Shown piece after piece: positions 1 to 51,006 of a DNA stretch of 51,006 nt. The position numbers were made by a program, and so were the translations under genes. Source of the DNA: Colwellia sp. (GTDB lineage: Bacteria; Pseudomonadota; Gammaproteobacteria; Enterobacterales; Alteromonadaceae); NCBI GenBank assembly GCA_022969215.1, contig JALJPA010000005.1:1-51006 (forward strand), read 5' to 3'. Each line of letters opens with the position of its first letter. Position 1 is the stretch's first letter. The notes below the pieces were generated by a model. It saw only the letters and a program-made list of their open reading frames with translations, was not told the DNA's origin and did no database searches.

Positions 1-2
1 CG

Positions 3-857
3 CTCAAGTTGGCGCTGTTAGCAAAGACCAAAACTCAAACCTTTTACCTAGACAGTAAGCGATTAACCAGCAACCTTGTACAAGAAAATTCAAAAGTTTT
101 ACTAAAAACAATCAAGAGTATCGCACCTGATATTGTTTTCTTGTGTGATGATAATGCGATTAAACTACTTATTAAAGAGCTGTTATTACAACAACAAAAG
201 GTCGTTATTCTTGGTGTTAATGCAAACCCAAGGCAATACGTTAGTATTCAGCTTTTTCCAGTTTTAAAGGGTGTTTTGGAGCGGCCATTATACTTTCGAG
301 CTATTCTCGAGTTAAAGAAATTCTACCCGCATGCTACTAAAGTCACTATATTAATGGACAATACGGTTACCTCAAACATAATAAGAAAAAAGCTCTTTGC
401 TGATAAAACTGTACACCATGACGGGATCACCGTTGACTATAAACAAGTGGCGACTTTCCAACAGCTGAAGACATTTATTAATCAAATCAATAATCAACCC
501 GATCATCAATTGTTTGTGACAACGTTATTTAATTTAACTGACCCAAAAAATGCTGAAAAAAAATCTTACGATTCAGTACTTAACTGGCTGAATAGACATT
601 ACCAAAAGCCCCTTTTCAGTTTTTGGAAAACAAAAGTAAGAGAACATCTCATATTGGCAGCATATGGCCCTTCTGAAGAAGAGCAGGGGCGGGCGGCTGC
701 TAGTATGGGCAATGATATTTTACTGGGAAAAAAAGTGGCATATCAATTTGTTACCCCGCAAAATGGCTTGTTATATATCAGTCAAAAACAATTGGATAAA
801 TTTGATCTGAAAATACCGACTATTTATATATCGCCTGAACTCACTATTTATCGGTAG
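3..857 (+). CDS. ABC transporter substrate-binding-like protein (5' end missing)
   Basis: The frame is already open at the left edge (Leu-Lys precede the first possible TTG at 9), so the gene starts outside the window and about 284 residues are visible. The sequence has the alternating beta/alpha look of a periplasmic-binding fold (stretches IAPDIVFLCDDNAIKLLI, KVVILGVNANP and KVTILMDNTVTS) and resembles the ABC_sub_bind type of solute-binding proteins that occur without a permease. No signal peptide can be judged because the N-terminus is absent. The ligand is unknown. The gene ends just before a stretch with a decayed regulator copy and shows no clear link to the galactose genes. Family assignment is moderate. 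Confidence 0.6.
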   Translation, partial: LKLALLAKTKTQTFYLDSKRLTSNLVQENSKVLLKTIKSIAPDIVFLCDDNAIKLLIKELLLQQQKVVILGVNANPRQYVSIQLFPVLKGVLERPLYFRAILELKKFYPHATKVTILMDNTVTSNIIRKKLFADKTVHHDGITVDYKQVATFQQLKTFINQINNQPDHQLFVTTLFNLTDPKNAEKKSYDSVLNWLNRHYQKPLFSFWKTKVREHLILAAYGPSEEEQGRAAASMGNDILLGKKVAYQFVTPQNGLLYISQKQLDKFDLKIPTIYISPELTIYR

Positions 858-1311
858 TTGAGCATAGGTTTTATTTAATTAAACCAGCGTACATTCATTT
901 GGTTTACCTCAGTTAGCCAGAATAGTAACCATCATGACATCAGCCTATAATTGTTTACTCATATCAATATCGCTCTGACCATATATTTATTGCTTTTAGG
1001 GAAAATCATAGCGGTATTATTTTCGGCTACCACCATGAATGGACATTACTCTGTTTTGGTAACGTTTCCTCAAAAAAAGCACTGATTTGTCATTATCACT
1101 ATCAATGGAACAACGGCGATGAATTAGAGCGGAATAAAGTTGCACTTGAAGAATATGTTGGAATTATTATCCATTTATTATCCCACAACACTTCAGGTGT
1201 TTTAGCGGCTATGGAAACTCACTTAAATATCGCCAAGATACACTTCGTCGCTCTGCTAATGTCTTAGAAAAAAGTTAGCTGAAAAAGGAGTCTTCCAGTG
1301 TCATTGTCGTG
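858..1311. other. Gene-poor stretch with a decayed regulator
   Basis: No intact gene is seen between the first gene and galR. The right half (about 1079-1268) is a degenerate copy of the 3' end of the GntR gene at 10166. The left half (858-1078) contains no recognisable coding sequence or strong terminator. Confidence 0.6.
1079..1268 (+). pseudogene. GntR/FCD regulator, C-terminal remnant
   Basis: Translated from 1082 the frame gives LICHYHYQWN, DELERN and HNTSGVLAAME, which match the C-terminal part of the intact GntR/FCD regulator encoded at 10166-11062. Over 51 aligned residues about 39 are identical by eye, while the DNA is only around 70% alike, so this is an old or divergent copy, not a recent duplication. 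Near 1235-1240 one base is missing relative to the intact gene: the frame shifts, and the matching tail (TLRRSAN-like) continues in the next frame. The DNA-binding part is gone. It lies directly outside the gal cluster, with the intact copy on the other side. Confidence 0.75.
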
Positions 1312-2319
1312 CTACAGTTTATAATTAGTCGATTCTCGTTTAACAAGTCTAGGAATGTGTTTATAGTTGCTGTTTTTATTCATGTCTGCTTGCTTAGCTG
1401 TTAATTCAAGTCCTATATTGGTGGCTTGCATGGCCATTTCTTCAATGGGGTAATTGAGTGTGCTCAGTTTTGGTCTTGAATATCTTGACAGTAATACATC
1501 ATCGAAACCGAGTACGGAAATGTCTGATGGCACTTTAAAACCATTATCTTCTAGGGTCGAAATTGCCCCTATTGCCATGGCATCGTTATAAACAAACAAC
1601 GCAGAAAAACGCTTGCCTGAGGCTAGTAATTTTTGCGTGGCCATTTCACCGCCTTGCAGTGTTGGCTCGCCATATTCAATTAGGCTTTCTTCAATATCAA
1701 CACCAGCGGACTTAAGTTCTTGTTGAAAACCCTGTAGCCTAAGTAGTGGATCGTCTATTTGATGTTTACTGGAAATACAGGCAAAGCTTTGATGATTTAA
1801 GGCTAATAAATGCCGCGCGGCGATTTTACCCCCCTCAAGATTGTCTAACCAAACACAGCGCTGTGCGATTTCTTCAATATAGCGATCAATGAGTACTAAG
1901 CCAGGGACTTTATTGGCCAAATCAATTAAGGCTTGATCCGATAATTTTTTGCTATGCACCACCATGACATCACAGCGCCTTTCAATAAGTAAATTGATGG
2001 CCCGCATTTCTGTTTCTGCACTGACTAGTCCGGTACTTAATAATAATTGCATGTTCTTTTGTCGGGCTACTTGCTCAACACCATTCGCTAATGAGGCAAA
2101 AAACGGGTCAATTAAATCAGGAATGACCACACCCAAGGTTGTACTCTTTTGTGTGACTAAAGCACGCGCATTGGCATTAGGGGTGTAGTTTAAGTCTTTC
2201 ACCACCTTTAATACATTTTCAATGGTCTTTTTACTGACTTTTGGACCATTGTTTAATACGCGTGAAACGGATGCCACTGAAACACCAGCGATGCGAGCTA
2301 CGTCTTTTATTGTTGCCAT
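1312..2319 (-). CDS. galR: LacI-family repressor of the galactose genes (GalR-like)
   Basis: A 335-residue LacI/GalR regulator of normal length. Residues 1-50 carry the classic helix-turn-helix and hinge (ATIKDVARIAGVSVASVSRVLNN), followed by a periplasmic-binding-like effector domain with the family marks DLIDPFFASL, the YNDAMAIGA motif and VLGFDD. It is divergent from galT, and the space between holds two GalR-type palindromes. One is directly before galT; the other starts four bases from this gene's own start codon, in the place of a ribosome binding site. Repression of both galT and itself is therefore expected, relieved by galactose. The effector is inferred from neighbours, not from the binding pocket. 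Confidence 0.85.
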   Translation of the reverse strand: MATIKDVARIAGVSVASVSRVLNNGPKVSKKTIENVLKVVKDLNYTPNANARALVTQKSTTLGVVIPDLIDPFFASLANGVEQVARQKNMQLLLSTGLVSAETEMRAINLLIERRCDVMVVHSKKLSDQALIDLANKVPGLVLIDRYIEEIAQRCVWLDNLEGGKIAARHLLALNHQSFACISSKHQIDDPLLRLQGFQQELKSAGVDIEESLIEYGEPTLQGGEMATQKLLASGKRFSALFVYNDAMAIGAISTLEDNGFKVPSDISVLGFDDVLLSRYSRPKLSTLNYPIEEMAMQATNIGLELTAKQADMNKNSNYKHIPRLVKRESTNYKL

Positions 2320-2322
2320 AGG

Positions 2323-2334
2323 GTAAATGTTTAC
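2323..2334. promoter_or_regulatory. Probable GalR operator at the galR start
   Basis: GTAAATGTTTAC is a 12-bp near-palindrome (only the two central bases break symmetry) that matches the core of the perfect operator at 2427-2446. It lies immediately upstream of the galR ATG, where a Shine-Dalgarno sequence would be expected, which suggests autorepression. Confidence 0.65.
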
Positions 2335-2426
2335 ATTGTTTGTTTTAGTTGGATACCTAGTAAATATACACTATTCAATAGCTATTCACCAAGATTATAG
2401 TTGCTAAAAATAGATCTTGCACACAA

Positions 2427-2446
2427 AAGGGTAAACGTTTACCCTT
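2427..2446. promoter_or_regulatory. GalR operator upstream of galT
   Basis: A perfect 20-bp palindrome with core GGGTAAACGTTTACCC and the central CG typical of LacI/GalR-family operators. It ends 37 bases before the chosen galT start and lies between the divergent galR and galT genes. Confidence 0.85.
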
Positions 2447-2483
2447 GATTTTAAGTTTTCACTTATTCATTTTTAAAAATATT

Positions 2484-3527
2484 ATGGCTGTAGAATTTGA
2501 CCCAACGGAACACCCGCATAGAAGATATAACCCGCTTATTGATGAATGGGTGTTGGTTTCTCCTCACCGAGCAAAGCGACCTTGGCAAGGGCAGGTAGAA
2601 AAGCTTGATGAGCAGCAAAGACCGGCCTACGACAAAGACTGTTTTTTATGTGCCGGTAATACTCGCATAAATGGTGAAGTTAACGATGACTATAAAGATA
2701 CCTTTGTTTTTACTAATGATTTTGCCGCGATAAAACAAGATACTCCTATCGTGAGAAGTGATGACCCACTTTTTAAAATGGCCACAGAGCAGGGTGAAAG
2801 TCGTGTTATCTGTTTTTCACCGGATCATAGCAAAACCCTGCCTGAGTTATCAGTAGAGGATATTTATCGACTTGTTGATACTTGGCAAAGTCAATGTGAA
2901 GAATTAGGGCAAAGCTATACCAGTGTGCAGGTCTTTGAAAATAAAGGCAGTATTATGGGCTGTTCTAATCCGCATCCCCATGGACAAATTTGGGCGCAAC
3001 AGCAATTACCAACCTTGGTAATGAAAAAACAAAAAGCTCAATTGGCTTACTTTGAGCAACATGGCAGCAATTTATTGCAAGATTATGTAAAGAGAGAAGT
3101 CGAAAATAAAGAACGCATTGTGGTGATAAATGATGATTGGCTAGTTGTCGTACCTTATTGGGCAGCATGGCCGTTTGAAACTTTATTGCTACCACGTTTT
3201 ACCGTGTCACGTATAACTGAGCTAAATGCAGCGCAAAAGTTATCCCTCGCTGATATTCTTAAACAAATCACCATTAAATATGACAATTTATTTGAGTGTT
3301 CTTTCCCTTATTCCATGGGTTGGCATGGTGCGCCTTTTGATGGCCAACAACATGATGAATGGACTCTGCATGCCAGTTTCTTCCCGCCACTATTAAGATC
3401 GGCCACAGTGCGTAAATTTATGGTTGGTTATGAAATGATGGCTGAAGCACAAAGAGATCTTACTGCAGAGCAAGCAGCTAAAAGGTTACGTGATGTATCA
3501 GTTGTTCATTATAAGGAAAAAAACTAG
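2484..3527 (+). CDS. galT: Galactose-1-phosphate uridylyltransferase
   Basis: GalT exchanges UMP between UDP-glucose and galactose-1-phosphate in the Leloir pathway. From ATG 2484 the protein is 347 residues, like the E. coli enzyme (348). Zinc ligands are visible as C53, C56, H115 and H164, and the uridylyl-accepting histidine is H166 in SNPHPHGQ. A longer frame opens at TTG 2445, but that start would lie inside the operator and add 13 hydrophobic residues not typical of the family, so 2484 is preferred. No good Shine-Dalgarno sequence precedes it. The stop codon overlaps the galK GTG by one base, so translation is probably coupled. Confidence 0.96.
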
Positions 3528-4687
3528 TGCCAGAATCACAAAATATTGAGCAAAAAGAACTTGCCCTGCAATTATTTGAACAACAATTTAAACGCTCAGC
3601 TGAGCTAGTTTGTCATGCCCCAGGTCGAGTCAATTTAATTGGCGACCATACTGATTACAATGACGGCTTTGTTTTGCCCGCCGCTATTAATTACGGTACC
3701 ACTATTGCTGTATCAGCTCGCGAAGATAATGTCGTTAAAGTGTATGCCCATGATTGTGAACAACAAACTAATGAATTTAGCTTGACTGAGATAGTGTTTG
3801 ATCAGCAGATGATGTGGAGTAATTATGTTAAAGGTACCTTACAAGCATTGATGAAAAAGCACCCTGAAATTAAAGGCGCAAACCTAGTGGTTACCGGTAA
3901 TGTGCCGCAAGGTGCTGGTTTAAGTTCATCGGCCAGTTTTGAAATTGCCATCTTAAAAGCCTTTACTCAGCTTTATCAATTAGATTTAGATGGTGTTAAT
4001 GCCGCGCTTATTGGCCAGCAAGCCGAGAATGATTTTGTTGGTTGTAACTGTGGCATTATGGATCAACTTATCTCAGCCATGGGCCAGCAAGGTCATGCTA
4101 TGTTACTTGATTGCAAAGACCTATCTTTTGAAGATGCGCCTATTCCTGATGACTTAATGCTGTTTATTGTTAATTCTAATGTAAAACGTGGCTTGGTCGA
4201 TAGTGCCTATAACTTAAGACGTCAGCAATGTGAAGCGGTGGCCAAGTACTTTGGTGTTTCTGCTTTGCGCGAAGTCACGATGGCACAGCTTAATGCTGCT
4301 GAAGATAAAATTGAACCAGAATTGTTCAAACGTGCCCGTCACGTTGTTAGTGAAAATACTCGTGCCGTAAATACCTTAAAGGCGTTAAAAGCCAATGATA
4401 TGGCAACAATTAGTGCCGAGATGAAGGCATCTCATGTTTCTTTGCGTGATGACTTCGAAGTTACTACCAAGGAAATGGATGGTTTAGTCGAAATGATTGA
4501 TAGTGTCTTGGGGACAAAAGGTGGTGTTCGCATGACTGGCGGTGGTTTTGGTGGTTGTGTTGTCGCCTTAGTGCCAACGGCTTTGGTCGAACAGGTAAAA
4601 GATGTTGTTAACAGCAACTACGAGAAGGAATTTGGTTTAAAACCTAGTATTTATCTATGCAATGCAAGCCAAGGGGCATTTAGATAA
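3527..4687 (+). CDS. galK: Galactokinase
   Basis: GalK phosphorylates D-galactose at C1 with ATP. The 386-residue protein has the galactokinase signature GRVNLIGDHTDYNDGF near residues 33-48, the GHMP-kinase ATP loop (VPQGAGLSSSASFE) and the C-terminal MTGGGFGGC motif, with normal length. The start is a GTG whose first base is the last base of the galT stop codon (TAGTG), with an AAGG ribosome binding site inside the galT end. It belongs to the galT-galK-symporter transcript governed by the operator in front of galT. Confidence 0.96.
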   Translation: MPESQNIEQKELALQLFEQQFKRSAELVCHAPGRVNLIGDHTDYNDGFVLPAAINYGTTIAVSAREDNVVKVYAHDCEQQTNEFSLTEIVFDQQMMWSNYVKGTLQALMKKHPEIKGANLVVTGNVPQGAGLSSSASFEIAILKAFTQLYQLDLDGVNAALIGQQAENDFVGCNCGIMDQLISAMGQQGHAMLLDCKDLSFEDAPIPDDLMLFIVNSNVKRGLVDSAYNLRRQQCEAVAKYFGVSALREVTMAQLNAAEDKIEPELFKRARHVVSENTRAVNTLKALKANDMATISAEMKASHVSLRDDFEVTTKEMDGLVEMIDSVLGTKGGVRMTGGGFGGCVVALVPTALVEQVKDVVNSNYEKEFGLKPSIYLCNASQGAFR

Positions 4688-4792
4688 TTGACTGAATAGT
4701 AAATCGTGAATCGAATAAAATTTCAATGAATACAACTAGCGCAAAAATATAATTATAATTACAAGTATAACAAAAATAAAGGGTTACAAATT

Positions 4793-6367
4793 ATGGAATT
4801 TACCAATAAGTTGGGGACAATAGATAGCACCATTTTTATTGTTTATGTCATAGGGCTGTTGTGTCTTGCCTTGTGGGTTTCTCGCAATGATAAAAAAGAA
4901 GGTGCAAATACTGAAGATTATTTCTTAGCCAGTAAATCTTTACCTTGGTGGGCTATTGGCGCCTCTTTAATTGCCGCCAATATTTCGGCTGAACAAATTA
5001 TCGGTATGTCTGGCTCTGGTTACGCCATTGGCTTAGCGATTGCTTCCTATGAGTGGATGGCCGCCATTACTTTAGTATTAGTGGGTAAATATATGCTGCC
5101 TATTTTCCTGAAAAATAACATTTTCACCATGCCGCAATATCTTGAGCAACGCTTTGATAATAAGGTGAAAACGACCATGGCCATCTTCTGGTTGGCGGTA
5201 TACACCTTTGTTAACTTAACTGCAGTGTTATGGTTGGGTGGTATGGCCATTGAAACCGTTGCGGGTGTCGATTGGATGTTCGGCATGATATTTTTAGCCG
5301 TTTTCTCAGTGGCTTACTCTTTATATGGAGGCCTAAAGGCGGTTGCTTTTACCGACATATTACAAGTGGTGTTATTAGTGTTTGGTGGTCTGTTACTGAG
5401 TTATCTAGCGCTAGATGCGGTTGCTGATGGTCAAGGGATGTTAGTTGGTTTTGGTATTCTTACTGAACAAATGCCTGAGCATTTTGACATGATATTAAGT
5501 CCTGAAAATGAACATTACATGAGCTTGCCAGGTATCTCGGTATTACTTGGCGGCATGTGGGTAATGAATTTTAGTTACTGGGGTTTTAACCAGTATATTA
5601 TTCAGCGTGCTTTAGCCGCTAAAGATCTTAAAGAAGCGCAAAAAGGTATTGCTTTTGCTGCCTACCTTAAATTGCTTATGCCGATTGTTGTGGTCTTACC
5701 CGGCATTGCCGCGGTTGTTCTTTATCCAACATTAACCACACCAGACCAAGCTTATCCTTCAATGATGGCAATGTTGCCTGTTGGTATCAAAGGTTTAGTT
5801 TTTGCTGCCTTGGTTGCTGCCATTGTTTCTTCACTTGCTTCAATGACCAATAGTATTTCTACTATCTTTACCATGGATATTTATAGCCAATTTAAACCTA
5901 ATGAAAGTCAACGTCACTATGTACATATTGGCCGTATTGCTGCGTTAGTCTCATTATGTATTGCCTTAATAGTCGCTCAGCCATTATTGGGTGAATTCGA
6001 CCAAGCGTTCCAATATATTCAAGAATTTACCGGTTTCTTTACTCCCGGCATAGTGGTGATATTTGTTCTGGGTATGTTCTGGAAACGTGCAACCTCAATG
6101 GGCGCATTATCAGCCGCCTTAGGCTCAGCGGTATTTTCGCTAATACTTAAATTTGCTTGGCCTGAACTACCGTTTATGGACCGTGTTGGTTTAGTATTTT
6201 TACTCTGTTTAGCGCTTTGTTATTTTGTCTCTATGGCAGGTAAACCGCCTACGACAGATAACAGTGTTGATTTATCACAAGTGAACTTTGATACCACTAA
6301 GTCATTTAATATCGCAGCCATTGGTGTCGTGCTTATTCTTACCGCTTTATACGCTACTTGGTGGTAA
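4793..6367 (+). CDS. Sodium/galactose symporter (SSS family, vSGLT-like)
   Basis: A 524-residue membrane protein very similar by eye to the structurally known Vibrio vSGLT. Shared stretches include EDYFLASKSLPWWAIGASLI, NISAEQIIGMSGSGY, ASYEWM, YWGFNQYIIQR and AIVSSLASM. The galactose-contacting Gln (Q68 in SAEQ) and Glu (E87 in SYEWM) and the sodium-site serines (VSSLAS) are present. It should import D-galactose (perhaps glucose too) with sodium across the inner membrane, which suits a marine cell. It follows galK after about 105 bases and is followed by a strong terminator, so it probably ends the first gal transcript. Confidence 0.92.
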   Translation: MEFTNKLGTIDSTIFIVYVIGLLCLALWVSRNDKKEGANTEDYFLASKSLPWWAIGASLIAANISAEQIIGMSGSGYAIGLAIASYEWMAAITLVLVGKYMLPIFLKNNIFTMPQYLEQRFDNKVKTTMAIFWLAVYTFVNLTAVLWLGGMAIETVAGVDWMFGMIFLAVFSVAYSLYGGLKAVAFTDILQVVLLVFGGLLLSYLALDAVADGQGMLVGFGILTEQMPEHFDMILSPENEHYMSLPGISVLLGGMWVMNFSYWGFNQYIIQRALAAKDLKEAQKGIAFAAYLKLLMPIVVVLPGIAAVVLYPTLTTPDQAYPSMMAMLPVGIKGLVFAALVAAIVSSLASMTNSISTIFTMDIYSQFKPNESQRHYVHIGRIAALVSLCIALIVAQPLLGEFDQAFQYIQEFTGFFTPGIVVIFVLGMFWKRATSMGALSAALGSAVFSLILKFAWPELPFMDRVGLVFLLCLALCYFVSMAGKPPTTDNSVDLSQVNFDTTKSFNIAAIGVVLILTALYATWW

Positions 6368-6408
6368 ACAGGTTATATGCCACAAAGTGGTAATAAAATA
6401 TAAATATT

Positions 6409-6433
6409 AAAAGGCCAAGTCATTGGCCTTTTT
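6409..6433 (+). terminator. Rho-independent terminator after the symporter gene
   Basis: Perfect 10-bp stem AAAAGGCCAA / TTGGCCTTTT with a 4-base loop (GTCA), the right arm running into a T run. It separates galTK-symporter from galEM, whose start follows 20 bases later, so galEM expression may depend on read-through or on a promoter within this gap. Confidence 0.85.
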
Positions 6434-6452
6434 AACTTTTTAAGGACAAAAA

Positions 6453-7478
6453 ATGAAAGTATTAGTCACCGGTGGGGCAGGGTATATCGGCTCCCATACG
6501 GTTTTATCGTTATTAGAAAATAATTATGACGTTATCGTTTATGATAATTTAGCTAACTCAAGTCTTGAGTCTATTGACCGGGTTGAAAAGCTCACCGGAA
6601 AGAAAGTTGAGTTTGTCGAAGGTGATATTTGCGATAAAGAGAAATTAAGCCAGCTATTTAAACAATCTGCTATTGATGCCGTTATTCACTTTGCTGCACT
6701 TAAAGCCGTTGGTGAATCAGCAGCAATACCATTAAGTTATTATCAAAATAATGTCCATGGCACCGTTTGTATACTGGAAGTTATGCAGCAACACCAGGTG
6801 CATAATTTTATATTTAGTTCGTCTGCCACCGTTTACGGTGAAGAAAATGACGTGCCTTATGTGGAAACAATGAAGTTGGGTACTCCTTCTAGCCCCTATG
6901 GTGCTAGCAAAGTTATGGTTGAGCGTATACTGGCCGATTTAGCGCTCTCGGATAACAAGTTTAGAGGCGTATCCTTACGTTATTTCAACCCGATTGGTGC
7001 TCACGAAAGCGGCAATATAGGGGAAGACCCTAAAGGTATTCCCAATAACCTTTTACCTTATGTAGCCCAAGTTGCCGTAGGTAAGCGTGACAAACTCAGT
7101 ATCTTTGGTGATGATTACCCCACTAAAGATGGTAGCTGCGAACGTGATTATTTACATGTGATGGATTTAGCGCAAGGCCATGTGGCAGCTTTAGATTGGT
7201 TAAACCGTCACAGTGACTTTAGGGGGGTTGAAGCTTTTAATTTAGGTACCGGTAATGGGGTTTCAGTTTTTGCTATTGTTAAGGCCTTCGAGCAAGCCAT
7301 TAATAAAACAATCCCCTTTGAAGTATCACCAAGAAGAGCTGGGGATCTGCCGGCTTTTTGGGCCAATGCTAGCAAAGCAAATAAAGAGCTGAATTGGCAA
7401 GCCAATCGAAGTCTTGAACAAATGATGACTGATACTTGGCGCTGGCAATCAAATAATCCAAATGGGTTTTTAGTTTAA
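6453..7478 (+). CDS. galE: UDP-glucose 4-epimerase
   Basis: GalE interconverts UDP-galactose and UDP-glucose and closes the Leloir cycle. The 341-residue protein begins with the NAD-binding GGAGYIGSH motif (residues 7-15) and has the short-chain dehydrogenase catalytic pair Y149/K153 in SPYGASK, plus SSSATVYG at 122-129, the same numbering as the E. coli enzyme. An AAGGA ribosome binding site precedes the ATG. The stop codon overlaps the galM ATG by one base, which suggests coupling. Confidence 0.96.
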   Translation: MKVLVTGGAGYIGSHTVLSLLENNYDVIVYDNLANSSLESIDRVEKLTGKKVEFVEGDICDKEKLSQLFKQSAIDAVIHFAALKAVGESAAIPLSYYQNNVHGTVCILEVMQQHQVHNFIFSSSATVYGEENDVPYVETMKLGTPSSPYGASKVMVERILADLALSDNKFRGVSLRYFNPIGAHESGNIGEDPKGIPNNLLPYVAQVAVGKRDKLSIFGDDYPTKDGSCERDYLHVMDLAQGHVAALDWLNRHSDFRGVEAFNLGTGNGVSVFAIVKAFEQAINKTIPFEVSPRRAGDLPAFWANASKANKELNWQANRSLEQMMTDTWRWQSNNPNGFLV

Positions 7479-8527
7479 TGACTCACTTGGCAACCGAGCT
7501 GGAAACAGCAACAGAATCGGAATCAGAGGTGGTAACAGAGTTGGAGTCAGAGTTAGCAACAATTACATTGACCAATGACTATGGCATGTCAGTTGAAATC
7601 ATTAATTTTGGTGCTCGGATTAAATCAATTAAGTTTCCGGTCAACGATAATCCAACGGAAATGATATTGGGTTATGCCTCGGCAACCGATTACTTAACGG
7701 ATGAATTTTATTTAGGGGCAACTTGTGGCCGGGTGTGTAATCGCATTGCTGGTGGTAAGTTTGAGCTTGCCGGTCGTCAATATCAGTTACCCTTAAATGA
7801 TGGTGAAAACAGTTTACACGGTGGTGATAACAATTTTTCTTTACGTTATTGGCGATTATGTAAGGGAACACTCACTAATAGTTCGGCAACTTTATCTCTC
7901 GTTTCGCCACACGGAGATCAAGGTTTTCCAGGAACTATTGAGTTGGCTGTTACTTATCAATTGAGTGCTGACAATAAACTAAGCATACAATACTTGGCCA
8001 ATACCGATTTAGCCACGCCAATAAACTTAACCAATCACGCATACTTTAATTTGGGTGAAAAAGACTGCCAATCTTTATATTTACAAATGATGTCTTCGGC
8101 ATTTCTTGAAACTGACTCAGCCAATATACCTACGGGTAATATTATTTCAGTAGCGGGAACAGATTATAACTTTAGAGAGCCTGCCGCTATTGGCTATCGA
8201 CAACAGCATACTGAAGATGAATCGCTTAAAACAAAAAACGGTTATGATCACTGTTTTGTTTTGGATAACACGCCGTTCGAGCAGCCTAAGGCAATCCTTA
8301 CTTCATTAAAAAATCAAATAAGTTTGTCTGTTTATACCGACCAAGCAGCAATACAGCTTTATACGGGATATTACTTAAGTGGCAAGTTTAGCTCCTATCA
8401 GGGCGTATGTTTAGAAGCACAAAATTATACCGATGCTGATAACAACAAACATTTTCCCAGTAATATTTTACAGCCAAATCAACAATATCAGCGGGAAATA
8501 ATTTATGAATTTGAGTCGATAAATTAG
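7478..8527 (+). CDS. galM: Aldose 1-epimerase (galactose mutarotase) with acidic N-terminal extension
   Basis: GalM interconverts alpha and beta galactose so that GalK can use it. Family marks are NSLHGG (H114), LTNHAYFNL (H187) and the catalytic glutamate in CLEAQNYTD near residue 321. The start overlaps the galE stop (TAATG). Before the normal beginning of the fold (about residue 27, ATITLTNDYGMSVEIINFG) there is an extra Glu/Thr/Ser-rich stretch, ATELETATESESEVVTELES, encoded by a short imperfect DNA repeat of gag/gaa-tc/ac units. An alternative start inside the fold would remove the first strand, so the extension is probably translated. Confidence 0.93.
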   Translation: MTHLATELETATESESEVVTELESELATITLTNDYGMSVEIINFGARIKSIKFPVNDNPTEMILGYASATDYLTDEFYLGATCGRVCNRIAGGKFELAGRQYQLPLNDGENSLHGGDNNFSLRYWRLCKGTLTNSSATLSLVSPHGDQGFPGTIELAVTYQLSADNKLSIQYLANTDLATPINLTNHAYFNLGEKDCQSLYLQMMSSAFLETDSANIPTGNIISVAGTDYNFREPAAIGYRQQHTEDESLKTKNGYDHCFVLDNTPFEQPKAILTSLKNQISLSVYTDQAAIQLYTGYYLSGKFSSYQGVCLEAQNYTDADNNKHFPSNILQPNQQYQREIIYEFESIN

Positions 8528-8680
8528 CTGAGTCATAATTTTTAATGTCTTTATTATGTGACATATCATGAATTAGTCATGCACTGGCTTTTTGTTAGTC
8601 AATAAACCTTAAAAAAACCAGAGTCAAATTGGTTAAGTGAAAGGCTATCAAATACAGCGCTTTACACGAGAGTAATAAAT

Positions 8681-9700
8681 ATGAGTAAGTTAACACCTAT
8701 CCCTAAAACCATGCCAAAAATAATCTTTGGTACTAGTAGTTTAGGTAATCTTTTTGTTGAGTTAGACAGCGAAATTAAAAAGCAACTAGTTCAAGCTGCA
8801 GTTGAGGCTAGCACTGAAATTCCTTTATTTGACAGTGCAGGTAAATATGGTGCAGGTTTGGCTCTAGAGTCGTTAGCTACGGGGCTAAAAGCACTAAACA
8901 TAGCTCCTGATGCTGTTAAAATTAGTAACAAACTTGGCTGGAAACGTGTGCCGCTTACAAGTGATGAGCCAACATTTGAGCCCGGTGCTTGGATAAATCT
9001 TAAGTACGATGCAGTTCAAGATATTTCTTATCAAGGGATTCTTGATTGCTACCGGCAAGGCAATGATTTACTTGGTGATTATGAAGCGAAAATAGTCTCA
9101 ATTCATGATCCTGATGAATATCTAGCTAACGCTGAAGATGAAGTTGATTTAGCAAAACGTAAACAAGATATTCTTCATGCGTATAAAGCACTGATGGAGT
9201 TACGTGATGAAGGTAAAGTTGAGTCGGTTGGTGTTGGCGCAAAAGATGTTAGTGTTATTGATTTTATTAGCGATAATGTTCAATTAGATTGGGCTATGTT
9301 CGCTTGCTCAATAACACCTTATACTCACAGCTCATCAACCTTAGCTTTATTGCAAAAACTAGGTAAGCAAGGCGTTAGTGTTATTAACTCTGCAGTATTT
9401 AATGCCGGATTCTTAATTGGTAGTGACAATTTTAATTACAAGACCATCACCCGTGAGAGTCATGCAGCAGAATTTATTTGGCGTGATCAGTTCAATGCCT
9501 TATGCGAAAAGTTTAATGTTAAACCGGCTGAAGTCTGTGTACAGTTTTCCTTTTTGTTTGATGAAATTGTCTCGGTTGCTTTAAACTCAAGTTCACCAAA
9601 ACGTGTGAAGGGGAATATCTCTTTGATTGAAGCACACATTCCCGATGGTTTTTGGCAAGCAATGAAAGCTCAAGGACTCATCTCAATTGAGCCTATTTAG
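8681..9700 (+). CDS. Aldo-keto reductase, probable L-galactose (L-fucose-type) dehydrogenase
   Basis: A 339-residue aldo-keto reductase of the D-threo-aldose/L-fucose dehydrogenase type. The catalytic tetrad can be placed: Asp and Tyr in PLFDSAGKYG, Lys in KISNKLG and His in SIHDPD. Such enzymes oxidise L-fucose, L-galactose or D-arabinose to the lactone with NAD(P). L-galactose is L-fucose with a 6-hydroxyl, and the neighbouring genes encode lactone opening and L-galactonate use, so L-galactose is the favoured substrate. It stands alone on the plus strand with its own promoter region, between the gal genes and the GntR regulator. The sugar assignment is inference. Confidence 0.8.
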   Translation: MSKLTPIPKTMPKIIFGTSSLGNLFVELDSEIKKQLVQAAVEASTEIPLFDSAGKYGAGLALESLATGLKALNIAPDAVKISNKLGWKRVPLTSDEPTFEPGAWINLKYDAVQDISYQGILDCYRQGNDLLGDYEAKIVSIHDPDEYLANAEDEVDLAKRKQDILHAYKALMELRDEGKVESVGVGAKDVSVIDFISDNVQLDWAMFACSITPYTHSSSTLALLQKLGKQGVSVINSAVFNAGFLIGSDNFNYKTITRESHAAEFIWRDQFNALCEKFNVKPAEVCVQFSFLFDEIVSVALNSSSPKRVKGNISLIEAHIPDGFWQAMKAQGLISIEPI

Positions 9701-10165
9701 TTTAAACTGATCTTAGTTAATAGCTTGAGAAGGTAATACACTACTCAAGCAAGGCAATATATGCAGCAAGTCATTTTGTGAGTTCGGATACACACTATTT
9801 GTAAAATCACTCTTAAGTTATATTTTTTATTTTATAGTGGCATGTAGTGATCTTTATAATTTAGGGTGACTTTTTACAGTTGTTTTTAAAAAGGTTAGTT
9901 AATACTTTTATTAAATCAATCGGCAAAGATGTAGTGATCCCCATCGCTTATATGCTTGACCATAGCGCGATTATTTTCAATAAACGGATTAGCTTATTTT
10001 AAGTGTTTTGCATTTATTTACCTATTACAGTTAAAAGCCACGCCTATTTGTCTTATTACGGATAAAAACATTAATTATTCTCAATAAAGTCGATTTTATC
10101 CTGTTACTATTAATAAACAACAGCAAGCTTACATAAATTGTTTTTATATTACATAGGATATGATA
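9701..10165. other. Intergenic region upstream of the GntR regulator
   Basis: A 465-base gap with no intact gene. A short open stretch (about 9871-10002) is AT-rich and has no ribosome binding site or recognised family, so it is not called. The last part supplies the regulator's promoter and its AGGA ribosome binding site (10155-10158). Confidence 0.5.
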
Positions 10166-11062
10166 ATGCAAAGTCACCTGATTCAAACCACTACTAACAG
10201 TATCTTAAAGTCGCTTTCAGAGTTTGATGATGTCAATTCAATCATATTAAAAGACAATACCTTAGCTAAAAAACTCAATGTTAGTCGTACTACCATTAGA
10301 ACGTCATTAAAAGAGCTCGAGAAAAAGGGTGTTATTGAAATTAGCGATAACCAAAAGCTGGTGATTCGCGCGCCTGTTGAAACTGATTATTTTGATACTA
10401 GTGACGGTGTTTCCTCAAAAGAAGAGATTATTGAAAAGTATTTTTTAGATTTAATTAACCACGGTAAGTTATTACCTGGTGGTAAGTTTTCAGAGTTAGA
10501 GCTAGCTAAATCATCGGGTTGTAATACCATCACAGTTCGTGAGTTTTTAATTAAGTTTTCTCGCTTTGGCTTGATTGAGAAAAAGCCTAGATCAAAATGG
10601 CAAATGGTTAAATTTGATGAAAAATTTGCCCTAGAGCTGATTGAATTTAGACGCATTCTAGAAATGAGTTCAATCACTAAGTTGATTGCTATGCCTGCAG
10701 ACGATGAAGTATGGCAAGAGTTAGCTGAGCTTCTGGATAGACATGTTGAAGTATTAGCAGATGTTGAGAATCGTTATACCGAGTTAAGTGGATTAGATCG
10801 TAAATTTCATTTTATCGTGCAACGCGCCTCAAATAACCGTTTCTTTATGCAGTTCTTTGATGTGGTTTCACTTATTTGTCATTATCACTACCAGTGGAAC
10901 AAAAGTGATGAACTAGAGCGTAACCAAGTCGCTTTACAAGAGCATGTAGATATTATTACCCAATTGTTAGCTCATAATACTTCTGGTGTTTTAACCGCCA
11001 TGGAAGCTCACCTAAACACCGCTAAGAAAACACTGCTACGTTCAGCTCATGGCTTACAGTAA
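10166..11062 (+). CDS. GntR/FCD-family regulator with two winged-helix domains
   Basis: Probably the controller of the adjoining L-galactose genes. Two winged-helix units can be read. The first, near residues 30-62, has LAKKLNVSRTTIRTSLKELE and a wing. The second, near 95-150, has LELAKSSGCNTITVREFLIK and GLIEKKPRSKW. An FCD-type helical effector domain follows (ALELIEFRRILE, DRKFHFIVQRASNNRF, HYQWNKSDELERN, MEAHLNTAKK). Ordinary FCD regulators have one such unit and about 230-250 residues; this has 298. ATG 10166 is chosen over 10160 because AGGA is seven bases upstream of it. It converges with the mutarotase gene. A divergent, broken relative of its 3' end lies at 1079-1268. Confidence 0.85.
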   Translation: MQSHLIQTTTNSILKSLSEFDDVNSIILKDNTLAKKLNVSRTTIRTSLKELEKKGVIEISDNQKLVIRAPVETDYFDTSDGVSSKEEIIEKYFLDLINHGKLLPGGKFSELELAKSSGCNTITVREFLIKFSRFGLIEKKPRSKWQMVKFDEKFALELIEFRRILEMSSITKLIAMPADDEVWQELAELLDRHVEVLADVENRYTELSGLDRKFHFIVQRASNNRFFMQFFDVVSLICHYHYQWNKSDELERNQVALQEHVDIITQLLAHNTSGVLTAMEAHLNTAKKTLLRSAHGLQ

Positions 11063-11183
11063 CGATTTTCAGCAATATAAGTAGCCCTTTTCTTATATCA
11101 TAAACCGCCCGTTACTTGCTCTTGATACTTCAAAGCAAGTTCTGGAGAGTATTTATTGCAGAGAGATGTTTTAGCTAGGAATA

Positions 11184-11537
11184 TTATGGTTGTTCGCTCA
11201 GCTTAAAGATCTCTTCCATCGGTAACCATTTTTCACCTTCTTTTGCCCAAGGTAGCGCTTGTTGAAATTGCCACATCAAGGTTTCCCATCTTTGTACATC
11301 TGGACAAGATGCATCGGCTTTGGCTTTCGCTGCGCCGTCAAATGAATCATCAACATCCATAATCATAAATAAACGATTATTGATTAAATAAATTTCCATT
11401 TCTACAATACCGGCATCACGAATGCTTTTAGCTACTGCTGGAAAGCCGTTACCAGGTTGATGGTAATGTTTATATTTTTCGATTAACTCAGGGTTATCTT
11501 TTAAATCTGTCGCTAAACAATGGCGAGTGGTTTTCAT
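11184..11537 (-). CDS. RhaM/L-fucose mutarotase-family protein, probable L-galactose mutarotase
   Basis: A 117-residue member of the L-rhamnose mutarotase family (small dimeric ferredoxin-like fold), recognised by RHCLATDLKDNPELIEKY, GIVEMEIYLINNRLFMIMDVDD and the end region EKWLPMEEIF. These proteins speed up conversion between sugar anomers. It is the last gene of the minus-strand run that starts at 18322, 50 bases after the kinase gene, with a clear AAGGA ribosome binding site. In this setting it probably supplies the right anomer of L-galactose to the dehydrogenase; the exact sugar is inferred. Confidence 0.85.
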   Translation of the reverse strand: MKTTRHCLATDLKDNPELIEKYKHYHQPGNGFPAVAKSIRDAGIVEMEIYLINNRLFMIMDVDDSFDGAAKAKADASCPDVQRWETLMWQFQQALPWAKEGEKWLPMEEIFKLSEQP

Positions 11538-11587
11538 AATGTTTCCTTAGTCGCTTCCTTAGTAAAATAGTGAAGCTGTCTTTTAAG

Positions 11588-12553
11588 CTACATTGGATAG
11601 TCTAATAATTGCTGAGCAAATACTGCTTCATCAACAATGGCACCTTTATGCTGAATGATACATGCAGATACTTTAGCGGCAAATTTGGCTGACTGCTCGG
11701 CAGAACGGCCTATTAACCTGGCGCTAAGGTAAGCACCATTAAATGCATCACCTGCTGAAGTGGTATCTACGACATTTTCAACGGGGTCAACATCAATATA
11801 ACTGCGGATACCATCAACACTCAATAACATGCCTTGAGAGCCATTTTTAATAATTATTTCACTAATAGAAAACTGCTCTAGAAAACAGGCAACATCTTCA
11901 GCGTTTTTGGCATTGTACAACACCATATGATCATCAACACCGGGTAGAGCAATATCCGCTAGTTCAAACGCCGCGGCGTAAGCGGCTCTGGTTTCATTGA
12001 GCGTACTCCATAACATTGGTCGGTAGTTTGGATCGAAGATGATTTTAGTACCTGATGCTTTAAGTTTAAAGATAAAACGCCATAACTTCTGTCTATCACC
12101 TTCAGATAAAATGGCAATAGAAATACCTGAGAAAAAGAAGCTATCAACATTTTCTAGCGCTGAGTTATCTAAATCATCACTAAGAAACCTAACCACTTGT
12201 TTAGCTGCTGAAGTTTCACGCCAATAACTGAAGCTACGCTCGCCTTCGCTATCAACATTGATTAAATACAAACCCATTTGTGCACTAGACGAGCGATACA
12301 CTAGGCTAGTATCAAGTGACTCTTCTTCCATCATGGCGAGCATTTCATTGCTATTTTCATCATTGCCAATAGCGGTTAAAAACTTAACATTGGCTTGCTC
12401 TTTAACGCAGCGTTTGATGTAAATTCCGGTATTGAATACATCACCAGCAAAGCTCTTTTTATAGAGGTTATTTTCAGCAGTACAGCCGACAGCACGGCCG
12501 AACTCGACCATGCATTCGCCCATTACTATGATATTAATCATGTTTTTTTTCAT
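11588..12553 (-). CDS. kdgK: 2-keto-3-deoxygluconate kinase (PfkB family)
   Basis: A ribokinase/PfkB-family kinase of about 321 residues. The start region VMGECMVEFGRA and the substrate loop GDVFNTGIYIKR match KDG kinases, and the C-terminal DTTSAGDAFNGAY motif holds the catalytic Asp and anion hole. It phosphorylates KDG to KDPG. The ATG at 12553 overlaps the aldolase TGA as ATGA, a classic coupling arrangement, and is preferred over the ATG two codons earlier, which sits too close to the GGA ribosome binding site. Confidence 0.92.
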   Translation of the reverse strand: MKKNMINIIVMGECMVEFGRAVGCTAENNLYKKSFAGDVFNTGIYIKRCVKEQANVKFLTAIGNDENSNEMLAMMEEESLDTSLVYRSSSAQMGLYLINVDSEGERSFSYWRETSAAKQVVRFLSDDLDNSALENVDSFFFSGISIAILSEGDRQKLWRFIFKLKASGTKIIFDPNYRPMLWSTLNETRAAYAAAFELADIALPGVDDHMVLYNAKNAEDVACFLEQFSISEIIIKNGSQGMLLSVDGIRSYIDVDPVENVVDTTSAGDAFNGAYLSARLIGRSAEQSAKFAAKVSACIIQHKGAIVDEAVFAQQLLDYPM

Positions 12554-13200
12554 GCGCATCTGTCCAAATCATTGATAGCGGCAATAGCTTGTTTGCTTAA
12601 AAGTGTGATAGCAGCCCAATCTTTTTTAGCGATAAGATCTTTAGGTACCATCCAAGAGCCACCTACGGCAAAAATGCTCTTGTTAGAAAAATATTCAGCC
12701 ATATTGTCAAGGCTTACACCACCGGTTGGGCAAAACTTTACCTGACTAAAAACACTGGATAACGCTTTAATTGTTTTTGCGCCACCGTATTGTGCAGCAG
12801 GGAAGAATTTCACTTCTGTAATACCTAGTTCTAATGCTTGGGTAATTTCAGAAGGAGAGACAACACCCGGTAACATAGGCAAACCAGTCTCAAGCATCGC
12901 AGTTGCTAATGTTTTAGTAAACGATGGGCTGACAAGGAATTTAGCTCCGGCAGCGACTGAATCTGTTACTTGTTGTGGTGTGGTTAAGGTACCAACACCC
13001 ACGGTCATCTCAGGTACATGCTCAGCAACAGCTTTAATGCAATCAAGTGCTACAGGAGAGCGTAAAACGATTTCCCCACAAGTGATGCCACCTTTAAATA
13101 AAGCACGAGTAACTTGAAGAGCGTCTTCAACACTTTCCATGTGTAATACTGGCAAAATAGGGCTGTTTTTAACTAATGCTGCAAAACTTGGATTTAACAT
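12550..13200 (-). CDS. eda: KDPG aldolase
   Basis: A 216-residue class I aldolase that splits 2-keto-3-deoxy-6-phosphogluconate to pyruvate and glyceraldehyde-3-phosphate. The Schiff-base lysine is K131 in VKFFPA and the acid/base glutamate is E43 in GEIVLRSP, with the phosphate loop around CPTGGVSLDN and AVGGSWMV. The start has GGAGAAG directly upstream and overlaps the end of the reductase gene by seven bases; its stop overlaps the kinase start. The tight packing with kdgK suggests that KDG made by this operon is used at once. Confidence 0.95.
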   Translation of the reverse strand: MLNPSFAALVKNSPILPVLHMESVEDALQVTRALFKGGITCGEIVLRSPVALDCIKAVAEHVPEMTVGVGTLTTPQQVTDSVAAGAKFLVSPSFTKTLATAMLETGLPMLPGVVSPSEITQALELGITEVKFFPAAQYGGAKTIKALSSVFSQVKFCPTGGVSLDNMAEYFSNKSIFAVGGSWMVPKDLIAKKDWAAITLLSKQAIAAINDLDRCA

Positions 13201-14720
13201 AACTTCTCCACAATGGTGTTGATTTGACGAGTTTCACCAATGCGCAAGGCAGATAAACTGTCAGTTAGTTGCGTTTTCAAAGCGCTATTATTTTTCAAAT
13301 CTTGGCCGAAAACTGATTCAATACTTAAGAAGGCGGCAACCACCTCACTGCTATCATTACTAAGCAATGCTGGCATCTTGGCAAACTCTGCTGCTAGGGG
13401 ATCAACAATCTCTCTGTTGTCTTTTAAAGCACGACAAATAAACTCGAACCAACAAGCAAGTGATAAAGATAGCAGTTTAGTTGAGCGACCTAAGGCCAAA
13501 TTATCTTCTATGATTGGCAATATGCGCATTTGTACTTTTTGCGAACCATCCCATGCTATTTGCGCCAATAAGTGACGGATCTCAGGGTTCAAAAAGCGCT
13601 CAATAATTTCTTTACTGTAACTTGTCACATCCAACTCTTTTGGCGGTACGAAAGATCCAATGACTTCTTCATTGGCAAGTTGACAAATAAACTGATAAAA
13701 CGCTTCATCACTGGTGACATCAAAAACAGTTTCAAAACCCGCAAGTGAGCCCGCATAAGCTAAAGTAGAATGCAGGCAGTTTAGTAGACGTAATTTTGCT
13801 TTTTCAAAACCTTCAACATCAGAAGTAAACACGACGCCAACTTTATCCCAAGCAGGGCGTTCGCCGTTCCAGTTATCTTCAATCACCCATTGGGTGAACT
13901 GTTCACGTTGAATTGGCCATTCATCACGGGCACCAATAGCTTTTGATACACTATCAACGGTGTAATCTTCCGTTTTAGGGGTGATGCTATCTACCATGGC
14001 ATTAGGGAAAGCAACGTTAACTTCAATCCAAGTAGCCAAACCGGCATCTAATTGCGTGGCGTAATCGATTACCGCTTGACGTAATTTATCACCATTGCCA
14101 GAAACGTTATCGCAACTTAGTACGTTAAAGGCAGCAATACCGTTGATTTTTCGTTGTGCTAAGGCTTGTGTTATATAACCAATAGCACTGATAGGTTGAC
14201 TACGATTACTTAAATCGTGAACAATATCACTGTGTTGTAAATCAAGTCGTCCATCAGCACCAAGGCAGTAGCCTTTTTCAGTGATGGTTAATGTCACTAG
14301 CTTGGTTGATGGCGCGGTTAAACGAGCCATCACCTGTGCTGACTGCTCACTGGCAACTAATACTTCTTTAATCGAGCCAATGATCTGATAGTTAATTTCT
14401 TTATCTAAAATGGCTAGGGTATATAAGTTATCTTGTTTAGCTAAGACATCACGTGCGGTAGCGCTTCTTAATGAAACGCCACAAATACCCCAGTTGCCGC
14501 CGACTAAGTTCATGGCGTTTTCTGTGTATACCGCTTGATGTGCTCGATGAAATGCGCCTGGACCTAAATGAACAATACCTATTTCGGTATTTTCTCTATC
14601 ATATTGTGGAGTGACTATTTTAGAGCCATTAGCGGCTGAGTTCTCAGCTATATTTTTTACAGTTTTGTTTGTTAATTTTATACTAGATTCTTTATTAGGT
14701 TTATTATTAGATATGTTCAT
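13194..14720 (-). CDS. Mannitol dehydrogenase-family hexuronate reductase, probable tagaturonate reductase
   Basis: A 508-residue member of the polyol long-chain dehydrogenase family (UxuB/UxaB/MtlD group). Visible marks are the NAD-binding GIVHLGPGAFHRAHQA near residue 48, TITEKGYC, and the catalytic KLRLLNCLHSTLAY (the K-x4-N-x2-H signature). Family members reduce fructuronate to mannonate or tagaturonate to altronate. The downstream enzyme here is altronate dehydratase and the upstream one makes tagaturonate, so tagaturonate reduction is favoured, although the sequence looks more UxuB-like. It follows uxaA after 21 bases. The first 45 residues are Asn/Lys/Ser-rich and longer than usual. 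Confidence 0.85.
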   Translation of the reverse strand: MNISNNKPNKESSIKLTNKTVKNIAENSAANGSKIVTPQYDRENTEIGIVHLGPGAFHRAHQAVYTENAMNLVGGNWGICGVSLRSATARDVLAKQDNLYTLAILDKEINYQIIGSIKEVLVASEQSAQVMARLTAPSTKLVTLTITEKGYCLGADGRLDLQHSDIVHDLSNRSQPISAIGYITQALAQRKINGIAAFNVLSCDNVSGNGDKLRQAVIDYATQLDAGLATWIEVNVAFPNAMVDSITPKTEDYTVDSVSKAIGARDEWPIQREQFTQWVIEDNWNGERPAWDKVGVVFTSDVEGFEKAKLRLLNCLHSTLAYAGSLAGFETVFDVTSDEAFYQFICQLANEEVIGSFVPPKELDVTSYSKEIIERFLNPEIRHLLAQIAWDGSQKVQMRILPIIEDNLALGRSTKLLSLSLACWFEFICRALKDNREIVDPLAAEFAKMPALLSNDSSEVVAAFLSIESVFGQDLKNNSALKTQLTDSLSALRIGETRQINTIVEKLC

Positions 14721-14741
14721 AATTATTTATCGGCTTTGCCC

Positions 14742-16256
14742 TTACAGGGTAACGCCGCCTTTCCAAATTGAAATTTCTTTAAATTGATTGAGTTCGTTTT
14801 TAGTGGCTTTACCCGATGCTATCTCAAGTAATAAATCAAAAAATTCTTGCGTACATTCATCTTGAGTTTTATCAAGGTGAAGTAATTGACCCGCGTCATA
14901 ATCAATCCAATGTTTTTTACGTGTTGCTAAGCTGCTATTTGAAGAAATCTTCACTGTCGGCACTGGCACACCTAGTGGTGTGCCTCGACCAGTAGTAAAT
15001 AGCACCATATTGGCGCCACTTGCTGCTAAGGCAGTACAAGAAACTGCATCATTGCCAGGGCCTTGCAATAAGGTAATGCCATTTTTTGCGGTGGCTTTCT
15101 CGCCATATTTGATGACATCTTGTACCGGTGCATTACCACCTTTTTGAATAGCGCCAAGTGACTTGTCTTCTAAAGTGGTTAAACCACCGGCTTTATTACC
15201 TGGGGATGGATTTTCATAAACCGGTTGCTTGTTTTCGATGAAATATTGTTTAAAACCATCAACAAGTTTTACTATGTCGTTATAAACGCCTTCGTTAGCG
15301 GCGTTATTCATCAATACTTGCTCAGCGCCGAACATTTCCGGTGTTTCTGTTAAAATAACGGTCGCACCATAAGCGGCCATTTTTTCACTGATACGGCCTA
15401 ATAAAGGATTCGCAGTTAAACCACTTAAACCATCAGAGCCACCACATTTCATCGCCAGTGTTAGTTTCGAAACTGGGCATGCGGTGCGTTTATCATTAGC
15501 CATGGTGGCTAATAATTTTTCAATATGAGCCATACCTTCAGCTTCTTCATCATCTACTTCTTGGGCGTTGAAGTAAGATATACGTTCGCTCATTTCGCTT
15601 GGTAAATCGGCAACCAGTGCAGATAATTGGTTGTTTTCACAGCCTAAACCTAAAAACAACACGGCACCGGCATTGGGGTTACTTGCAAGTGATGCCAGTA
15701 GTTGTTTAGTTTGCGCTAAATCATCGCCTAATTGCGAACAGCCAAAAGGGTGGGTAACCGCGAGAAAATCATCGGCCAGTTCACTAAATTGTGCTTTACA
15801 CTGGCGTACTAATGCTTGTGCTAGGCTGTTAACACAGCCAACACTGTTGATTATCCATAATTCATTACGAATACCGACCAAACCATTGGCACGAGGGTAG
15901 CCCATAAAGGTCGGCATTTCATCACTAGCAATAGCCAGAACATGATTCGCTGGTTGGTAAGAAAATTTATCGTCATCACTTAGTAAAGTTTTTAAGTTGT
16001 GACTATGTATCCAATCACCAGCTTGAATAGCAGATGTTAGATAGCCAATTGAATAACCATATTTGATGATTTGCTCGTTTTCCAGTTGATCGCTTAACGC
16101 AATTTTGTGGCCACGACCTATGTCTTTATTCAAGGTGATATTTTGATTGTTTACCGAAATAACCGAGCCTTTCGCTAAGTCTTCAAGCGCCACGGCAACA
16201 GTATCTTTACTATGGACTTGAATAAAACTTCTTACTTGTGGCTGTTCTATGCTCAT
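14742..16256 (-). CDS. uxaA: Altronate dehydratase
   Basis: A 504-residue protein with an N-terminal SAF domain (about residues 1-95) and the large GD_AH_C dehydratase domain, as in E. coli UxaA (495). Family marks include GYPRANGLVGIRNELWIINSVGC, THPFGCSQLGDD, LGLGCENNQ, MKCGGSDGLSGLTANPL and TTGRGTPLGVP. It removes water from D-altronate to give 2-keto-3-deoxygluconate, the substrate of the kinase two genes on. It lies inside the minus-strand operon with about 116 bases to the lactonase gene. Confidence 0.94.
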   Translation of the reverse strand: MSIEQPQVRSFIQVHSKDTVAVALEDLAKGSVISVNNQNITLNKDIGRGHKIALSDQLENEQIIKYGYSIGYLTSAIQAGDWIHSHNLKTLLSDDDKFSYQPANHVLAIASDEMPTFMGYPRANGLVGIRNELWIINSVGCVNSLAQALVRQCKAQFSELADDFLAVTHPFGCSQLGDDLAQTKQLLASLASNPNAGAVLFLGLGCENNQLSALVADLPSEMSERISYFNAQEVDDEEAEGMAHIEKLLATMANDKRTACPVSKLTLAMKCGGSDGLSGLTANPLLGRISEKMAAYGATVILTETPEMFGAEQVLMNNAANEGVYNDIVKLVDGFKQYFIENKQPVYENPSPGNKAGGLTTLEDKSLGAIQKGGNAPVQDVIKYGEKATAKNGITLLQGPGNDAVSCTALAASGANMVLFTTGRGTPLGVPVPTVKISSNSSLATRKKHWIDYDAGQLLHLDKTQDECTQEFFDLLLEIASGKATKNELNQFKEISIWKGGVTL

Positions 16257-16372
16257 GATGCGTTCTCTTAACTTATTTTCTTAGCGATCAAGCTTGCTAA
16301 GCATATTGTTAGTAATACTACCTTCAGGGGGCTTATGTATATTGGCAATCTAACTTGGCTATATAGTTTGAT

Positions 16373-17203
16373 TTACAACTGGTAAAATTTTTGGGCGTTT
16401 TGCCCTAAAATTAAGTCTTTCGTGTGAGGGGAATTTTTGTTGATAAAATCAAGTACTAGCGCTTTCACTTCGCTATACTCAGCTGCGACTAGACATACCG
16501 GCCAGTCAGAGCCAAACATAATCCTGTTTTGGCCGAATAAGTCCCAAACAGTTTGCATAAAGGGATGAAAGTCATCACTCTGCCAGTTAAGCCAGTCTGC
16601 CTCGGTGACCATGCCAGAAAGCTTGCAATAACAGTTTTCTTTGTGCGCAAGTACCGCCATACCTTGTTGCCAGCTATCAAAGTCATTTCTTGATTTGATG
16701 TTAGGTTTAGCAATGTGGTCGATAACCACATGTAAGTTAGGTACTTGTTCAAGCATTTCTGCTGCAGCGGATAACTGGCTAGCAAAAATTAATAAATCAT
16801 AGCGGTAGTCTCTATCGGCGATCATCTTTAAGCCACGAATAAAGTCTGGGTTTTGCATGAACTTCGGATCGGCTTCCCCTTGCAGGACATGACGAAAACC
16901 CACTAATTTTTTGTGCTTGGCAAGTTCATCTAATTGTTGTGCTAGGGTATCGCTTTGTAGATCTATCCAGCCAACAACACCTTTAATGAGATCTGTATGC
17001 TCAGCAAGCGTTAATAACCACAGAGTTTCTTCCATAGATTGGCGTGCTTGTACGACAATACTGGAGGAAAAACCATTTAGGTGTAGGGCTTTCTCAAGAT
17101 CTTTGATAAGAAAATCTTTTTTCAAAACAGCCATAGAATCATCAATCCAGTCATATTCAACGGGATCATAATTCCATAAATGGTGGTGGGCATCGATATA
17201 CAT
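16373..17203 (-). CDS. Amidohydrolase-family lactonase, probable L-galactonolactonase
   Basis: A 276-residue amidohydrolase of the L-fuconolactonase group. The metal-binding YIDAHHHLW opens the protein and the catalytic Asp lies in MFGSDWPVC; WIDLQ and GFRHVLQGE are also family-like. The start at 17203 is chosen because AGAGG lies five to six bases upstream and the fold begins at once; a longer frame adds 22 untypical residues. It should open the lactone made by the aldo-keto reductase to L-galactonate. It lies between the L-galactonate dehydrogenase and altronate dehydratase genes; substrate by context. Confidence 0.84.
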   Translation of the reverse strand: MYIDAHHHLWNYDPVEYDWIDDSMAVLKKDFLIKDLEKALHLNGFSSSIVVQARQSMEETLWLLTLAEHTDLIKGVVGWIDLQSDTLAQQLDELAKHKKLVGFRHVLQGEADPKFMQNPDFIRGLKMIADRDYRYDLLIFASQLSAAAEMLEQVPNLHVVIDHIAKPNIKSRNDFDSWQQGMAVLAHKENCYCKLSGMVTEADWLNWQSDDFHPFMQTVWDLFGQNRIMFGSDWPVCLVAAEYSEVKALVLDFINKNSPHTKDLILGQNAQKFYQL

Positions 17204-17239
17204 ATAGACCTCTGAGAGCTTCTTATACGCTTGAAACAA

Positions 17240-17270
17240 GTTGAGATTAATAATGTTAATTAATCTCAAC
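17240..17270. promoter_or_regulatory. Intercistronic hairpin in the L-galactose operon
   Basis: A perfect 12-bp inverted repeat, GTTGAGATTAAT / ATTAATCTCAAC, with a 7-base loop, between the dehydrogenase stop and the lactonase start. There is no real T run, so it is more likely an mRNA-stability or processing hairpin than a full terminator. Confidence 0.5.
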
Positions 17271-17305
17271 TAATTTAAGCTAAATTCAATGAGTATTAAC
17301 TAACT

Positions 17306-18322
17306 TTAGTTAATTTCAATAACTGCTTTAACAACACCTGAGTCAGGTTTTACCCACTCAGGGAATATCGTAGGGAAGTCATCAAAGCTGGTTTTGTGAG
17401 TTACCATAGCGGTTGATTTTGCCGTGCCGTTACTTAAACAAGCAACTACGTGTTCAAAATCTTCTTTAGTGGCATTACGACTGCCTTTCAGGGTGGTTTC
17501 ACGTTTGTGGAACTCAGGATCATTAAAGCTAATATCTGCTTTAACAACACTAACAAATACCAAAGTACCGCCATGTGCTAACCAACCGAAGGTCGACTGC
17601 ATTGCGCCTGGATTACCAGTACAGTCAATAATCACTGTGGGGAAATCGCCATCTGTAAGCGCTACAAGTTGTGCTTTTACATCGCCTTTACAATCAACTG
17701 TAGCATCAATGTTTAATTCACGTTTTGCAAAGGCTAAGCGATCTTCGTTTACATCAGCAACAAAGACTTTAGCACCGGCAACTTTAGCAAATTGAGCAGC
17801 GCCTAAGCCAATAGGGCCAGCGCCTAATACCAATACGGTATCGTTTTTAGATACTTCACCACGGCGAACCGAGTGAGCGCCAATGGCTAAACATTCAACT
17901 ATAGCCAATTGATCAAAAGGTACACCTTCAGTGATCACTACATGCGATGCAGGTAAACATAAGTATTCACACATACCACCGTCACGATGCACACCAATTA
18001 CTTCAATATCAGTACAGCAGTTAGTTTTACCAGCGCGACAAGCAACACATTTGCCACATTCTAAATAAGGAATAACATAAGCAGCTTTACCAAGTGGTAA
18101 GTCAACACCTTCACCCAGCGCTTCAATTTCACCTGAAAGCTCATGACCAAGTACACGTGGGTAAGTAAAGAAGGGTTGATTACCACCGTAGGCATGGATA
18201 TCAGTACCACAAACGCCAATAGCGCGAATTTTAAGTAATACTTCACCAGCTTTAGGTTGTGGCTTTTTACTTTCTAAAAAATTAAGCTCACCGGGTTGTT
18301 GGCAAACGATTGACTTCATCAT
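17306..18322 (-). CDS. Zinc alcohol dehydrogenase family, L-galactonate 5-dehydrogenase (LgoD-like)
   Basis: A 338-residue medium-chain dehydrogenase close by eye to E. coli LgoD (YjjN). Shared features are the start CQQPGEL, GVCGTDIHAYGGNQPFF, YPRVLGHE, the structural zinc cysteines in CGKCVACRAGKTNCC, IGVHRDGG, the NAD loop VLGAGPIGLGAAQ and the C-terminal HKRETTLKGSRNAT. LgoD oxidises L-galactonate to D-tagaturonate, which links the lactonase to the reductase of this operon. It is the first gene of the minus-strand run, with AAGGA before the ATG and a 14-bp palindrome 76 bases upstream. Confidence 0.88.
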   Translation of the reverse strand: MMKSIVCQQPGELNFLESKKPQPKAGEVLLKIRAIGVCGTDIHAYGGNQPFFTYPRVLGHELSGEIEALGEGVDLPLGKAAYVIPYLECGKCVACRAGKTNCCTDIEVIGVHRDGGMCEYLCLPASHVVITEGVPFDQLAIVECLAIGAHSVRRGEVSKNDTVLVLGAGPIGLGAAQFAKVAGAKVFVADVNEDRLAFAKRELNIDATVDCKGDVKAQLVALTDGDFPTVIIDCTGNPGAMQSTFGWLAHGGTLVFVSVVKADISFNDPEFHKRETTLKGSRNATKEDFEHVVACLSNGTAKSTAMVTHKTSFDDFPTIFPEWVKPDSGVVKAVIEIN

Positions 18323-18397
18323 AGTTTATTCCTTTTGGCAGCTACAAATATCGGTATGTTTATAGCTTTAGTAAATTACCATTGTGTCTTTTAATGA

Positions 18398-18411
18398 TAA
18401 TGTACACATTA
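18398..18411. promoter_or_regulatory. Candidate operator of the L-galactose operon
   Basis: TAATGT-AC-ACATTA is an exact inverted repeat of 6-bp arms, 76 bases upstream of the LgoD-like gene. The shape suits a GntR/FCD regulator. The first 11 bases (TAATGTACACA) recur upstream of the FucP-like permease at 44725. Assignment to the regulator at 10166 is inference. Confidence 0.5.
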
Positions 18412-18621
18412 ACTTGATTTAAAGAAAGTGTTTTTTGTGTTTTTAAATGACGTAAGCGCTAGTTAAAATTTTAACTTATAGGCTGGTTGGGTTTTTATCT
18501 GCATCTATCAGTTTTATTTTTTGAGTTTTGTTTTCTTTAGTCACGGTTGTAACGGGAGAGGATAAGTGTTTCTTAGTGTACTTTATATGTAAATGACATG
18601 AGGGGCTGGTGAATTGCTATC

Positions 18622-19173
18622 TTACCTAGTTGCTCTTGTTGTCGGTGACTCAGCTATTAAAGCCGCCCTTGCCATTGTGTAGCTGCTGTTTTTTATTACT
18701 ATGGCCTTTAAGCCATTGCTCATCACATAAAAATTTGGCAGTAACAAGGCATCTTTTAATTGTATGGCTTTAGCCGTTAATAAAATGCGGATAGTTTTCT
18801 CTTGGTCAAAGCCCTTAAATTGTTCTTTTGCATATAGACGGTGCAACTCACCATTTATTTTTTCAATAGAGAAATTGTGGCTTTCTGCCTTCATTACTAG
18901 GTTTTTCTGACTGAAGTATATTTCCCAGCCTTGTTTATCAAATGCCATCGGCATGGTGAGTGAGAGCTGAAAGAGATAACACTTATCTAGTGTTTCATCA
19001 TTTAAACAACCACCGTTTGTCTTTACCTCAATTAGCTCATAGTTCACTTTAAGATTGTCAGCGAGTTTTTGGATATCACTTTGTTGTATATCATTGTTAA
19101 TCACGTCACAGCCAGTGATAATGACTAACAATAGGATAATAAGGCTATAGATGCTAAATGGTGGTTTTTTCAT
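18622..19173 (-). pseudogene. Chitobiase-type lipoprotein cut off after its N-terminal carbohydrate-binding domain
   Basis: A 183-residue protein with a lipoprotein signal (LLLVIITGC, Cys22). The rest resembles the CHB_HEX domain found at the N-terminus of chitobiase-type GH20 hexosaminidases: LSLTMPMAFDKQGWEIYFSQ, FSIEKINGELHRLYAKEQFKGF and LLPNFYVMSNGLKAIVI. In full enzymes this is followed by several hundred residues of catalytic domain. Here the frame ends after an unusual tail (ARAALIAESPTTRATR), so the catalytic part is missing. It is either a remnant of a deleted chitobiase gene or a stand-alone glycan-binding lipoprotein. No catalytic domain follows in the downstream 300 bases. Confidence 0.6.
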
Positions 19174-19297
19174 TTATTTGCCTTAATTAAATGATTGAAT
19201 ATCAAGCGCAACCTAATTTACCTAAGGATATTATGCTTGTTGGTTTCTTTGCCCAATGCTTAAGCTGCTCTTGCCAGTGAGGTCGAATTGAAATGAT

Positions 19298-19501
19298 TTA
19301 AGGTAGGTAGAGTTCTGTTAAAAGCAGCAGTGAAAATTTGTTAAAACTTCTGAAAAAAAACTCTCCTTTAACCAGCCATGACATACCTATAAAGTAGGTT
19401 CCTCCTTCATTTATAAGTTTTATTCCGATAAGTTCGCACTCTTCATGGGCTACTTGCATTAGCAGAGAATAAAGATCAAATTGAATCGTCTTATTATCCA
19501 T
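19298..19501 (-). CDS. Small hypothetical protein
   Basis: A possible 67-residue protein with no family recognised. It starts MDNKTIQFDLYSLLMQVAHEE and has a hydrophobic, Phe/Leu-rich C-terminal half. There is no clear ribosome binding site. It may be chance or a remnant in the debris between the chitobiase fragment and the sulfatase gene. Confidence 0.25.
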   Translation of the reverse strand: MDNKTIQFDLYSLLMQVAHEECELIGIKLINEGGTYFIGMSWLVKGEFFFRSFNKFSLLLLTELYLP

Positions 19502-19813
19502 AATTAATAAATACCAAGGGGATTAAACACGGCTCACTTAGTGAACATTGATTATTCTGTTTGGTATAACTCCTTATAAAACCCGTTCCTTAATGTGACG
19601 TCAGTTTGTATTTTTTAAGCGGGTTAAGATATAGGCAAATCCTGATTTAGCTTTAGTTCTAGTTCTAGCTTTAGTTTTGTAGGGGTTGCCCTATATGTGC
19701 ATTCCTAATTCCCCACGGTTTTATACCGGATACGCCGATACCACCATTGTTAATTAAAGTTCAAACTGGTTGCAATTCGTTGATTAACAGATTTGTAAAT
19801 AGAAGGGTAGCGT
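19502..19813. other. Promoter region of the first sulfatase gene
   Basis: This 312-base gap contains no gene. It holds the 7-4-7 inverted repeat at 19678-19695 and, 30 bases later, the block CCGGATACGCCGATA at 19726-19740, both shared with the TonB receptor promoter. A TTTTATA stretch just before the second block could serve as a -10 element. Confidence 0.55.
19678..19695 (+). promoter_or_regulatory. 7-4-7 inverted repeat upstream of sulfatase gene (site D)
   Basis: TGTAGGG-GTTG-CCCTATA: one mismatch from the perfect repeat seen upstream of the TonB receptor gene. It lies 119 bases before the sulfatase ATG, and the block CCGGATACGCCGATA follows after exactly 30 bases, as at the receptor promoter. 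Confidence 0.65.
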
Positions 19814-21529
19814 ATGAATGTGAATAAACTAAAATCGGCAGGTGTCGGGAGAATGGCATTGCTCTCTTTAATCATCATACCTGCATTGTCTGGTTGTCTT
19901 ACCGGTGAAGCGCAAGTTAAAAATACTGCTAGTGAAGGCTCAACGGAAGTGACTAGGCTTGATAGTCCAGTTGAGAATACAGCGACCCGTCCTAATATTC
20001 TTTTTATTATGTCTGATGATCACTCTGAGCGCGCTATAAGTGCTTATGGCAGTAAGCTAATTAATACCCCCAATATTGATCGCATCGCTAATGAAGGCGT
20101 ACTATTCAAAAACTCTTTTGTCGCTAACTCAATTTGTGGTCCATCACGTGCAGTAATGTTAACTGGCAAGCACAGTCATATTAATGGTTTTACCGATAAC
20201 CATAGTTCTTTTGATGGTACTCAACCGACCTATCCACAGTATCTACAAAAATCAGGTTATCAAACTGCCGTAGTGGGTAAATGGCATTTAAATTCTGAAC
20301 CTGTTGGTTTTGATTATTGGGAAATATTACGTGGTCAAGGCCACTACTATTCTCCTGAATTTATAACCAATAAACCAAACGAAATCACTGTTGTTAACGA
20401 AATTAAAGATAAACAAGGCAAGGTCATTAAAACTGAGTATGAAAATACCTACCTTGGTGCCTATGCCACGATAAAAACCGGCGACTTAGCATTAGATTTT
20501 TTGCAGAACAGAGATAAATCAAAGCCGTTTGCCCTGATTTATAACCATAAAGCGCCACACAGAAACTGGATGCCTAACGTTGATGATTTAGGTGTTATTG
20601 ATACCTCTGATCTACAGGTCCCCGATAATTTCTTTGATGATTATAAAAATCGTCCTGCGGCTAAATTGCAAGAGTTAGAAATAAATGACATGTACTTATC
20701 CTATGACTTGAAGTTAACCGAAGCTGATTACGCGGGTGACTTAGCTGATATATCTCAGGGGTGGGGTAAGCAGTGGCAAGCTTTATATGGCCGCATGACA
20801 CCAAGCCAGAAACAGAAATGGGATGTGTATTATCAAGACTTAAACAAAGAGTACCAAAATGTCAAAGGCGATGCTAAAGCCTTATTAGTATGGAAGTACC
20901 GTCGATATATGCATGACTATTTAAGTTCAATTTATGCCATGGATAAAGATATTGGTAGAGTTTTAGATTATTTAGATGCACAAGGTTTAGTAGAAAACAC
21001 CATAGTGGTTTACACCTCAGATCAAGGCTTTTATATCGGCGAACACGGTTGGTTTGATAAACGTTTTATGTACGAAGAAAGTATGAGAACACCTTTGGTT
21101 ATACGCTACCCAGCAAAAATTAAAGCCAAGCAAGTTATTACTGAAATGGTACAAAACCTTGACTACGCGCCGACATTTCTAGACTTTGCTGGCATAGATA
21201 TCCCTGCAGACATTCAAGGTATTTCATTAAAAGATAGACTCGTTGAGCAAAAGCCGATTGACCGTGACTCACTTTATTATCACTACTATGAAGGCATAAC
21301 AAAAGAGCACAAAGTGGCTAAACAAGAAGGAATAAGAACGGATACTCACAAATTGATTCACTTTAAAGATGTTGGTGTTGATCACTTTGAACTGTACGAC
21401 ATAGCTGCAGACCCAAGTGAAATGCATAACTTATACGGGACTGAGGCGATAAGTAAAATTCAAAGTGATTTACACAGACAGTTGGTGAAAGTTAAAGAAA
21501 AGTATCAAGTACCATTTACCAAAATGTAA
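19814..21529 (+). CDS. Sulfatase lipoprotein, probable N-acetylglucosamine-6-sulfatase type
   Basis: A 571-residue formylglycine sulfatase with a lipoprotein signal (PALSGC, Cys28). Residues PNILFIMSDDH (about 60-70) carry the metal-binding Asp pair. The catalytic cysteine to be converted to formylglycine is C108 in ICGPSRAVMLTGKHSHINGF, which fits the CxPSR rule. The stretch GKHSHINGFTDN and the TAVVGKWHL block resemble S1_11 GlcNAc-6-O-sulfatases known from gut Bacteroides. It would remove 6-sulfate from GlcNAc-containing glycans in the periplasm or at the outer membrane. It has the conserved two-block promoter and is followed by a solute-binding protein gene and a GH20-like gene. Confidence 0.88.
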   Translation: MNVNKLKSAGVGRMALLSLIIIPALSGCLTGEAQVKNTASEGSTEVTRLDSPVENTATRPNILFIMSDDHSERAISAYGSKLINTPNIDRIANEGVLFKNSFVANSICGPSRAVMLTGKHSHINGFTDNHSSFDGTQPTYPQYLQKSGYQTAVVGKWHLNSEPVGFDYWEILRGQGHYYSPEFITNKPNEITVVNEIKDKQGKVIKTEYENTYLGAYATIKTGDLALDFLQNRDKSKPFALIYNHKAPHRNWMPNVDDLGVIDTSDLQVPDNFFDDYKNRPAAKLQELEINDMYLSYDLKLTEADYAGDLADISQGWGKQWQALYGRMTPSQKQKWDVYYQDLNKEYQNVKGDAKALLVWKYRRYMHDYLSSIYAMDKDIGRVLDYLDAQGLVENTIVVYTSDQGFYIGEHGWFDKRFMYEESMRTPLVIRYPAKIKAKQVITEMVQNLDYAPTFLDFAGIDIPADIQGISLKDRLVEQKPIDRDSLYYHYYEGITKEHKVAKQEGIRTDTHKLIHFKDVGVDHFELYDIAADPSEMHNLYGTEAISKIQSDLHRQLVKVKEKYQVPFTKM

Positions 21530-21737
21530 GAGAAAACTATTTAAAGTTACCTATAGAAGAAGAGAACTTAAAAAGAGCGTTGAAAAGCACAGCATGATGG
21601 TCGGTATAACTTCCATCACAAGGTTTAGGCATTATTTGCCTCTTATGCTCTAGTATCACCTGACTGACATTGACTTGGTACTAGGGCTTTTTTATTAGAG
21701 CTGTTGGCTCAGCAGATAACGGATGAAGGGGAAGGTA

Positions 21738-22541
21738 ATGCTGGAGCAGTGGTTGTCAAAACCCCGGTTAATTATTGCCTTAATGCAGTTCTCTGCGTTG
21801 GCAATAACATCGGCATCCGCCAAACCCATTATTACTTTTACTACCCATGTTGAGTCTCAAAGCAAGGCTTATAAGTTTACTAATTTATTGCTTACCGAAG
21901 CCTTTAGCCGCATAGGCTATAAATTTTCAATGAAAACCCTGCCAGGTAAAAGGTCACTACATGAAGCAAATAAAGGCGTTTTTGATGGCGAGGCGCATCG
22001 TTTTTCCGGTTTAAATGATAATAATGAATTTCCAAACCTTATTAGGGTGCCAGAAATTCAACAAGTTATACAAAACGCTATGTTTTCAAAGCGAGTAAAA
22101 AACATAGCGATGCCTTGGCAAGAGTTAGCAAAGTACAGCGTTACAGTACCAAGAGGATCAGTATGGTTAACAGCAATGGCAAAACAATATGCAAAAGACG
22201 TTCAAGAGTTATCAAGCCCGGTGATAATGCTTAATTTTGTTAAACACGGCAGAGCTGATATAGCACTGATGTCTATAGAGGCCGCAGAATTATTGACCTC
22301 TAAAGAGTTCCAAGAAAGTGGTGTTAAGCAAATAGGTCCAGTGCTTTCGACTTTAGCCATTTACACCTATCTTCATAAAAAGCATAAAAAATTAGTGCCT
22401 AAGCTTGCTTTTGCCTTACATCAAATGAAGCTTGATGGTAGTTACCAACGTCTTATAAAGCAAAAAATCAGGCAAGTGAATTACAGTATGAATTTTAAAG
22501 AATCACTGAAGTATTGGTGCCTCCCAGCCAATATTAGATGA
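21738..22541 (+). CDS. Periplasmic solute-binding protein (family 3 type)
   Basis: About 267 residues with a signal peptide (IIALMQFSALAITSASA). The body resembles family 3 solute-binding proteins or the sensor domains derived from them: TTHVESQSKAYKFTNLLLTEAF, KTLPGKRSL, DGEAHRFSGL, VTVPRGSVWL and ADIALMSIEAAELL. No permease or ATPase genes are near. The start at 21738 has GGGGAAGG in front; ATG 21723 lacks one. The nearby histidine kinase carries a similar fold as its sensor, so the protein could take part in sensing, but that is a guess. A strong terminator follows. Confidence 0.7.
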   Translation: MLEQWLSKPRLIIALMQFSALAITSASAKPIITFTTHVESQSKAYKFTNLLLTEAFSRIGYKFSMKTLPGKRSLHEANKGVFDGEAHRFSGLNDNNEFPNLIRVPEIQQVIQNAMFSKRVKNIAMPWQELAKYSVTVPRGSVWLTAMAKQYAKDVQELSSPVIMLNFVKHGRADIALMSIEAAELLTSKEFQESGVKQIGPVLSTLAIYTYLHKKHKKLVPKLAFALHQMKLDGSYQRLIKQKIRQVNYSMNFKESLKYWCLPANIR

Positions 22542-22566
22542 GACGAGACGTCTCTATGTGGTGTTA

Positions 22567-22592
22567 AGGGGGAGGAAACTCCCCCTCTTTTT
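22567..22592 (+). terminator. Rho-independent terminator after the solute-binding protein gene
   Basis: Perfect 8-bp GC-rich stem AGGGGGAG / CTCCCCCT closed by a GAAA tetraloop and followed by CTTTTT. It ends the sulfatase/solute-binding protein transcript. Confidence 0.9.
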
Positions 22593-22795
22593 ATGTTCAG
22601 GATGAACGGTATGTCGCGGTGTCATGACGTCATAGGGATATGACTTATTAGACAATGCAGACGGTACAGGAGGTACCTTATTAGAGAATGCAGGATGCAT
22701 ATTCTCCTGATGACAAGGAGCGTGTATGTTCAGGCAAGCGTGCCAATGAATATCTAGTCAATAAACTAACTAATAAATATAATGTAGGTATCAAT

Positions 22796-23881
22796 ATGAA
22801 AAAATACTTTGGGCTAATGAGAAAATTGCTTGTTGCAGCTCTATTGCTGCTACCACCTAGTACTTGGGCTGTCACAGGAGCAGAGCAGTTACCTGTGCGC
22901 AGTTTTGCTATTGGTTCGCCAACACCAGACAAGTTAGATGACTTTCTACGTTTTATTGATGAAGACTTATCAAAAACCGCCGTTAATCAATTATTTCTTC
23001 GCATTAATTATAATTATCAATTTAAATCACATCCTGAACTGGCTGATAAAAATGCACTTAGCGAGCAGCAAGTCAAAAGCTTAGTTAACACAGCAGCTAA
23101 GTACAATATTGAAATTATCCCTATTATTAATTTGTTAGGACACCAATCTTGGAAGCAAGACAATATCCGCTCATTGCTTACCGTTTACCCAGAGTTTGAA
23201 GAGCCGCCGGGTAAAAAACTACTTGATAAAGACTTTTACACCCGTGCTTATTGTCCTAATCACCCCGAAGTTCATGACGTAGTGTTTGCGCTTGTTGATG
23301 AGTTGGTTGAAGTTTTTGGTGCAAAAGGTGTGCATGTAGGTATGGATGAGGTATTTATTCTCGGTGAGGAGGGCTGTTCGCGTTGTAAAGGTAAAGATAA
23401 AGCCGAACTTTTTGCCAGTGAAGTAAACCGTATTCAGGCACATTTAGCTAAAAATAAAATTGCCATGTATATCTGGGGGGATAGATTACTCGATGGTAAT
23501 ATCACTGGCATAGGCAAATGGGCAGCCTCAAAAAATGATACTTATAGAGCAATCGATTTAATTTCTAAAGAGGTCATTATATGTGATTGGCAATATAAGT
23601 TTGCCCCACCAACACCAGGTTATTTTGCCGTGAAAGGTTTTAATGTTATTAGTGCTTCATATCAAGTACCGAGCGTCGCAAAGTTCCAGCTTAACAATAT
23701 GATAGGTATGCGGGCTAACAGCCGAGATACCATTAAAAATCGCTTACAAGGCATCATGCATACTTACTGGGGCAGTTTTGAGAGTTTTTATCAATGTTAT
23801 CAGGGCAAATCATGTGAGAATGAGGTAAAGGCAGGTGCAGTGAAAACATTTATTAGTATCTATCCTAAAGAGAAAAGTTAA
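22796..23881 (+). CDS. GH20-like glycoside hydrolase
   Basis: A 361-residue secreted protein (signal KLLVAALLLLPPSTWA). The body is a TIM-barrel resembling the catalytic domain of GH20 hexosaminidases: YNIEIIPIINLLGHQSW, then the acidic pair D184-E185 in HVGMDEVFIL, then MYIWGDRLLDG and VIICDWQY. The usual GH20b N-terminal domain is absent, so the enzyme is shorter than classical hexosaminidases. A role in trimming N-acetylhexosamine from the same glycan as the sulfatase is likely; specificity cannot be read. The ATG at 22796 starts the signal peptide; an earlier in-frame ATG at 22688 would place 36 charged residues before it. A weak AGGT motif precedes. Confidence 0.75.
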   Translation: MKKYFGLMRKLLVAALLLLPPSTWAVTGAEQLPVRSFAIGSPTPDKLDDFLRFIDEDLSKTAVNQLFLRINYNYQFKSHPELADKNALSEQQVKSLVNTAAKYNIEIIPIINLLGHQSWKQDNIRSLLTVYPEFEEPPGKKLLDKDFYTRAYCPNHPEVHDVVFALVDELVEVFGAKGVHVGMDEVFILGEEGCSRCKGKDKAELFASEVNRIQAHLAKNKIAMYIWGDRLLDGNITGIGKWAASKNDTYRAIDLISKEVIICDWQYKFAPPTPGYFAVKGFNVISASYQVPSVAKFQLNNMIGMRANSRDTIKNRLQGIMHTYWGSFESFYQCYQGKSCENEVKAGAVKTFISIYPKEKS

Positions 23882-24427
23882 TGCTTGATTGTCAGTTTAG
23901 TTATCAGTTCATCTAAAAAGTGTTGAGATTGAAGGCAGCTTTTGGCACAAAGATTAGGCAATAAGTGTTTCAACCACGTTTTGTCAGTTACCTTGTCATT
24001 AGAGCTGAATGATTAAAAGCTGTCACTAATAAAGCTGAAATCTAGATGAATTGTCTATATTTTCAGCATGTTCAATATAATCGTACTCCATCAGGGTTTG
24101 AGCACACTATTAAAACGTTATTCACAGAGTTATCCACAATAAATGTGGAAAGCCTTCGCTAAGTCACTGTTCAACCAGTAAACTGTGTTCGATTAAAAAA
24201 CAAGCGAACAGTTGGTTTTTATTGAATTATTTAATATTTTCTTGAATAAACAGTGAAGTGTACTAGAATTTACCAATTGATTTTCTGCTTACTTTAGCTT
24301 TCCTTATTTCAAAAATCTTTTCCACAGCCTCTAGCCACGCTCTCAACCACCTGTTTTATTACCGGTTAAGCTCTTTGCTTTAATATGGTTTGAAATAGTG
24401 GCCATAAATTTAAATGGAAAGTTGAGT
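23882..24427. other. Intergenic region with DnaA-box-like repeats
   Basis: A 546-base gap between convergent genes, with no coding sequence recognised. It contains TTATTCACA (24118-24126) and TTATCCACA (24130-24138), three bases apart, both matching the DnaA-box consensus TTATNCACA, plus weaker relatives nearby (ATGTGGAAA at about 24143, TTTTCCACA at about 24317). Confidence 0.5.
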
Positions 24428-26041
24428 TCATAGCGGAATACGTACCAGTAATTGAACGCCTTGGTTTTTTTTGCTGTCTACTGTTAACTCACCACCTAAA
24501 GCTAAAGCGCGTTCACGCATGCCTTGCAAACCGTACGAACCTTCTTTGGTTGACCAACCCAGCTTTAATCCTTGGCCATTGTCAGAAATAAGCAGTAGTA
24601 GCTCTTTGCCTTGAAAGGTCAGAATTATTTCTACTTGACTGGCTTTGGCATGTTTGGCGATATTGGTTAAAGACTCTTGGGTAATGCGAAACAGTGCAAT
24701 TGATGCTTCTTCGCCAAGTTCTATTTGCGTTTCATGGGCGGTAACGTGACAATTAACCTCATGTCTAGATTTGAACTCATGTGCTAGCCATTCTATGGCG
24801 GCAACTAGACCTAAGTCCTCTAAAATACTGGGTCGTAGGTCGGTCATTATTTGTTTTGACGTTTGTGAAGCGCTTTTAACAAGTTGACTAAGCTCTTTAG
24901 ACTTAGCAATGCGCTGCTGTTCATCTTTACAGCTGCGTAGGCGTCTTATACCTATGGAGAGTGCTGTTAAGGTATGGCCTAGCTCATCATGTATTTCTCT
25001 GGCTAGTTTGGCTTTTTCTTCTTCGCGTACTTGTTGCATGTGCCGAGCTAGGTTACGTAATTCAGCTGTTCTTTCGACTACTTTTTCCGCTAGTTGGCGA
25101 TTCCAATAAGTAAACAGGCAGATGATCAATGTAACTAAAATGGTTACTGCCAGTAAAGATTGAATAACCAATTTAATATCAAGTTTCTTTTCAATTTGAA
25201 TATTAATCCACTTATCAAAGATTAAGCGTTTTTCTCGCTCAGAAATATCGGTAATGGCTTTTTCAATGATAGGGATAAGTGGTGCCATGTTTTTAGATGA
25301 GGCAAACATGATCTCGTAGTCATAAGGGGTGGTTGCTAATACTTTTAGACCGGTAATACCTAACTTACGCTGGTGATACTCGGCTGAAAAAATATTGTGA
25401 ATGAAAACATCGGCCTCATGATTATCCAGTGCTTGCAGTCCTTCAACCGTTGATTCGATAAAGGTGACTTCGACATGAGGATGATTTTTTGCTAAAAAAG
25501 CATGGGCGAAGGAGCCATATTGCACCGCTACTCGTTCGTTTTGCAGCGAGTCAAGTCCTTGAATAATTGCAGTATTTTGTCTGCCAAGCAGCACGACTGG
25601 CATCTTGATAATAGCCTTACTAAAGTTAACGTCCTTTTGTAAGTTGGTTGTTTTTGGCAAGTATGAAGCAAAATCTATTTGCCCCGACCTAAGCGCGTTA
25701 GCTAAGGCCATAAATTTAGGATAACGCTGGCTTGATCGTATTTCTATGCCTAACTTTTCACTGATTATTTTCAGGTAGTCAGAGGTTAATCCTTGGTGCT
25801 GACCGTAGTCATCGGTGTATTCAAATGGCTTGTGTATTTTACCACCTACCATACCGTGTATTATAACTTTATGTTGGCTGAGCCACCGTTGCTCTTCGGC
25901 GGTTAACCAGTTTTTTCGCCATTGCTTTGCCGTATCACTGGTTTCTTTTACTGGTTGACTTGCTTGGCAATTATTACAACAAACAAAAATACTGACAAAG
26001 AGCAAAGATAAAAGTAAAAACAATTGGGCTGGTTTTATCAT
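24428..26041 (-). CDS. Hybrid sensor: solute-binding domain plus NarL-type histidine kinase
   Basis: A 537-residue membrane sensor. It has a signal peptide (FLLLSLLFVSIFVC), a periplasmic family 3 solute-binding domain (about residues 50-290; HGMVGGKIHKPFEYTDDYGQ, GLTSDYLKIISEKLGIE), one transmembrane helix (about 300-320), a coiled linker (VVERTAELRNLARHMQQVREEE), the HisKA_3 phosphoacceptor (LAREIHDELGHTLTAL, His near 346) and an HATPase domain (SLTNIAKHAKAS, SDNGQGL, YGLQGMRERA). It lies 14 bases after the response regulator gene. The sensor probably binds a glycan breakdown product and activates the regulon; the ligand is not known. Confidence 0.88.
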   Translation of the reverse strand: MIKPAQLFLLLSLLFVSIFVCCNNCQASQPVKETSDTAKQWRKNWLTAEEQRWLSQHKVIIHGMVGGKIHKPFEYTDDYGQHQGLTSDYLKIISEKLGIEIRSSQRYPKFMALANALRSGQIDFASYLPKTTNLQKDVNFSKAIIKMPVVLLGRQNTAIIQGLDSLQNERVAVQYGSFAHAFLAKNHPHVEVTFIESTVEGLQALDNHEADVFIHNIFSAEYHQRKLGITGLKVLATTPYDYEIMFASSKNMAPLIPIIEKAITDISEREKRLIFDKWINIQIEKKLDIKLVIQSLLAVTILVTLIICLFTYWNRQLAEKVVERTAELRNLARHMQQVREEEKAKLAREIHDELGHTLTALSIGIRRLRSCKDEQQRIAKSKELSQLVKSASQTSKQIMTDLRPSILEDLGLVAAIEWLAHEFKSRHEVNCHVTAHETQIELGEEASIALFRITQESLTNIAKHAKASQVEIILTFQGKELLLLISDNGQGLKLGWSTKEGSYGLQGMRERALALGGELTVDSKKNQGVQLLVRIPL

Positions 26042-26055
26042 GGTCTACCTACTGC

Positions 26056-26700
26056 TTAGTTTATAAGGTCGTGACGATTGGCATATAAAACTATTTCGGC
26101 ATTATTGCTAAAACTCATTTTTTGTAAAATACGGGCGCGGTGAGTGGTAATGGTTTTGGCGCTAACGTTGAGCTTATCGGCAATGATATTTGGCCCTGAG
26201 CCTACGGCTAGCTCTAAAAACACTTGGTATTCACGGTCTGAAAGGGTTTCGTGCAAACAATCCATTTTATCATTTTGCACGCCTCGGCTAATATGGTTGG
26301 CTAATAACTCGGCTACTTCTGCGCTTAAATAACGCTTGCCCTTAGCTGCTATTTTAACCGCTTTTAGGATTTCTTCATCATCAGCATCTTTTGACAAATA
26401 ACCCGCTGCGCCACCATGAATAAGCCTTACCGCGTATTGAGATTCAGGATAGGTGCTTAAAATAAGCACAGGTAATTTTGCTTTATCGGCTTTAATTAAT
26501 TTGAGTAACTCAACACCACTTCTATCGGGTAAACGAATGTCTAGTAGTACCAAATCCCAATCTTGTTGGCGGATCATCCTTAAGGCCGAAGCAGCGTCTG
26601 CGGCTTCACTTATGTCAACGGGAAAATCTGCTTCTTGCAGTATTTGTCTAATGCCTGCTCTGACAACAGAATGATCATCAACTAATAATATTCTCAACAT
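26056..26700 (-). CDS. NarL/FixJ-family response regulator
   Basis: A 214-residue regulator with an N-terminal receiver (MLRILLVDDHSVVRAG, acidic pair DD; phosphoacceptor Asp in LVLLDIRLPD; Lys in GYLSKDADDEE) and a C-terminal LuxR-type helix-turn-helix (LSDREYQVFLELAVG, IADKLNVSAKTITTHRARILQKM). The ATG at 26700 has GGAG eight bases upstream; a TTG eight codons earlier is less likely. It is the first gene of a two-gene unit with the histidine kinase and is divergent from the TonB receptor gene. It is the best local candidate for the activator binding the 7-4-7 repeats. Confidence 0.92.
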   Translation of the reverse strand: MLRILLVDDHSVVRAGIRQILQEADFPVDISEAADAASALRMIRQQDWDLVLLDIRLPDRSGVELLKLIKADKAKLPVLILSTYPESQYAVRLIHGGAAGYLSKDADDEEILKAVKIAAKGKRYLSAEVAELLANHISRGVQNDKMDCLHETLSDREYQVFLELAVGSGPNIIADKLNVSAKTITTHRARILQKMSFSNNAEIVLYANRHDLIN

Positions 26701-27194
26701 ATCTACTACTCCAACTTGATACAACGAATAAGTTTTTATTGGCCTATTTACAGGTTTTAGCTAGTAAGTGCCATTTAAGGTGCGTACTTTACCTTTAATG
26801 GACATTTATTTGAGGGTTGTAGAAACTAGCTTATATAACTTAGTTTATTATATACAGGCTTGTAAATAGATATCTTTGTATTGTAAATTATTTACCTGCC
26901 TGTTTTTAAAGGGGTATAGGGTAATCCCTATAGCGTGTTACTAAAAACCTTACTGCTTGATGCCGGATACGCCGATAGAAAGAGTTTTTCTCAAAGCGCA
27001 TTGTATAAACAGAAATCAAAAGAACGCATTAAGAAGTTCAACTTACGATTTCGAAAGGAAGGCCAAACGGAGTTTGATGCAAATGGTAATAATAAGCCAA
27101 AATCGGCAATGTTGATTTATGGATATTACCTTGCGTAAGTACAGTTATGTACAAGGTTTTCAACAAACAAAACATGCTTGGGAATAATACTAAT
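26701..27194. other. Divergent promoter region between response regulator and TonB receptor genes
   Basis: A 494-base gap. It holds the perfect 7-4-7 repeat (26915-26932) and the block CCGGATACGCCGATA (26963-26977). An open frame at 26935-27138 overlaps these sites, has no ribosome binding site and no recognisable product, and is not called. The long leader from these sites to the receptor gene (over 200 bases) holds nothing else that can be named. Confidence 0.55.
26915..26932 (+). promoter_or_regulatory. Perfect 7-4-7 inverted repeat upstream of the TonB receptor (site A)
   Basis: TATAGGG-TAAT-CCCTATA, a perfect inverted repeat. Exactly 30 bases later comes CCGGATACGCCGATA (26963-26977), the same block at the same distance as upstream of the sulfatase gene. 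If a -10 element lies just before that block, the repeat is centred near -42 to -45, the usual place of an activator that replaces the -35 element. Confidence 0.7.
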
Positions 27195-29948
27195 ATGAAT
27201 AATAATATAATAAATTGTAGAAAAAATAGAGTCGCTTCAGCAGTAACTATTGCGTTAATGCCAATTGTCTTAAGTGCCAGTTTAACGGCTAGTTTTAGTG
27301 CTTTTTCTGCTGAAAGCAGTGACGAAGCTTCAATAGCGAAAAAGAAAAATAAAGAAATTGAAGTGATCGAAGTCACCAGTTATCGCGATAGTATCACCAG
27401 TTCTTTAAATGCCAAACGTAATGCCAACTCAGTGGTTGATTCAATTACTGCAGATGATATTGGCAGTTTCCCTGACTCTAATGTTGCAGAGTCATTACAA
27501 CGTATTCCTGGTATCTCTATTACTCGCAGTTTAAGCGGTGATGGTGAAAGTGTCAGTATTCGTGGTTTCGGGCCAGGAAAAAACTTATCTTTAGTTAATG
27601 GTCAACAGCTTAGTAGTAGCTCATTTAACTTAGAAAATTCACTGAGCCGAGGATTTAACTATGGTCTGTTACCTTCAACCATAGTGCAACGTGCCGAAGT
27701 GCATAAATCTACCGAGGCTTATCTGCCTGAAGGTGGTGTTGGTGGTACGATAAATATTGTTACCCGTAAACCTTTAGCTCAAAATAAAGAACTGCTTGTG
27801 GTCGCTTCAGGCTCTGCTAGTTACAATACCCTATCAGAAGATACTGCACCAAAAGCCTCGGCATTAGTTAGTTGGAAACTGAATGATAAATTCGGCGCTT
27901 TAGTCAGTCTTGATTACTCAAATGTTGATACTAGGCGTGATGCAGTAGAAGTCTTAAATTATAAAAAACAAAGTTTTGTTACCGCAGATGGCAGTGAGTA
28001 CAACGATGTTTTAGTGCCCGGTGCTGTTGGTTCTGCTAACTTTAATCAAAACCGTGAACGCAAAACGGCCATGGTTAGTTTGCAGTATCAGCCAAGTGAT
28101 GCTATCGATATGAACTTTAATTACCTGACCAGCAATATGGAAGGTGATAACTTAAATACTAACCTGATCTCACTAAATCATGCCGGTTATTACAAACACG
28201 GCAAGCCAGGTACTGTGCTTGATGCAACACTGAATGAAACAACCAATACCATTACTAGTATTGATTATGCAGCACCTAAAAATGGTCGCGCTGGTTGGGC
28301 GTCGGCAATTCGCCGTGATGCAAAGTTGGCAAGTGAATCTTTTCAATATGATATTAAATGGTTAGGCGATAATTTAACCTTAAAAGCTGCTCTCGGTACT
28401 TCTAATTCTGCTGGTGGTGCTGGCGTTATTAAAAGCTCTAAAATTGCTTTGAGTGGTCCAACGACGGTGAGTATTGATGATGGCATTGGTTATGTACAAT
28501 ATCCGGATGTTAATACTGATGATTTAGGTAGCGCTACGGCTTGGGCTCATGGTTATGCAAGAAAAACCAGTGACAATGACAATAGTTATATTGCTTTAGA
28601 TGGCGAGTATTATTTAGATGATAACTTTATAACTTCAGTTATGTTGGGTGTGCGTTATACCGAAGCAACACAAGAGCAAAGGCACATTATTGCCAGTAAT
28701 GATTACCATAAAGATACCGCTGCCCATGACAGCCTACGTGGTCCTGCGAGTAATATTGGTGTGCTTAGCTCAACACCGGATGATTTTCTTAGTGGCCTTG
28801 GCGGTAACGCTATATCCAGCTATCAATTTATAGACCCTAGTTTACTCGATGGTTACGGTATTGTTTATACCGAACGTGCCCATCAAGGTAACTCTTATGA
28901 TGTTACTGAGGAAATAGCATCGGTTTATGCACAAGCAAACTTTGAACATGATTTTGATAACATGCTACTTCGAGGTAACTTTGGTTTACGTTACAGTGAC
29001 CAAAATACTGAAACATTTAACTTTTCAACTGATTTAAATTGGAAAAACCCCGACGATTTAGAAAAAATTAATAACTTTGATTTTGACTTTGTTCAAATAG
29101 GTGAATCAAGCGGGTTCTTGCCTAGCGTTAACTTAATCTTAGATTTACAAAACGATTGGGTAGTACGTGGTGCCTATTCAACGGTAATTTCTCGCCCAGC
29201 TTATGAACAATTGGCCCAGCAACTATCGGTAAAAGATATTAAGGAAGAAGATCAAATTGATGGTGGCGCTACCCGTACCGCCAAAAAAGGTAATGCTGAC
29301 TTAGAAGCCTTTGAGGCCGATAAATATGACCTCTCTACTGAGTGGTATTACAGTGAAGGTTCAAGTGTCAGTATCGGTCTTTTTTATTATGATATTAAAA
29401 CCTTTGTTACCACCGAAGAATCGCTAGAAGATTTATTGGGTGATGGTGACTTATGGATTGTGACCCAACCAGTAAATAAAGACGGTGGCTCTGTTAAAGG
29501 TGTTGAAGTTGCGCTTTCTCATCAATTTACAAGTTTACCGGCACCGTTTGATGGCTTAGGTATTCAAGCAAACTATACTTATGTTGATAGCGATACCGAA
29601 GAAACCAACCCGTTAACCGGTGAGAAATTACCTTTAGCTGGCTTGTCTGAATCAACCTATAACGCAGTACTTTTCTATAGTACAGACCAATGGGATGCGC
29701 GTTTATCATATAACTATCGCGATGCGTATTATGAGCAAATTCAATTTACCTACCCTCGATTTAATGACTCAATTGCTCGTTTAACAGCGAAAGTTAAATA
29801 TAGCTTTGATAGTGGTTTAAGTTTATATCTGCAAGGCACTAACTTAACGGACCAACAAAACAAGCGTTATATTGGTGATGAATCTCGTCCATACCAAACA
29901 AGTGAAGTAGGGCGTAATGTTGTTGCCGGTTTTGACTTTGTCTTTTAG
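27195..29948 (+). CDS. TonB-dependent outer-membrane receptor
   Basis: A receptor of about 917 residues. It has a signal peptide (VTIALMPIVLSASLTASFSAFS), a TonB-box-like stretch (EIEVIEVTSYR), a plug domain (ADDIGSFPDSNVAESLQRIPGISI; SVSIRGFGPGKNLSLVNGQQ) and a long beta-barrel ending in AGFDFVF with the terminal Phe. It belongs to the type common in polysaccharide-using Alteromonadales and Xanthomonadales. It should import oligosaccharides released by the neighbouring enzymes. ATG 27195 is preferred because GGGA lies about 12 bases upstream and the signal follows soon; ATGs at 27147 and 27174 are possible. A strong terminator follows. Confidence 0.93.
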   Translation: MNNNIINCRKNRVASAVTIALMPIVLSASLTASFSAFSAESSDEASIAKKKNKEIEVIEVTSYRDSITSSLNAKRNANSVVDSITADDIGSFPDSNVAESLQRIPGISITRSLSGDGESVSIRGFGPGKNLSLVNGQQLSSSSFNLENSLSRGFNYGLLPSTIVQRAEVHKSTEAYLPEGGVGGTINIVTRKPLAQNKELLVVASGSASYNTLSEDTAPKASALVSWKLNDKFGALVSLDYSNVDTRRDAVEVLNYKKQSFVTADGSEYNDVLVPGAVGSANFNQNRERKTAMVSLQYQPSDAIDMNFNYLTSNMEGDNLNTNLISLNHAGYYKHGKPGTVLDATLNETTNTITSIDYAAPKNGRAGWASAIRRDAKLASESFQYDIKWLGDNLTLKAALGTSNSAGGAGVIKSSKIALSGPTTVSIDDGIGYVQYPDVNTDDLGSATAWAHGYARKTSDNDNSYIALDGEYYLDDNFITSVMLGVRYTEATQEQRHIIASNDYHKDTAAHDSLRGPASNIGVLSSTPDDFLSGLGGNAISSYQFIDPSLLDGYGIVYTERAHQGNSYDVTEEIASVYAQANFEHDFDNMLLRGNFGLRYSDQNTETFNFSTDLNWKNPDDLEKINNFDFDFVQIGESSGFLPSVNLILDLQNDWVVRGAYSTVISRPAYEQLAQQLSVKDIKEEDQIDGGATRTAKKGNADLEAFEADKYDLSTEWYYSEGSSVSIGLFYYDIKTFVTTEESLEDLLGDGDLWIVTQPVNKDGGSVKGVEVALSHQFTSLPAPFDGLGIQANYTYVDSDTEETNPLTGEKLPLAGLSESTYNAVLFYSTDQWDARLSYNYRDAYYEQIQFTYPRFNDSIARLTAKVKYSFDSGLSLYLQGTNLTDQQNKRYIGDESRPYQTSEVGRNVVAGFDFVF

Positions 29949-29975
29949 GTAGAACCATTCAGTTTCAATTGCTAT

Positions 29976-30008
29976 AAGCCATTGATTAAATTTAATCAAT
30001 GGCTTTTT
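29976..30008 (+). terminator. Terminator after the TonB receptor gene
   Basis: Two 15-base arms, AAGCCATTGATTAAA and TTTAATCAATGGCTT, form a perfect hairpin that runs into a T run. It separates the receptor from the LacI-type regulator gene. Confidence 0.88.
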
Positions 30009-30046
30009 AGGTTGTTGGTTAGTAATACTAAGACAAGGTAGAAGCT

Positions 30047-31051
30047 ATGAGAGTAACTATGATGGATGTTGCACAGTTAGCTGAAGTTTCATCTAAAACT
30101 GTATCTCGGGTCATTAATAAAGAACAATATGTTTGCCCATTCAAAAAAGAAAGAGTGTGGCAAGCAATAAAAGAATTAAATTACCACCCCAGTGTGACCG
30201 CGCGTCAACTGTGTGGTGCTCCCTCATCAATAGGCTTTGTTTATGATAATCCAAATAGTCATTACATTATTGAATGTCAAAAGGGTATCTTAGAGATATG
30301 TTTGCAAGAGGGCTTGGAGTTATTTATTCGTCCTTGCCAAGCCTCATCGACCACGATCTGTGAAGACATTATCGCTATGGTTCGGCGCAGTCAGATGGCG
30401 GGTTTAGTGTTAACGCCACCTTTGTCCGAAATGCCAACGTTATTGACCAGGCTTGATGAAGAAAATATTTGTTACATTAAGATAATTTCAGGTAAAGCCT
30501 GTGATGATGATCGCACCATTTGCATAAATGATTTTAAAGCTGCAGCTGATCTTACCCAATACTTAATTGATTTAGGTCATAAAGATATTGCCTTTATCCA
30601 GGGAGATAAAGCTCATGGTTCAGCATTTCAAAGATTTTCTGGTTATTTAGCAAAACTTAATAAAAATAAAATATGTCCTAATGAAGATTTTATTTTAGAT
30701 GGAATATTTTCCTTTGAATCTGGTGTCGAAGGGGCTTTTCAGTTATTAACGGGTGATAATAAACCCACGGCTATATTTGCTTGTAACGACGAAATTGCTG
30801 CTGGATGCTTGTTTACCGCAGGTTTTATGGGTATATCAGTACCAGAGCAACTGTCTATTGTTGGCTTTGAAGATAGCCCTTTTTCACGACAAACCCTACC
30901 AGGCTTGACTACCGCGAAGCAGTCAACCGAGCTAGTAGCAAAAACTGCGACACAATTATTAATTTCCCTAATCCGAAAAAATACTAAACCTCAATCTAAA
31001 GTATTTACTCCTGAGTTGGTTGTTAGGGATTCTGCTTGCCCAGTTAACTGA
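30047..31051 (+). CDS. LacI-family transcriptional regulator
   Basis: A 334-residue LacI/GalR-type regulator. The helix-turn-helix is at residues 3-25 (TMMDVAQLAEVSSKTVSRVINK), followed by the hinge (LNYHPSVTARQL) and a periplasmic-binding-like effector domain (DLGHKDIAFIQGD, ACNDEIAAGC, IVGFEDSPFSRQTLPGLTT). An AAGGTAG ribosome binding site precedes the ATG. It lies between the TonB receptor and GH20 genes and probably responds to an amino sugar or oligosaccharide of this locus. No palindrome typical of LacI operators with clear repetition was found nearby, so its targets are unknown. Confidence 0.9.
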   Translation: MRVTMMDVAQLAEVSSKTVSRVINKEQYVCPFKKERVWQAIKELNYHPSVTARQLCGAPSSIGFVYDNPNSHYIIECQKGILEICLQEGLELFIRPCQASSTTICEDIIAMVRRSQMAGLVLTPPLSEMPTLLTRLDEENICYIKIISGKACDDDRTICINDFKAAADLTQYLIDLGHKDIAFIQGDKAHGSAFQRFSGYLAKLNKNKICPNEDFILDGIFSFESGVEGAFQLLTGDNKPTAIFACNDEIAAGCLFTAGFMGISVPEQLSIVGFEDSPFSRQTLPGLTTAKQSTELVAKTATQLLISLIRKNTKPQSKVFTPELVVRDSACPVN

Positions 31052-31184
31052 ATTATTAGTTAGCACTTTTATCATTGATTAACTTTAAAAGTGCGAAATT
31101 CAAGCTTGCTTAAATCATTCGTTTTAGTATGCAGAGAAGCAATGAGTATTGTTGTTATGAAAAACGGGTAAGTACTAGTCAGCA

Positions 31185-31207
31185 GATAAGGAATCCCCTA
31201 TATAGGG
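31185..31207 (+). promoter_or_regulatory. 7-4-7 type site upstream of the GH20 gene (site B)
   Basis: GATAAGG-AATC-CCCTATA (31185-31202), overlapping a perfect 12-bp palindrome CCCTATATAGGG (31196-31207). At the same 30-base distance as in sites A and D comes AACGATGCGCGAGCA, which keeps the core GATRCGC. An AATAAT stretch precedes that core. The GH20 ATG lies 92 bases after the site. Confidence 0.6.
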
Positions 31208-31293
31208 CAAAGTATTACTGTGATTCAATAATAACGATGCGCGAGCAATTTTAATATTGCTTTCACGAAAACTACTGGTAAGGTTAAAAATAT

Positions 31294-32994
31294 ATGCAAA
31301 TCTCTTATAAAGCATTCATTGTTTTACTGTTAAGTCTATTGGTGCTCTCTAGCTGTGATGATTATGGTAACAACAAAAAAAACATTAATAGTAATCAGAA
31401 TAAGCTTTCAACAGTAACAACATCTACGGCTAAGCTAAGCAGCGTAGATTACAGCAATATCATTCCCCTTCCTGTGGAAGCACAACAAGGCACTGGTTAT
31501 TTTGTTTTAGCTAATACCAAGCAAATATTCATTAGTGCTAGCCAACCTAAGTTAATTGCCGTAGCGAATCAGCTAACAACAGCAATATCGAGCGTTGTTG
31601 AACAGTCAATTGAAATTAATGTTATCAGCGGACAGAAGCTGCTTGATATAAATTTATCAAAATTTTCTGCTGAAAAAAATCAAATTTCTTTATTGGTAGA
31701 TAGTGAATTAGCCGGTGGCCCAGAAGCTTATTCAATGGTTATTGAAGAACAGTTGGTGAGCATTGTCGGTGGCTCTGAGGCAGGTGTATTTCGAGGAATT
31801 CAAACCCTGAAACAGCTTTTACCCTTGGCAGATGATAATAAACTAGCGGTTCTTCAAACCGGTATTATTAATGACTACCCTCGTTTTGAGCATCGGGGTT
31901 TTATGTTAGATGTAGCAAGACATTTTTATACTGTAGATGAAGTGAAACAAGTAATTGATTACCTTGCCGCTTATAAATATAACGTCTTTCATTTTCACTT
32001 AACTGACGACCAAGGCTGGCGCATTGAAATTCCAAGTTGGCCAAAACTGACCGAAGTTGGCAGTAACTCTGCTGTTGGTCAACAAAGCTGTGAAAATTGT
32101 TTTTATAGCTTAGATGAATACCAAGAAATTGTTCAATATGCTGATGAACGTTTTATTACCTTAATTCCTGAAATTGATGTACCCGGTCATGTTAAAGCGG
32201 CGCTTGCTGCTTATCCGGATGAGCTTTATTGCGATGGCGATAAACCCGATTGGCCTTATACCGGCGTTGAAGTGCGTATTAGCTCGTTGTGTTTTTCTAA
32301 CCCTAAAATTTATGACTTCTTTGAAGATGTTGTTAGCGAAGTTGCTAAAAGAACGACCGGACAATATATCCATGTTGGCGGTGATGAAACCCCTAAATGG
32401 GTTAAACATCAAGACTATGCTGACTTTATGTTAAAAGCCAGTGACATCATTAGCAAACATGGCAAAACTCTGATTGGCTGGACTAATGATCTAGGCAGTG
32501 TTGATGGCTTAAGTAGTGATGTAGTAGGTCAGCATTGGAATAACAAAAATCACTGCTGTGAAAACACCGTAAATATGGCTAAAAGTGGTAATAAAATTGT
32601 TATGTCACCCGCCAATAAAACGTACTTAGATCTTAAATACGATAAAGACGCGCCAATTGGTTTGCATTGGGCAGGGTACAACAGTATTGAAAACTCTTAC
32701 AACTGGGATCCTGAGTTGATGATTGAAGGACTTACCGCTAAAAATATTATTGGTGTTGAAGCGGCGCTTTGGGGAGAAACAATTAAATCAATGAGTGATG
32801 CTCAATACATGATATTCCCTCGCTTATTAAGCTTGTCTGAAGTGGCGTGGTCACCACAAGAGCAACGCTCATGGTCAGCTTTTAGTAAACGATTAACACA
32901 GCAACTTGAAACTTTTGAGCAACAAGGTCTTAATTATCGACCGCTTGCAAAAGAAGTACTATTAAGCAAGCCAGCTACCAAGGGAAAAAGTTAA
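31294..32994 (+). CDS. GH20 beta-N-acetylhexosaminidase lipoprotein
   Basis: A 566-residue secreted GH20 enzyme. The signal ends in a lipobox (LLVLSSC), followed by a low-complexity Asn/Lys/Ser linker, the GH20b domain (about residues 50-190) and the TIM-barrel: HRGFMLDVARHFYTVDEVKQ, FHFHLTDDQGWRIEI, IDVPGHVKAAL, and the catalytic D364-E365 in HVGGDETP. Late tryptophans in GVEAALWGE and SLSEVAWSP also fit. It releases terminal GlcNAc or GalNAc from oligosaccharides, probably in the periplasm or at the surface. It has the shared promoter pattern, so it is likely induced together with the receptor and the first sulfatase. Confidence 0.95.
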   Translation: MQISYKAFIVLLLSLLVLSSCDDYGNNKKNINSNQNKLSTVTTSTAKLSSVDYSNIIPLPVEAQQGTGYFVLANTKQIFISASQPKLIAVANQLTTAISSVVEQSIEINVISGQKLLDINLSKFSAEKNQISLLVDSELAGGPEAYSMVIEEQLVSIVGGSEAGVFRGIQTLKQLLPLADDNKLAVLQTGIINDYPRFEHRGFMLDVARHFYTVDEVKQVIDYLAAYKYNVFHFHLTDDQGWRIEIPSWPKLTEVGSNSAVGQQSCENCFYSLDEYQEIVQYADERFITLIPEIDVPGHVKAALAAYPDELYCDGDKPDWPYTGVEVRISSLCFSNPKIYDFFEDVVSEVAKRTTGQYIHVGGDETPKWVKHQDYADFMLKASDIISKHGKTLIGWTNDLGSVDGLSSDVVGQHWNNKNHCCENTVNMAKSGNKIVMSPANKTYLDLKYDKDAPIGLHWAGYNSIENSYNWDPELMIEGLTAKNIIGVEAALWGETIKSMSDAQYMIFPRLLSLSEVAWSPQEQRSWSAFSKRLTQQLETFEQQGLNYRPLAKEVLLSKPATKGKS

Positions 32995-33718
32995 TACGAC
33001 AACATTTTTTGATTGCTGGTAGTCGGTAAATGATAGCTTATCAAAGGCGGTCTAAAGCAGAATAGCAATTAACTCAAGTAATTAACAAAGGTAAATGAGT
33101 AATATAATTTTCCTTTTTTTGTTCCGTTCGCCATGTAATGTTAGCAAGGATATTTTATCAAGGTTAGGAGGGCAATGATTAAAATGAACGACGTACTTAT
33201 GATTAGAAATTCTGCCATAGATGACTTTCGCGTAAAAACTAAATAGCACTCACTCGATTGGTCGGTGTTATTGCTTCTCTTCATCATACTTACGCTAATC
33301 GACCTCGAATCAGCTATTTTGGTTTTTATAAATAAAAACAATACCTTCTTGCTTTGGATACCCACCGCTATTACGTCGGCTACTTCAAATGCGGTCAACA
33401 TTAAATAGTATATCTGATCAAGTTCGAACTAGTCCCTTACCCTGATCCTTGTAGGTAAAAAAACACATTGAGTGATATTACACCACCCAATTTTTTGTGC
33501 TATCTTCTCGATCCAAAAAAAAGTAGGGCGTCAAAACGGAGTGAATATACCTTCATGATTACCTTATTTTTTTTGAATCGGTCAATTGTCTGTCGTTGAT
33601 AAAGTAATTTCTTTAACGAGAAAGCGCTAAAATTATAACCATTGACCAGTAAATTTTAGGAGGGTAAGCAAATAGCACTTATTACTCTAACTCAGGTTAT
33701 ACAAGAAACAGGTTACAA
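32995..33718. other. Gene-free stretch between GH20 and metallopeptidase genes
   Basis: A 724-base gap. In the plus strand a decayed-looking frame runs from about 33258 to 33404 (ASLHHTYANRPRISYFGFYK, stop, then YLLALDTHRYYVGYF); it looks protein-like but the family is not certain. The rest shows nothing recognisable except the promoter of the next gene and AGGAGG near 33658, too far from the ATG at 33719 to be its ribosome binding site. Confidence 0.4.
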
Positions 33719-35476
33719 ATGAATATACAAAGAACTATTTTAGCATTCTTATTGTTGGTGTTAACGCTAAGCACTTCTGCTTGTGGCGGCGGCGAAAAAA
33801 AATCAAATGATGACACCGCCACGGGTGTAGATGTGACTATCAGTGATAAACCCATCACCAATGCTGTTGATGGTCAGGCATATACTTACCGCGCTGATTT
33901 TGGTGACTGGAATAATAATACCGACGTTACGTTTACCATTAAAAACAAACCTGACTGGTTAAGCTTTAATGAAAAAAAAGGCGTTATTAGCGGTATTGCC
34001 AAGTCATTTATCAATATTCATAAAAATGTTGAATATGTCTATTTTGATATTGAAATTATTGCCACACTCAACGGCCAAGTGAAAAGCACTAAGCCGTTTA
34101 ACATCGTTATCACCAATGAAGCGGGTAAAATAGTCACTAAGCACATCGTCTTTAGTGCGACCTATGCAGACAGTGAAACGAGCATTAACCAAGCGGATAT
34201 CGACAAACATTATAACAGTGTTGCAGCTTATGTTAACTACTTGTCTAACGGCAAACACCAAGTCAAATTTGATGTTGTTCATTTAGCGCCGATGACAGTG
34301 TCGCGTGAAAAAATGAGAACTATCTCACTAAGTCAAACGGCTTTAAATTATGTTTATCTAGAGAATGCGGCTGATTTATCCAGAAACTGTGATCTAACGG
34401 TGATGATGCCCTTAGCACGCATTTGGTATGATGAGAATAAAGAAGGTCAATCAGTTAGCGCCGAGCCAGATTTTTCATTTACCGAAAAATTTGGCGATAC
34501 CAATACATGTCAATCTTTCTTCATAGGTACATTGGCTACCCATTACCTCAACATTCCTGAGAATATAAACATCGACGATTACCATAGCATGATCTTTACC
34601 TTCTATGATGACGAGATTTGGCACCAGCCTTTTGCTAGCAATTTCGACCAGGGCTTTAACGTTAAGCAAGGTGATAAAGGGCTAGACGGCTATCATTACG
34701 CCACAACGAATATGAATGACGATGATTTTAATGAAGCGCTTTATCTCGACATAGATTCTACCGATAGGACGTGGGCTGAACTCGAGATACTCCGTGACAA
34801 TCCCAAGATTATGTCTGAGTTCTATACTCAAGCGCAGGTAGCACTGACATCAAGTGAAAAGAGCACGGCACATGAGATTTTTCACCTACTGGGGGTTTTG
34901 AATCATGACGATGGCTTAACTCGATATGGTCTTGATAACAGTATTTTTAAAACGTTAGAAGCAAACTTGCAACAAGGTTATTGGGGGGCTGTTAATTATG
35001 GTGATCTATTTAGTATTATGGGCTCAAAAGCTTTTAGTATTGGTTTAGCACCATCATCACGAGAGCTTTTGGGTTGGGTAGATAGTAATAATATTCACAC
35101 TATTGATAGCAGCAGTGAGGCCGTCATTATTAATGACATGTACAGTACACAAGGGGCAACCCTTGCTAAAGTAAAAGTCGAAGGTGGTTATTTATACCTG
35201 AGTTATCATGCAGGTAATAGTTATGATGAAAGCCTTAAACATCCATTATTAGTCGAGCATAGCCAAGGTATTCAAATTCACTATACTGATGAAAGAACCC
35301 CAGAAAAAATGTCTGAGTATCCAACAAGCTCAACATTGCTAGACCCAGATGAAGATCTATTCAATGACAACTACGCGCTAAAAGCCGGTGAAAGTTACAC
35401 TATTTTTAATGTTGAAATAACCACTGTTTCGGTTGACGGCGTACAAGCGATTTTTGATGTGAAGTATATCAATTAG
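33719..35476 (+). CDS. Secreted lipoprotein with Ig-like domain and metzincin-like HExxH peptidase domain
   Basis: A 585-residue lipoprotein (LSTSAC lipobox). Residues about 38-140 resemble an Ig/cadherin-like putative-Ig domain (ITNAVDGQAYTYRADFGDW, PDWLSFNEKKGVISGI). A larger domain follows with H385-E-I-F-H389-L-L-G392-V-L-N-H396, a zinc-binding pattern close to metzincins (HExxHxxGxxH) but with one extra residue before the last histidine. A Met-turn-like SIMG with Met434 comes later, as in M6/M11-type peptidases. No known peptidase family can be named with confidence. Placed among sulfatases and hexosaminidases, it may cut the protein part of a glycoprotein or proteoglycan. Confidence 0.75.
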   Translation: MNIQRTILAFLLLVLTLSTSACGGGEKKSNDDTATGVDVTISDKPITNAVDGQAYTYRADFGDWNNNTDVTFTIKNKPDWLSFNEKKGVISGIAKSFINIHKNVEYVYFDIEIIATLNGQVKSTKPFNIVITNEAGKIVTKHIVFSATYADSETSINQADIDKHYNSVAAYVNYLSNGKHQVKFDVVHLAPMTVSREKMRTISLSQTALNYVYLENAADLSRNCDLTVMMPLARIWYDENKEGQSVSAEPDFSFTEKFGDTNTCQSFFIGTLATHYLNIPENINIDDYHSMIFTFYDDEIWHQPFASNFDQGFNVKQGDKGLDGYHYATTNMNDDDFNEALYLDIDSTDRTWAELEILRDNPKIMSEFYTQAQVALTSSEKSTAHEIFHLLGVLNHDDGLTRYGLDNSIFKTLEANLQQGYWGAVNYGDLFSIMGSKAFSIGLAPSSRELLGWVDSNNIHTIDSSSEAVIINDMYSTQGATLAKVKVEGGYLYLSYHAGNSYDESLKHPLLVEHSQGIQIHYTDERTPEKMSEYPTSSTLLDPDEDLFNDNYALKAGESYTIFNVEITTVSVDGVQAIFDVKYIN

Positions 35477-35615
35477 TAAATATTTTCACCGCAATGAGTT
35501 CATGAATACCAATCATCACCTTTAGCCGATTTATACTTTAGGTCAAAAAGCGTAATTAATATGATAAGTTTTTAATTTGGTGATGAGCCACAGGGGAACA
35601 AATAGCGCAATTAAC

Positions 35616-35650
35616 AAAAGGGTAAGTTATTAATATAACTTGCCCTTTTT
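35616..35650. terminator. Bidirectional terminator between convergent genes
   Basis: 15-base arms AAAAGGGTAAGTTAT and ATAACTTGCCCTTTT pair with one T-G wobble across a 4-base loop. T runs are present on both strands, which suits the convergent metallopeptidase and GH18 genes. Confidence 0.85.
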
Positions 35651-35684
35651 AGTTTTAATAGCTTTTGTTAATAGCTCTGTTTTA

Positions 35685-37343
35685 TTAATTTACCTGAGTA
35701 TTTAAGCCAATTGTTTCAGCCGCTTTTACTAAGATTGATTTAGCATGTGATGGCGAAACATCTTGCCCTTGATCCCAAATCATGACGCCTTTTAAGCCAG
35801 TTTTTTTAGCGTAATTAGCCTTATTCTCTATGGTGTCTAAACCATTAAAATAGTGTGTTACGCCATTGTGCACTACTGAGTCAACGGATGTTGGTGGGTT
35901 ATAGGTATCAACAATGATGTTATACATTAATGAATCAGGTGTTGATTTTGTCGCTGGTCTTGAATAAGCAGGCAGGCCAATCACAAGTTTTTCTTTACTT
36001 AAGCCATTATTTGTCCAGCTATTCACTTTTGCTTTTAACGTTGAAAGTGGGTATTGCGTACCTGCAGAAATTACTCGCCCATAAGTCATCAGTTGCACAA
36101 AGTTTGTATATTGCTCGAATGCAGCAGCGTTAGCATAGCCATTAGCAGCAATGGTTACTGATATTTTCAAGTCTGTGCCAACAAAACTAGCCTGCATTTC
36201 TTGCAAAAATAAGCGGTAATGGTTGGCATTAACATTACCGTGGTAATGTTCCCAATCGATGTCTACGCCATTAAGATTATATTGCAATAAAAAGTCTTTG
36301 ATATTAGCAATTAAATTAGCGCGCGCAATTGGTGAGCTTAAGGCTTCATCTAAGTAATCTGACTGTACCCAACCACCCACAGTAACGAACAATTGTGTAT
36401 TGTAATTTTCTCGCCAACTATTGAGTAAAGCGATATCTGTCGGTACTTTACCAAGGTTATCAATATGGGTGAAAGTGCCGTCACTTTTAACGCGACCTAG
36501 TTCGCCATCACTGTCGGTGCCAAAAGAGAAATAGAATATATGACTTAAGTGTTCAGCCGTTTCAGGCGTAATGCGACCTAAGGCATAATAAGGAAAGTAA
36601 CTACCCACAAATTGTCTTTGATACGCTAAGCCGTCAACACTACCAACGTAGGCGGTATTTGTATTAGCGGCTACTTGGTTAGCGCTATTATAATCTTCAA
36701 AGTCCCAGTTTAAAGCCAGGCTTGGCGCATTAAGGTGACTGGCATCAAGCGTTTTATCCTGCCACTGACTAATAGTGTTAGCTGACAAAGCGCTATTCCA
36801 AACTCTGACGTTATCTATCAAACCGTCATATTTACTGCTACCGACAGTAAAATTAGCTGTAGTATCAGGAGCTTCTCCTGATGGCGAGCCTTTCCAACCG
36901 TTAGCGAGTGAAAGTGGCTTTCCATCGAGGTATAAGGTGATGGTATTCGCTGAATTTTCATCGTATACCATGGCAATGTTGTACCACTGCTTTACTGATA
37001 AAACTGGCGCTGGTGTGTACCTAAAGGTATTACTGCCATTGGCAACAATGCAATATAATTTGCCTTGATGCATTTGCAGTACTATACGATGAGTTGAATT
37101 GTCTATTTGACCTAATATACTGGTCCAGTTAGATAATTCATTGAAATAAACTTGTGTTTCAAAGGTGAACTCAGTTGCTGAGTTTAATTCTGCTACGTTT
37201 TGTGTTGTTATAATTTTTTTGTCTAATTGGCCGTAAAATCCTTTTTGAGCGAAGCCGTGTGTACTTGCTAATGAACTTACTAAAGCAATGAAAAAAATAT
37301 ATTTATTAAATAATTTATTTTCTTTTTTTTGTTGTTTTAACAT
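35685..37343 (-). CDS. Secreted LamG-GH18 enzyme (chitinase or endo-hexosaminidase type)
   Basis: A 552-residue secreted protein. The signal ends near SLASTHGFA. Residues about 45-220 form a LamG/concanavalin-like domain (ATEFTFETQVYF, QWYNIAMVYDE, GLIDNVRVWNSALS), which often binds sugars. The GH18 barrel follows: FVTVGGW (319-325), the catalytic N358-G-V-D361-I-D363-W-E365, QLMTYGR and VMIWDQGQDV. The catalytic Glu and the assisting Asp are present, while the first Asp of the DxxDxDxE motif is Asn. The ATG at 37343 has AAGGA upstream and starts the signal. It could act on chitin or on HexNAc-containing glycans. Confidence 0.9.
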   Translation of the reverse strand: MLKQQKKENKLFNKYIFFIALVSSLASTHGFAQKGFYGQLDKKIITTQNVAELNSATEFTFETQVYFNELSNWTSILGQIDNSTHRIVLQMHQGKLYCIVANGSNTFRYTPAPVLSVKQWYNIAMVYDENSANTITLYLDGKPLSLANGWKGSPSGEAPDTTANFTVGSSKYDGLIDNVRVWNSALSANTISQWQDKTLDASHLNAPSLALNWDFEDYNSANQVAANTNTAYVGSVDGLAYQRQFVGSYFPYYALGRITPETAEHLSHIFYFSFGTDSDGELGRVKSDGTFTHIDNLGKVPTDIALLNSWRENYNTQLFVTVGGWVQSDYLDEALSSPIARANLIANIKDFLLQYNLNGVDIDWEHYHGNVNANHYRLFLQEMQASFVGTDLKISVTIAANGYANAAAFEQYTNFVQLMTYGRVISAGTQYPLSTLKAKVNSWTNNGLSKEKLVIGLPAYSRPATKSTPDSLMYNIIVDTYNPPTSVDSVVHNGVTHYFNGLDTIENKANYAKKTGLKGVMIWDQGQDVSPSHAKSILVKAAETIGLNTQVN

Positions 37344-37438
37344 TTTATTTTCCTTCCAATTAGTTTGTGCAGATAAGGTTCGCATAGATGTTGCTCACTT
37401 ATAGCCAATTCATATTGTCTTTTTTTCACACAATAACC

Positions 37439-37456
37439 TATAAGGTAATCCCTATT
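37439..37456. promoter_or_regulatory. 7-4-7 type site between GH18 and sulfatase genes (site C)
   Basis: TATAAGG-TAAT-CCCTATT. It shares the 12-mer GGTAATCCCTAT with site A. It lies 96 bases from the GH18 start on the minus strand and about 270 bases from the sulfatase start on the plus strand. The second block seen at sites A and D is not clear here. Confidence 0.55.
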
Positions 37457-37728
37457 TGATCTGTAGGATAAATATACAGTGGTCTGGTAAGTATGTGTTG
37501 TAACTCTTAGCTGGATATTGAATAGGGGTGTGCACAACAGTACTATTATGGCCACGTACCTACTTATTTCCCTACACAAGTAACAGGGAAAACCTATTTT
37601 TTCAGTTCGATTTTTATGGCAAATTTCATTACTAATAAGAGTGAGTTATATCGGACGGAGTAAGCACTCATAATGTAACTAGAGTTAGCATGAACTTGTC
37701 GACATGTTAACCTCATGGAGAAAATTAA

Positions 37729-39351
37729 ATGTCGAAATACTGTCAAACGTTTGTGGTATTATCATTGCTTGCTTTATCGGGATGTGGCCCGATAAAGCAA
37801 GAAAATTCGGTTGAGAAAGCTGCCTTACCAAAGCCAGTTTCGCAAGATCAGGTAAGCAATAATAAACCCAATGTTATTGTTTTTTTAGTTGATGATCTTG
37901 GCGTTAATGATACCTCCCTTGCCATGAGTCAATCGAAGACGCTTTATAATAAACGCTATAAAACCCCCAACCTTGAAAAGATGGCAGAGCAGGGTATAAC
38001 GCTTACCAATGCTCGAGCCAATGCTATTTGTGTGCCTTCAAGAGTCTCTTTACTAACCGGGAAAAGCTTTATCCGTCATCAAGTTAAAGGCGACATAGTA
38101 GCAACAATGAGTAAATCGGGCGCTTTGTTATTTCCACCCGCTAAAGTAATCGAAAAACCTGAAGATATGTTGCCGGCTTTATTACAAAAGCAAGGATATC
38201 TCACTGTACATGCAGGTAAGTACCACGTTTGTCATCACTGTAGCAGCGAGACCAGCCCGACACCTGAAATGGCAGGTTTTGATATCAATATTGGTGGCTC
38301 ATTTTATGGCGCACCGGGCAGTTATCAACCAGTGGATGAGTACGGCAATGTTAAACAACCGGGACGGTTAAAGGGGCTAGAAAACTACTATTCCTTGGAG
38401 AATAAGCAGAAAAATATTCATTTAACTGATGCGTTAACCGAAGAAGCCATGAGCGCGGTTAAGCTTGCGGTTAATAAGCAGCAGCCGTTCTTTTTATATC
38501 TTGCTCATTACGCGGTACATACCCCTATACAGCCGCATAATAAATATCTAAAAAATTATAAACTTACTGTTGGTGAGCCGGAGCAAGAAGGGCAATACGC
38601 CAGTATGATTGAAGGGGTAGATGCTAGCTTAGGTTATGTAATGGCAAAGCTTGAACAATGGCAAGTAGCGAAAAATACCTTAGTTATTTTCTATTCAGAC
38701 AATGGTGGCCGAGTGCTTGGTCGTGGTAAAAAATCGCTTTATGGCGATTGGCAGTTTAACTTTCCATTGCGCAGCGGCAAAGCTTCAAACTACGAAGGCG
38801 GTAACCGAGTACCTGGCGTTGTTAAGTGGCCAGCAGGCATTACCGCCAATATTACCAATACTGCGCCCGTGATGATTGAAGACATTTACAGCACAGTACT
38901 AAGTGTTGCGGGTGTCAATGTAGAGCAACGAGATGATATTGACGGCATGGATTGGTCGAAATTTTTTTCGAGTAAACAAGTACCAGAAATATTTACCAAC
39001 AGATCGCAGTTTTTCGCTATGCCTTATCAGTTTGATGGCACATTTTATAATGGTGCTGATTTCATTGAAGGAGGCGTAGAGCCTGCCACTTCGGTGATTA
39101 GTGACAAGTGGAAATTGATTTATTTCTTCACTGATGAGCGATTTGAGCTGTATAACTTGGCTGACGATCGAGCAGAACAAGTGAACTTAATTAATCAGCA
39201 ACCAGTACAAGCGCAACGTTTAGTTACTTTGTTAGATAGCAAAATGAAGCAACATAACTTTGACGATATTATGCCTAAGCGCAGTAGTGATGGTAGTGCC
39301 ATTAACTGGCCAAGTGAGGCATTTAAGTACTTTTCCAAGAGTGAGAGATAA
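37729..39351 (+). CDS. Sulfatase lipoprotein
   Basis: A 540-residue formylglycine sulfatase with a lipobox (LALSGC, Cys19). Metal-binding residues lie in VIVFLVDDLGVND (about 49-61) and the catalytic cysteine is C101 in ICVPSRVSLLTGK, a standard CxPSR site. HAGKYHVCHH, HYAVHTPIQPH, FYSDNGG and YEGGNRVPGVVKWP are further sulfatase blocks. The GFDINIGGS stretch resembles exo-acting carbohydrate sulfatases. The substrate cannot be read. It is divergent from the GH18 gene with site C between them. A weak ATGGAG ribosome binding site precedes the ATG. Confidence 0.9.
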   Translation: MSKYCQTFVVLSLLALSGCGPIKQENSVEKAALPKPVSQDQVSNNKPNVIVFLVDDLGVNDTSLAMSQSKTLYNKRYKTPNLEKMAEQGITLTNARANAICVPSRVSLLTGKSFIRHQVKGDIVATMSKSGALLFPPAKVIEKPEDMLPALLQKQGYLTVHAGKYHVCHHCSSETSPTPEMAGFDINIGGSFYGAPGSYQPVDEYGNVKQPGRLKGLENYYSLENKQKNIHLTDALTEEAMSAVKLAVNKQQPFFLYLAHYAVHTPIQPHNKYLKNYKLTVGEPEQEGQYASMIEGVDASLGYVMAKLEQWQVAKNTLVIFYSDNGGRVLGRGKKSLYGDWQFNFPLRSGKASNYEGGNRVPGVVKWPAGITANITNTAPVMIEDIYSTVLSVAGVNVEQRDDIDGMDWSKFFSSKQVPEIFTNRSQFFAMPYQFDGTFYNGADFIEGGVEPATSVISDKWKLIYFFTDERFELYNLADDRAEQVNLINQQPVQAQRLVTLLDSKMKQHNFDDIMPKRSSDGSAINWPSEAFKYFSKSER

Positions 39352-39439
39352 GTAGTAAGAAAGTTTTATTTGGTGATAAAAGAAATACAAGTAGCCGTAA
39401 CATGGCGTTAGCTGTGAGACGGCTCAGATCTTTACTCTA

Positions 39440-39643
39440 TATTTAAAGAAAGTTTATACCGCACGGCAGGCGATACTTAATCGCAAGGGAAATGTTGTGG
39501 CTTACGAGCTGTTAAACAGGAGAAGGCCGGAGAATATGTATCCACAAATAGATCCCCATAAAGCAACGTCAAAATTAATAATGCGAACTCACCTCAATCA
39601 AGGTTGGTTTACTTATCCCTGCAACTCTAGTGCCTACCTTTAA
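39440..39643 (+). pseudogene. Fragment of an EAL/HDOD signalling protein (N-terminal part)
   Basis: From 39440 the frame reads YTARQAILNRKGNVVAYELL, then PENMYPQIDPHKATSKLI and HLNQGWF, ending at a stop after about 67 codons. This is the beginning of the EAL-HDOD type of protein (such as YuxH relatives, which start with ARQPIF-x-VVAYELLFR-x-IDPxQATSKLI). Only the first 60 or so residues survive and no start codon is visible at the right place. It sits in the gap between two convergent genes of the sulfatase cluster and looks like debris from another locus. Confidence 0.65.
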
Positions 39644-40437
39644 GGTGATGAAGTAATTTGTAAGTCAGTCAGTGTAATGTCCAATTCATTAAAGACCTCA
39701 GTATATTCTTTAGGAAAACTAGTCGGTATATAGTTCCTAATTACCTTACTATTGCCGCTTTCTGCGATCAATATAAAACCTTGCCACTTTTGCGTAGCAA
39801 CTTCAGTAAACAAGGCCGGCTCTTCCTGATAATTTTGTTGCCAGTAATAGTTGAGGTCTTCAGCTTTAATATTGATGGCATGCCAGGGCTGTTTTGACTC
39901 AGGCTTGACGCTAAAGGGATAAGCACCATAAATTGTCTTTTGTTTGGAGTTACCATGATTTTCACCATAAAATATCAAGGTGAAATTTGCCAGCTCTGAT
40001 AGGATTCCTTTATAGTTATTGGTGTTTTTCAACCACGGGTTTTGTTTACTAAGCGCCTCAAAATTAGCGGTGATAATACTTTTTTCGGGCGACAGCTTAA
40101 TCTTAAAGTGTAATTGATTAAGTTGCTCAATCTGTAGGTTAAGTGTCTGCAATGATACTTCAAAGCCATTGCTATGCTGCTGTTCCCAGTTAAGTAACTT
40201 CTTAACTAAGGTGAGTTCATATAGAGCTTTACTTGGGGAGGAGGCAGAACGCTTATGAAGCTGGTATTTATGTGCGGCTTGATTTAGCTCTGCATAAACA
40301 CCGTGTTTTTCCCTAATGTGATTCCAACTACTAATCTTACTAGCTTCAATGAAGGTCTTATCAGCCGCCGTTATTCTTTCTGCTTTACTGAAGAATGATA
40401 TGCATAATGCCAGCAATACTAAGCTTGGTAATTTCAT
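39640..40437 (-). CDS. Secreted protein of unknown function in the sulfatase cluster
   Basis: A 265-residue protein with a signal peptide (SLVLLALCISFFSKA). The N-terminal half is helical (HIREKHGVYAELNQAAHKYQL, ALYELTLVKKLLNWEQQ) and the C-terminal half looks like beta-sandwich (NFTLIFYGENHGNSKQ, GFILIAESGNSKVIRNY, LDITLTDLQI). I do not recognise the family. It lies 76 bases downstream of a sulfatase gene on the same strand, so it may belong to the same transcript and act on the same glycan. A 9-bp inverted repeat (GTAGGATAA / TTATCCTAC) fills the gap just before its start. Confidence 0.7.
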   Translation of the reverse strand: MKLPSLVLLALCISFFSKAERITAADKTFIEASKISSWNHIREKHGVYAELNQAAHKYQLHKRSASSPSKALYELTLVKKLLNWEQQHSNGFEVSLQTLNLQIEQLNQLHFKIKLSPEKSIITANFEALSKQNPWLKNTNNYKGILSELANFTLIFYGENHGNSKQKTIYGAYPFSVKPESKQPWHAINIKAEDLNYYWQQNYQEEPALFTEVATQKWQGFILIAESGNSKVIRNYIPTSFPKEYTEVFNELDITLTDLQITSSP

Positions 40438-40440
40438 TTT

Positions 40441-40480
40441 GTAGGATAATTTTTCTATGACTTAATAAAAGTTATCCTAC
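40441..40480. repeat. Inverted repeat between sulfatase and downstream gene
   Basis: Perfect 9-bp arms GTAGGATAA (40441-40449) and TTATCCTAC (40472-40480) with a 22-base loop, immediately upstream of the ATG of the unknown secreted protein on the minus strand. It may fold in the mRNA and affect translation of that gene; it lacks a T run. Confidence 0.4.
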
Positions 40481-40513
40481 GTTTTCTTGTGCTTTGCTGC
40501 AATAAGTTATCGC

Positions 40514-41923
40514 TTATTCTACTGCTATGCCCATATTGTCTTGCCAAGCTTGCAACTCTGTCATTAAACGTTGGGTTACTTTAGGCTTTTTATCCGCAAT
40601 ATTATTGGTCTCGCCAAAATCTTTATTAACATTATAAAGTTCAATATTGCCTGAGTCGTACCAGTTTATTAACTTGTGTTTTCCATCGTTGATAACCGTA
40701 CCGCTAGGTGTGCCACAAACCCTAGCTAGATGGCCTTGTGTTCTAAAATGCCAGAACATTGCTGGGCGAGGCGTTTGGCTTTTATTAAGCAAGGTATTGG
40801 CGTAACTTTGCCCATCTAGATGTTGTGATGCTTGTTCAGTTAATGATGCTAAATTTAATAAAGTAGGGTAGTGATCAGTGCCAGCAACAGAGTGGTTGCT
40901 AACAGAGTTAGGGGCAATTTTACCTGGCCACTTCACTACAAGCGGTACCCGAATACCACCTTCATATAACCAACACTTACCTGCCTTTAATGGTAGGTTT
41001 GACGTTGCTTTGCCGCCATAGGCGGTTGTTTTTGTGCTTTCGCCACCGTTATCCGAGGTAAATACAATAATAGTATTATCGCTAAGATTTAAGGCATCGA
41101 GCTGTTTAACTATATTGCCTAAACTGTCATCTATGCTTTTAATCATGCCGGCGTAAGTGGCATTATCTTGATGCATTTTTTGTTTTGCTGGACCTAACGC
41201 TTTATATGCGGGACCGATAAACTCATGTTTATTTATACGCTGTTGGGCTTGTTGTTTATCAACTTCTTTTGACTCTATTGGTACATGTACCGCGTAATGT
41301 GACAGGTATAAAAAGAATGGTTTGTCTTGGTTTTTTCTAATAAAGGCGTTTGCTTTTTCGGTGAGTGAATCGGTTAGGTAGTCACCATTTTTATCGACTA
41401 AGTCTAAGCCTGGAACTTTTTTGTCGTTGTCATTATCACCGTAAGGATAAAAATAATGGGCTGGAGCGCCTTTATCGTGGCCACCGACATTAATATCAAA
41501 ACCTTGGTTTTCAGGGTAAGCACCTGGTTTACCTAAGTGCCATTTTCCGGCAAAAAAGGTCGAGTAACCTTGTTCTTTAAACGCTTCAGCCATGGTTTTT
41601 TCGTTTGGCGGCATAGTACCAAACTGTTTGCTTTTTTTGATGCGTGCCGGGTATTTACCTGTCATCAGTGCAAAACGTGAACCAATGCATAAAGGGTGAG
41701 CTGCATAAGCGCCAGTAAAAGACATACCTTCTTTGGCTAGAGCATCAATATTGGGCGTTTGATAAATTTTTGAGCCGTTGCTGGCAGTATCCGCCCAACC
41801 TAAATCATCAACTAAGAAAAACACTACGTTGGGTTTATCTTGGGCGTTTGCGGAGCTTAACTGACCAAACAAGCAAAGCGTGAATAGCATAAGCTTTAAA
41901 CTTGATAATAACGGTACTTTCAT
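40514..41923 (-). CDS. Secreted sulfatase with unusual CIGSR active-site motif
   Basis: A 469-residue sulfatase with a cleavable signal (LCLFGQLSSANAQ). PNVVFFLVDDLGWAD (31-45), FFAGKWHLGKPG, LYLSHYAVHVPI, VFTSDNGGES and YEGGIRVPLVVKWPG are standard sulfatase blocks. The catalytic cysteine is C79, but the motif reads C-I-G-S-R and not C-x-P/A-x-R, so the residue important for formylglycine formation is Gly. All other catalytic blocks look intact. The ATG at 41923 has AGGA seven bases upstream; a longer frame adds 12 residues. The substrate is unknown; GFDINVGGHDKGAP resembles carbohydrate sulfatases. Confidence 0.9.
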   Translation of the reverse strand: MKVPLLSSLKLMLFTLCLFGQLSSANAQDKPNVVFFLVDDLGWADTASNGSKIYQTPNIDALAKEGMSFTGAYAAHPLCIGSRFALMTGKYPARIKKSKQFGTMPPNEKTMAEAFKEQGYSTFFAGKWHLGKPGAYPENQGFDINVGGHDKGAPAHYFYPYGDNDNDKKVPGLDLVDKNGDYLTDSLTEKANAFIRKNQDKPFFLYLSHYAVHVPIESKEVDKQQAQQRINKHEFIGPAYKALGPAKQKMHQDNATYAGMIKSIDDSLGNIVKQLDALNLSDNTIIVFTSDNGGESTKTTAYGGKATSNLPLKAGKCWLYEGGIRVPLVVKWPGKIAPNSVSNHSVAGTDHYPTLLNLASLTEQASQHLDGQSYANTLLNKSQTPRPAMFWHFRTQGHLARVCGTPSGTVINDGKHKLINWYDSGNIELYNVNKDFGETNNIADKKPKVTQRLMTELQAWQDNMGIAVE

Positions 41924-41989
41924 TGTGCTTCCTACTGATAAGAAATAAATATTAATCAAACTATGATGTCAGGTAACAATTTGACTGGC

Positions 41990-42007
41990 TATCAGGAAAT
42001 CCTCATT
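41990..42007. promoter_or_regulatory. Weak 7-4-7 like site upstream of the CIGSR sulfatase gene (site F)
   Basis: TATCAGG-AAAT-CCTCATT resembles site C (TATAAGG-TAAT-CCCTATT) with three arm mismatches and lies 67 bases before the sulfatase start on the minus strand. It is only a candidate. Confidence 0.3.
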
Positions 42008-42128
42008 TTACTGTAGATGAAATGTTTGAATAGAAGAAGCATGTGATAGTGAATGGAGTGATTGGAAGATAATGGGAAAATGAACAGAGTTCTAATAACT
42101 CGTTGTTAGAACTCTGTTCATTCATATA

Positions 42129-42475
42129 TTAATCTTCTTTTGGCAGTCTCGCTACACCTGAATCTATTGCTGCTTTGGCCACAGCGCTAGCAACACGATC
42201 ACATAACCTTGGGTCCATCGGTTTCGGAATGATATAACCCCTACCAAATGTTAAGCTTTCTTCACCACTTGCCGCTAATACTTCAGCAGGCACAGGCTCT
42301 TTGGCTATTGCACTGATGGCATAAACAGCGGCAATTTTCATTTCATCGTTAATTGTACTGGCTCTAACGTCTAATGCACCCCGGAAAATAAACGGGAAAC
42401 ATAAAACATTGTTCACTTGGTTTGGATAATCTGAGCGACCTGTTGCCATAATTAAGTCATCGCGTATTGCATCGG
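42129..42475 (-). pseudogene. 3' fragment of an NADP-malic enzyme gene
   Basis: The frame gives [56 protein letters not shown] and [18 protein letters not shown], which is unmistakably the NAD-binding C-terminal part of malic enzyme. The upstream two thirds are missing. It is joined in frame to the remains of a sulfatase gene near 42469-42475. The natural-looking end (LPKED and stop) suggests the true 3' end of the malic enzyme gene is preserved. Confidence 0.85.
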
Positions 42476-43064
42476 CAAAGGCTTCACTGGTATGTTGATT
42501 CTTTTGCTTTTTAGCCCATTTAATATCTTCGCCAAAATCAGTTAACCAAGGTTGCCATTGGCCACCTTTGCTAATAGGAGCCATACCACCTTCGTGCACT
42601 GCGCGACCAATAGTAAAATAGCGTTTTAAGGCGTCGTTGCCAACATGCTATTTACCTGTGATAAAGGTTTCGTAACCTGCTGCTCTAAACGTTTCGCCCA
42701 TTAAGGGGTGAGTTGTTTTGTTGGACTTAGGAGAAAAGCCAGTCATATGTAAGTTACGACCGGTATTTATCATTTGGCGACTTGGCGCACAAACCGCGCC
42801 AGACCATTATCCCTGATTAAATACGTGAGTAAATGCCATGCCACTGTGCGCTAATCTGTCGATATTTGGCGTATTAATGGCATTGTTGCCTAACGCGTTA
42901 ATGGTATCGATAGATTGGTCATCAGTGATGATGAGTAAAATATTAGCACGCTCACTTTGTGCTGAAGGTGCTCCTTGTTCTGAGTGACTTGGTAGAACAG
43001 CTAAAGAGCTGGTAGCGCACAATAATAAAAATAGTGATTTTATTGATTTAAGGGCGTTGCTCAT
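42470..43064 (-). pseudogene. Sulfatase pseudogene with two nonsense codons, fused to a malic enzyme fragment
   Basis: The gene starts with a signal peptide (KSLFLLLCATSSLAVLPSHS) and a sulfatase N-terminus (ANILLIITDDQSIDTINALG, NTPNIDRLAHSGMAFTHVFNQG). A TAA at 42807-42809 stands where a serine codon is usual (HVFNQG-stop-WSGAVCAPSR). The frame then continues through the catalytic motif CAPSR and MGETFRAAGYETFITGK. A TAG at 42648-42650 replaces the Trp of GKWHVGND. After [23 protein letters not shown] and HTSEAFADA the sequence switches to malic enzyme. The gene is dead by two stops and truncation. Confidence 0.88.
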
Positions 43065-43220
43065 AATAAACCTTATTATAATTATTTTACATTGTATGAT
43101 TATAATAGGTAAAATACACCTCTGTGCAAGGGTTAATATTACTTTGTAGGTATAAATAAAAAAGAGCAGACTAAGCTGCTCTTTATATGATTTTTTAACT
43201 TGTTAATTCGTTATAAATTA

Positions 43221-44639
43221 TTATGCTTTATGAACATTGTGCGCTCTATAGCCATAAATCGCGATAACAATAAAACAAACAAGGGGCAATACAAATGAAG
43301 TCTGAACGACAGGAATACCCGCGATAAGTGAAGCTCCATCTATCATGTTACCTTGTAATGGTGGCATTAAAGCACCGCCAACTATCGCCATAACTAAACC
43401 TGCGGAAGCTAAACTTGCATCATTGCCAGTATCTTTAAGGGCAATGCCGTAGATGGTTGGGAACATTAGTGACATACAAGCAGAGGTAGCTATAAGACAA
43501 TAAAGTCCGGTCATGCCACCAATGAATATGGTACCAAATGATAACGTTATGCCACCCACAGCTAATATTTGCAGTAATTGACCAGGGCGAATTTTAGCGA
43601 GAAGGAAAGTACAAATAAAACGACTAGCCAAGAAAATACCCATAGCAAACATATTATATTGTTGCGCCTGTGCAGCGGTTAAACCAACAGACGTCATGCC
43701 GTAATGGATGATGAAGGTCCAAGACATGATTTGTGCACCAACATAGAAGGCTTGAGCGATAACACCTTCACGGTAACGTGCATTAGACAGTAAACGTACA
43801 AAGGTAGCCTTTAATACTTTACCGGTCAATGGTTCGTCATGGGTAATGGTGTTTGGTAATTTACGAAATAAAAATACCACAAAGAGTATCGCTACGACCG
43901 AGGCAATGACTATATAAGGACCACGGACTGTAACTAAATCAGCTGCTTGCATAGCTTGGTGTGCAACAGGCTCAGCAACAGAGAAGTCCGCTAATGCTTG
44001 TGTTAATTTACCATCGGCCACTGAAGGTAATAAATCAGCGTATTCAGGATGTGCTAATTTTTCAGCAGCGCGAAACTCTTCAACTTTAAGTTCACTTAAA
44101 ATATAGTTTGAGGCAACAAACATACCGCCAAGTGAGCCAATAGGGTTAAAAGCTTGCGCTAGATTCAAACGTTGTGTTGATGTTTCCGGTGAGCCCATAG
44201 AAAGAATATATGGGTTAGCTGTGGTTTCTAATAAGGCAAGGCCACAGGTTAAAACACATAAGGCTAATAGAAAGAAGTTAAATTGGGCGGTCATACTTGC
44301 AGGTAGGAAAAGTAACGCGCCAATAGCGTAAAGCGCTAATCCTAATAATATGCCAGCTTTATAGGAGAAGCGACGAATGAAAATAGCAGCAGGTATTGCC
44401 ATGATGCCGTAACCTAAATAAAAGGCAAACTGTACCATTGAACTTTGTGCATTACTGATCAGGAAGATATCTTTAAATGCTTTTACTAAGGGGTTGGTAA
44501 TATCATTTGCGAAGCCCCAAAGTGGGAATAATGCCGCGACGAGTATAAAAGGGAGTAGGTATTCTTTAGCGATTATCGGTGTTTTAGCAACACTTACTTG
44601 ATTAATCTCATCACCTACTGTTTCTATTGCTGTTGTCAT
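43221..44639 (-). CDS. FucP-like major facilitator sugar permease
   Basis: A 472-residue membrane protein of the FucP (fucose/galactose/glucose:proton symporter) family with about 12 transmembrane helices. Shared marks with E. coli FucP are FALYxGYxIxxIPA-like FAFYLGYGIMAIPA, the helix with the acidic ALLETTANPYIL (equivalent of Glu135), RLNLAQAFNPIGS, YVGAQIMSWTF and SACMSLMFPTIYGIALK. The loop in mid-protein (about 190-240) is longer than usual. FucP itself takes L-fucose and L-galactose. An upstream motif shared with the LgoD-like gene suggests a link to L-galactose; import of N-acetylhexosamine is another option. Confidence 0.88.
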   Translation of the reverse strand: MTTAIETVGDEINQVSVAKTPIIAKEYLLPFILVAALFPLWGFANDITNPLVKAFKDIFLISNAQSSMVQFAFYLGYGIMAIPAAIFIRRFSYKAGILLGLALYAIGALLFLPASMTAQFNFFLLALCVLTCGLALLETTANPYILSMGSPETSTQRLNLAQAFNPIGSLGGMFVASNYILSELKVEEFRAAEKLAHPEYADLLPSVADGKLTQALADFSVAEPVAHQAMQAADLVTVRGPYIVIASVVAILFVVFLFRKLPNTITHDEPLTGKVLKATFVRLLSNARYREGVIAQAFYVGAQIMSWTFIIHYGMTSVGLTAAQAQQYNMFAMGIFLASRFICTFLLAKIRPGQLLQILAVGGITLSFGTIFIGGMTGLYCLIATSACMSLMFPTIYGIALKDTGNDASLASAGLVMAIVGGALMPPLQGNMIDGASLIAGIPVVQTSFVLPLVCFIVIAIYGYRAHNVHKA

Positions 44640-44942
44640 GTTGACCTCTTTAGCTTGAGTTTATCACTTTGTTAAAAACTGTGTATGAGTGTTAAACACC
44701 TTAGCTTCATGTGACTTTTATAGTTAATGTACACAAACTACTCTCTGTGAGGTATTCTGTCAATACATTAGCTGTTGATTATCACTAAAGGTCACGTTAT
44801 TTTGTTATTGCTTTTTTTACATCAGATAAAGCCACCCTAAGAAATGAGAGCGTAGCAAGTGAGTTGCTGAGTAATAGTCTATCGACATGAAAAGAATTAA
44901 TTGTTGAGTAGTACAAACAATAAAAGTACCTGGAAATCCATT
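44640..44942. other. Divergent promoter region between the permease and the cytochrome gene
   Basis: A 303-base gap without genes. It holds TAATGTACACA at 44725-44735, 90 bases upstream of the permease start, identical to part of the palindrome upstream of the LgoD-like gene. Confidence 0.5.
44725..44738. promoter_or_regulatory. Candidate GntR-type site upstream of the permease gene
   Basis: TAATGT-AC-ACAAAC: the left arm and centre equal the palindrome at 18398-18411 and the right arm keeps three of six bases. Its distance to the permease start (86-99 bases) is close to that in front of the LgoD-like gene (76-89). Confidence 0.4.
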
Positions 44943-47165
44943 GTGATAAAAAATAAATATGTGATGTTAGTCTGTTTTTTTAGCTTGACGCTTTTTTCTG
45001 TTCTTGAATGTGTAGCGAATGAACCTGAACCTAAAGCAGCCTGTGTTAGTTGCCATGATAATGCTGTACAAGCATGGAGTAAGTCTGATCATGCAAAAGC
45101 AATGGCTTTACCAACAACGGACACTGTCTTAGCTGATTTCAATAATGTGGATGTTGAGCATTATGGCCAAAAAGCGCATTTTTTTATCAGAGATAAACAA
45201 TATCTGGTAACTATTTCTTATCGAGGTAAGACGGGTACTAAGTTTGCTAAAACTAAGGAAACTACCGCTTATTCCGCTCATACCTATCAAATTAAATACA
45301 CCTTTGGTCATTTTCCTTTGCAGCAATATCTTGTTGAAACAGAGCAGAGAAAGTTGCAAGTATTACCCTTTGCATGGGACTCTCGTAGTAAAAGCGAGGG
45401 CGGTCAGCGTTGGTATCATAATTACAGCCATGAAGAAATAAAACCCGAAGACAGGTTACATTGGCGTCAACCATTACAGAACTGGAATGGTATGTGTGCA
45501 GACTGTCATTCTGATGGCTTAAAAAGAAACTACGATAGCGATAAAAACGAATTTAATACCACGTTTGATAATATCAATGTAGGTTGTGTGTCTTGTCATG
45601 GCGATATGTCAGAACATGAAAAACAAAAAACACCACGAAATATTGCTAAAGATGTAACTTCTGTGCAGCACCCAACAGGACAATGGTTACGTAATCTTGG
45701 GGATAAAACTGCACATTGGCAAGGTGAAAAACGTGATAATAGCTTTATGGATAACTGCTTTGCATGTCATGCATTACGTGCGCCATTAACCGATGGCATA
45801 AAACCCAACACGCCATTTCTAGATCAGTTCATGCCGCAGCTCCCCTCAGCTCCAAATTATTATGCGGATGGCCAGATAAAAGAAGAGGTGTATGTGTATG
45901 GCTCTTTCTTACAAAGTAAAATGTATGGTGAAGGGGTGAATTGTTTAGATTGTCATGACAAACATACTATGAAGTTGAAAATTGAAGGTAATGGTTTATG
46001 TTTACAATGTCATGGTGCTGAGGCATACAACGCAAAATCTCACCACCAACACCAAGAGGCATCTTCCGGAGCACAATGTGTTAGTTGTCATATGCCGACA
46101 AATAGATATATGGGTGTAGATGACAGGCGAGATCATAGCTTTAAAATTCCAAGACCAGACTTATCATCACAGTTTAATACCCCTAATGCTTGTATAAAAT
46201 GTCATGACGATAAAAGCAACCAATGGGCGAGTGACAATCTAGAAAAGTGGCATGGTAAGCCAAAATCATTAGCAAAAAGTAAACAGTTTTTAATGGCGTT
46301 AAATAACGGCCAAGCGATTAACCTTGAAGATCATTTAAGCATTATTGCTGATAGCAAACTTGATGTCATTAGTAGAGCGAGTGCACTGCAAATGCTTAGC
46401 TTTACACCACAAATGATCACCATTGAAATTTTGAAACCCTATTTAACCCATCAAGAAAATTTAATTAGACTAAGTGCTGCCACTACGGCGTTGTTGTTAA
46501 CACCAGAGGTAAGAGTTTTACACCTTAGCCCATTACTAACCGATAAATTCAAAGCGATAAGAGTCGCGGCAGCAAGAAGCTTAGTCACTAATAGAATCGC
46601 CGTGGAGTATCAACAAGCGTTTAATAGTGCTTTTAATGAGTTGCTTAGTAGTAATGAATTAACTAGCTGGCGCGGAGAAGGCAGAGCAAATCAGGGTTTA
46701 TTAGCGTTAGAAACCAATCAAATATCAACAGCCGAGCAAGCATTTTTAGGGGCTATTACTGTAGAACCCTATTTTGATACGGGTTATATAAATTTAGCGG
46801 ATTTATATCGCACGCAGCAACGTTCAACAGAAGTTGCTAGTGTGTTAGCCAAGGGCATGAAAAACTTACCTAACTCAGGAGCATTAAAATACGCTTATGG
46901 CTTGCATTTAGTCCGAGTACAGCAGCACAGCAAAGCGCTGGAATTTTTTGAACGAGCGACCTTAGTTGAGCCACAATCACCGCAGTATTTATATGCCTTT
47001 ATTTTATCCCTTGATGGTCAGGGAGAAACGGTGAAAGCAGTCAATAAATTACAAAAACGAATAGGTAGCTACAGTGATAATCAGCAATTAAAAGAGTTGG
47101 GTTTGTATTTGGCACAAAAGAGTCAAAACAGAAAAATGTATGATTGGTTTATAGGGATTAAATAA
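44943..47165 (+). CDS. Octaheme c-type cytochrome with HEAT/TPR-like C-terminus
   Basis: About 740 residues. A membrane-anchor or signal segment (VMLVCFFSLTLFSVLEC) is followed by eight CxxCH heme sites: CVSCH, CADCH, CVSCH, CFACH, CLDCH, CLQCH, CVSCH and CIKCH, all before about residue 440. The start CVSCHDNAVQAWSKSDHAKAM resembles the cytochrome c554 family. The rest is helical: HEAT-like repeats (LDVISRASALQMLSF, LIRLSAATTALLL) and then TPR-like ones (ISTAEQAFLGAITVEP, SKALEFFERATLVEP). The reaction is unknown. GTG 44943 is chosen for its upstream GGA; TTG 44901 and ATG 44964 are alternatives. It does not clearly belong to the glycan loci. Confidence 0.85.
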   Translation: MIKNKYVMLVCFFSLTLFSVLECVANEPEPKAACVSCHDNAVQAWSKSDHAKAMALPTTDTVLADFNNVDVEHYGQKAHFFIRDKQYLVTISYRGKTGTKFAKTKETTAYSAHTYQIKYTFGHFPLQQYLVETEQRKLQVLPFAWDSRSKSEGGQRWYHNYSHEEIKPEDRLHWRQPLQNWNGMCADCHSDGLKRNYDSDKNEFNTTFDNINVGCVSCHGDMSEHEKQKTPRNIAKDVTSVQHPTGQWLRNLGDKTAHWQGEKRDNSFMDNCFACHALRAPLTDGIKPNTPFLDQFMPQLPSAPNYYADGQIKEEVYVYGSFLQSKMYGEGVNCLDCHDKHTMKLKIEGNGLCLQCHGAEAYNAKSHHQHQEASSGAQCVSCHMPTNRYMGVDDRRDHSFKIPRPDLSSQFNTPNACIKCHDDKSNQWASDNLEKWHGKPKSLAKSKQFLMALNNGQAINLEDHLSIIADSKLDVISRASALQMLSFTPQMITIEILKPYLTHQENLIRLSAATTALLLTPEVRVLHLSPLLTDKFKAIRVAAARSLVTNRIAVEYQQAFNSAFNELLSSNELTSWRGEGRANQGLLALETNQISTAEQAFLGAITVEPYFDTGYINLADLYRTQQRSTEVASVLAKGMKNLPNSGALKYAYGLHLVRVQQHSKALEFFERATLVEPQSPQYLYAFILSLDGQGETVKAVNKLQKRIGSYSDNQQLKELGLYLAQKSQNRKMYDWFIGIK

Positions 47166-47637
47166 CTTAGTAGTTGTTTAGCTTGGTAATTAATTCAAAT
47201 GAAAATTGTTGATTTCAAATGACTGCTACGACTACTAATTTTTAATGTATAAATACTGTTGGGTCCACTAAGTAATTACGTATTCTAGTTAGTTATCGCT
47301 TGATGGCTGTGCGTCTAGAAATTACCGCGAAATACATAAGAGAACTTATAGAAAGAGACCGTTCAAAAAACTTGATTTAGTTCAAACACTCCACCAATAA
47401 TACAACTTATAGAGATATCCAAGAAGATAATGACAATATGGCTTTAATCACTACGAACGGCATAGAGTTTAAGATTAAAAAGCTAAACTATTAATATTTG
47501 ACAGTTGTGATATATAAACTGAATAAGTATAGTGCGCTTCTTTTCGAATATTACTTATTATTATTCAGTTACATTAGCGTGTATAGCCGAACGTTATTCG
47601 GAAGGATGTAGTTAAGTATCTGTTTTGTAAGTGATTG

Positions 47638-47703
47638 GTGTAGGTCTTGAAAACCGGCAAGGGTTTGTAGCCCTTCTAGAGTTCAATCTCTATCTCAACG
47701 CCA
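47638..47703 (+). pseudogene. 3' part of a tRNA-Ser(UGA)-like gene
   Basis: GGTCTTGAAAACCGGC is the anticodon arm of tRNA-Ser(UGA). It is followed by a long variable arm (AAGGG-TTTGTAG-CCCTT), a T arm and an acceptor end with CCA. The T loop is one base short (TTCAAT) and no 5' half pairing with the acceptor TCTCAAC is found upstream. It is therefore a tRNA fragment, not a working tRNA. It may be the scar of an integration or deletion at a tRNA-Ser gene. Confidence 0.7.
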
Positions 47704-47711
47704 CATTTAGA

Positions 47712-47745
47712 AAAGGCGCTAATCGAAAGGTTAGCGCCTTTTTAC
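47712..47745 (+). terminator. Terminator after the tRNA-Ser fragment
   Basis: Perfect 11-bp stem AAAGGCGCTAA / TTAGCGCCTTT with an 8-base loop and a T run. The loop and inner stem (CTAATCGAAAG) recur in the next hairpin at 47834-47866. Confidence 0.85.
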
Positions 47746-47770
47746 ATTTAGAATTTTTACAACCTGAAAT

Positions 47771-47824
47771 AGGTTGGTAGCGCAGCACCTACGACATAGA
47801 GTTCAAATCTTTATCTCACCGCCA
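47771..47824 (+). pseudogene. Second decayed tRNA-like unit
   Basis: The D-arm-like TTGGTAGCGCAGCACC is followed almost directly by a T arm (TAGAGTTCAAATCTTTA) and a CCA end (CTCACCGCCA) that match the end of the tRNA-Ser fragment at 47638. The anticodon arm is missing. The 25 bases at 47774-47798 recur at 47901-47925 with two differences. Confidence 0.5.
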
Positions 47825-47833
47825 TATTCTAAG

Positions 47834-47868
47834 AAACCGCTAATCGAAAGATAAGCGGTTTTTTTTCG
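47834..47868 (+). terminator. Terminator after the second tRNA-like unit
   Basis: Stem AAACCGCT / AGCGGTTT around CTAATCGAAAG-type loop bases, followed by a run of eight T. It is a relative of the hairpin at 47712. Confidence 0.8.
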
Positions 47869-47900
47869 CCTTGAGTTTAGTGGTAGGAATAAATAGTGGG

Positions 47901-47925
47901 TTTGTAGCGCAGAACCTACGACATA
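47901..47925 (+). repeat. Third copy of the tRNA-like segment (partial)
   Basis: TTTGTAGCGCAGAACC and the following ACGACATA match 47774-47798 in 23 of 25 positions. The T arm and the terminator are absent, so the tandem series fades out here. Confidence 0.55.
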
Positions 47926-48689
47926 CCATTAGCAAACGCGCGGCTAGTTTTTTAAAAGTGAGGGCTTATTAGTAAGTGATGTAGACAGTGACTATCTGTC
48001 TTTGGAAGTGCTGGACGAAGGTTTTATGTTTACATTCAGGGGTATTCAATTACTTATTGTATCGCTATAGGTTCTCAGCAAGGACGAAAAGTTCTCTCCT
48101 TCAAACCATTACAACTATGACAGACCAAGAGGTTGAGTCAGGCTATGACTAAATTGTGGCAGGGTTTAATCTCTATGCAGGCGTAATGAGCAACGACCAG
48201 GATAGGAATAAACTCGAAAGTACTTTATTTTACCTATGTTTGACTGACGTAAAAATTGAGAACCAACCCTTTTTATTATCTCCATAAGCAGAATATCAAG
48301 CTGTTCTAAGTTGCTATTAATCCAATACTGCTAACAACCCCCTTTGCAAAGAGACTCACGGGCATAAGGCCTCATCGTAAATCGGTAACTTTCATCAAAG
48401 GGTGAAAAACTAACAATTTTACCAAAATTCAAAGTTTAGTGGGATAGTTAGCTCACATCATTGAATTTACTTGTGTTTTTTCTTATTTATCATCCATCAA
48501 CTAATGATTAGTAAAAACACTTGACTTATTATTGGCTGTTATTTATTGTTTGTTGGTGCATTTTTATACGCTTCAATTTTATTTTAAGCTCATCGTACTT
48601 GATGAATAAATGCCGTTTACAGCACTCGAAAAAATATTTGAGTGCTGTTTAACCATTACTGACCAAACACAAAAAGGTAGATATACAAT

Positions 48690-51006
48690 ATGAAAGAAAA
48701 AATTAACTATTTAACCGTCTGTATATGCTTAACAATGGGCGGACAGGCCCAACTAGCAAGTGCCGGAGATATGACCAACTTTTTAGATGCACTTCGTGGA
48801 TTTGAGTCGGGTCTCCCTGATGCAACAGATGCAATAGTCAATGGGTACCAAACGGGTTATAACGATGACAGTGCTCGTACCTATAGCTACTTAAAAAAAG
48901 ACAATCTCGGCAATGATATTCCAGGCCGGATAGACTTGGCTTGTGATGGTAGTGTTGTCGGTGAAACTCATTCGGTACAAAGATATTTCCAAAAATTGGA
49001 TGTTGATCGTTTTTACGATAACAACGCTTCTCTTGCAGATCGTAAGCGAATGATCAGAAAAATGCAGTATAGCTCGCTAAATGCTTGGGGTTTCGTTGGC
49101 TATCAAAATGGTGAAGCGACGCTTATCACCTCTGGATATTACATCCCAGAAACAGAAAGAGGTCTTAGCAAGTATTATTCTGCTCGTCCAGGCAGCGAAT
49201 GGGCTGGAGTAGGTACAGGGCTACAAAGTGAAGCGACTTGTACTGGCACTAAAGAGACAATTACCTTTAGATGGGAAGGCGGCACTGTTGACTTGATAAC
49301 ACCTCAGGTTAATGAATGGAAAGGTGTATTTAGTGGTAAGAGCGACATTTATCAATTTGATGATATGCGTATACCAGCAAAACAAGAACAAATAATCCGT
49401 GCCTTGATGCGCTCTAACTACATAAAATTTCGTGAGTTAATGCAGGCAAGAGGCAAAGACTGGTCAGATATATTAGGTACAAGTTACGACTATATTCATA
49501 TAGAAAATGGTCAGCGAGTGACTAAAACCACAACGATAACCATGTCTGGCATTATCGCTGCTACTCATCTACGAGGTGCATTAGGTGTTATTAATGCAAT
49601 TTTTGAAGGTACGGATGCAGGCGATGAAACCGGTACTACCGCTGGTTTTTATATGGATATGTTTCAAGGGCACGATACTTTATTTGACACGCCAAGTAAT
49701 GACATCATTTCTGGAACACCGCACGCAGAAATGCTCTATGCAGGCTGGGGCAATGACACCGTTATCACTGGTGACGGCATAGACCAGATAGTTATTCAAA
49801 AAAATGCTGCGGGTAATACTCAGACAGTTATCAACGACTTTACCCTCGGAAAAGATCGCATTTCTCTTGGTGTAGAGTGGACAGGTTCGCCTTTAGCTCA
49901 AATGACTATTACCAGTACTAGTGATCAAACAGGTTCGGTATTAACACTTCCGGGTAACCAATCGATTGTATTACAAGGCGTACCTAGCAGTAGCCTACCG
50001 ACAAATATGGATGACTATATTGTCCATTCAAAAAGCTACGTGCAGGGTTGGGGTGGAACTAGAGAAACCATTACGGGTTTCCGCCCAATGCTCGACAAAA
50101 TTGTTCCTGAAAGACATGTCACTGTTTCCGACTTGAGCGCCTTTGAAAACGCAGCCGGTAACCTAGAGGTAGGCACCGATACTTGGAATACTAAAGAGTT
50201 TGTTGGTCTTAAACTAACAGATTTAACCGCTGAAATGTTTTCTGATATGACTGGTGATATATCTCAGCTTGGTGGTATTACTATTCCAGCTAGACCTGTT
50301 ATAACTGCTAATGGTGATACTGCTGCAAATGGCGGTGATATGATTAACCTTACTGGTAGCGTAACGGGGACGAGTAACTATGAGTGGACTCAAGTTGAGC
50401 CATTATTCCCTAAGGCTACTATTAGTAATCCAACGTCTTTAAATACGTCGATAACTTTACCCACAGTTGACTCTACTACTGAGTTCTATTTTCAGTTGAA
50501 AGGGGTTAACGGTTTAGCCAGTAATGCCGCCTCCCATAGAGTTTTGGTAAACAGCGGCGCCACAGGTAATAACGCACCGACAGCGGTGCTTTCGTCTTCA
50601 GCAGCCAGTGTTGTCGAAGGTGGTACTATTAACTTAACGGGTGCTAACTCGACCGATCCTGACGCTAATACGACATTGACTTATCAATGGAGTGTATCGT
50701 CAGCCAATGCCGGTAGTTTCAGTTCTTCAACAGTCGCCAACCCAACATTTACAGCAGCAAATGTTACCGCTGATACGAGTGTTAATATCAGCTTAGCTGT
50801 CAGTGATGGTGAGCTTAGCGATAGCACTTCAACATGGATAACGGTTTCTGACTCGACAGTAGGTAATAGAGCACCGACAGCCGTACTTTCATCATCAGCC
50901 TCAAGTGTTGTTGAAGGCGATAGTATAACGTTAACCGGTGCTAACTCTACCGATCCAGATGCCAACACTACACTGAGTTATCAGTGGAGTGTATCGCCAG
51001 CTAGTG
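48690..51006 (+). CDS. Large secreted protein with RTX-like segment and Ig/PKD-type repeats (3' end missing)
   Basis: The frame is open from ATG 48690 to the right edge, 772 codons without a stop. A signal peptide is likely (LTVCICLTMGGQAQLASAG). Residues about 30-300 form an unrecognised domain (FLDALRGFESGLP, GFVGYQNGEATLITSGYYIPE, KFRELMQARGKDWSDILG). Next comes a segment like RTX/serralysin C-termini (NDIISGTPHAEMLYAGWGND, TQTVINDFTLGKDRISLG), then from about residue 545 Ig/PKD-type repeats. The last two copies of NNAPTAVLSSSAASVVEGG / STDPDANTTLTYQW are 297 bases apart. It is probably secreted or surface-bound; the N-terminal domain may be enzymatic. A ribosome binding site (AAGG) lies 11 bases upstream. 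Confidence 0.8.
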   Translation, partial: MKEKINYLTVCICLTMGGQAQLASAGDMTNFLDALRGFESGLPDATDAIVNGYQTGYNDDSARTYSYLKKDNLGNDIPGRIDLACDGSVVGETHSVQRYFQKLDVDRFYDNNASLADRKRMIRKMQYSSLNAWGFVGYQNGEATLITSGYYIPETERGLSKYYSARPGSEWAGVGTGLQSEATCTGTKETITFRWEGGTVDLITPQVNEWKGVFSGKSDIYQFDDMRIPAKQEQIIRALMRSNYIKFRELMQARGKDWSDILGTSYDYIHIENGQRVTKTTTITMSGIIAATHLRGALGVINAIFEGTDAGDETGTTAGFYMDMFQGHDTLFDTPSNDIISGTPHAEMLYAGWGNDTVITGDGIDQIVIQKNAAGNTQTVINDFTLGKDRISLGVEWTGSPLAQMTITSTSDQTGSVLTLPGNQSIVLQGVPSSSLPTNMDDYIVHSKSYVQGWGGTRETITGFRPMLDKIVPERHVTVSDLSAFENAAGNLEVGTDTWNTKEFVGLKLTDLTAEMFSDMTGDISQLGGITIPARPVITANGDTAANGGDMINLTGSVTGTSNYEWTQVEPLFPKATISNPTSLNTSITLPTVDSTTEFYFQLKGVNGLASNAASHRVLVNSGATGNNAPTAVLSSSAASVVEGGTINLTGANSTDPDANTTLTYQWSVSSANAGSFSSSTVANPTFTAANVTADTSVNISLAVSDGELSDSTSTWITVSDSTVGNRAPTAVLSSSASSVVEGDSITLTGANSTDPDANTTLSYQWSVSPAS
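50574..51006 (+). repeat. Tandem 297-bp repeats coding Ig/PKD-type domains
   Basis: The sequence starting GCACCGACAG at 50574 repeats from 50871 with many silent differences: TDPDA, TYQW/SYQWSVS and SSVVEGD are conserved in protein. Unit length is 99 residues. The second copy runs off the window edge. Confidence 0.8.

Follow-up and report, generated by a model that had tools for sequence, protein, structure and literature searches.

Four 7-4-7 inverted repeats with the consensus TRTARGG-N4-CCCTATA lie in the promoter regions of a glycan-degrading locus of Colwellia sp., and we consider it probable that a BvgS-like kinase drives the NarL/FixJ regulator encoded among them, whose phosphorylated form would bind the palindrome and activate the cluster. 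Binding, its dependence on phosphorylation, activation rather than repression and the nature of the ligand are all parts of this model that we infer from sequence. The window is the whole 51,006-nt stretch analysed (positions 1-51,006 of contig JALJPA010000005.1, assembly GCA_022969215.1), and its source genome (G000) comprises 5.04 Mb in 434 contigs and is 87% complete. The sites, the regulatory pair and the proposed targets are as follows.

19678-19695, plus strand: 7-4-7 palindrome TGTAGGG-GTTG-CCCTATA, 118 bp 5' of the first sulfatase ATG
19814-21529, plus strand: sulfatase S1 (Sulfatase and SGSH_C domains, Pfam), proposed target
24428-26041, minus strand: sensor histidine kinase with periplasmic SBP_bac_3 (BvgS-like), HisKA_3 and HATPase_c domains (Pfam)
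26056-26700, minus strand: NarL/FixJ-family response regulator, receiver and LuxR-type HTH (Pfam), proposed palindrome binder
26915-26932, between the divergent response-regulator and TonB-receptor genes: perfect 7-4-7 palindrome TATAGGG-TAAT-CCCTATA
27147-29948, plus strand: TonB-dependent receptor, TIGR01782 subfamily, proposed target (a later ATG may be the true start)
31185-31202, plus strand: 7-4-7 palindrome GATAAGG-AATC-CCCTATA, upstream of GH20
31294-32994, plus strand: GH20 beta-hexosaminidase (Pfam), proposed target
35685-37385, minus strand: GH18 and laminin-G protein (Pfam), proposed target
37439-37456, divergent region between GH18 and second sulfatase: 7-4-7 palindrome TATAAGG-TAAT-CCCTATT
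37729-39351, plus strand: second sulfatase (Pfam), proposed target

The earlier note on this DNA had described these palindromes as intergenic, as near genes of one glycan system and as holding the only intergenic copies of CCCTATA in the window. Letters and coordinates proved exact at all four sites, each of which lies outside the window ORFs of at least 100 aa and, by the ORF list and Pfam, in a promoter region of that system, and the remaining three CCCTATA copies (7016, 38523 and 47150) are inside ORFs. The full core TAGGG-N4-CCCTA is present at two of the four sites (19678 and 26915), with TAAGG on one side at the others (31185 and 37439). When up to two mismatches were allowed, the window gave four matches against a mean of 0.11 expected, and three or more were never reached in 150 Markov-1 resamples; with up to three mismatches it still gave four, which is not striking against a mean of 1.96 expected (four or more in 13 of 100 shuffles). 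Genome-wide, nine places match with up to two mismatches, so that the random scatter named by the earlier note as evidence against a dedicated site gave way to clustering, four of the nine falling within this 17.8-kb stretch (18 kb in round figures). The Poisson probability of four matches in a fixed stretch of this length is about 4e-8, a value that overstates the significance because the stretch was picked for its sites. Since a backward-control pattern found eight matches in the same genome, compared to nine for the palindrome, significance rests on clustering and not on the genome-wide number. Indeed, the palindrome totals in G000, the near relative G222 and G003 from another genus (9, 7 and 7) are at or near those of the backward controls (8, 9 and 4), and 5 of 9, 4 of 7 and 6 of 7 matches, respectively, lie outside the locus, 10 of these 15 inside ORFs. 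We rejected the out-of-locus matches of G000 as a wider regulon: three of the five are in ORFs and two are not, and their neighbours, judged by eye from ORF starts, do not look glycan-related.

We then compared the promoters with those of G222 and G003, calculating each p value from 2000 Markov-1 resamples without correction over 21 regions (17 from G003 and 4 from a further genome, G194) whose lengths of 27-300 bp were set by hand. The site at 26915 reads TGTAGGGTAATCCCTATA in G222 and TGTAGGGTTTTCCCTCTT in G003, where the receptor-promoter palindrome has a p value of 0.002 (2000 Markov-1 resamples) in the ungapped reading, the one used here because a gapped alignment splits the palindrome. 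The site at 31185 is kept in G222 and in G003 (in the latter GATAGGGGTAGCCCTATA, whose score was reached by 0 of 2000 resamples), and a matrix built from the four window sites ranked the GH20 promoter first and the receptor promoter second across the 34 kb of the G003 locus. An alternative dyad in the GH20 promoter, CCCTATATAGGG at 31196-31207, is kept in neither genome and was dropped. Upstream of S1, the 19678 site is retained in G222 as AGTAGGGCTTTCCCTATA and has the counterpart TGTAGGGGGAACCTGTAC in G003, which alone is not significant (p 0.21). The expectation that the site be kept before orthologous genes in the other genus was thus borne out for the receptor and GH20 and more weakly for S1; it gained no support for the GH18/second-sulfatase site. 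In G222 no match to GH18 was found and the second sulfatase is cut short (189 of 540 residues aligned), and in G003 these two genes have lost their adjacent, divergent arrangement, their upstream regions giving best p values of 0.039 (for an unlike sequence) and 0.15. A convincing site is missing from most of the 17 upstream regions compared in G003, and low values in unexpected regions (0.0035 at 29990, 0.0165 at S3 and 0.037 at the sulfatase 13863) are uncorrected and come from 21 tests.

The earlier note had also claimed a weaker relative of the palindrome before the third sulfatase:

41990-42007, minus strand: weak candidate TATCAGGAAATCCTCATT, PWM score 9.1

This score is not above chance, the four sites scoring 18.7-22.7, and the window holds 10 positions with a PWM score of at least 9, the four sites included, compared to about 6.4 expected by chance. 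Its counterpart in G222 scores 11.2, and the region upstream of the G003 orthologue (S3) carries an unlike sequence (p 0.0165, uncorrected, 21 regions tested). It may be a distant family member.

Two promoters share a further element, E2, which is absent from the account of the earlier note:

19726-19740, plus strand: E2, CCGGATACGCCGATA, 30 bp downstream of the 19678 palindrome, first-sulfatase promoter
26963-26977, plus strand: E2, CCGGATACGCCGATA, 30 bp downstream of the 26915 palindrome, TonB-receptor promoter

These are the only exact copies in the G000 genome, and E2 is also exact at both the first-sulfatase and receptor promoters of G222. In G003, the S1 promoter has the counterpart CCGCATCCGCTGATG at the same 30 bp spacing (p 0.015, 2000 resamples) and the receptor promoter has GCGGGTACGCCTATA at 31 bp, a score reached in 0 of 2000 resamples. 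A composite pattern of palindrome plus E2 occurred at five places in 3 of 395 family genomes, each time in the promoter of the receptor or of S1 at one of these loci, and its backward control had no match. As the pattern was derived from these promoters (it requires GTAGGG and so misses the receptor promoter of the window itself), it is informative solely as absence elsewhere. In the likeliest reading, E2 marks either the core promoter or a second point of contact. Three other identities were discarded: a sigma-28 -10 box (GCCGATAA), there being no TAAA at the proper distance by eye; a LacI operator, as its two halves form no palindrome by eye; and a consensus sigma-70 promoter, none being found there in promoter scans. 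On the minus strand E2 reads TATCGGC-G-TATCCGG, each heptamer matching TATAGGG at 5 of 7 positions, and the G003 receptor promoter has TATAGGC, a 6 of 7 match. It is possible, if on the doubtful side, that the receptor and S1 promoters carry a two-part operator for one response regulator, composed of the strong palindrome and a weak direct-repeat E2. If so, the palindrome-only promoters (GH20 and GH18) would answer differently, and the receptor and the first enzyme would be switched on in a different order or at a different threshold from the rest.

The earlier note had predicted the site of a dedicated regulator and had ranked the response regulator first, in agreement with our finding that the regulator accompanies the sites in three of three genomes and the orthologue of the locally encoded LacI protein in two of three. 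The regulator gene, encoding receiver and LuxR-type HTH domains, adjoins that of the HisKA_3 kinase (PF00072, PF00196, PF07730 and PF02518), and we placed its start at ATG 26700 instead of the listed TTG 26724, following the G003 orthologue, whose ORF begins at the matching ATG. The G003 locus keeps both regulator and kinase. There, 186 of 217 regulator residues are identical to the window protein, including 58 of 62 in the HTH region (counted by eye), while the kinase is 62% and the receptor 61% identical, and the locus proteins shared with G003 other than the regulator are 52-77% identical. Searches of family and order sampled these groups, with at most the best 10 and the best 7 regulator candidates, respectively, 3 receptor and 4 sulfatase candidates taken per genome. 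Among the matches listed, regulator orthologues of at least 85% identity occur in 3 of 295 genomes, the same three that have the sites; at E 1e-30, 240 of the 295 have a match of some kind, the best after these orthologues being 41% identical. Within the genus, 2 of 39 genomes hold an orthologue of at least 85% identity. The 41% identical regulator, from G017, was set aside, as its neighbours are chemotaxis-like and no receptor/sulfatase locus was recognised by eye. Likewise, a scan of contigs by two short peptide patterns returned three loci, a distant Massilia receptor (26%) being put aside. A shared candidate operator is present in several promoters and is conserved along with the regulator, in two lineages only: two of the three system-bearing genomes are near-identical in regulator, which reduces them to two independent lineages.

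On this basis we propose that the kinase uses its periplasmic BvgS-like domain to detect a ligand, probably a product of glycan degradation, and that it phosphorylates the NarL/FixJ-type response regulator. A phosphorylated dimer would then place one subunit on each palindrome half-site and activate the TonB receptor, the first sulfatase, GH20 and the GH18/second-sulfatase pair, and through the divergent 26915 site the regulator would probably activate its own operon too. Taking the GATAGA/TATAGA end of E2 as a -10 box would put the palindrome centre near -62, a classical activator position.

The regulator of such sites need not be encoded locally, local binding being itself a prediction from sequence, and a protein encoded outside the locus could bind them. 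We regard this as unlikely, because the sites cluster here, because the composite pattern is confined, among the genomes searched, to the three with the local response regulator, and because targets elsewhere would be expected of a general regulator. The second local candidate lies between two of the sites:

30047-31051, plus strand: LacI-family regulator (Pfam), judged not to be the palindrome binder

As a sugar-responsive repressor, this protein would fit its place within the locus, its conservation in G222 (98% identical) and the preference of LacI proteins for even palindromes of 16-22 bp, as PMC4052901 describes it. The same paper gives an even palindrome with a central CG for 1173 of the 1303 LacI regulators studied (PMC4052901), whereas none of our four spacers (GTTG, TAAT, AATC and TAAT) has a CG centre. 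Moreover, no LacI match was found in the 34-kb G003 locus that keeps the sites; its contig stops 2.3 kb beyond the receptor, and a gene farther out would be missed there. The best LacI protein of the whole G003 genome is 52-53% identical; since G222 encodes, in addition to the true orthologue, a paralogue to which this protein is 72% identical, the G003 protein is the orthologue of that paralogue. As the sites lack a CG centre and no orthologue was found in G003, LacI was rejected as the binder, an assignment that we consider very unlikely. The intergenic DNA of the window does hold CG-centred palindromes: a perfect one at 2429, next to another LacI-like gene, and two with 7 of 8 pairs, at 10084 and 37693. 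The one at 37693 lies just 5' of the second sulfatase and would be a better candidate site for this LacI protein. A reading without any regulatory role, in which the palindromes would be terminators of transcription, members of a repeat family or products of chance, is extremely unlikely: their GGG/CCC arms could fold into hairpins and their genome-wide number is at control level, but no terminator-like site fell on the palindrome in the two of four site regions scanned, all four lie upstream of genes, and the receptor and GH20 sites are kept in position and sequence between genera.

Binding by the local response regulator also fits, by analogy, the N4 spacing of sites used by LuxR-type response regulators such as ComA and NreC. 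PMC3793909 gives the ComA consensus TTGCGGNNNNCCGCAA, an inverted repeat with a 4-bp spacer. The Bacillus ComA box shares the 4-bp-spaced inverted repeat and differs in half-site letters, host phylum and targets. NreC of staphylococci is said, from work by Fedtke and colleagues in 2002, to be LuxR-type, to work with a HisKA_3 kinase and to have the consensus TAGGG-N4-CCCTA; if that consensus is right, its core is identical to that of our palindrome. Phosphorylated NreC binds a GC-rich palindrome (PMC8139620, PMC5694512). NreBC serves oxygen/nitrate sensing and nitrate respiration, whereas here, in a gammaproteobacterium, a BvgS-like periplasmic sensor would control genes for sulfatases and for the uptake of glycans, and the SBP_bac_3 sensor part of the kinase is not that of an NreB-like oxygen/nitrate sensor. 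In NCBIfam, UhpB is the nearest family for the kinase part (E 2.9e-42; 145 bits versus a cut-off of 408), and the response regulator has a better match than UhpA. UhpBA activates a transporter gene locally, and UhpB is not known to have an SBP-type sensor. The hybrid two-component systems of Bacteroidetes assign a sensor kinase to a single glycan locus that has a TonB-type receptor, but join kinase, receiver and AraC HTH in a single polypeptide; here the proteins are separate and the HTH is LuxR-type. The type of control circuit is familiar, and the instance is new, its site resembling those of NreC and ComA. Our searches of open-licence papers turned up no account of the site, or of two-component control of such a locus in Colwellia, and the motif-based ones returned nothing useful.

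Among the matches listed, the S1 sulfatase occurs at E 1e-180 in 4 of 295 genomes, G194 being the one without the regulator, and neither palindrome nor E2 was found upstream of its S1 sulfatase. Beside its receptors, the ORFs at 83601 and 84206 resemble, by eye, those of an ECF sigma factor and of FecR, a pair that was not seen beside the TonB receptor of the window among the 20 proteins scanned of 37 listed ORFs. This suggests that a related locus can be wired to an ECF sigma/anti-sigma pair instead. In marine Gammaproteobacteria, to our knowledge, the regulators of polysaccharide loci have seldom been matched to their DNA sites, and our literature search showed no such case. With the kinase/regulator pair, the palindrome and the target promoters named together, the regulon can be tested directly, and a route opens to the inducing sulfated glycan.

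Four copies of a 7-4-7 inverted repeat, at 19678, 26915, 31185 and 37439, read exactly as an earlier note on this DNA had given them, and a check of the window's sequence and ORFs placed each between genes. The locus comprises the following Pfam-assigned genes:

19814: first sulfatase (S1)
22688: GH20
24428-26041: sensor kinase (SBP_bac_3, HisKA_3, HATPase_c)
26056-26724, as listed: response regulator (receiver and LuxR-type HTH)
27147: TonB-dependent receptor
30047: LacI-family regulator
31294: GH20
35685: GH18
37729: second sulfatase
40514: sulfatase

The two-component pair of response regulator and kinase is divergent from the receptor gene, and the perfect palindrome sits in the divergent region, with the regulator on one side and the receptor on the other. 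The sensor part of the kinase has a BvgS match in the PDB, and its catalytic part is UhpB-like, with a score under the family cut-off. At up to two mismatches the window holds four matches to TATAGGGNNNNCCCTATA, versus a mean of 0.11 expected from 150 Markov-1 resamples. The same threshold returned nine places in the whole genome, G000, an assembly of 434 contigs that totals 5.04 Mb at 87% completeness and in which the window is the entire contig C380. As a backward control returned eight, the significant fact is the clustering: four of the nine fall within one 18-kb locus rather than scattering at random, the outcome against which the earlier note had set its reading. Three of the five matches elsewhere lie within ORFs. 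The observation of shared palindromes holds.

Receptor matches at E 1e-60 occur in 191 of 295 family genomes, the closest being those of G222 (same genus, 99%), G003 (another genus, 62%) and G194 (45%), with the rest at 36% or less. Some response-regulator match (E 1e-30) is present in 240 of these genomes, with orthologues of at least 85% in G000, G222 and G003 only (3/295; 2/39 within the genus) and the next best at 41%; at E 1e-50, an order sample of 394 genomes, which need not contain G222 or G003, yielded the window's own regulator alone. G003 retains the regulator, kinase, receptor, three sulfatases, both GH20 genes, GH18 and the 21723 gene in a rearranged order. The palindrome is kept before the orthologous receptor and GH20 genes in both G222 and G003, as the earlier note's reading would have it, and before S1 in G222. 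No GH18 match was found within the 40 kb examined in G222; the second sulfatase there is cut down (189/540 residues aligned; G222:C17, about 229948-230511), and a 37439-type site was not seen in this relative. With a matrix built from the window's four sites, the GH20 promoter ranked first over 34 kb of G003 (21.2; reached by 0/2000 resamples) and the receptor promoter second (15.2; p 0.002, 2000 resamples), followed by a hit inside an ORF (14.3) and two intergenic hits (12.5, 12.2). Candidate sites at other G003 promoters had p values, uncorrected for 21 tests, of 0.15 for the second sulfatase, 0.039 for GH18, 0.0165 for the third sulfatase, 0.037 for sulfatase 13863 and 0.0035 for an unassigned gene at 29990.

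At the receptor (26963) and the first sulfatase (19726) alike, the palindrome is followed, 30 bp downstream, by a second element, E2 (CCGGATACGCCGATA); these are its only exact copies in the genome, and three further places with two mismatches are within the control level. In G003, E2 lies 31 bp from the site at the receptor (score reached by 0/2000 resamples) and 30 bp at S1 (p 0.015, 2000 resamples). The G003 S1 palindrome TGTAGGGGGAACCTGTAC, not significant by itself (p 0.21), is the top hit of its 300 bp and exactly 30 bp from E2. A composite pattern of palindrome plus E2 matched five places, each the promoter of a receptor or S1 gene, spread over 3 of 395 family genomes, and nothing in the control. 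It was derived from these same promoters and, since it requires GTAGGG, misses the receptor promoter of the window itself. Promoter scans gave no hit to a sigma-70 consensus at E2, which is what a promoter dependent on an activator should show; E2 itself may represent core promoter, a further binding site for the palindrome's regulator or one for a different protein. In the leader from E2 to the receptor start (27020-27100), a stretch is alike in G003 (AGTTACGGTTTTGATAGGAAGG versus ACTTACGATTTCGAAAGGAAGG in the window, the first letters being offset by alignment).

The S1 sulfatase occurs at E 1e-180 in 4 of 295 genomes, G194 being the one without the regulator. Neither palindrome nor E2 was found before S1 in G194, and the best palindrome score in 36 kb was 12.9, with 0.75 scores of at least 12 expected there. 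By eye, the ORFs adjoining the related receptors of G194 (G194:C22:83601-91833) resemble genes for an ECF sigma factor and for FecR in place of a two-component system, which would make this a related but differently wired locus.

As for the protein that binds, the rival candidate, the LacI protein, is disfavoured because all four sites lack a CG centre, as against the CG-centred even palindrome counted for 1173 of 1303 LacI regulators (PMC4052901), and because G003 appears to lack an orthologue. We found no LacI match on the 34-kb G003 contig, which stops 2.3 kb beyond the receptor; the best LacI elsewhere in G003 is 52-53% identical to the locus LacI but 72% identical to a paralogue in G222, which also carries the true orthologue, so that the locus LacI is seemingly missing from G003. 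The gene at 1312-2319, which encodes a protein 26% identical to the locus LacI protein, and the gene at 2445 flank a perfect CG-centred palindrome, GGGTAAACGTTTACCC (2429-2444), which looks like a classical LacI operator. A further CG-centred palindrome, AACTTGTCGACATGTT (37693-37708, 7/8 pairs), immediately precedes the second sulfatase and is possibly an operator of the locus LacI protein, such a match being not rare by chance.

Either side of the locus lies a 26-bp sequence, TGTGWCTTTTANNGNTAATGTACACA (18383-18408 and 44710-44735), with only these two occurrences in the genome at up to three mismatches. One copy lies 61 bp upstream of the zinc dehydrogenase gene, which starts at 18322, and the other 71 bp upstream of the MFS transporter gene, which starts at 44639; both genes are on the minus strand. 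G222 has a single copy, on the sulfatase side, with two mismatches. A second regulon may have TGTGWCTTTTANNGNTAATGTACACA as its operator.

The response regulator, first candidate in the earlier note, is the likely binder of the palindrome, favoured by its co-occurrence with the sites, the divergent placement of its gene beside the perfect palindrome, an HTH nearly unchanged between genera (58/62 residues the same, by eye) and the palindrome type, an N4-spaced inverted repeat. The NreC consensus is said to be TAGGG-N4-CCCTA. The ComA box is likewise an inverted repeat with N4 spacing (PMC3793909), the site of phosphorylated NreC is a GC-rich palindrome (PMC8139620, PMC5694512), and phosphorylation tightens the binding of a Bacillus NreC to its predicted site (PMC9918477).

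In the mechanism that we propose, the kinase would sense a periplasmic ligand, and the response regulator, then phosphorylated, would dimerise on the palindrome and activate transcription. Should the GATAGA/TATAGA that closes E2 serve as the -10 box, the centre of the palindrome would fall some 62 bp before the transcription start, a class I activator position. The interpretation of the palindrome as the site of a dedicated regulator, with the response regulator as its likely binder, is supported.
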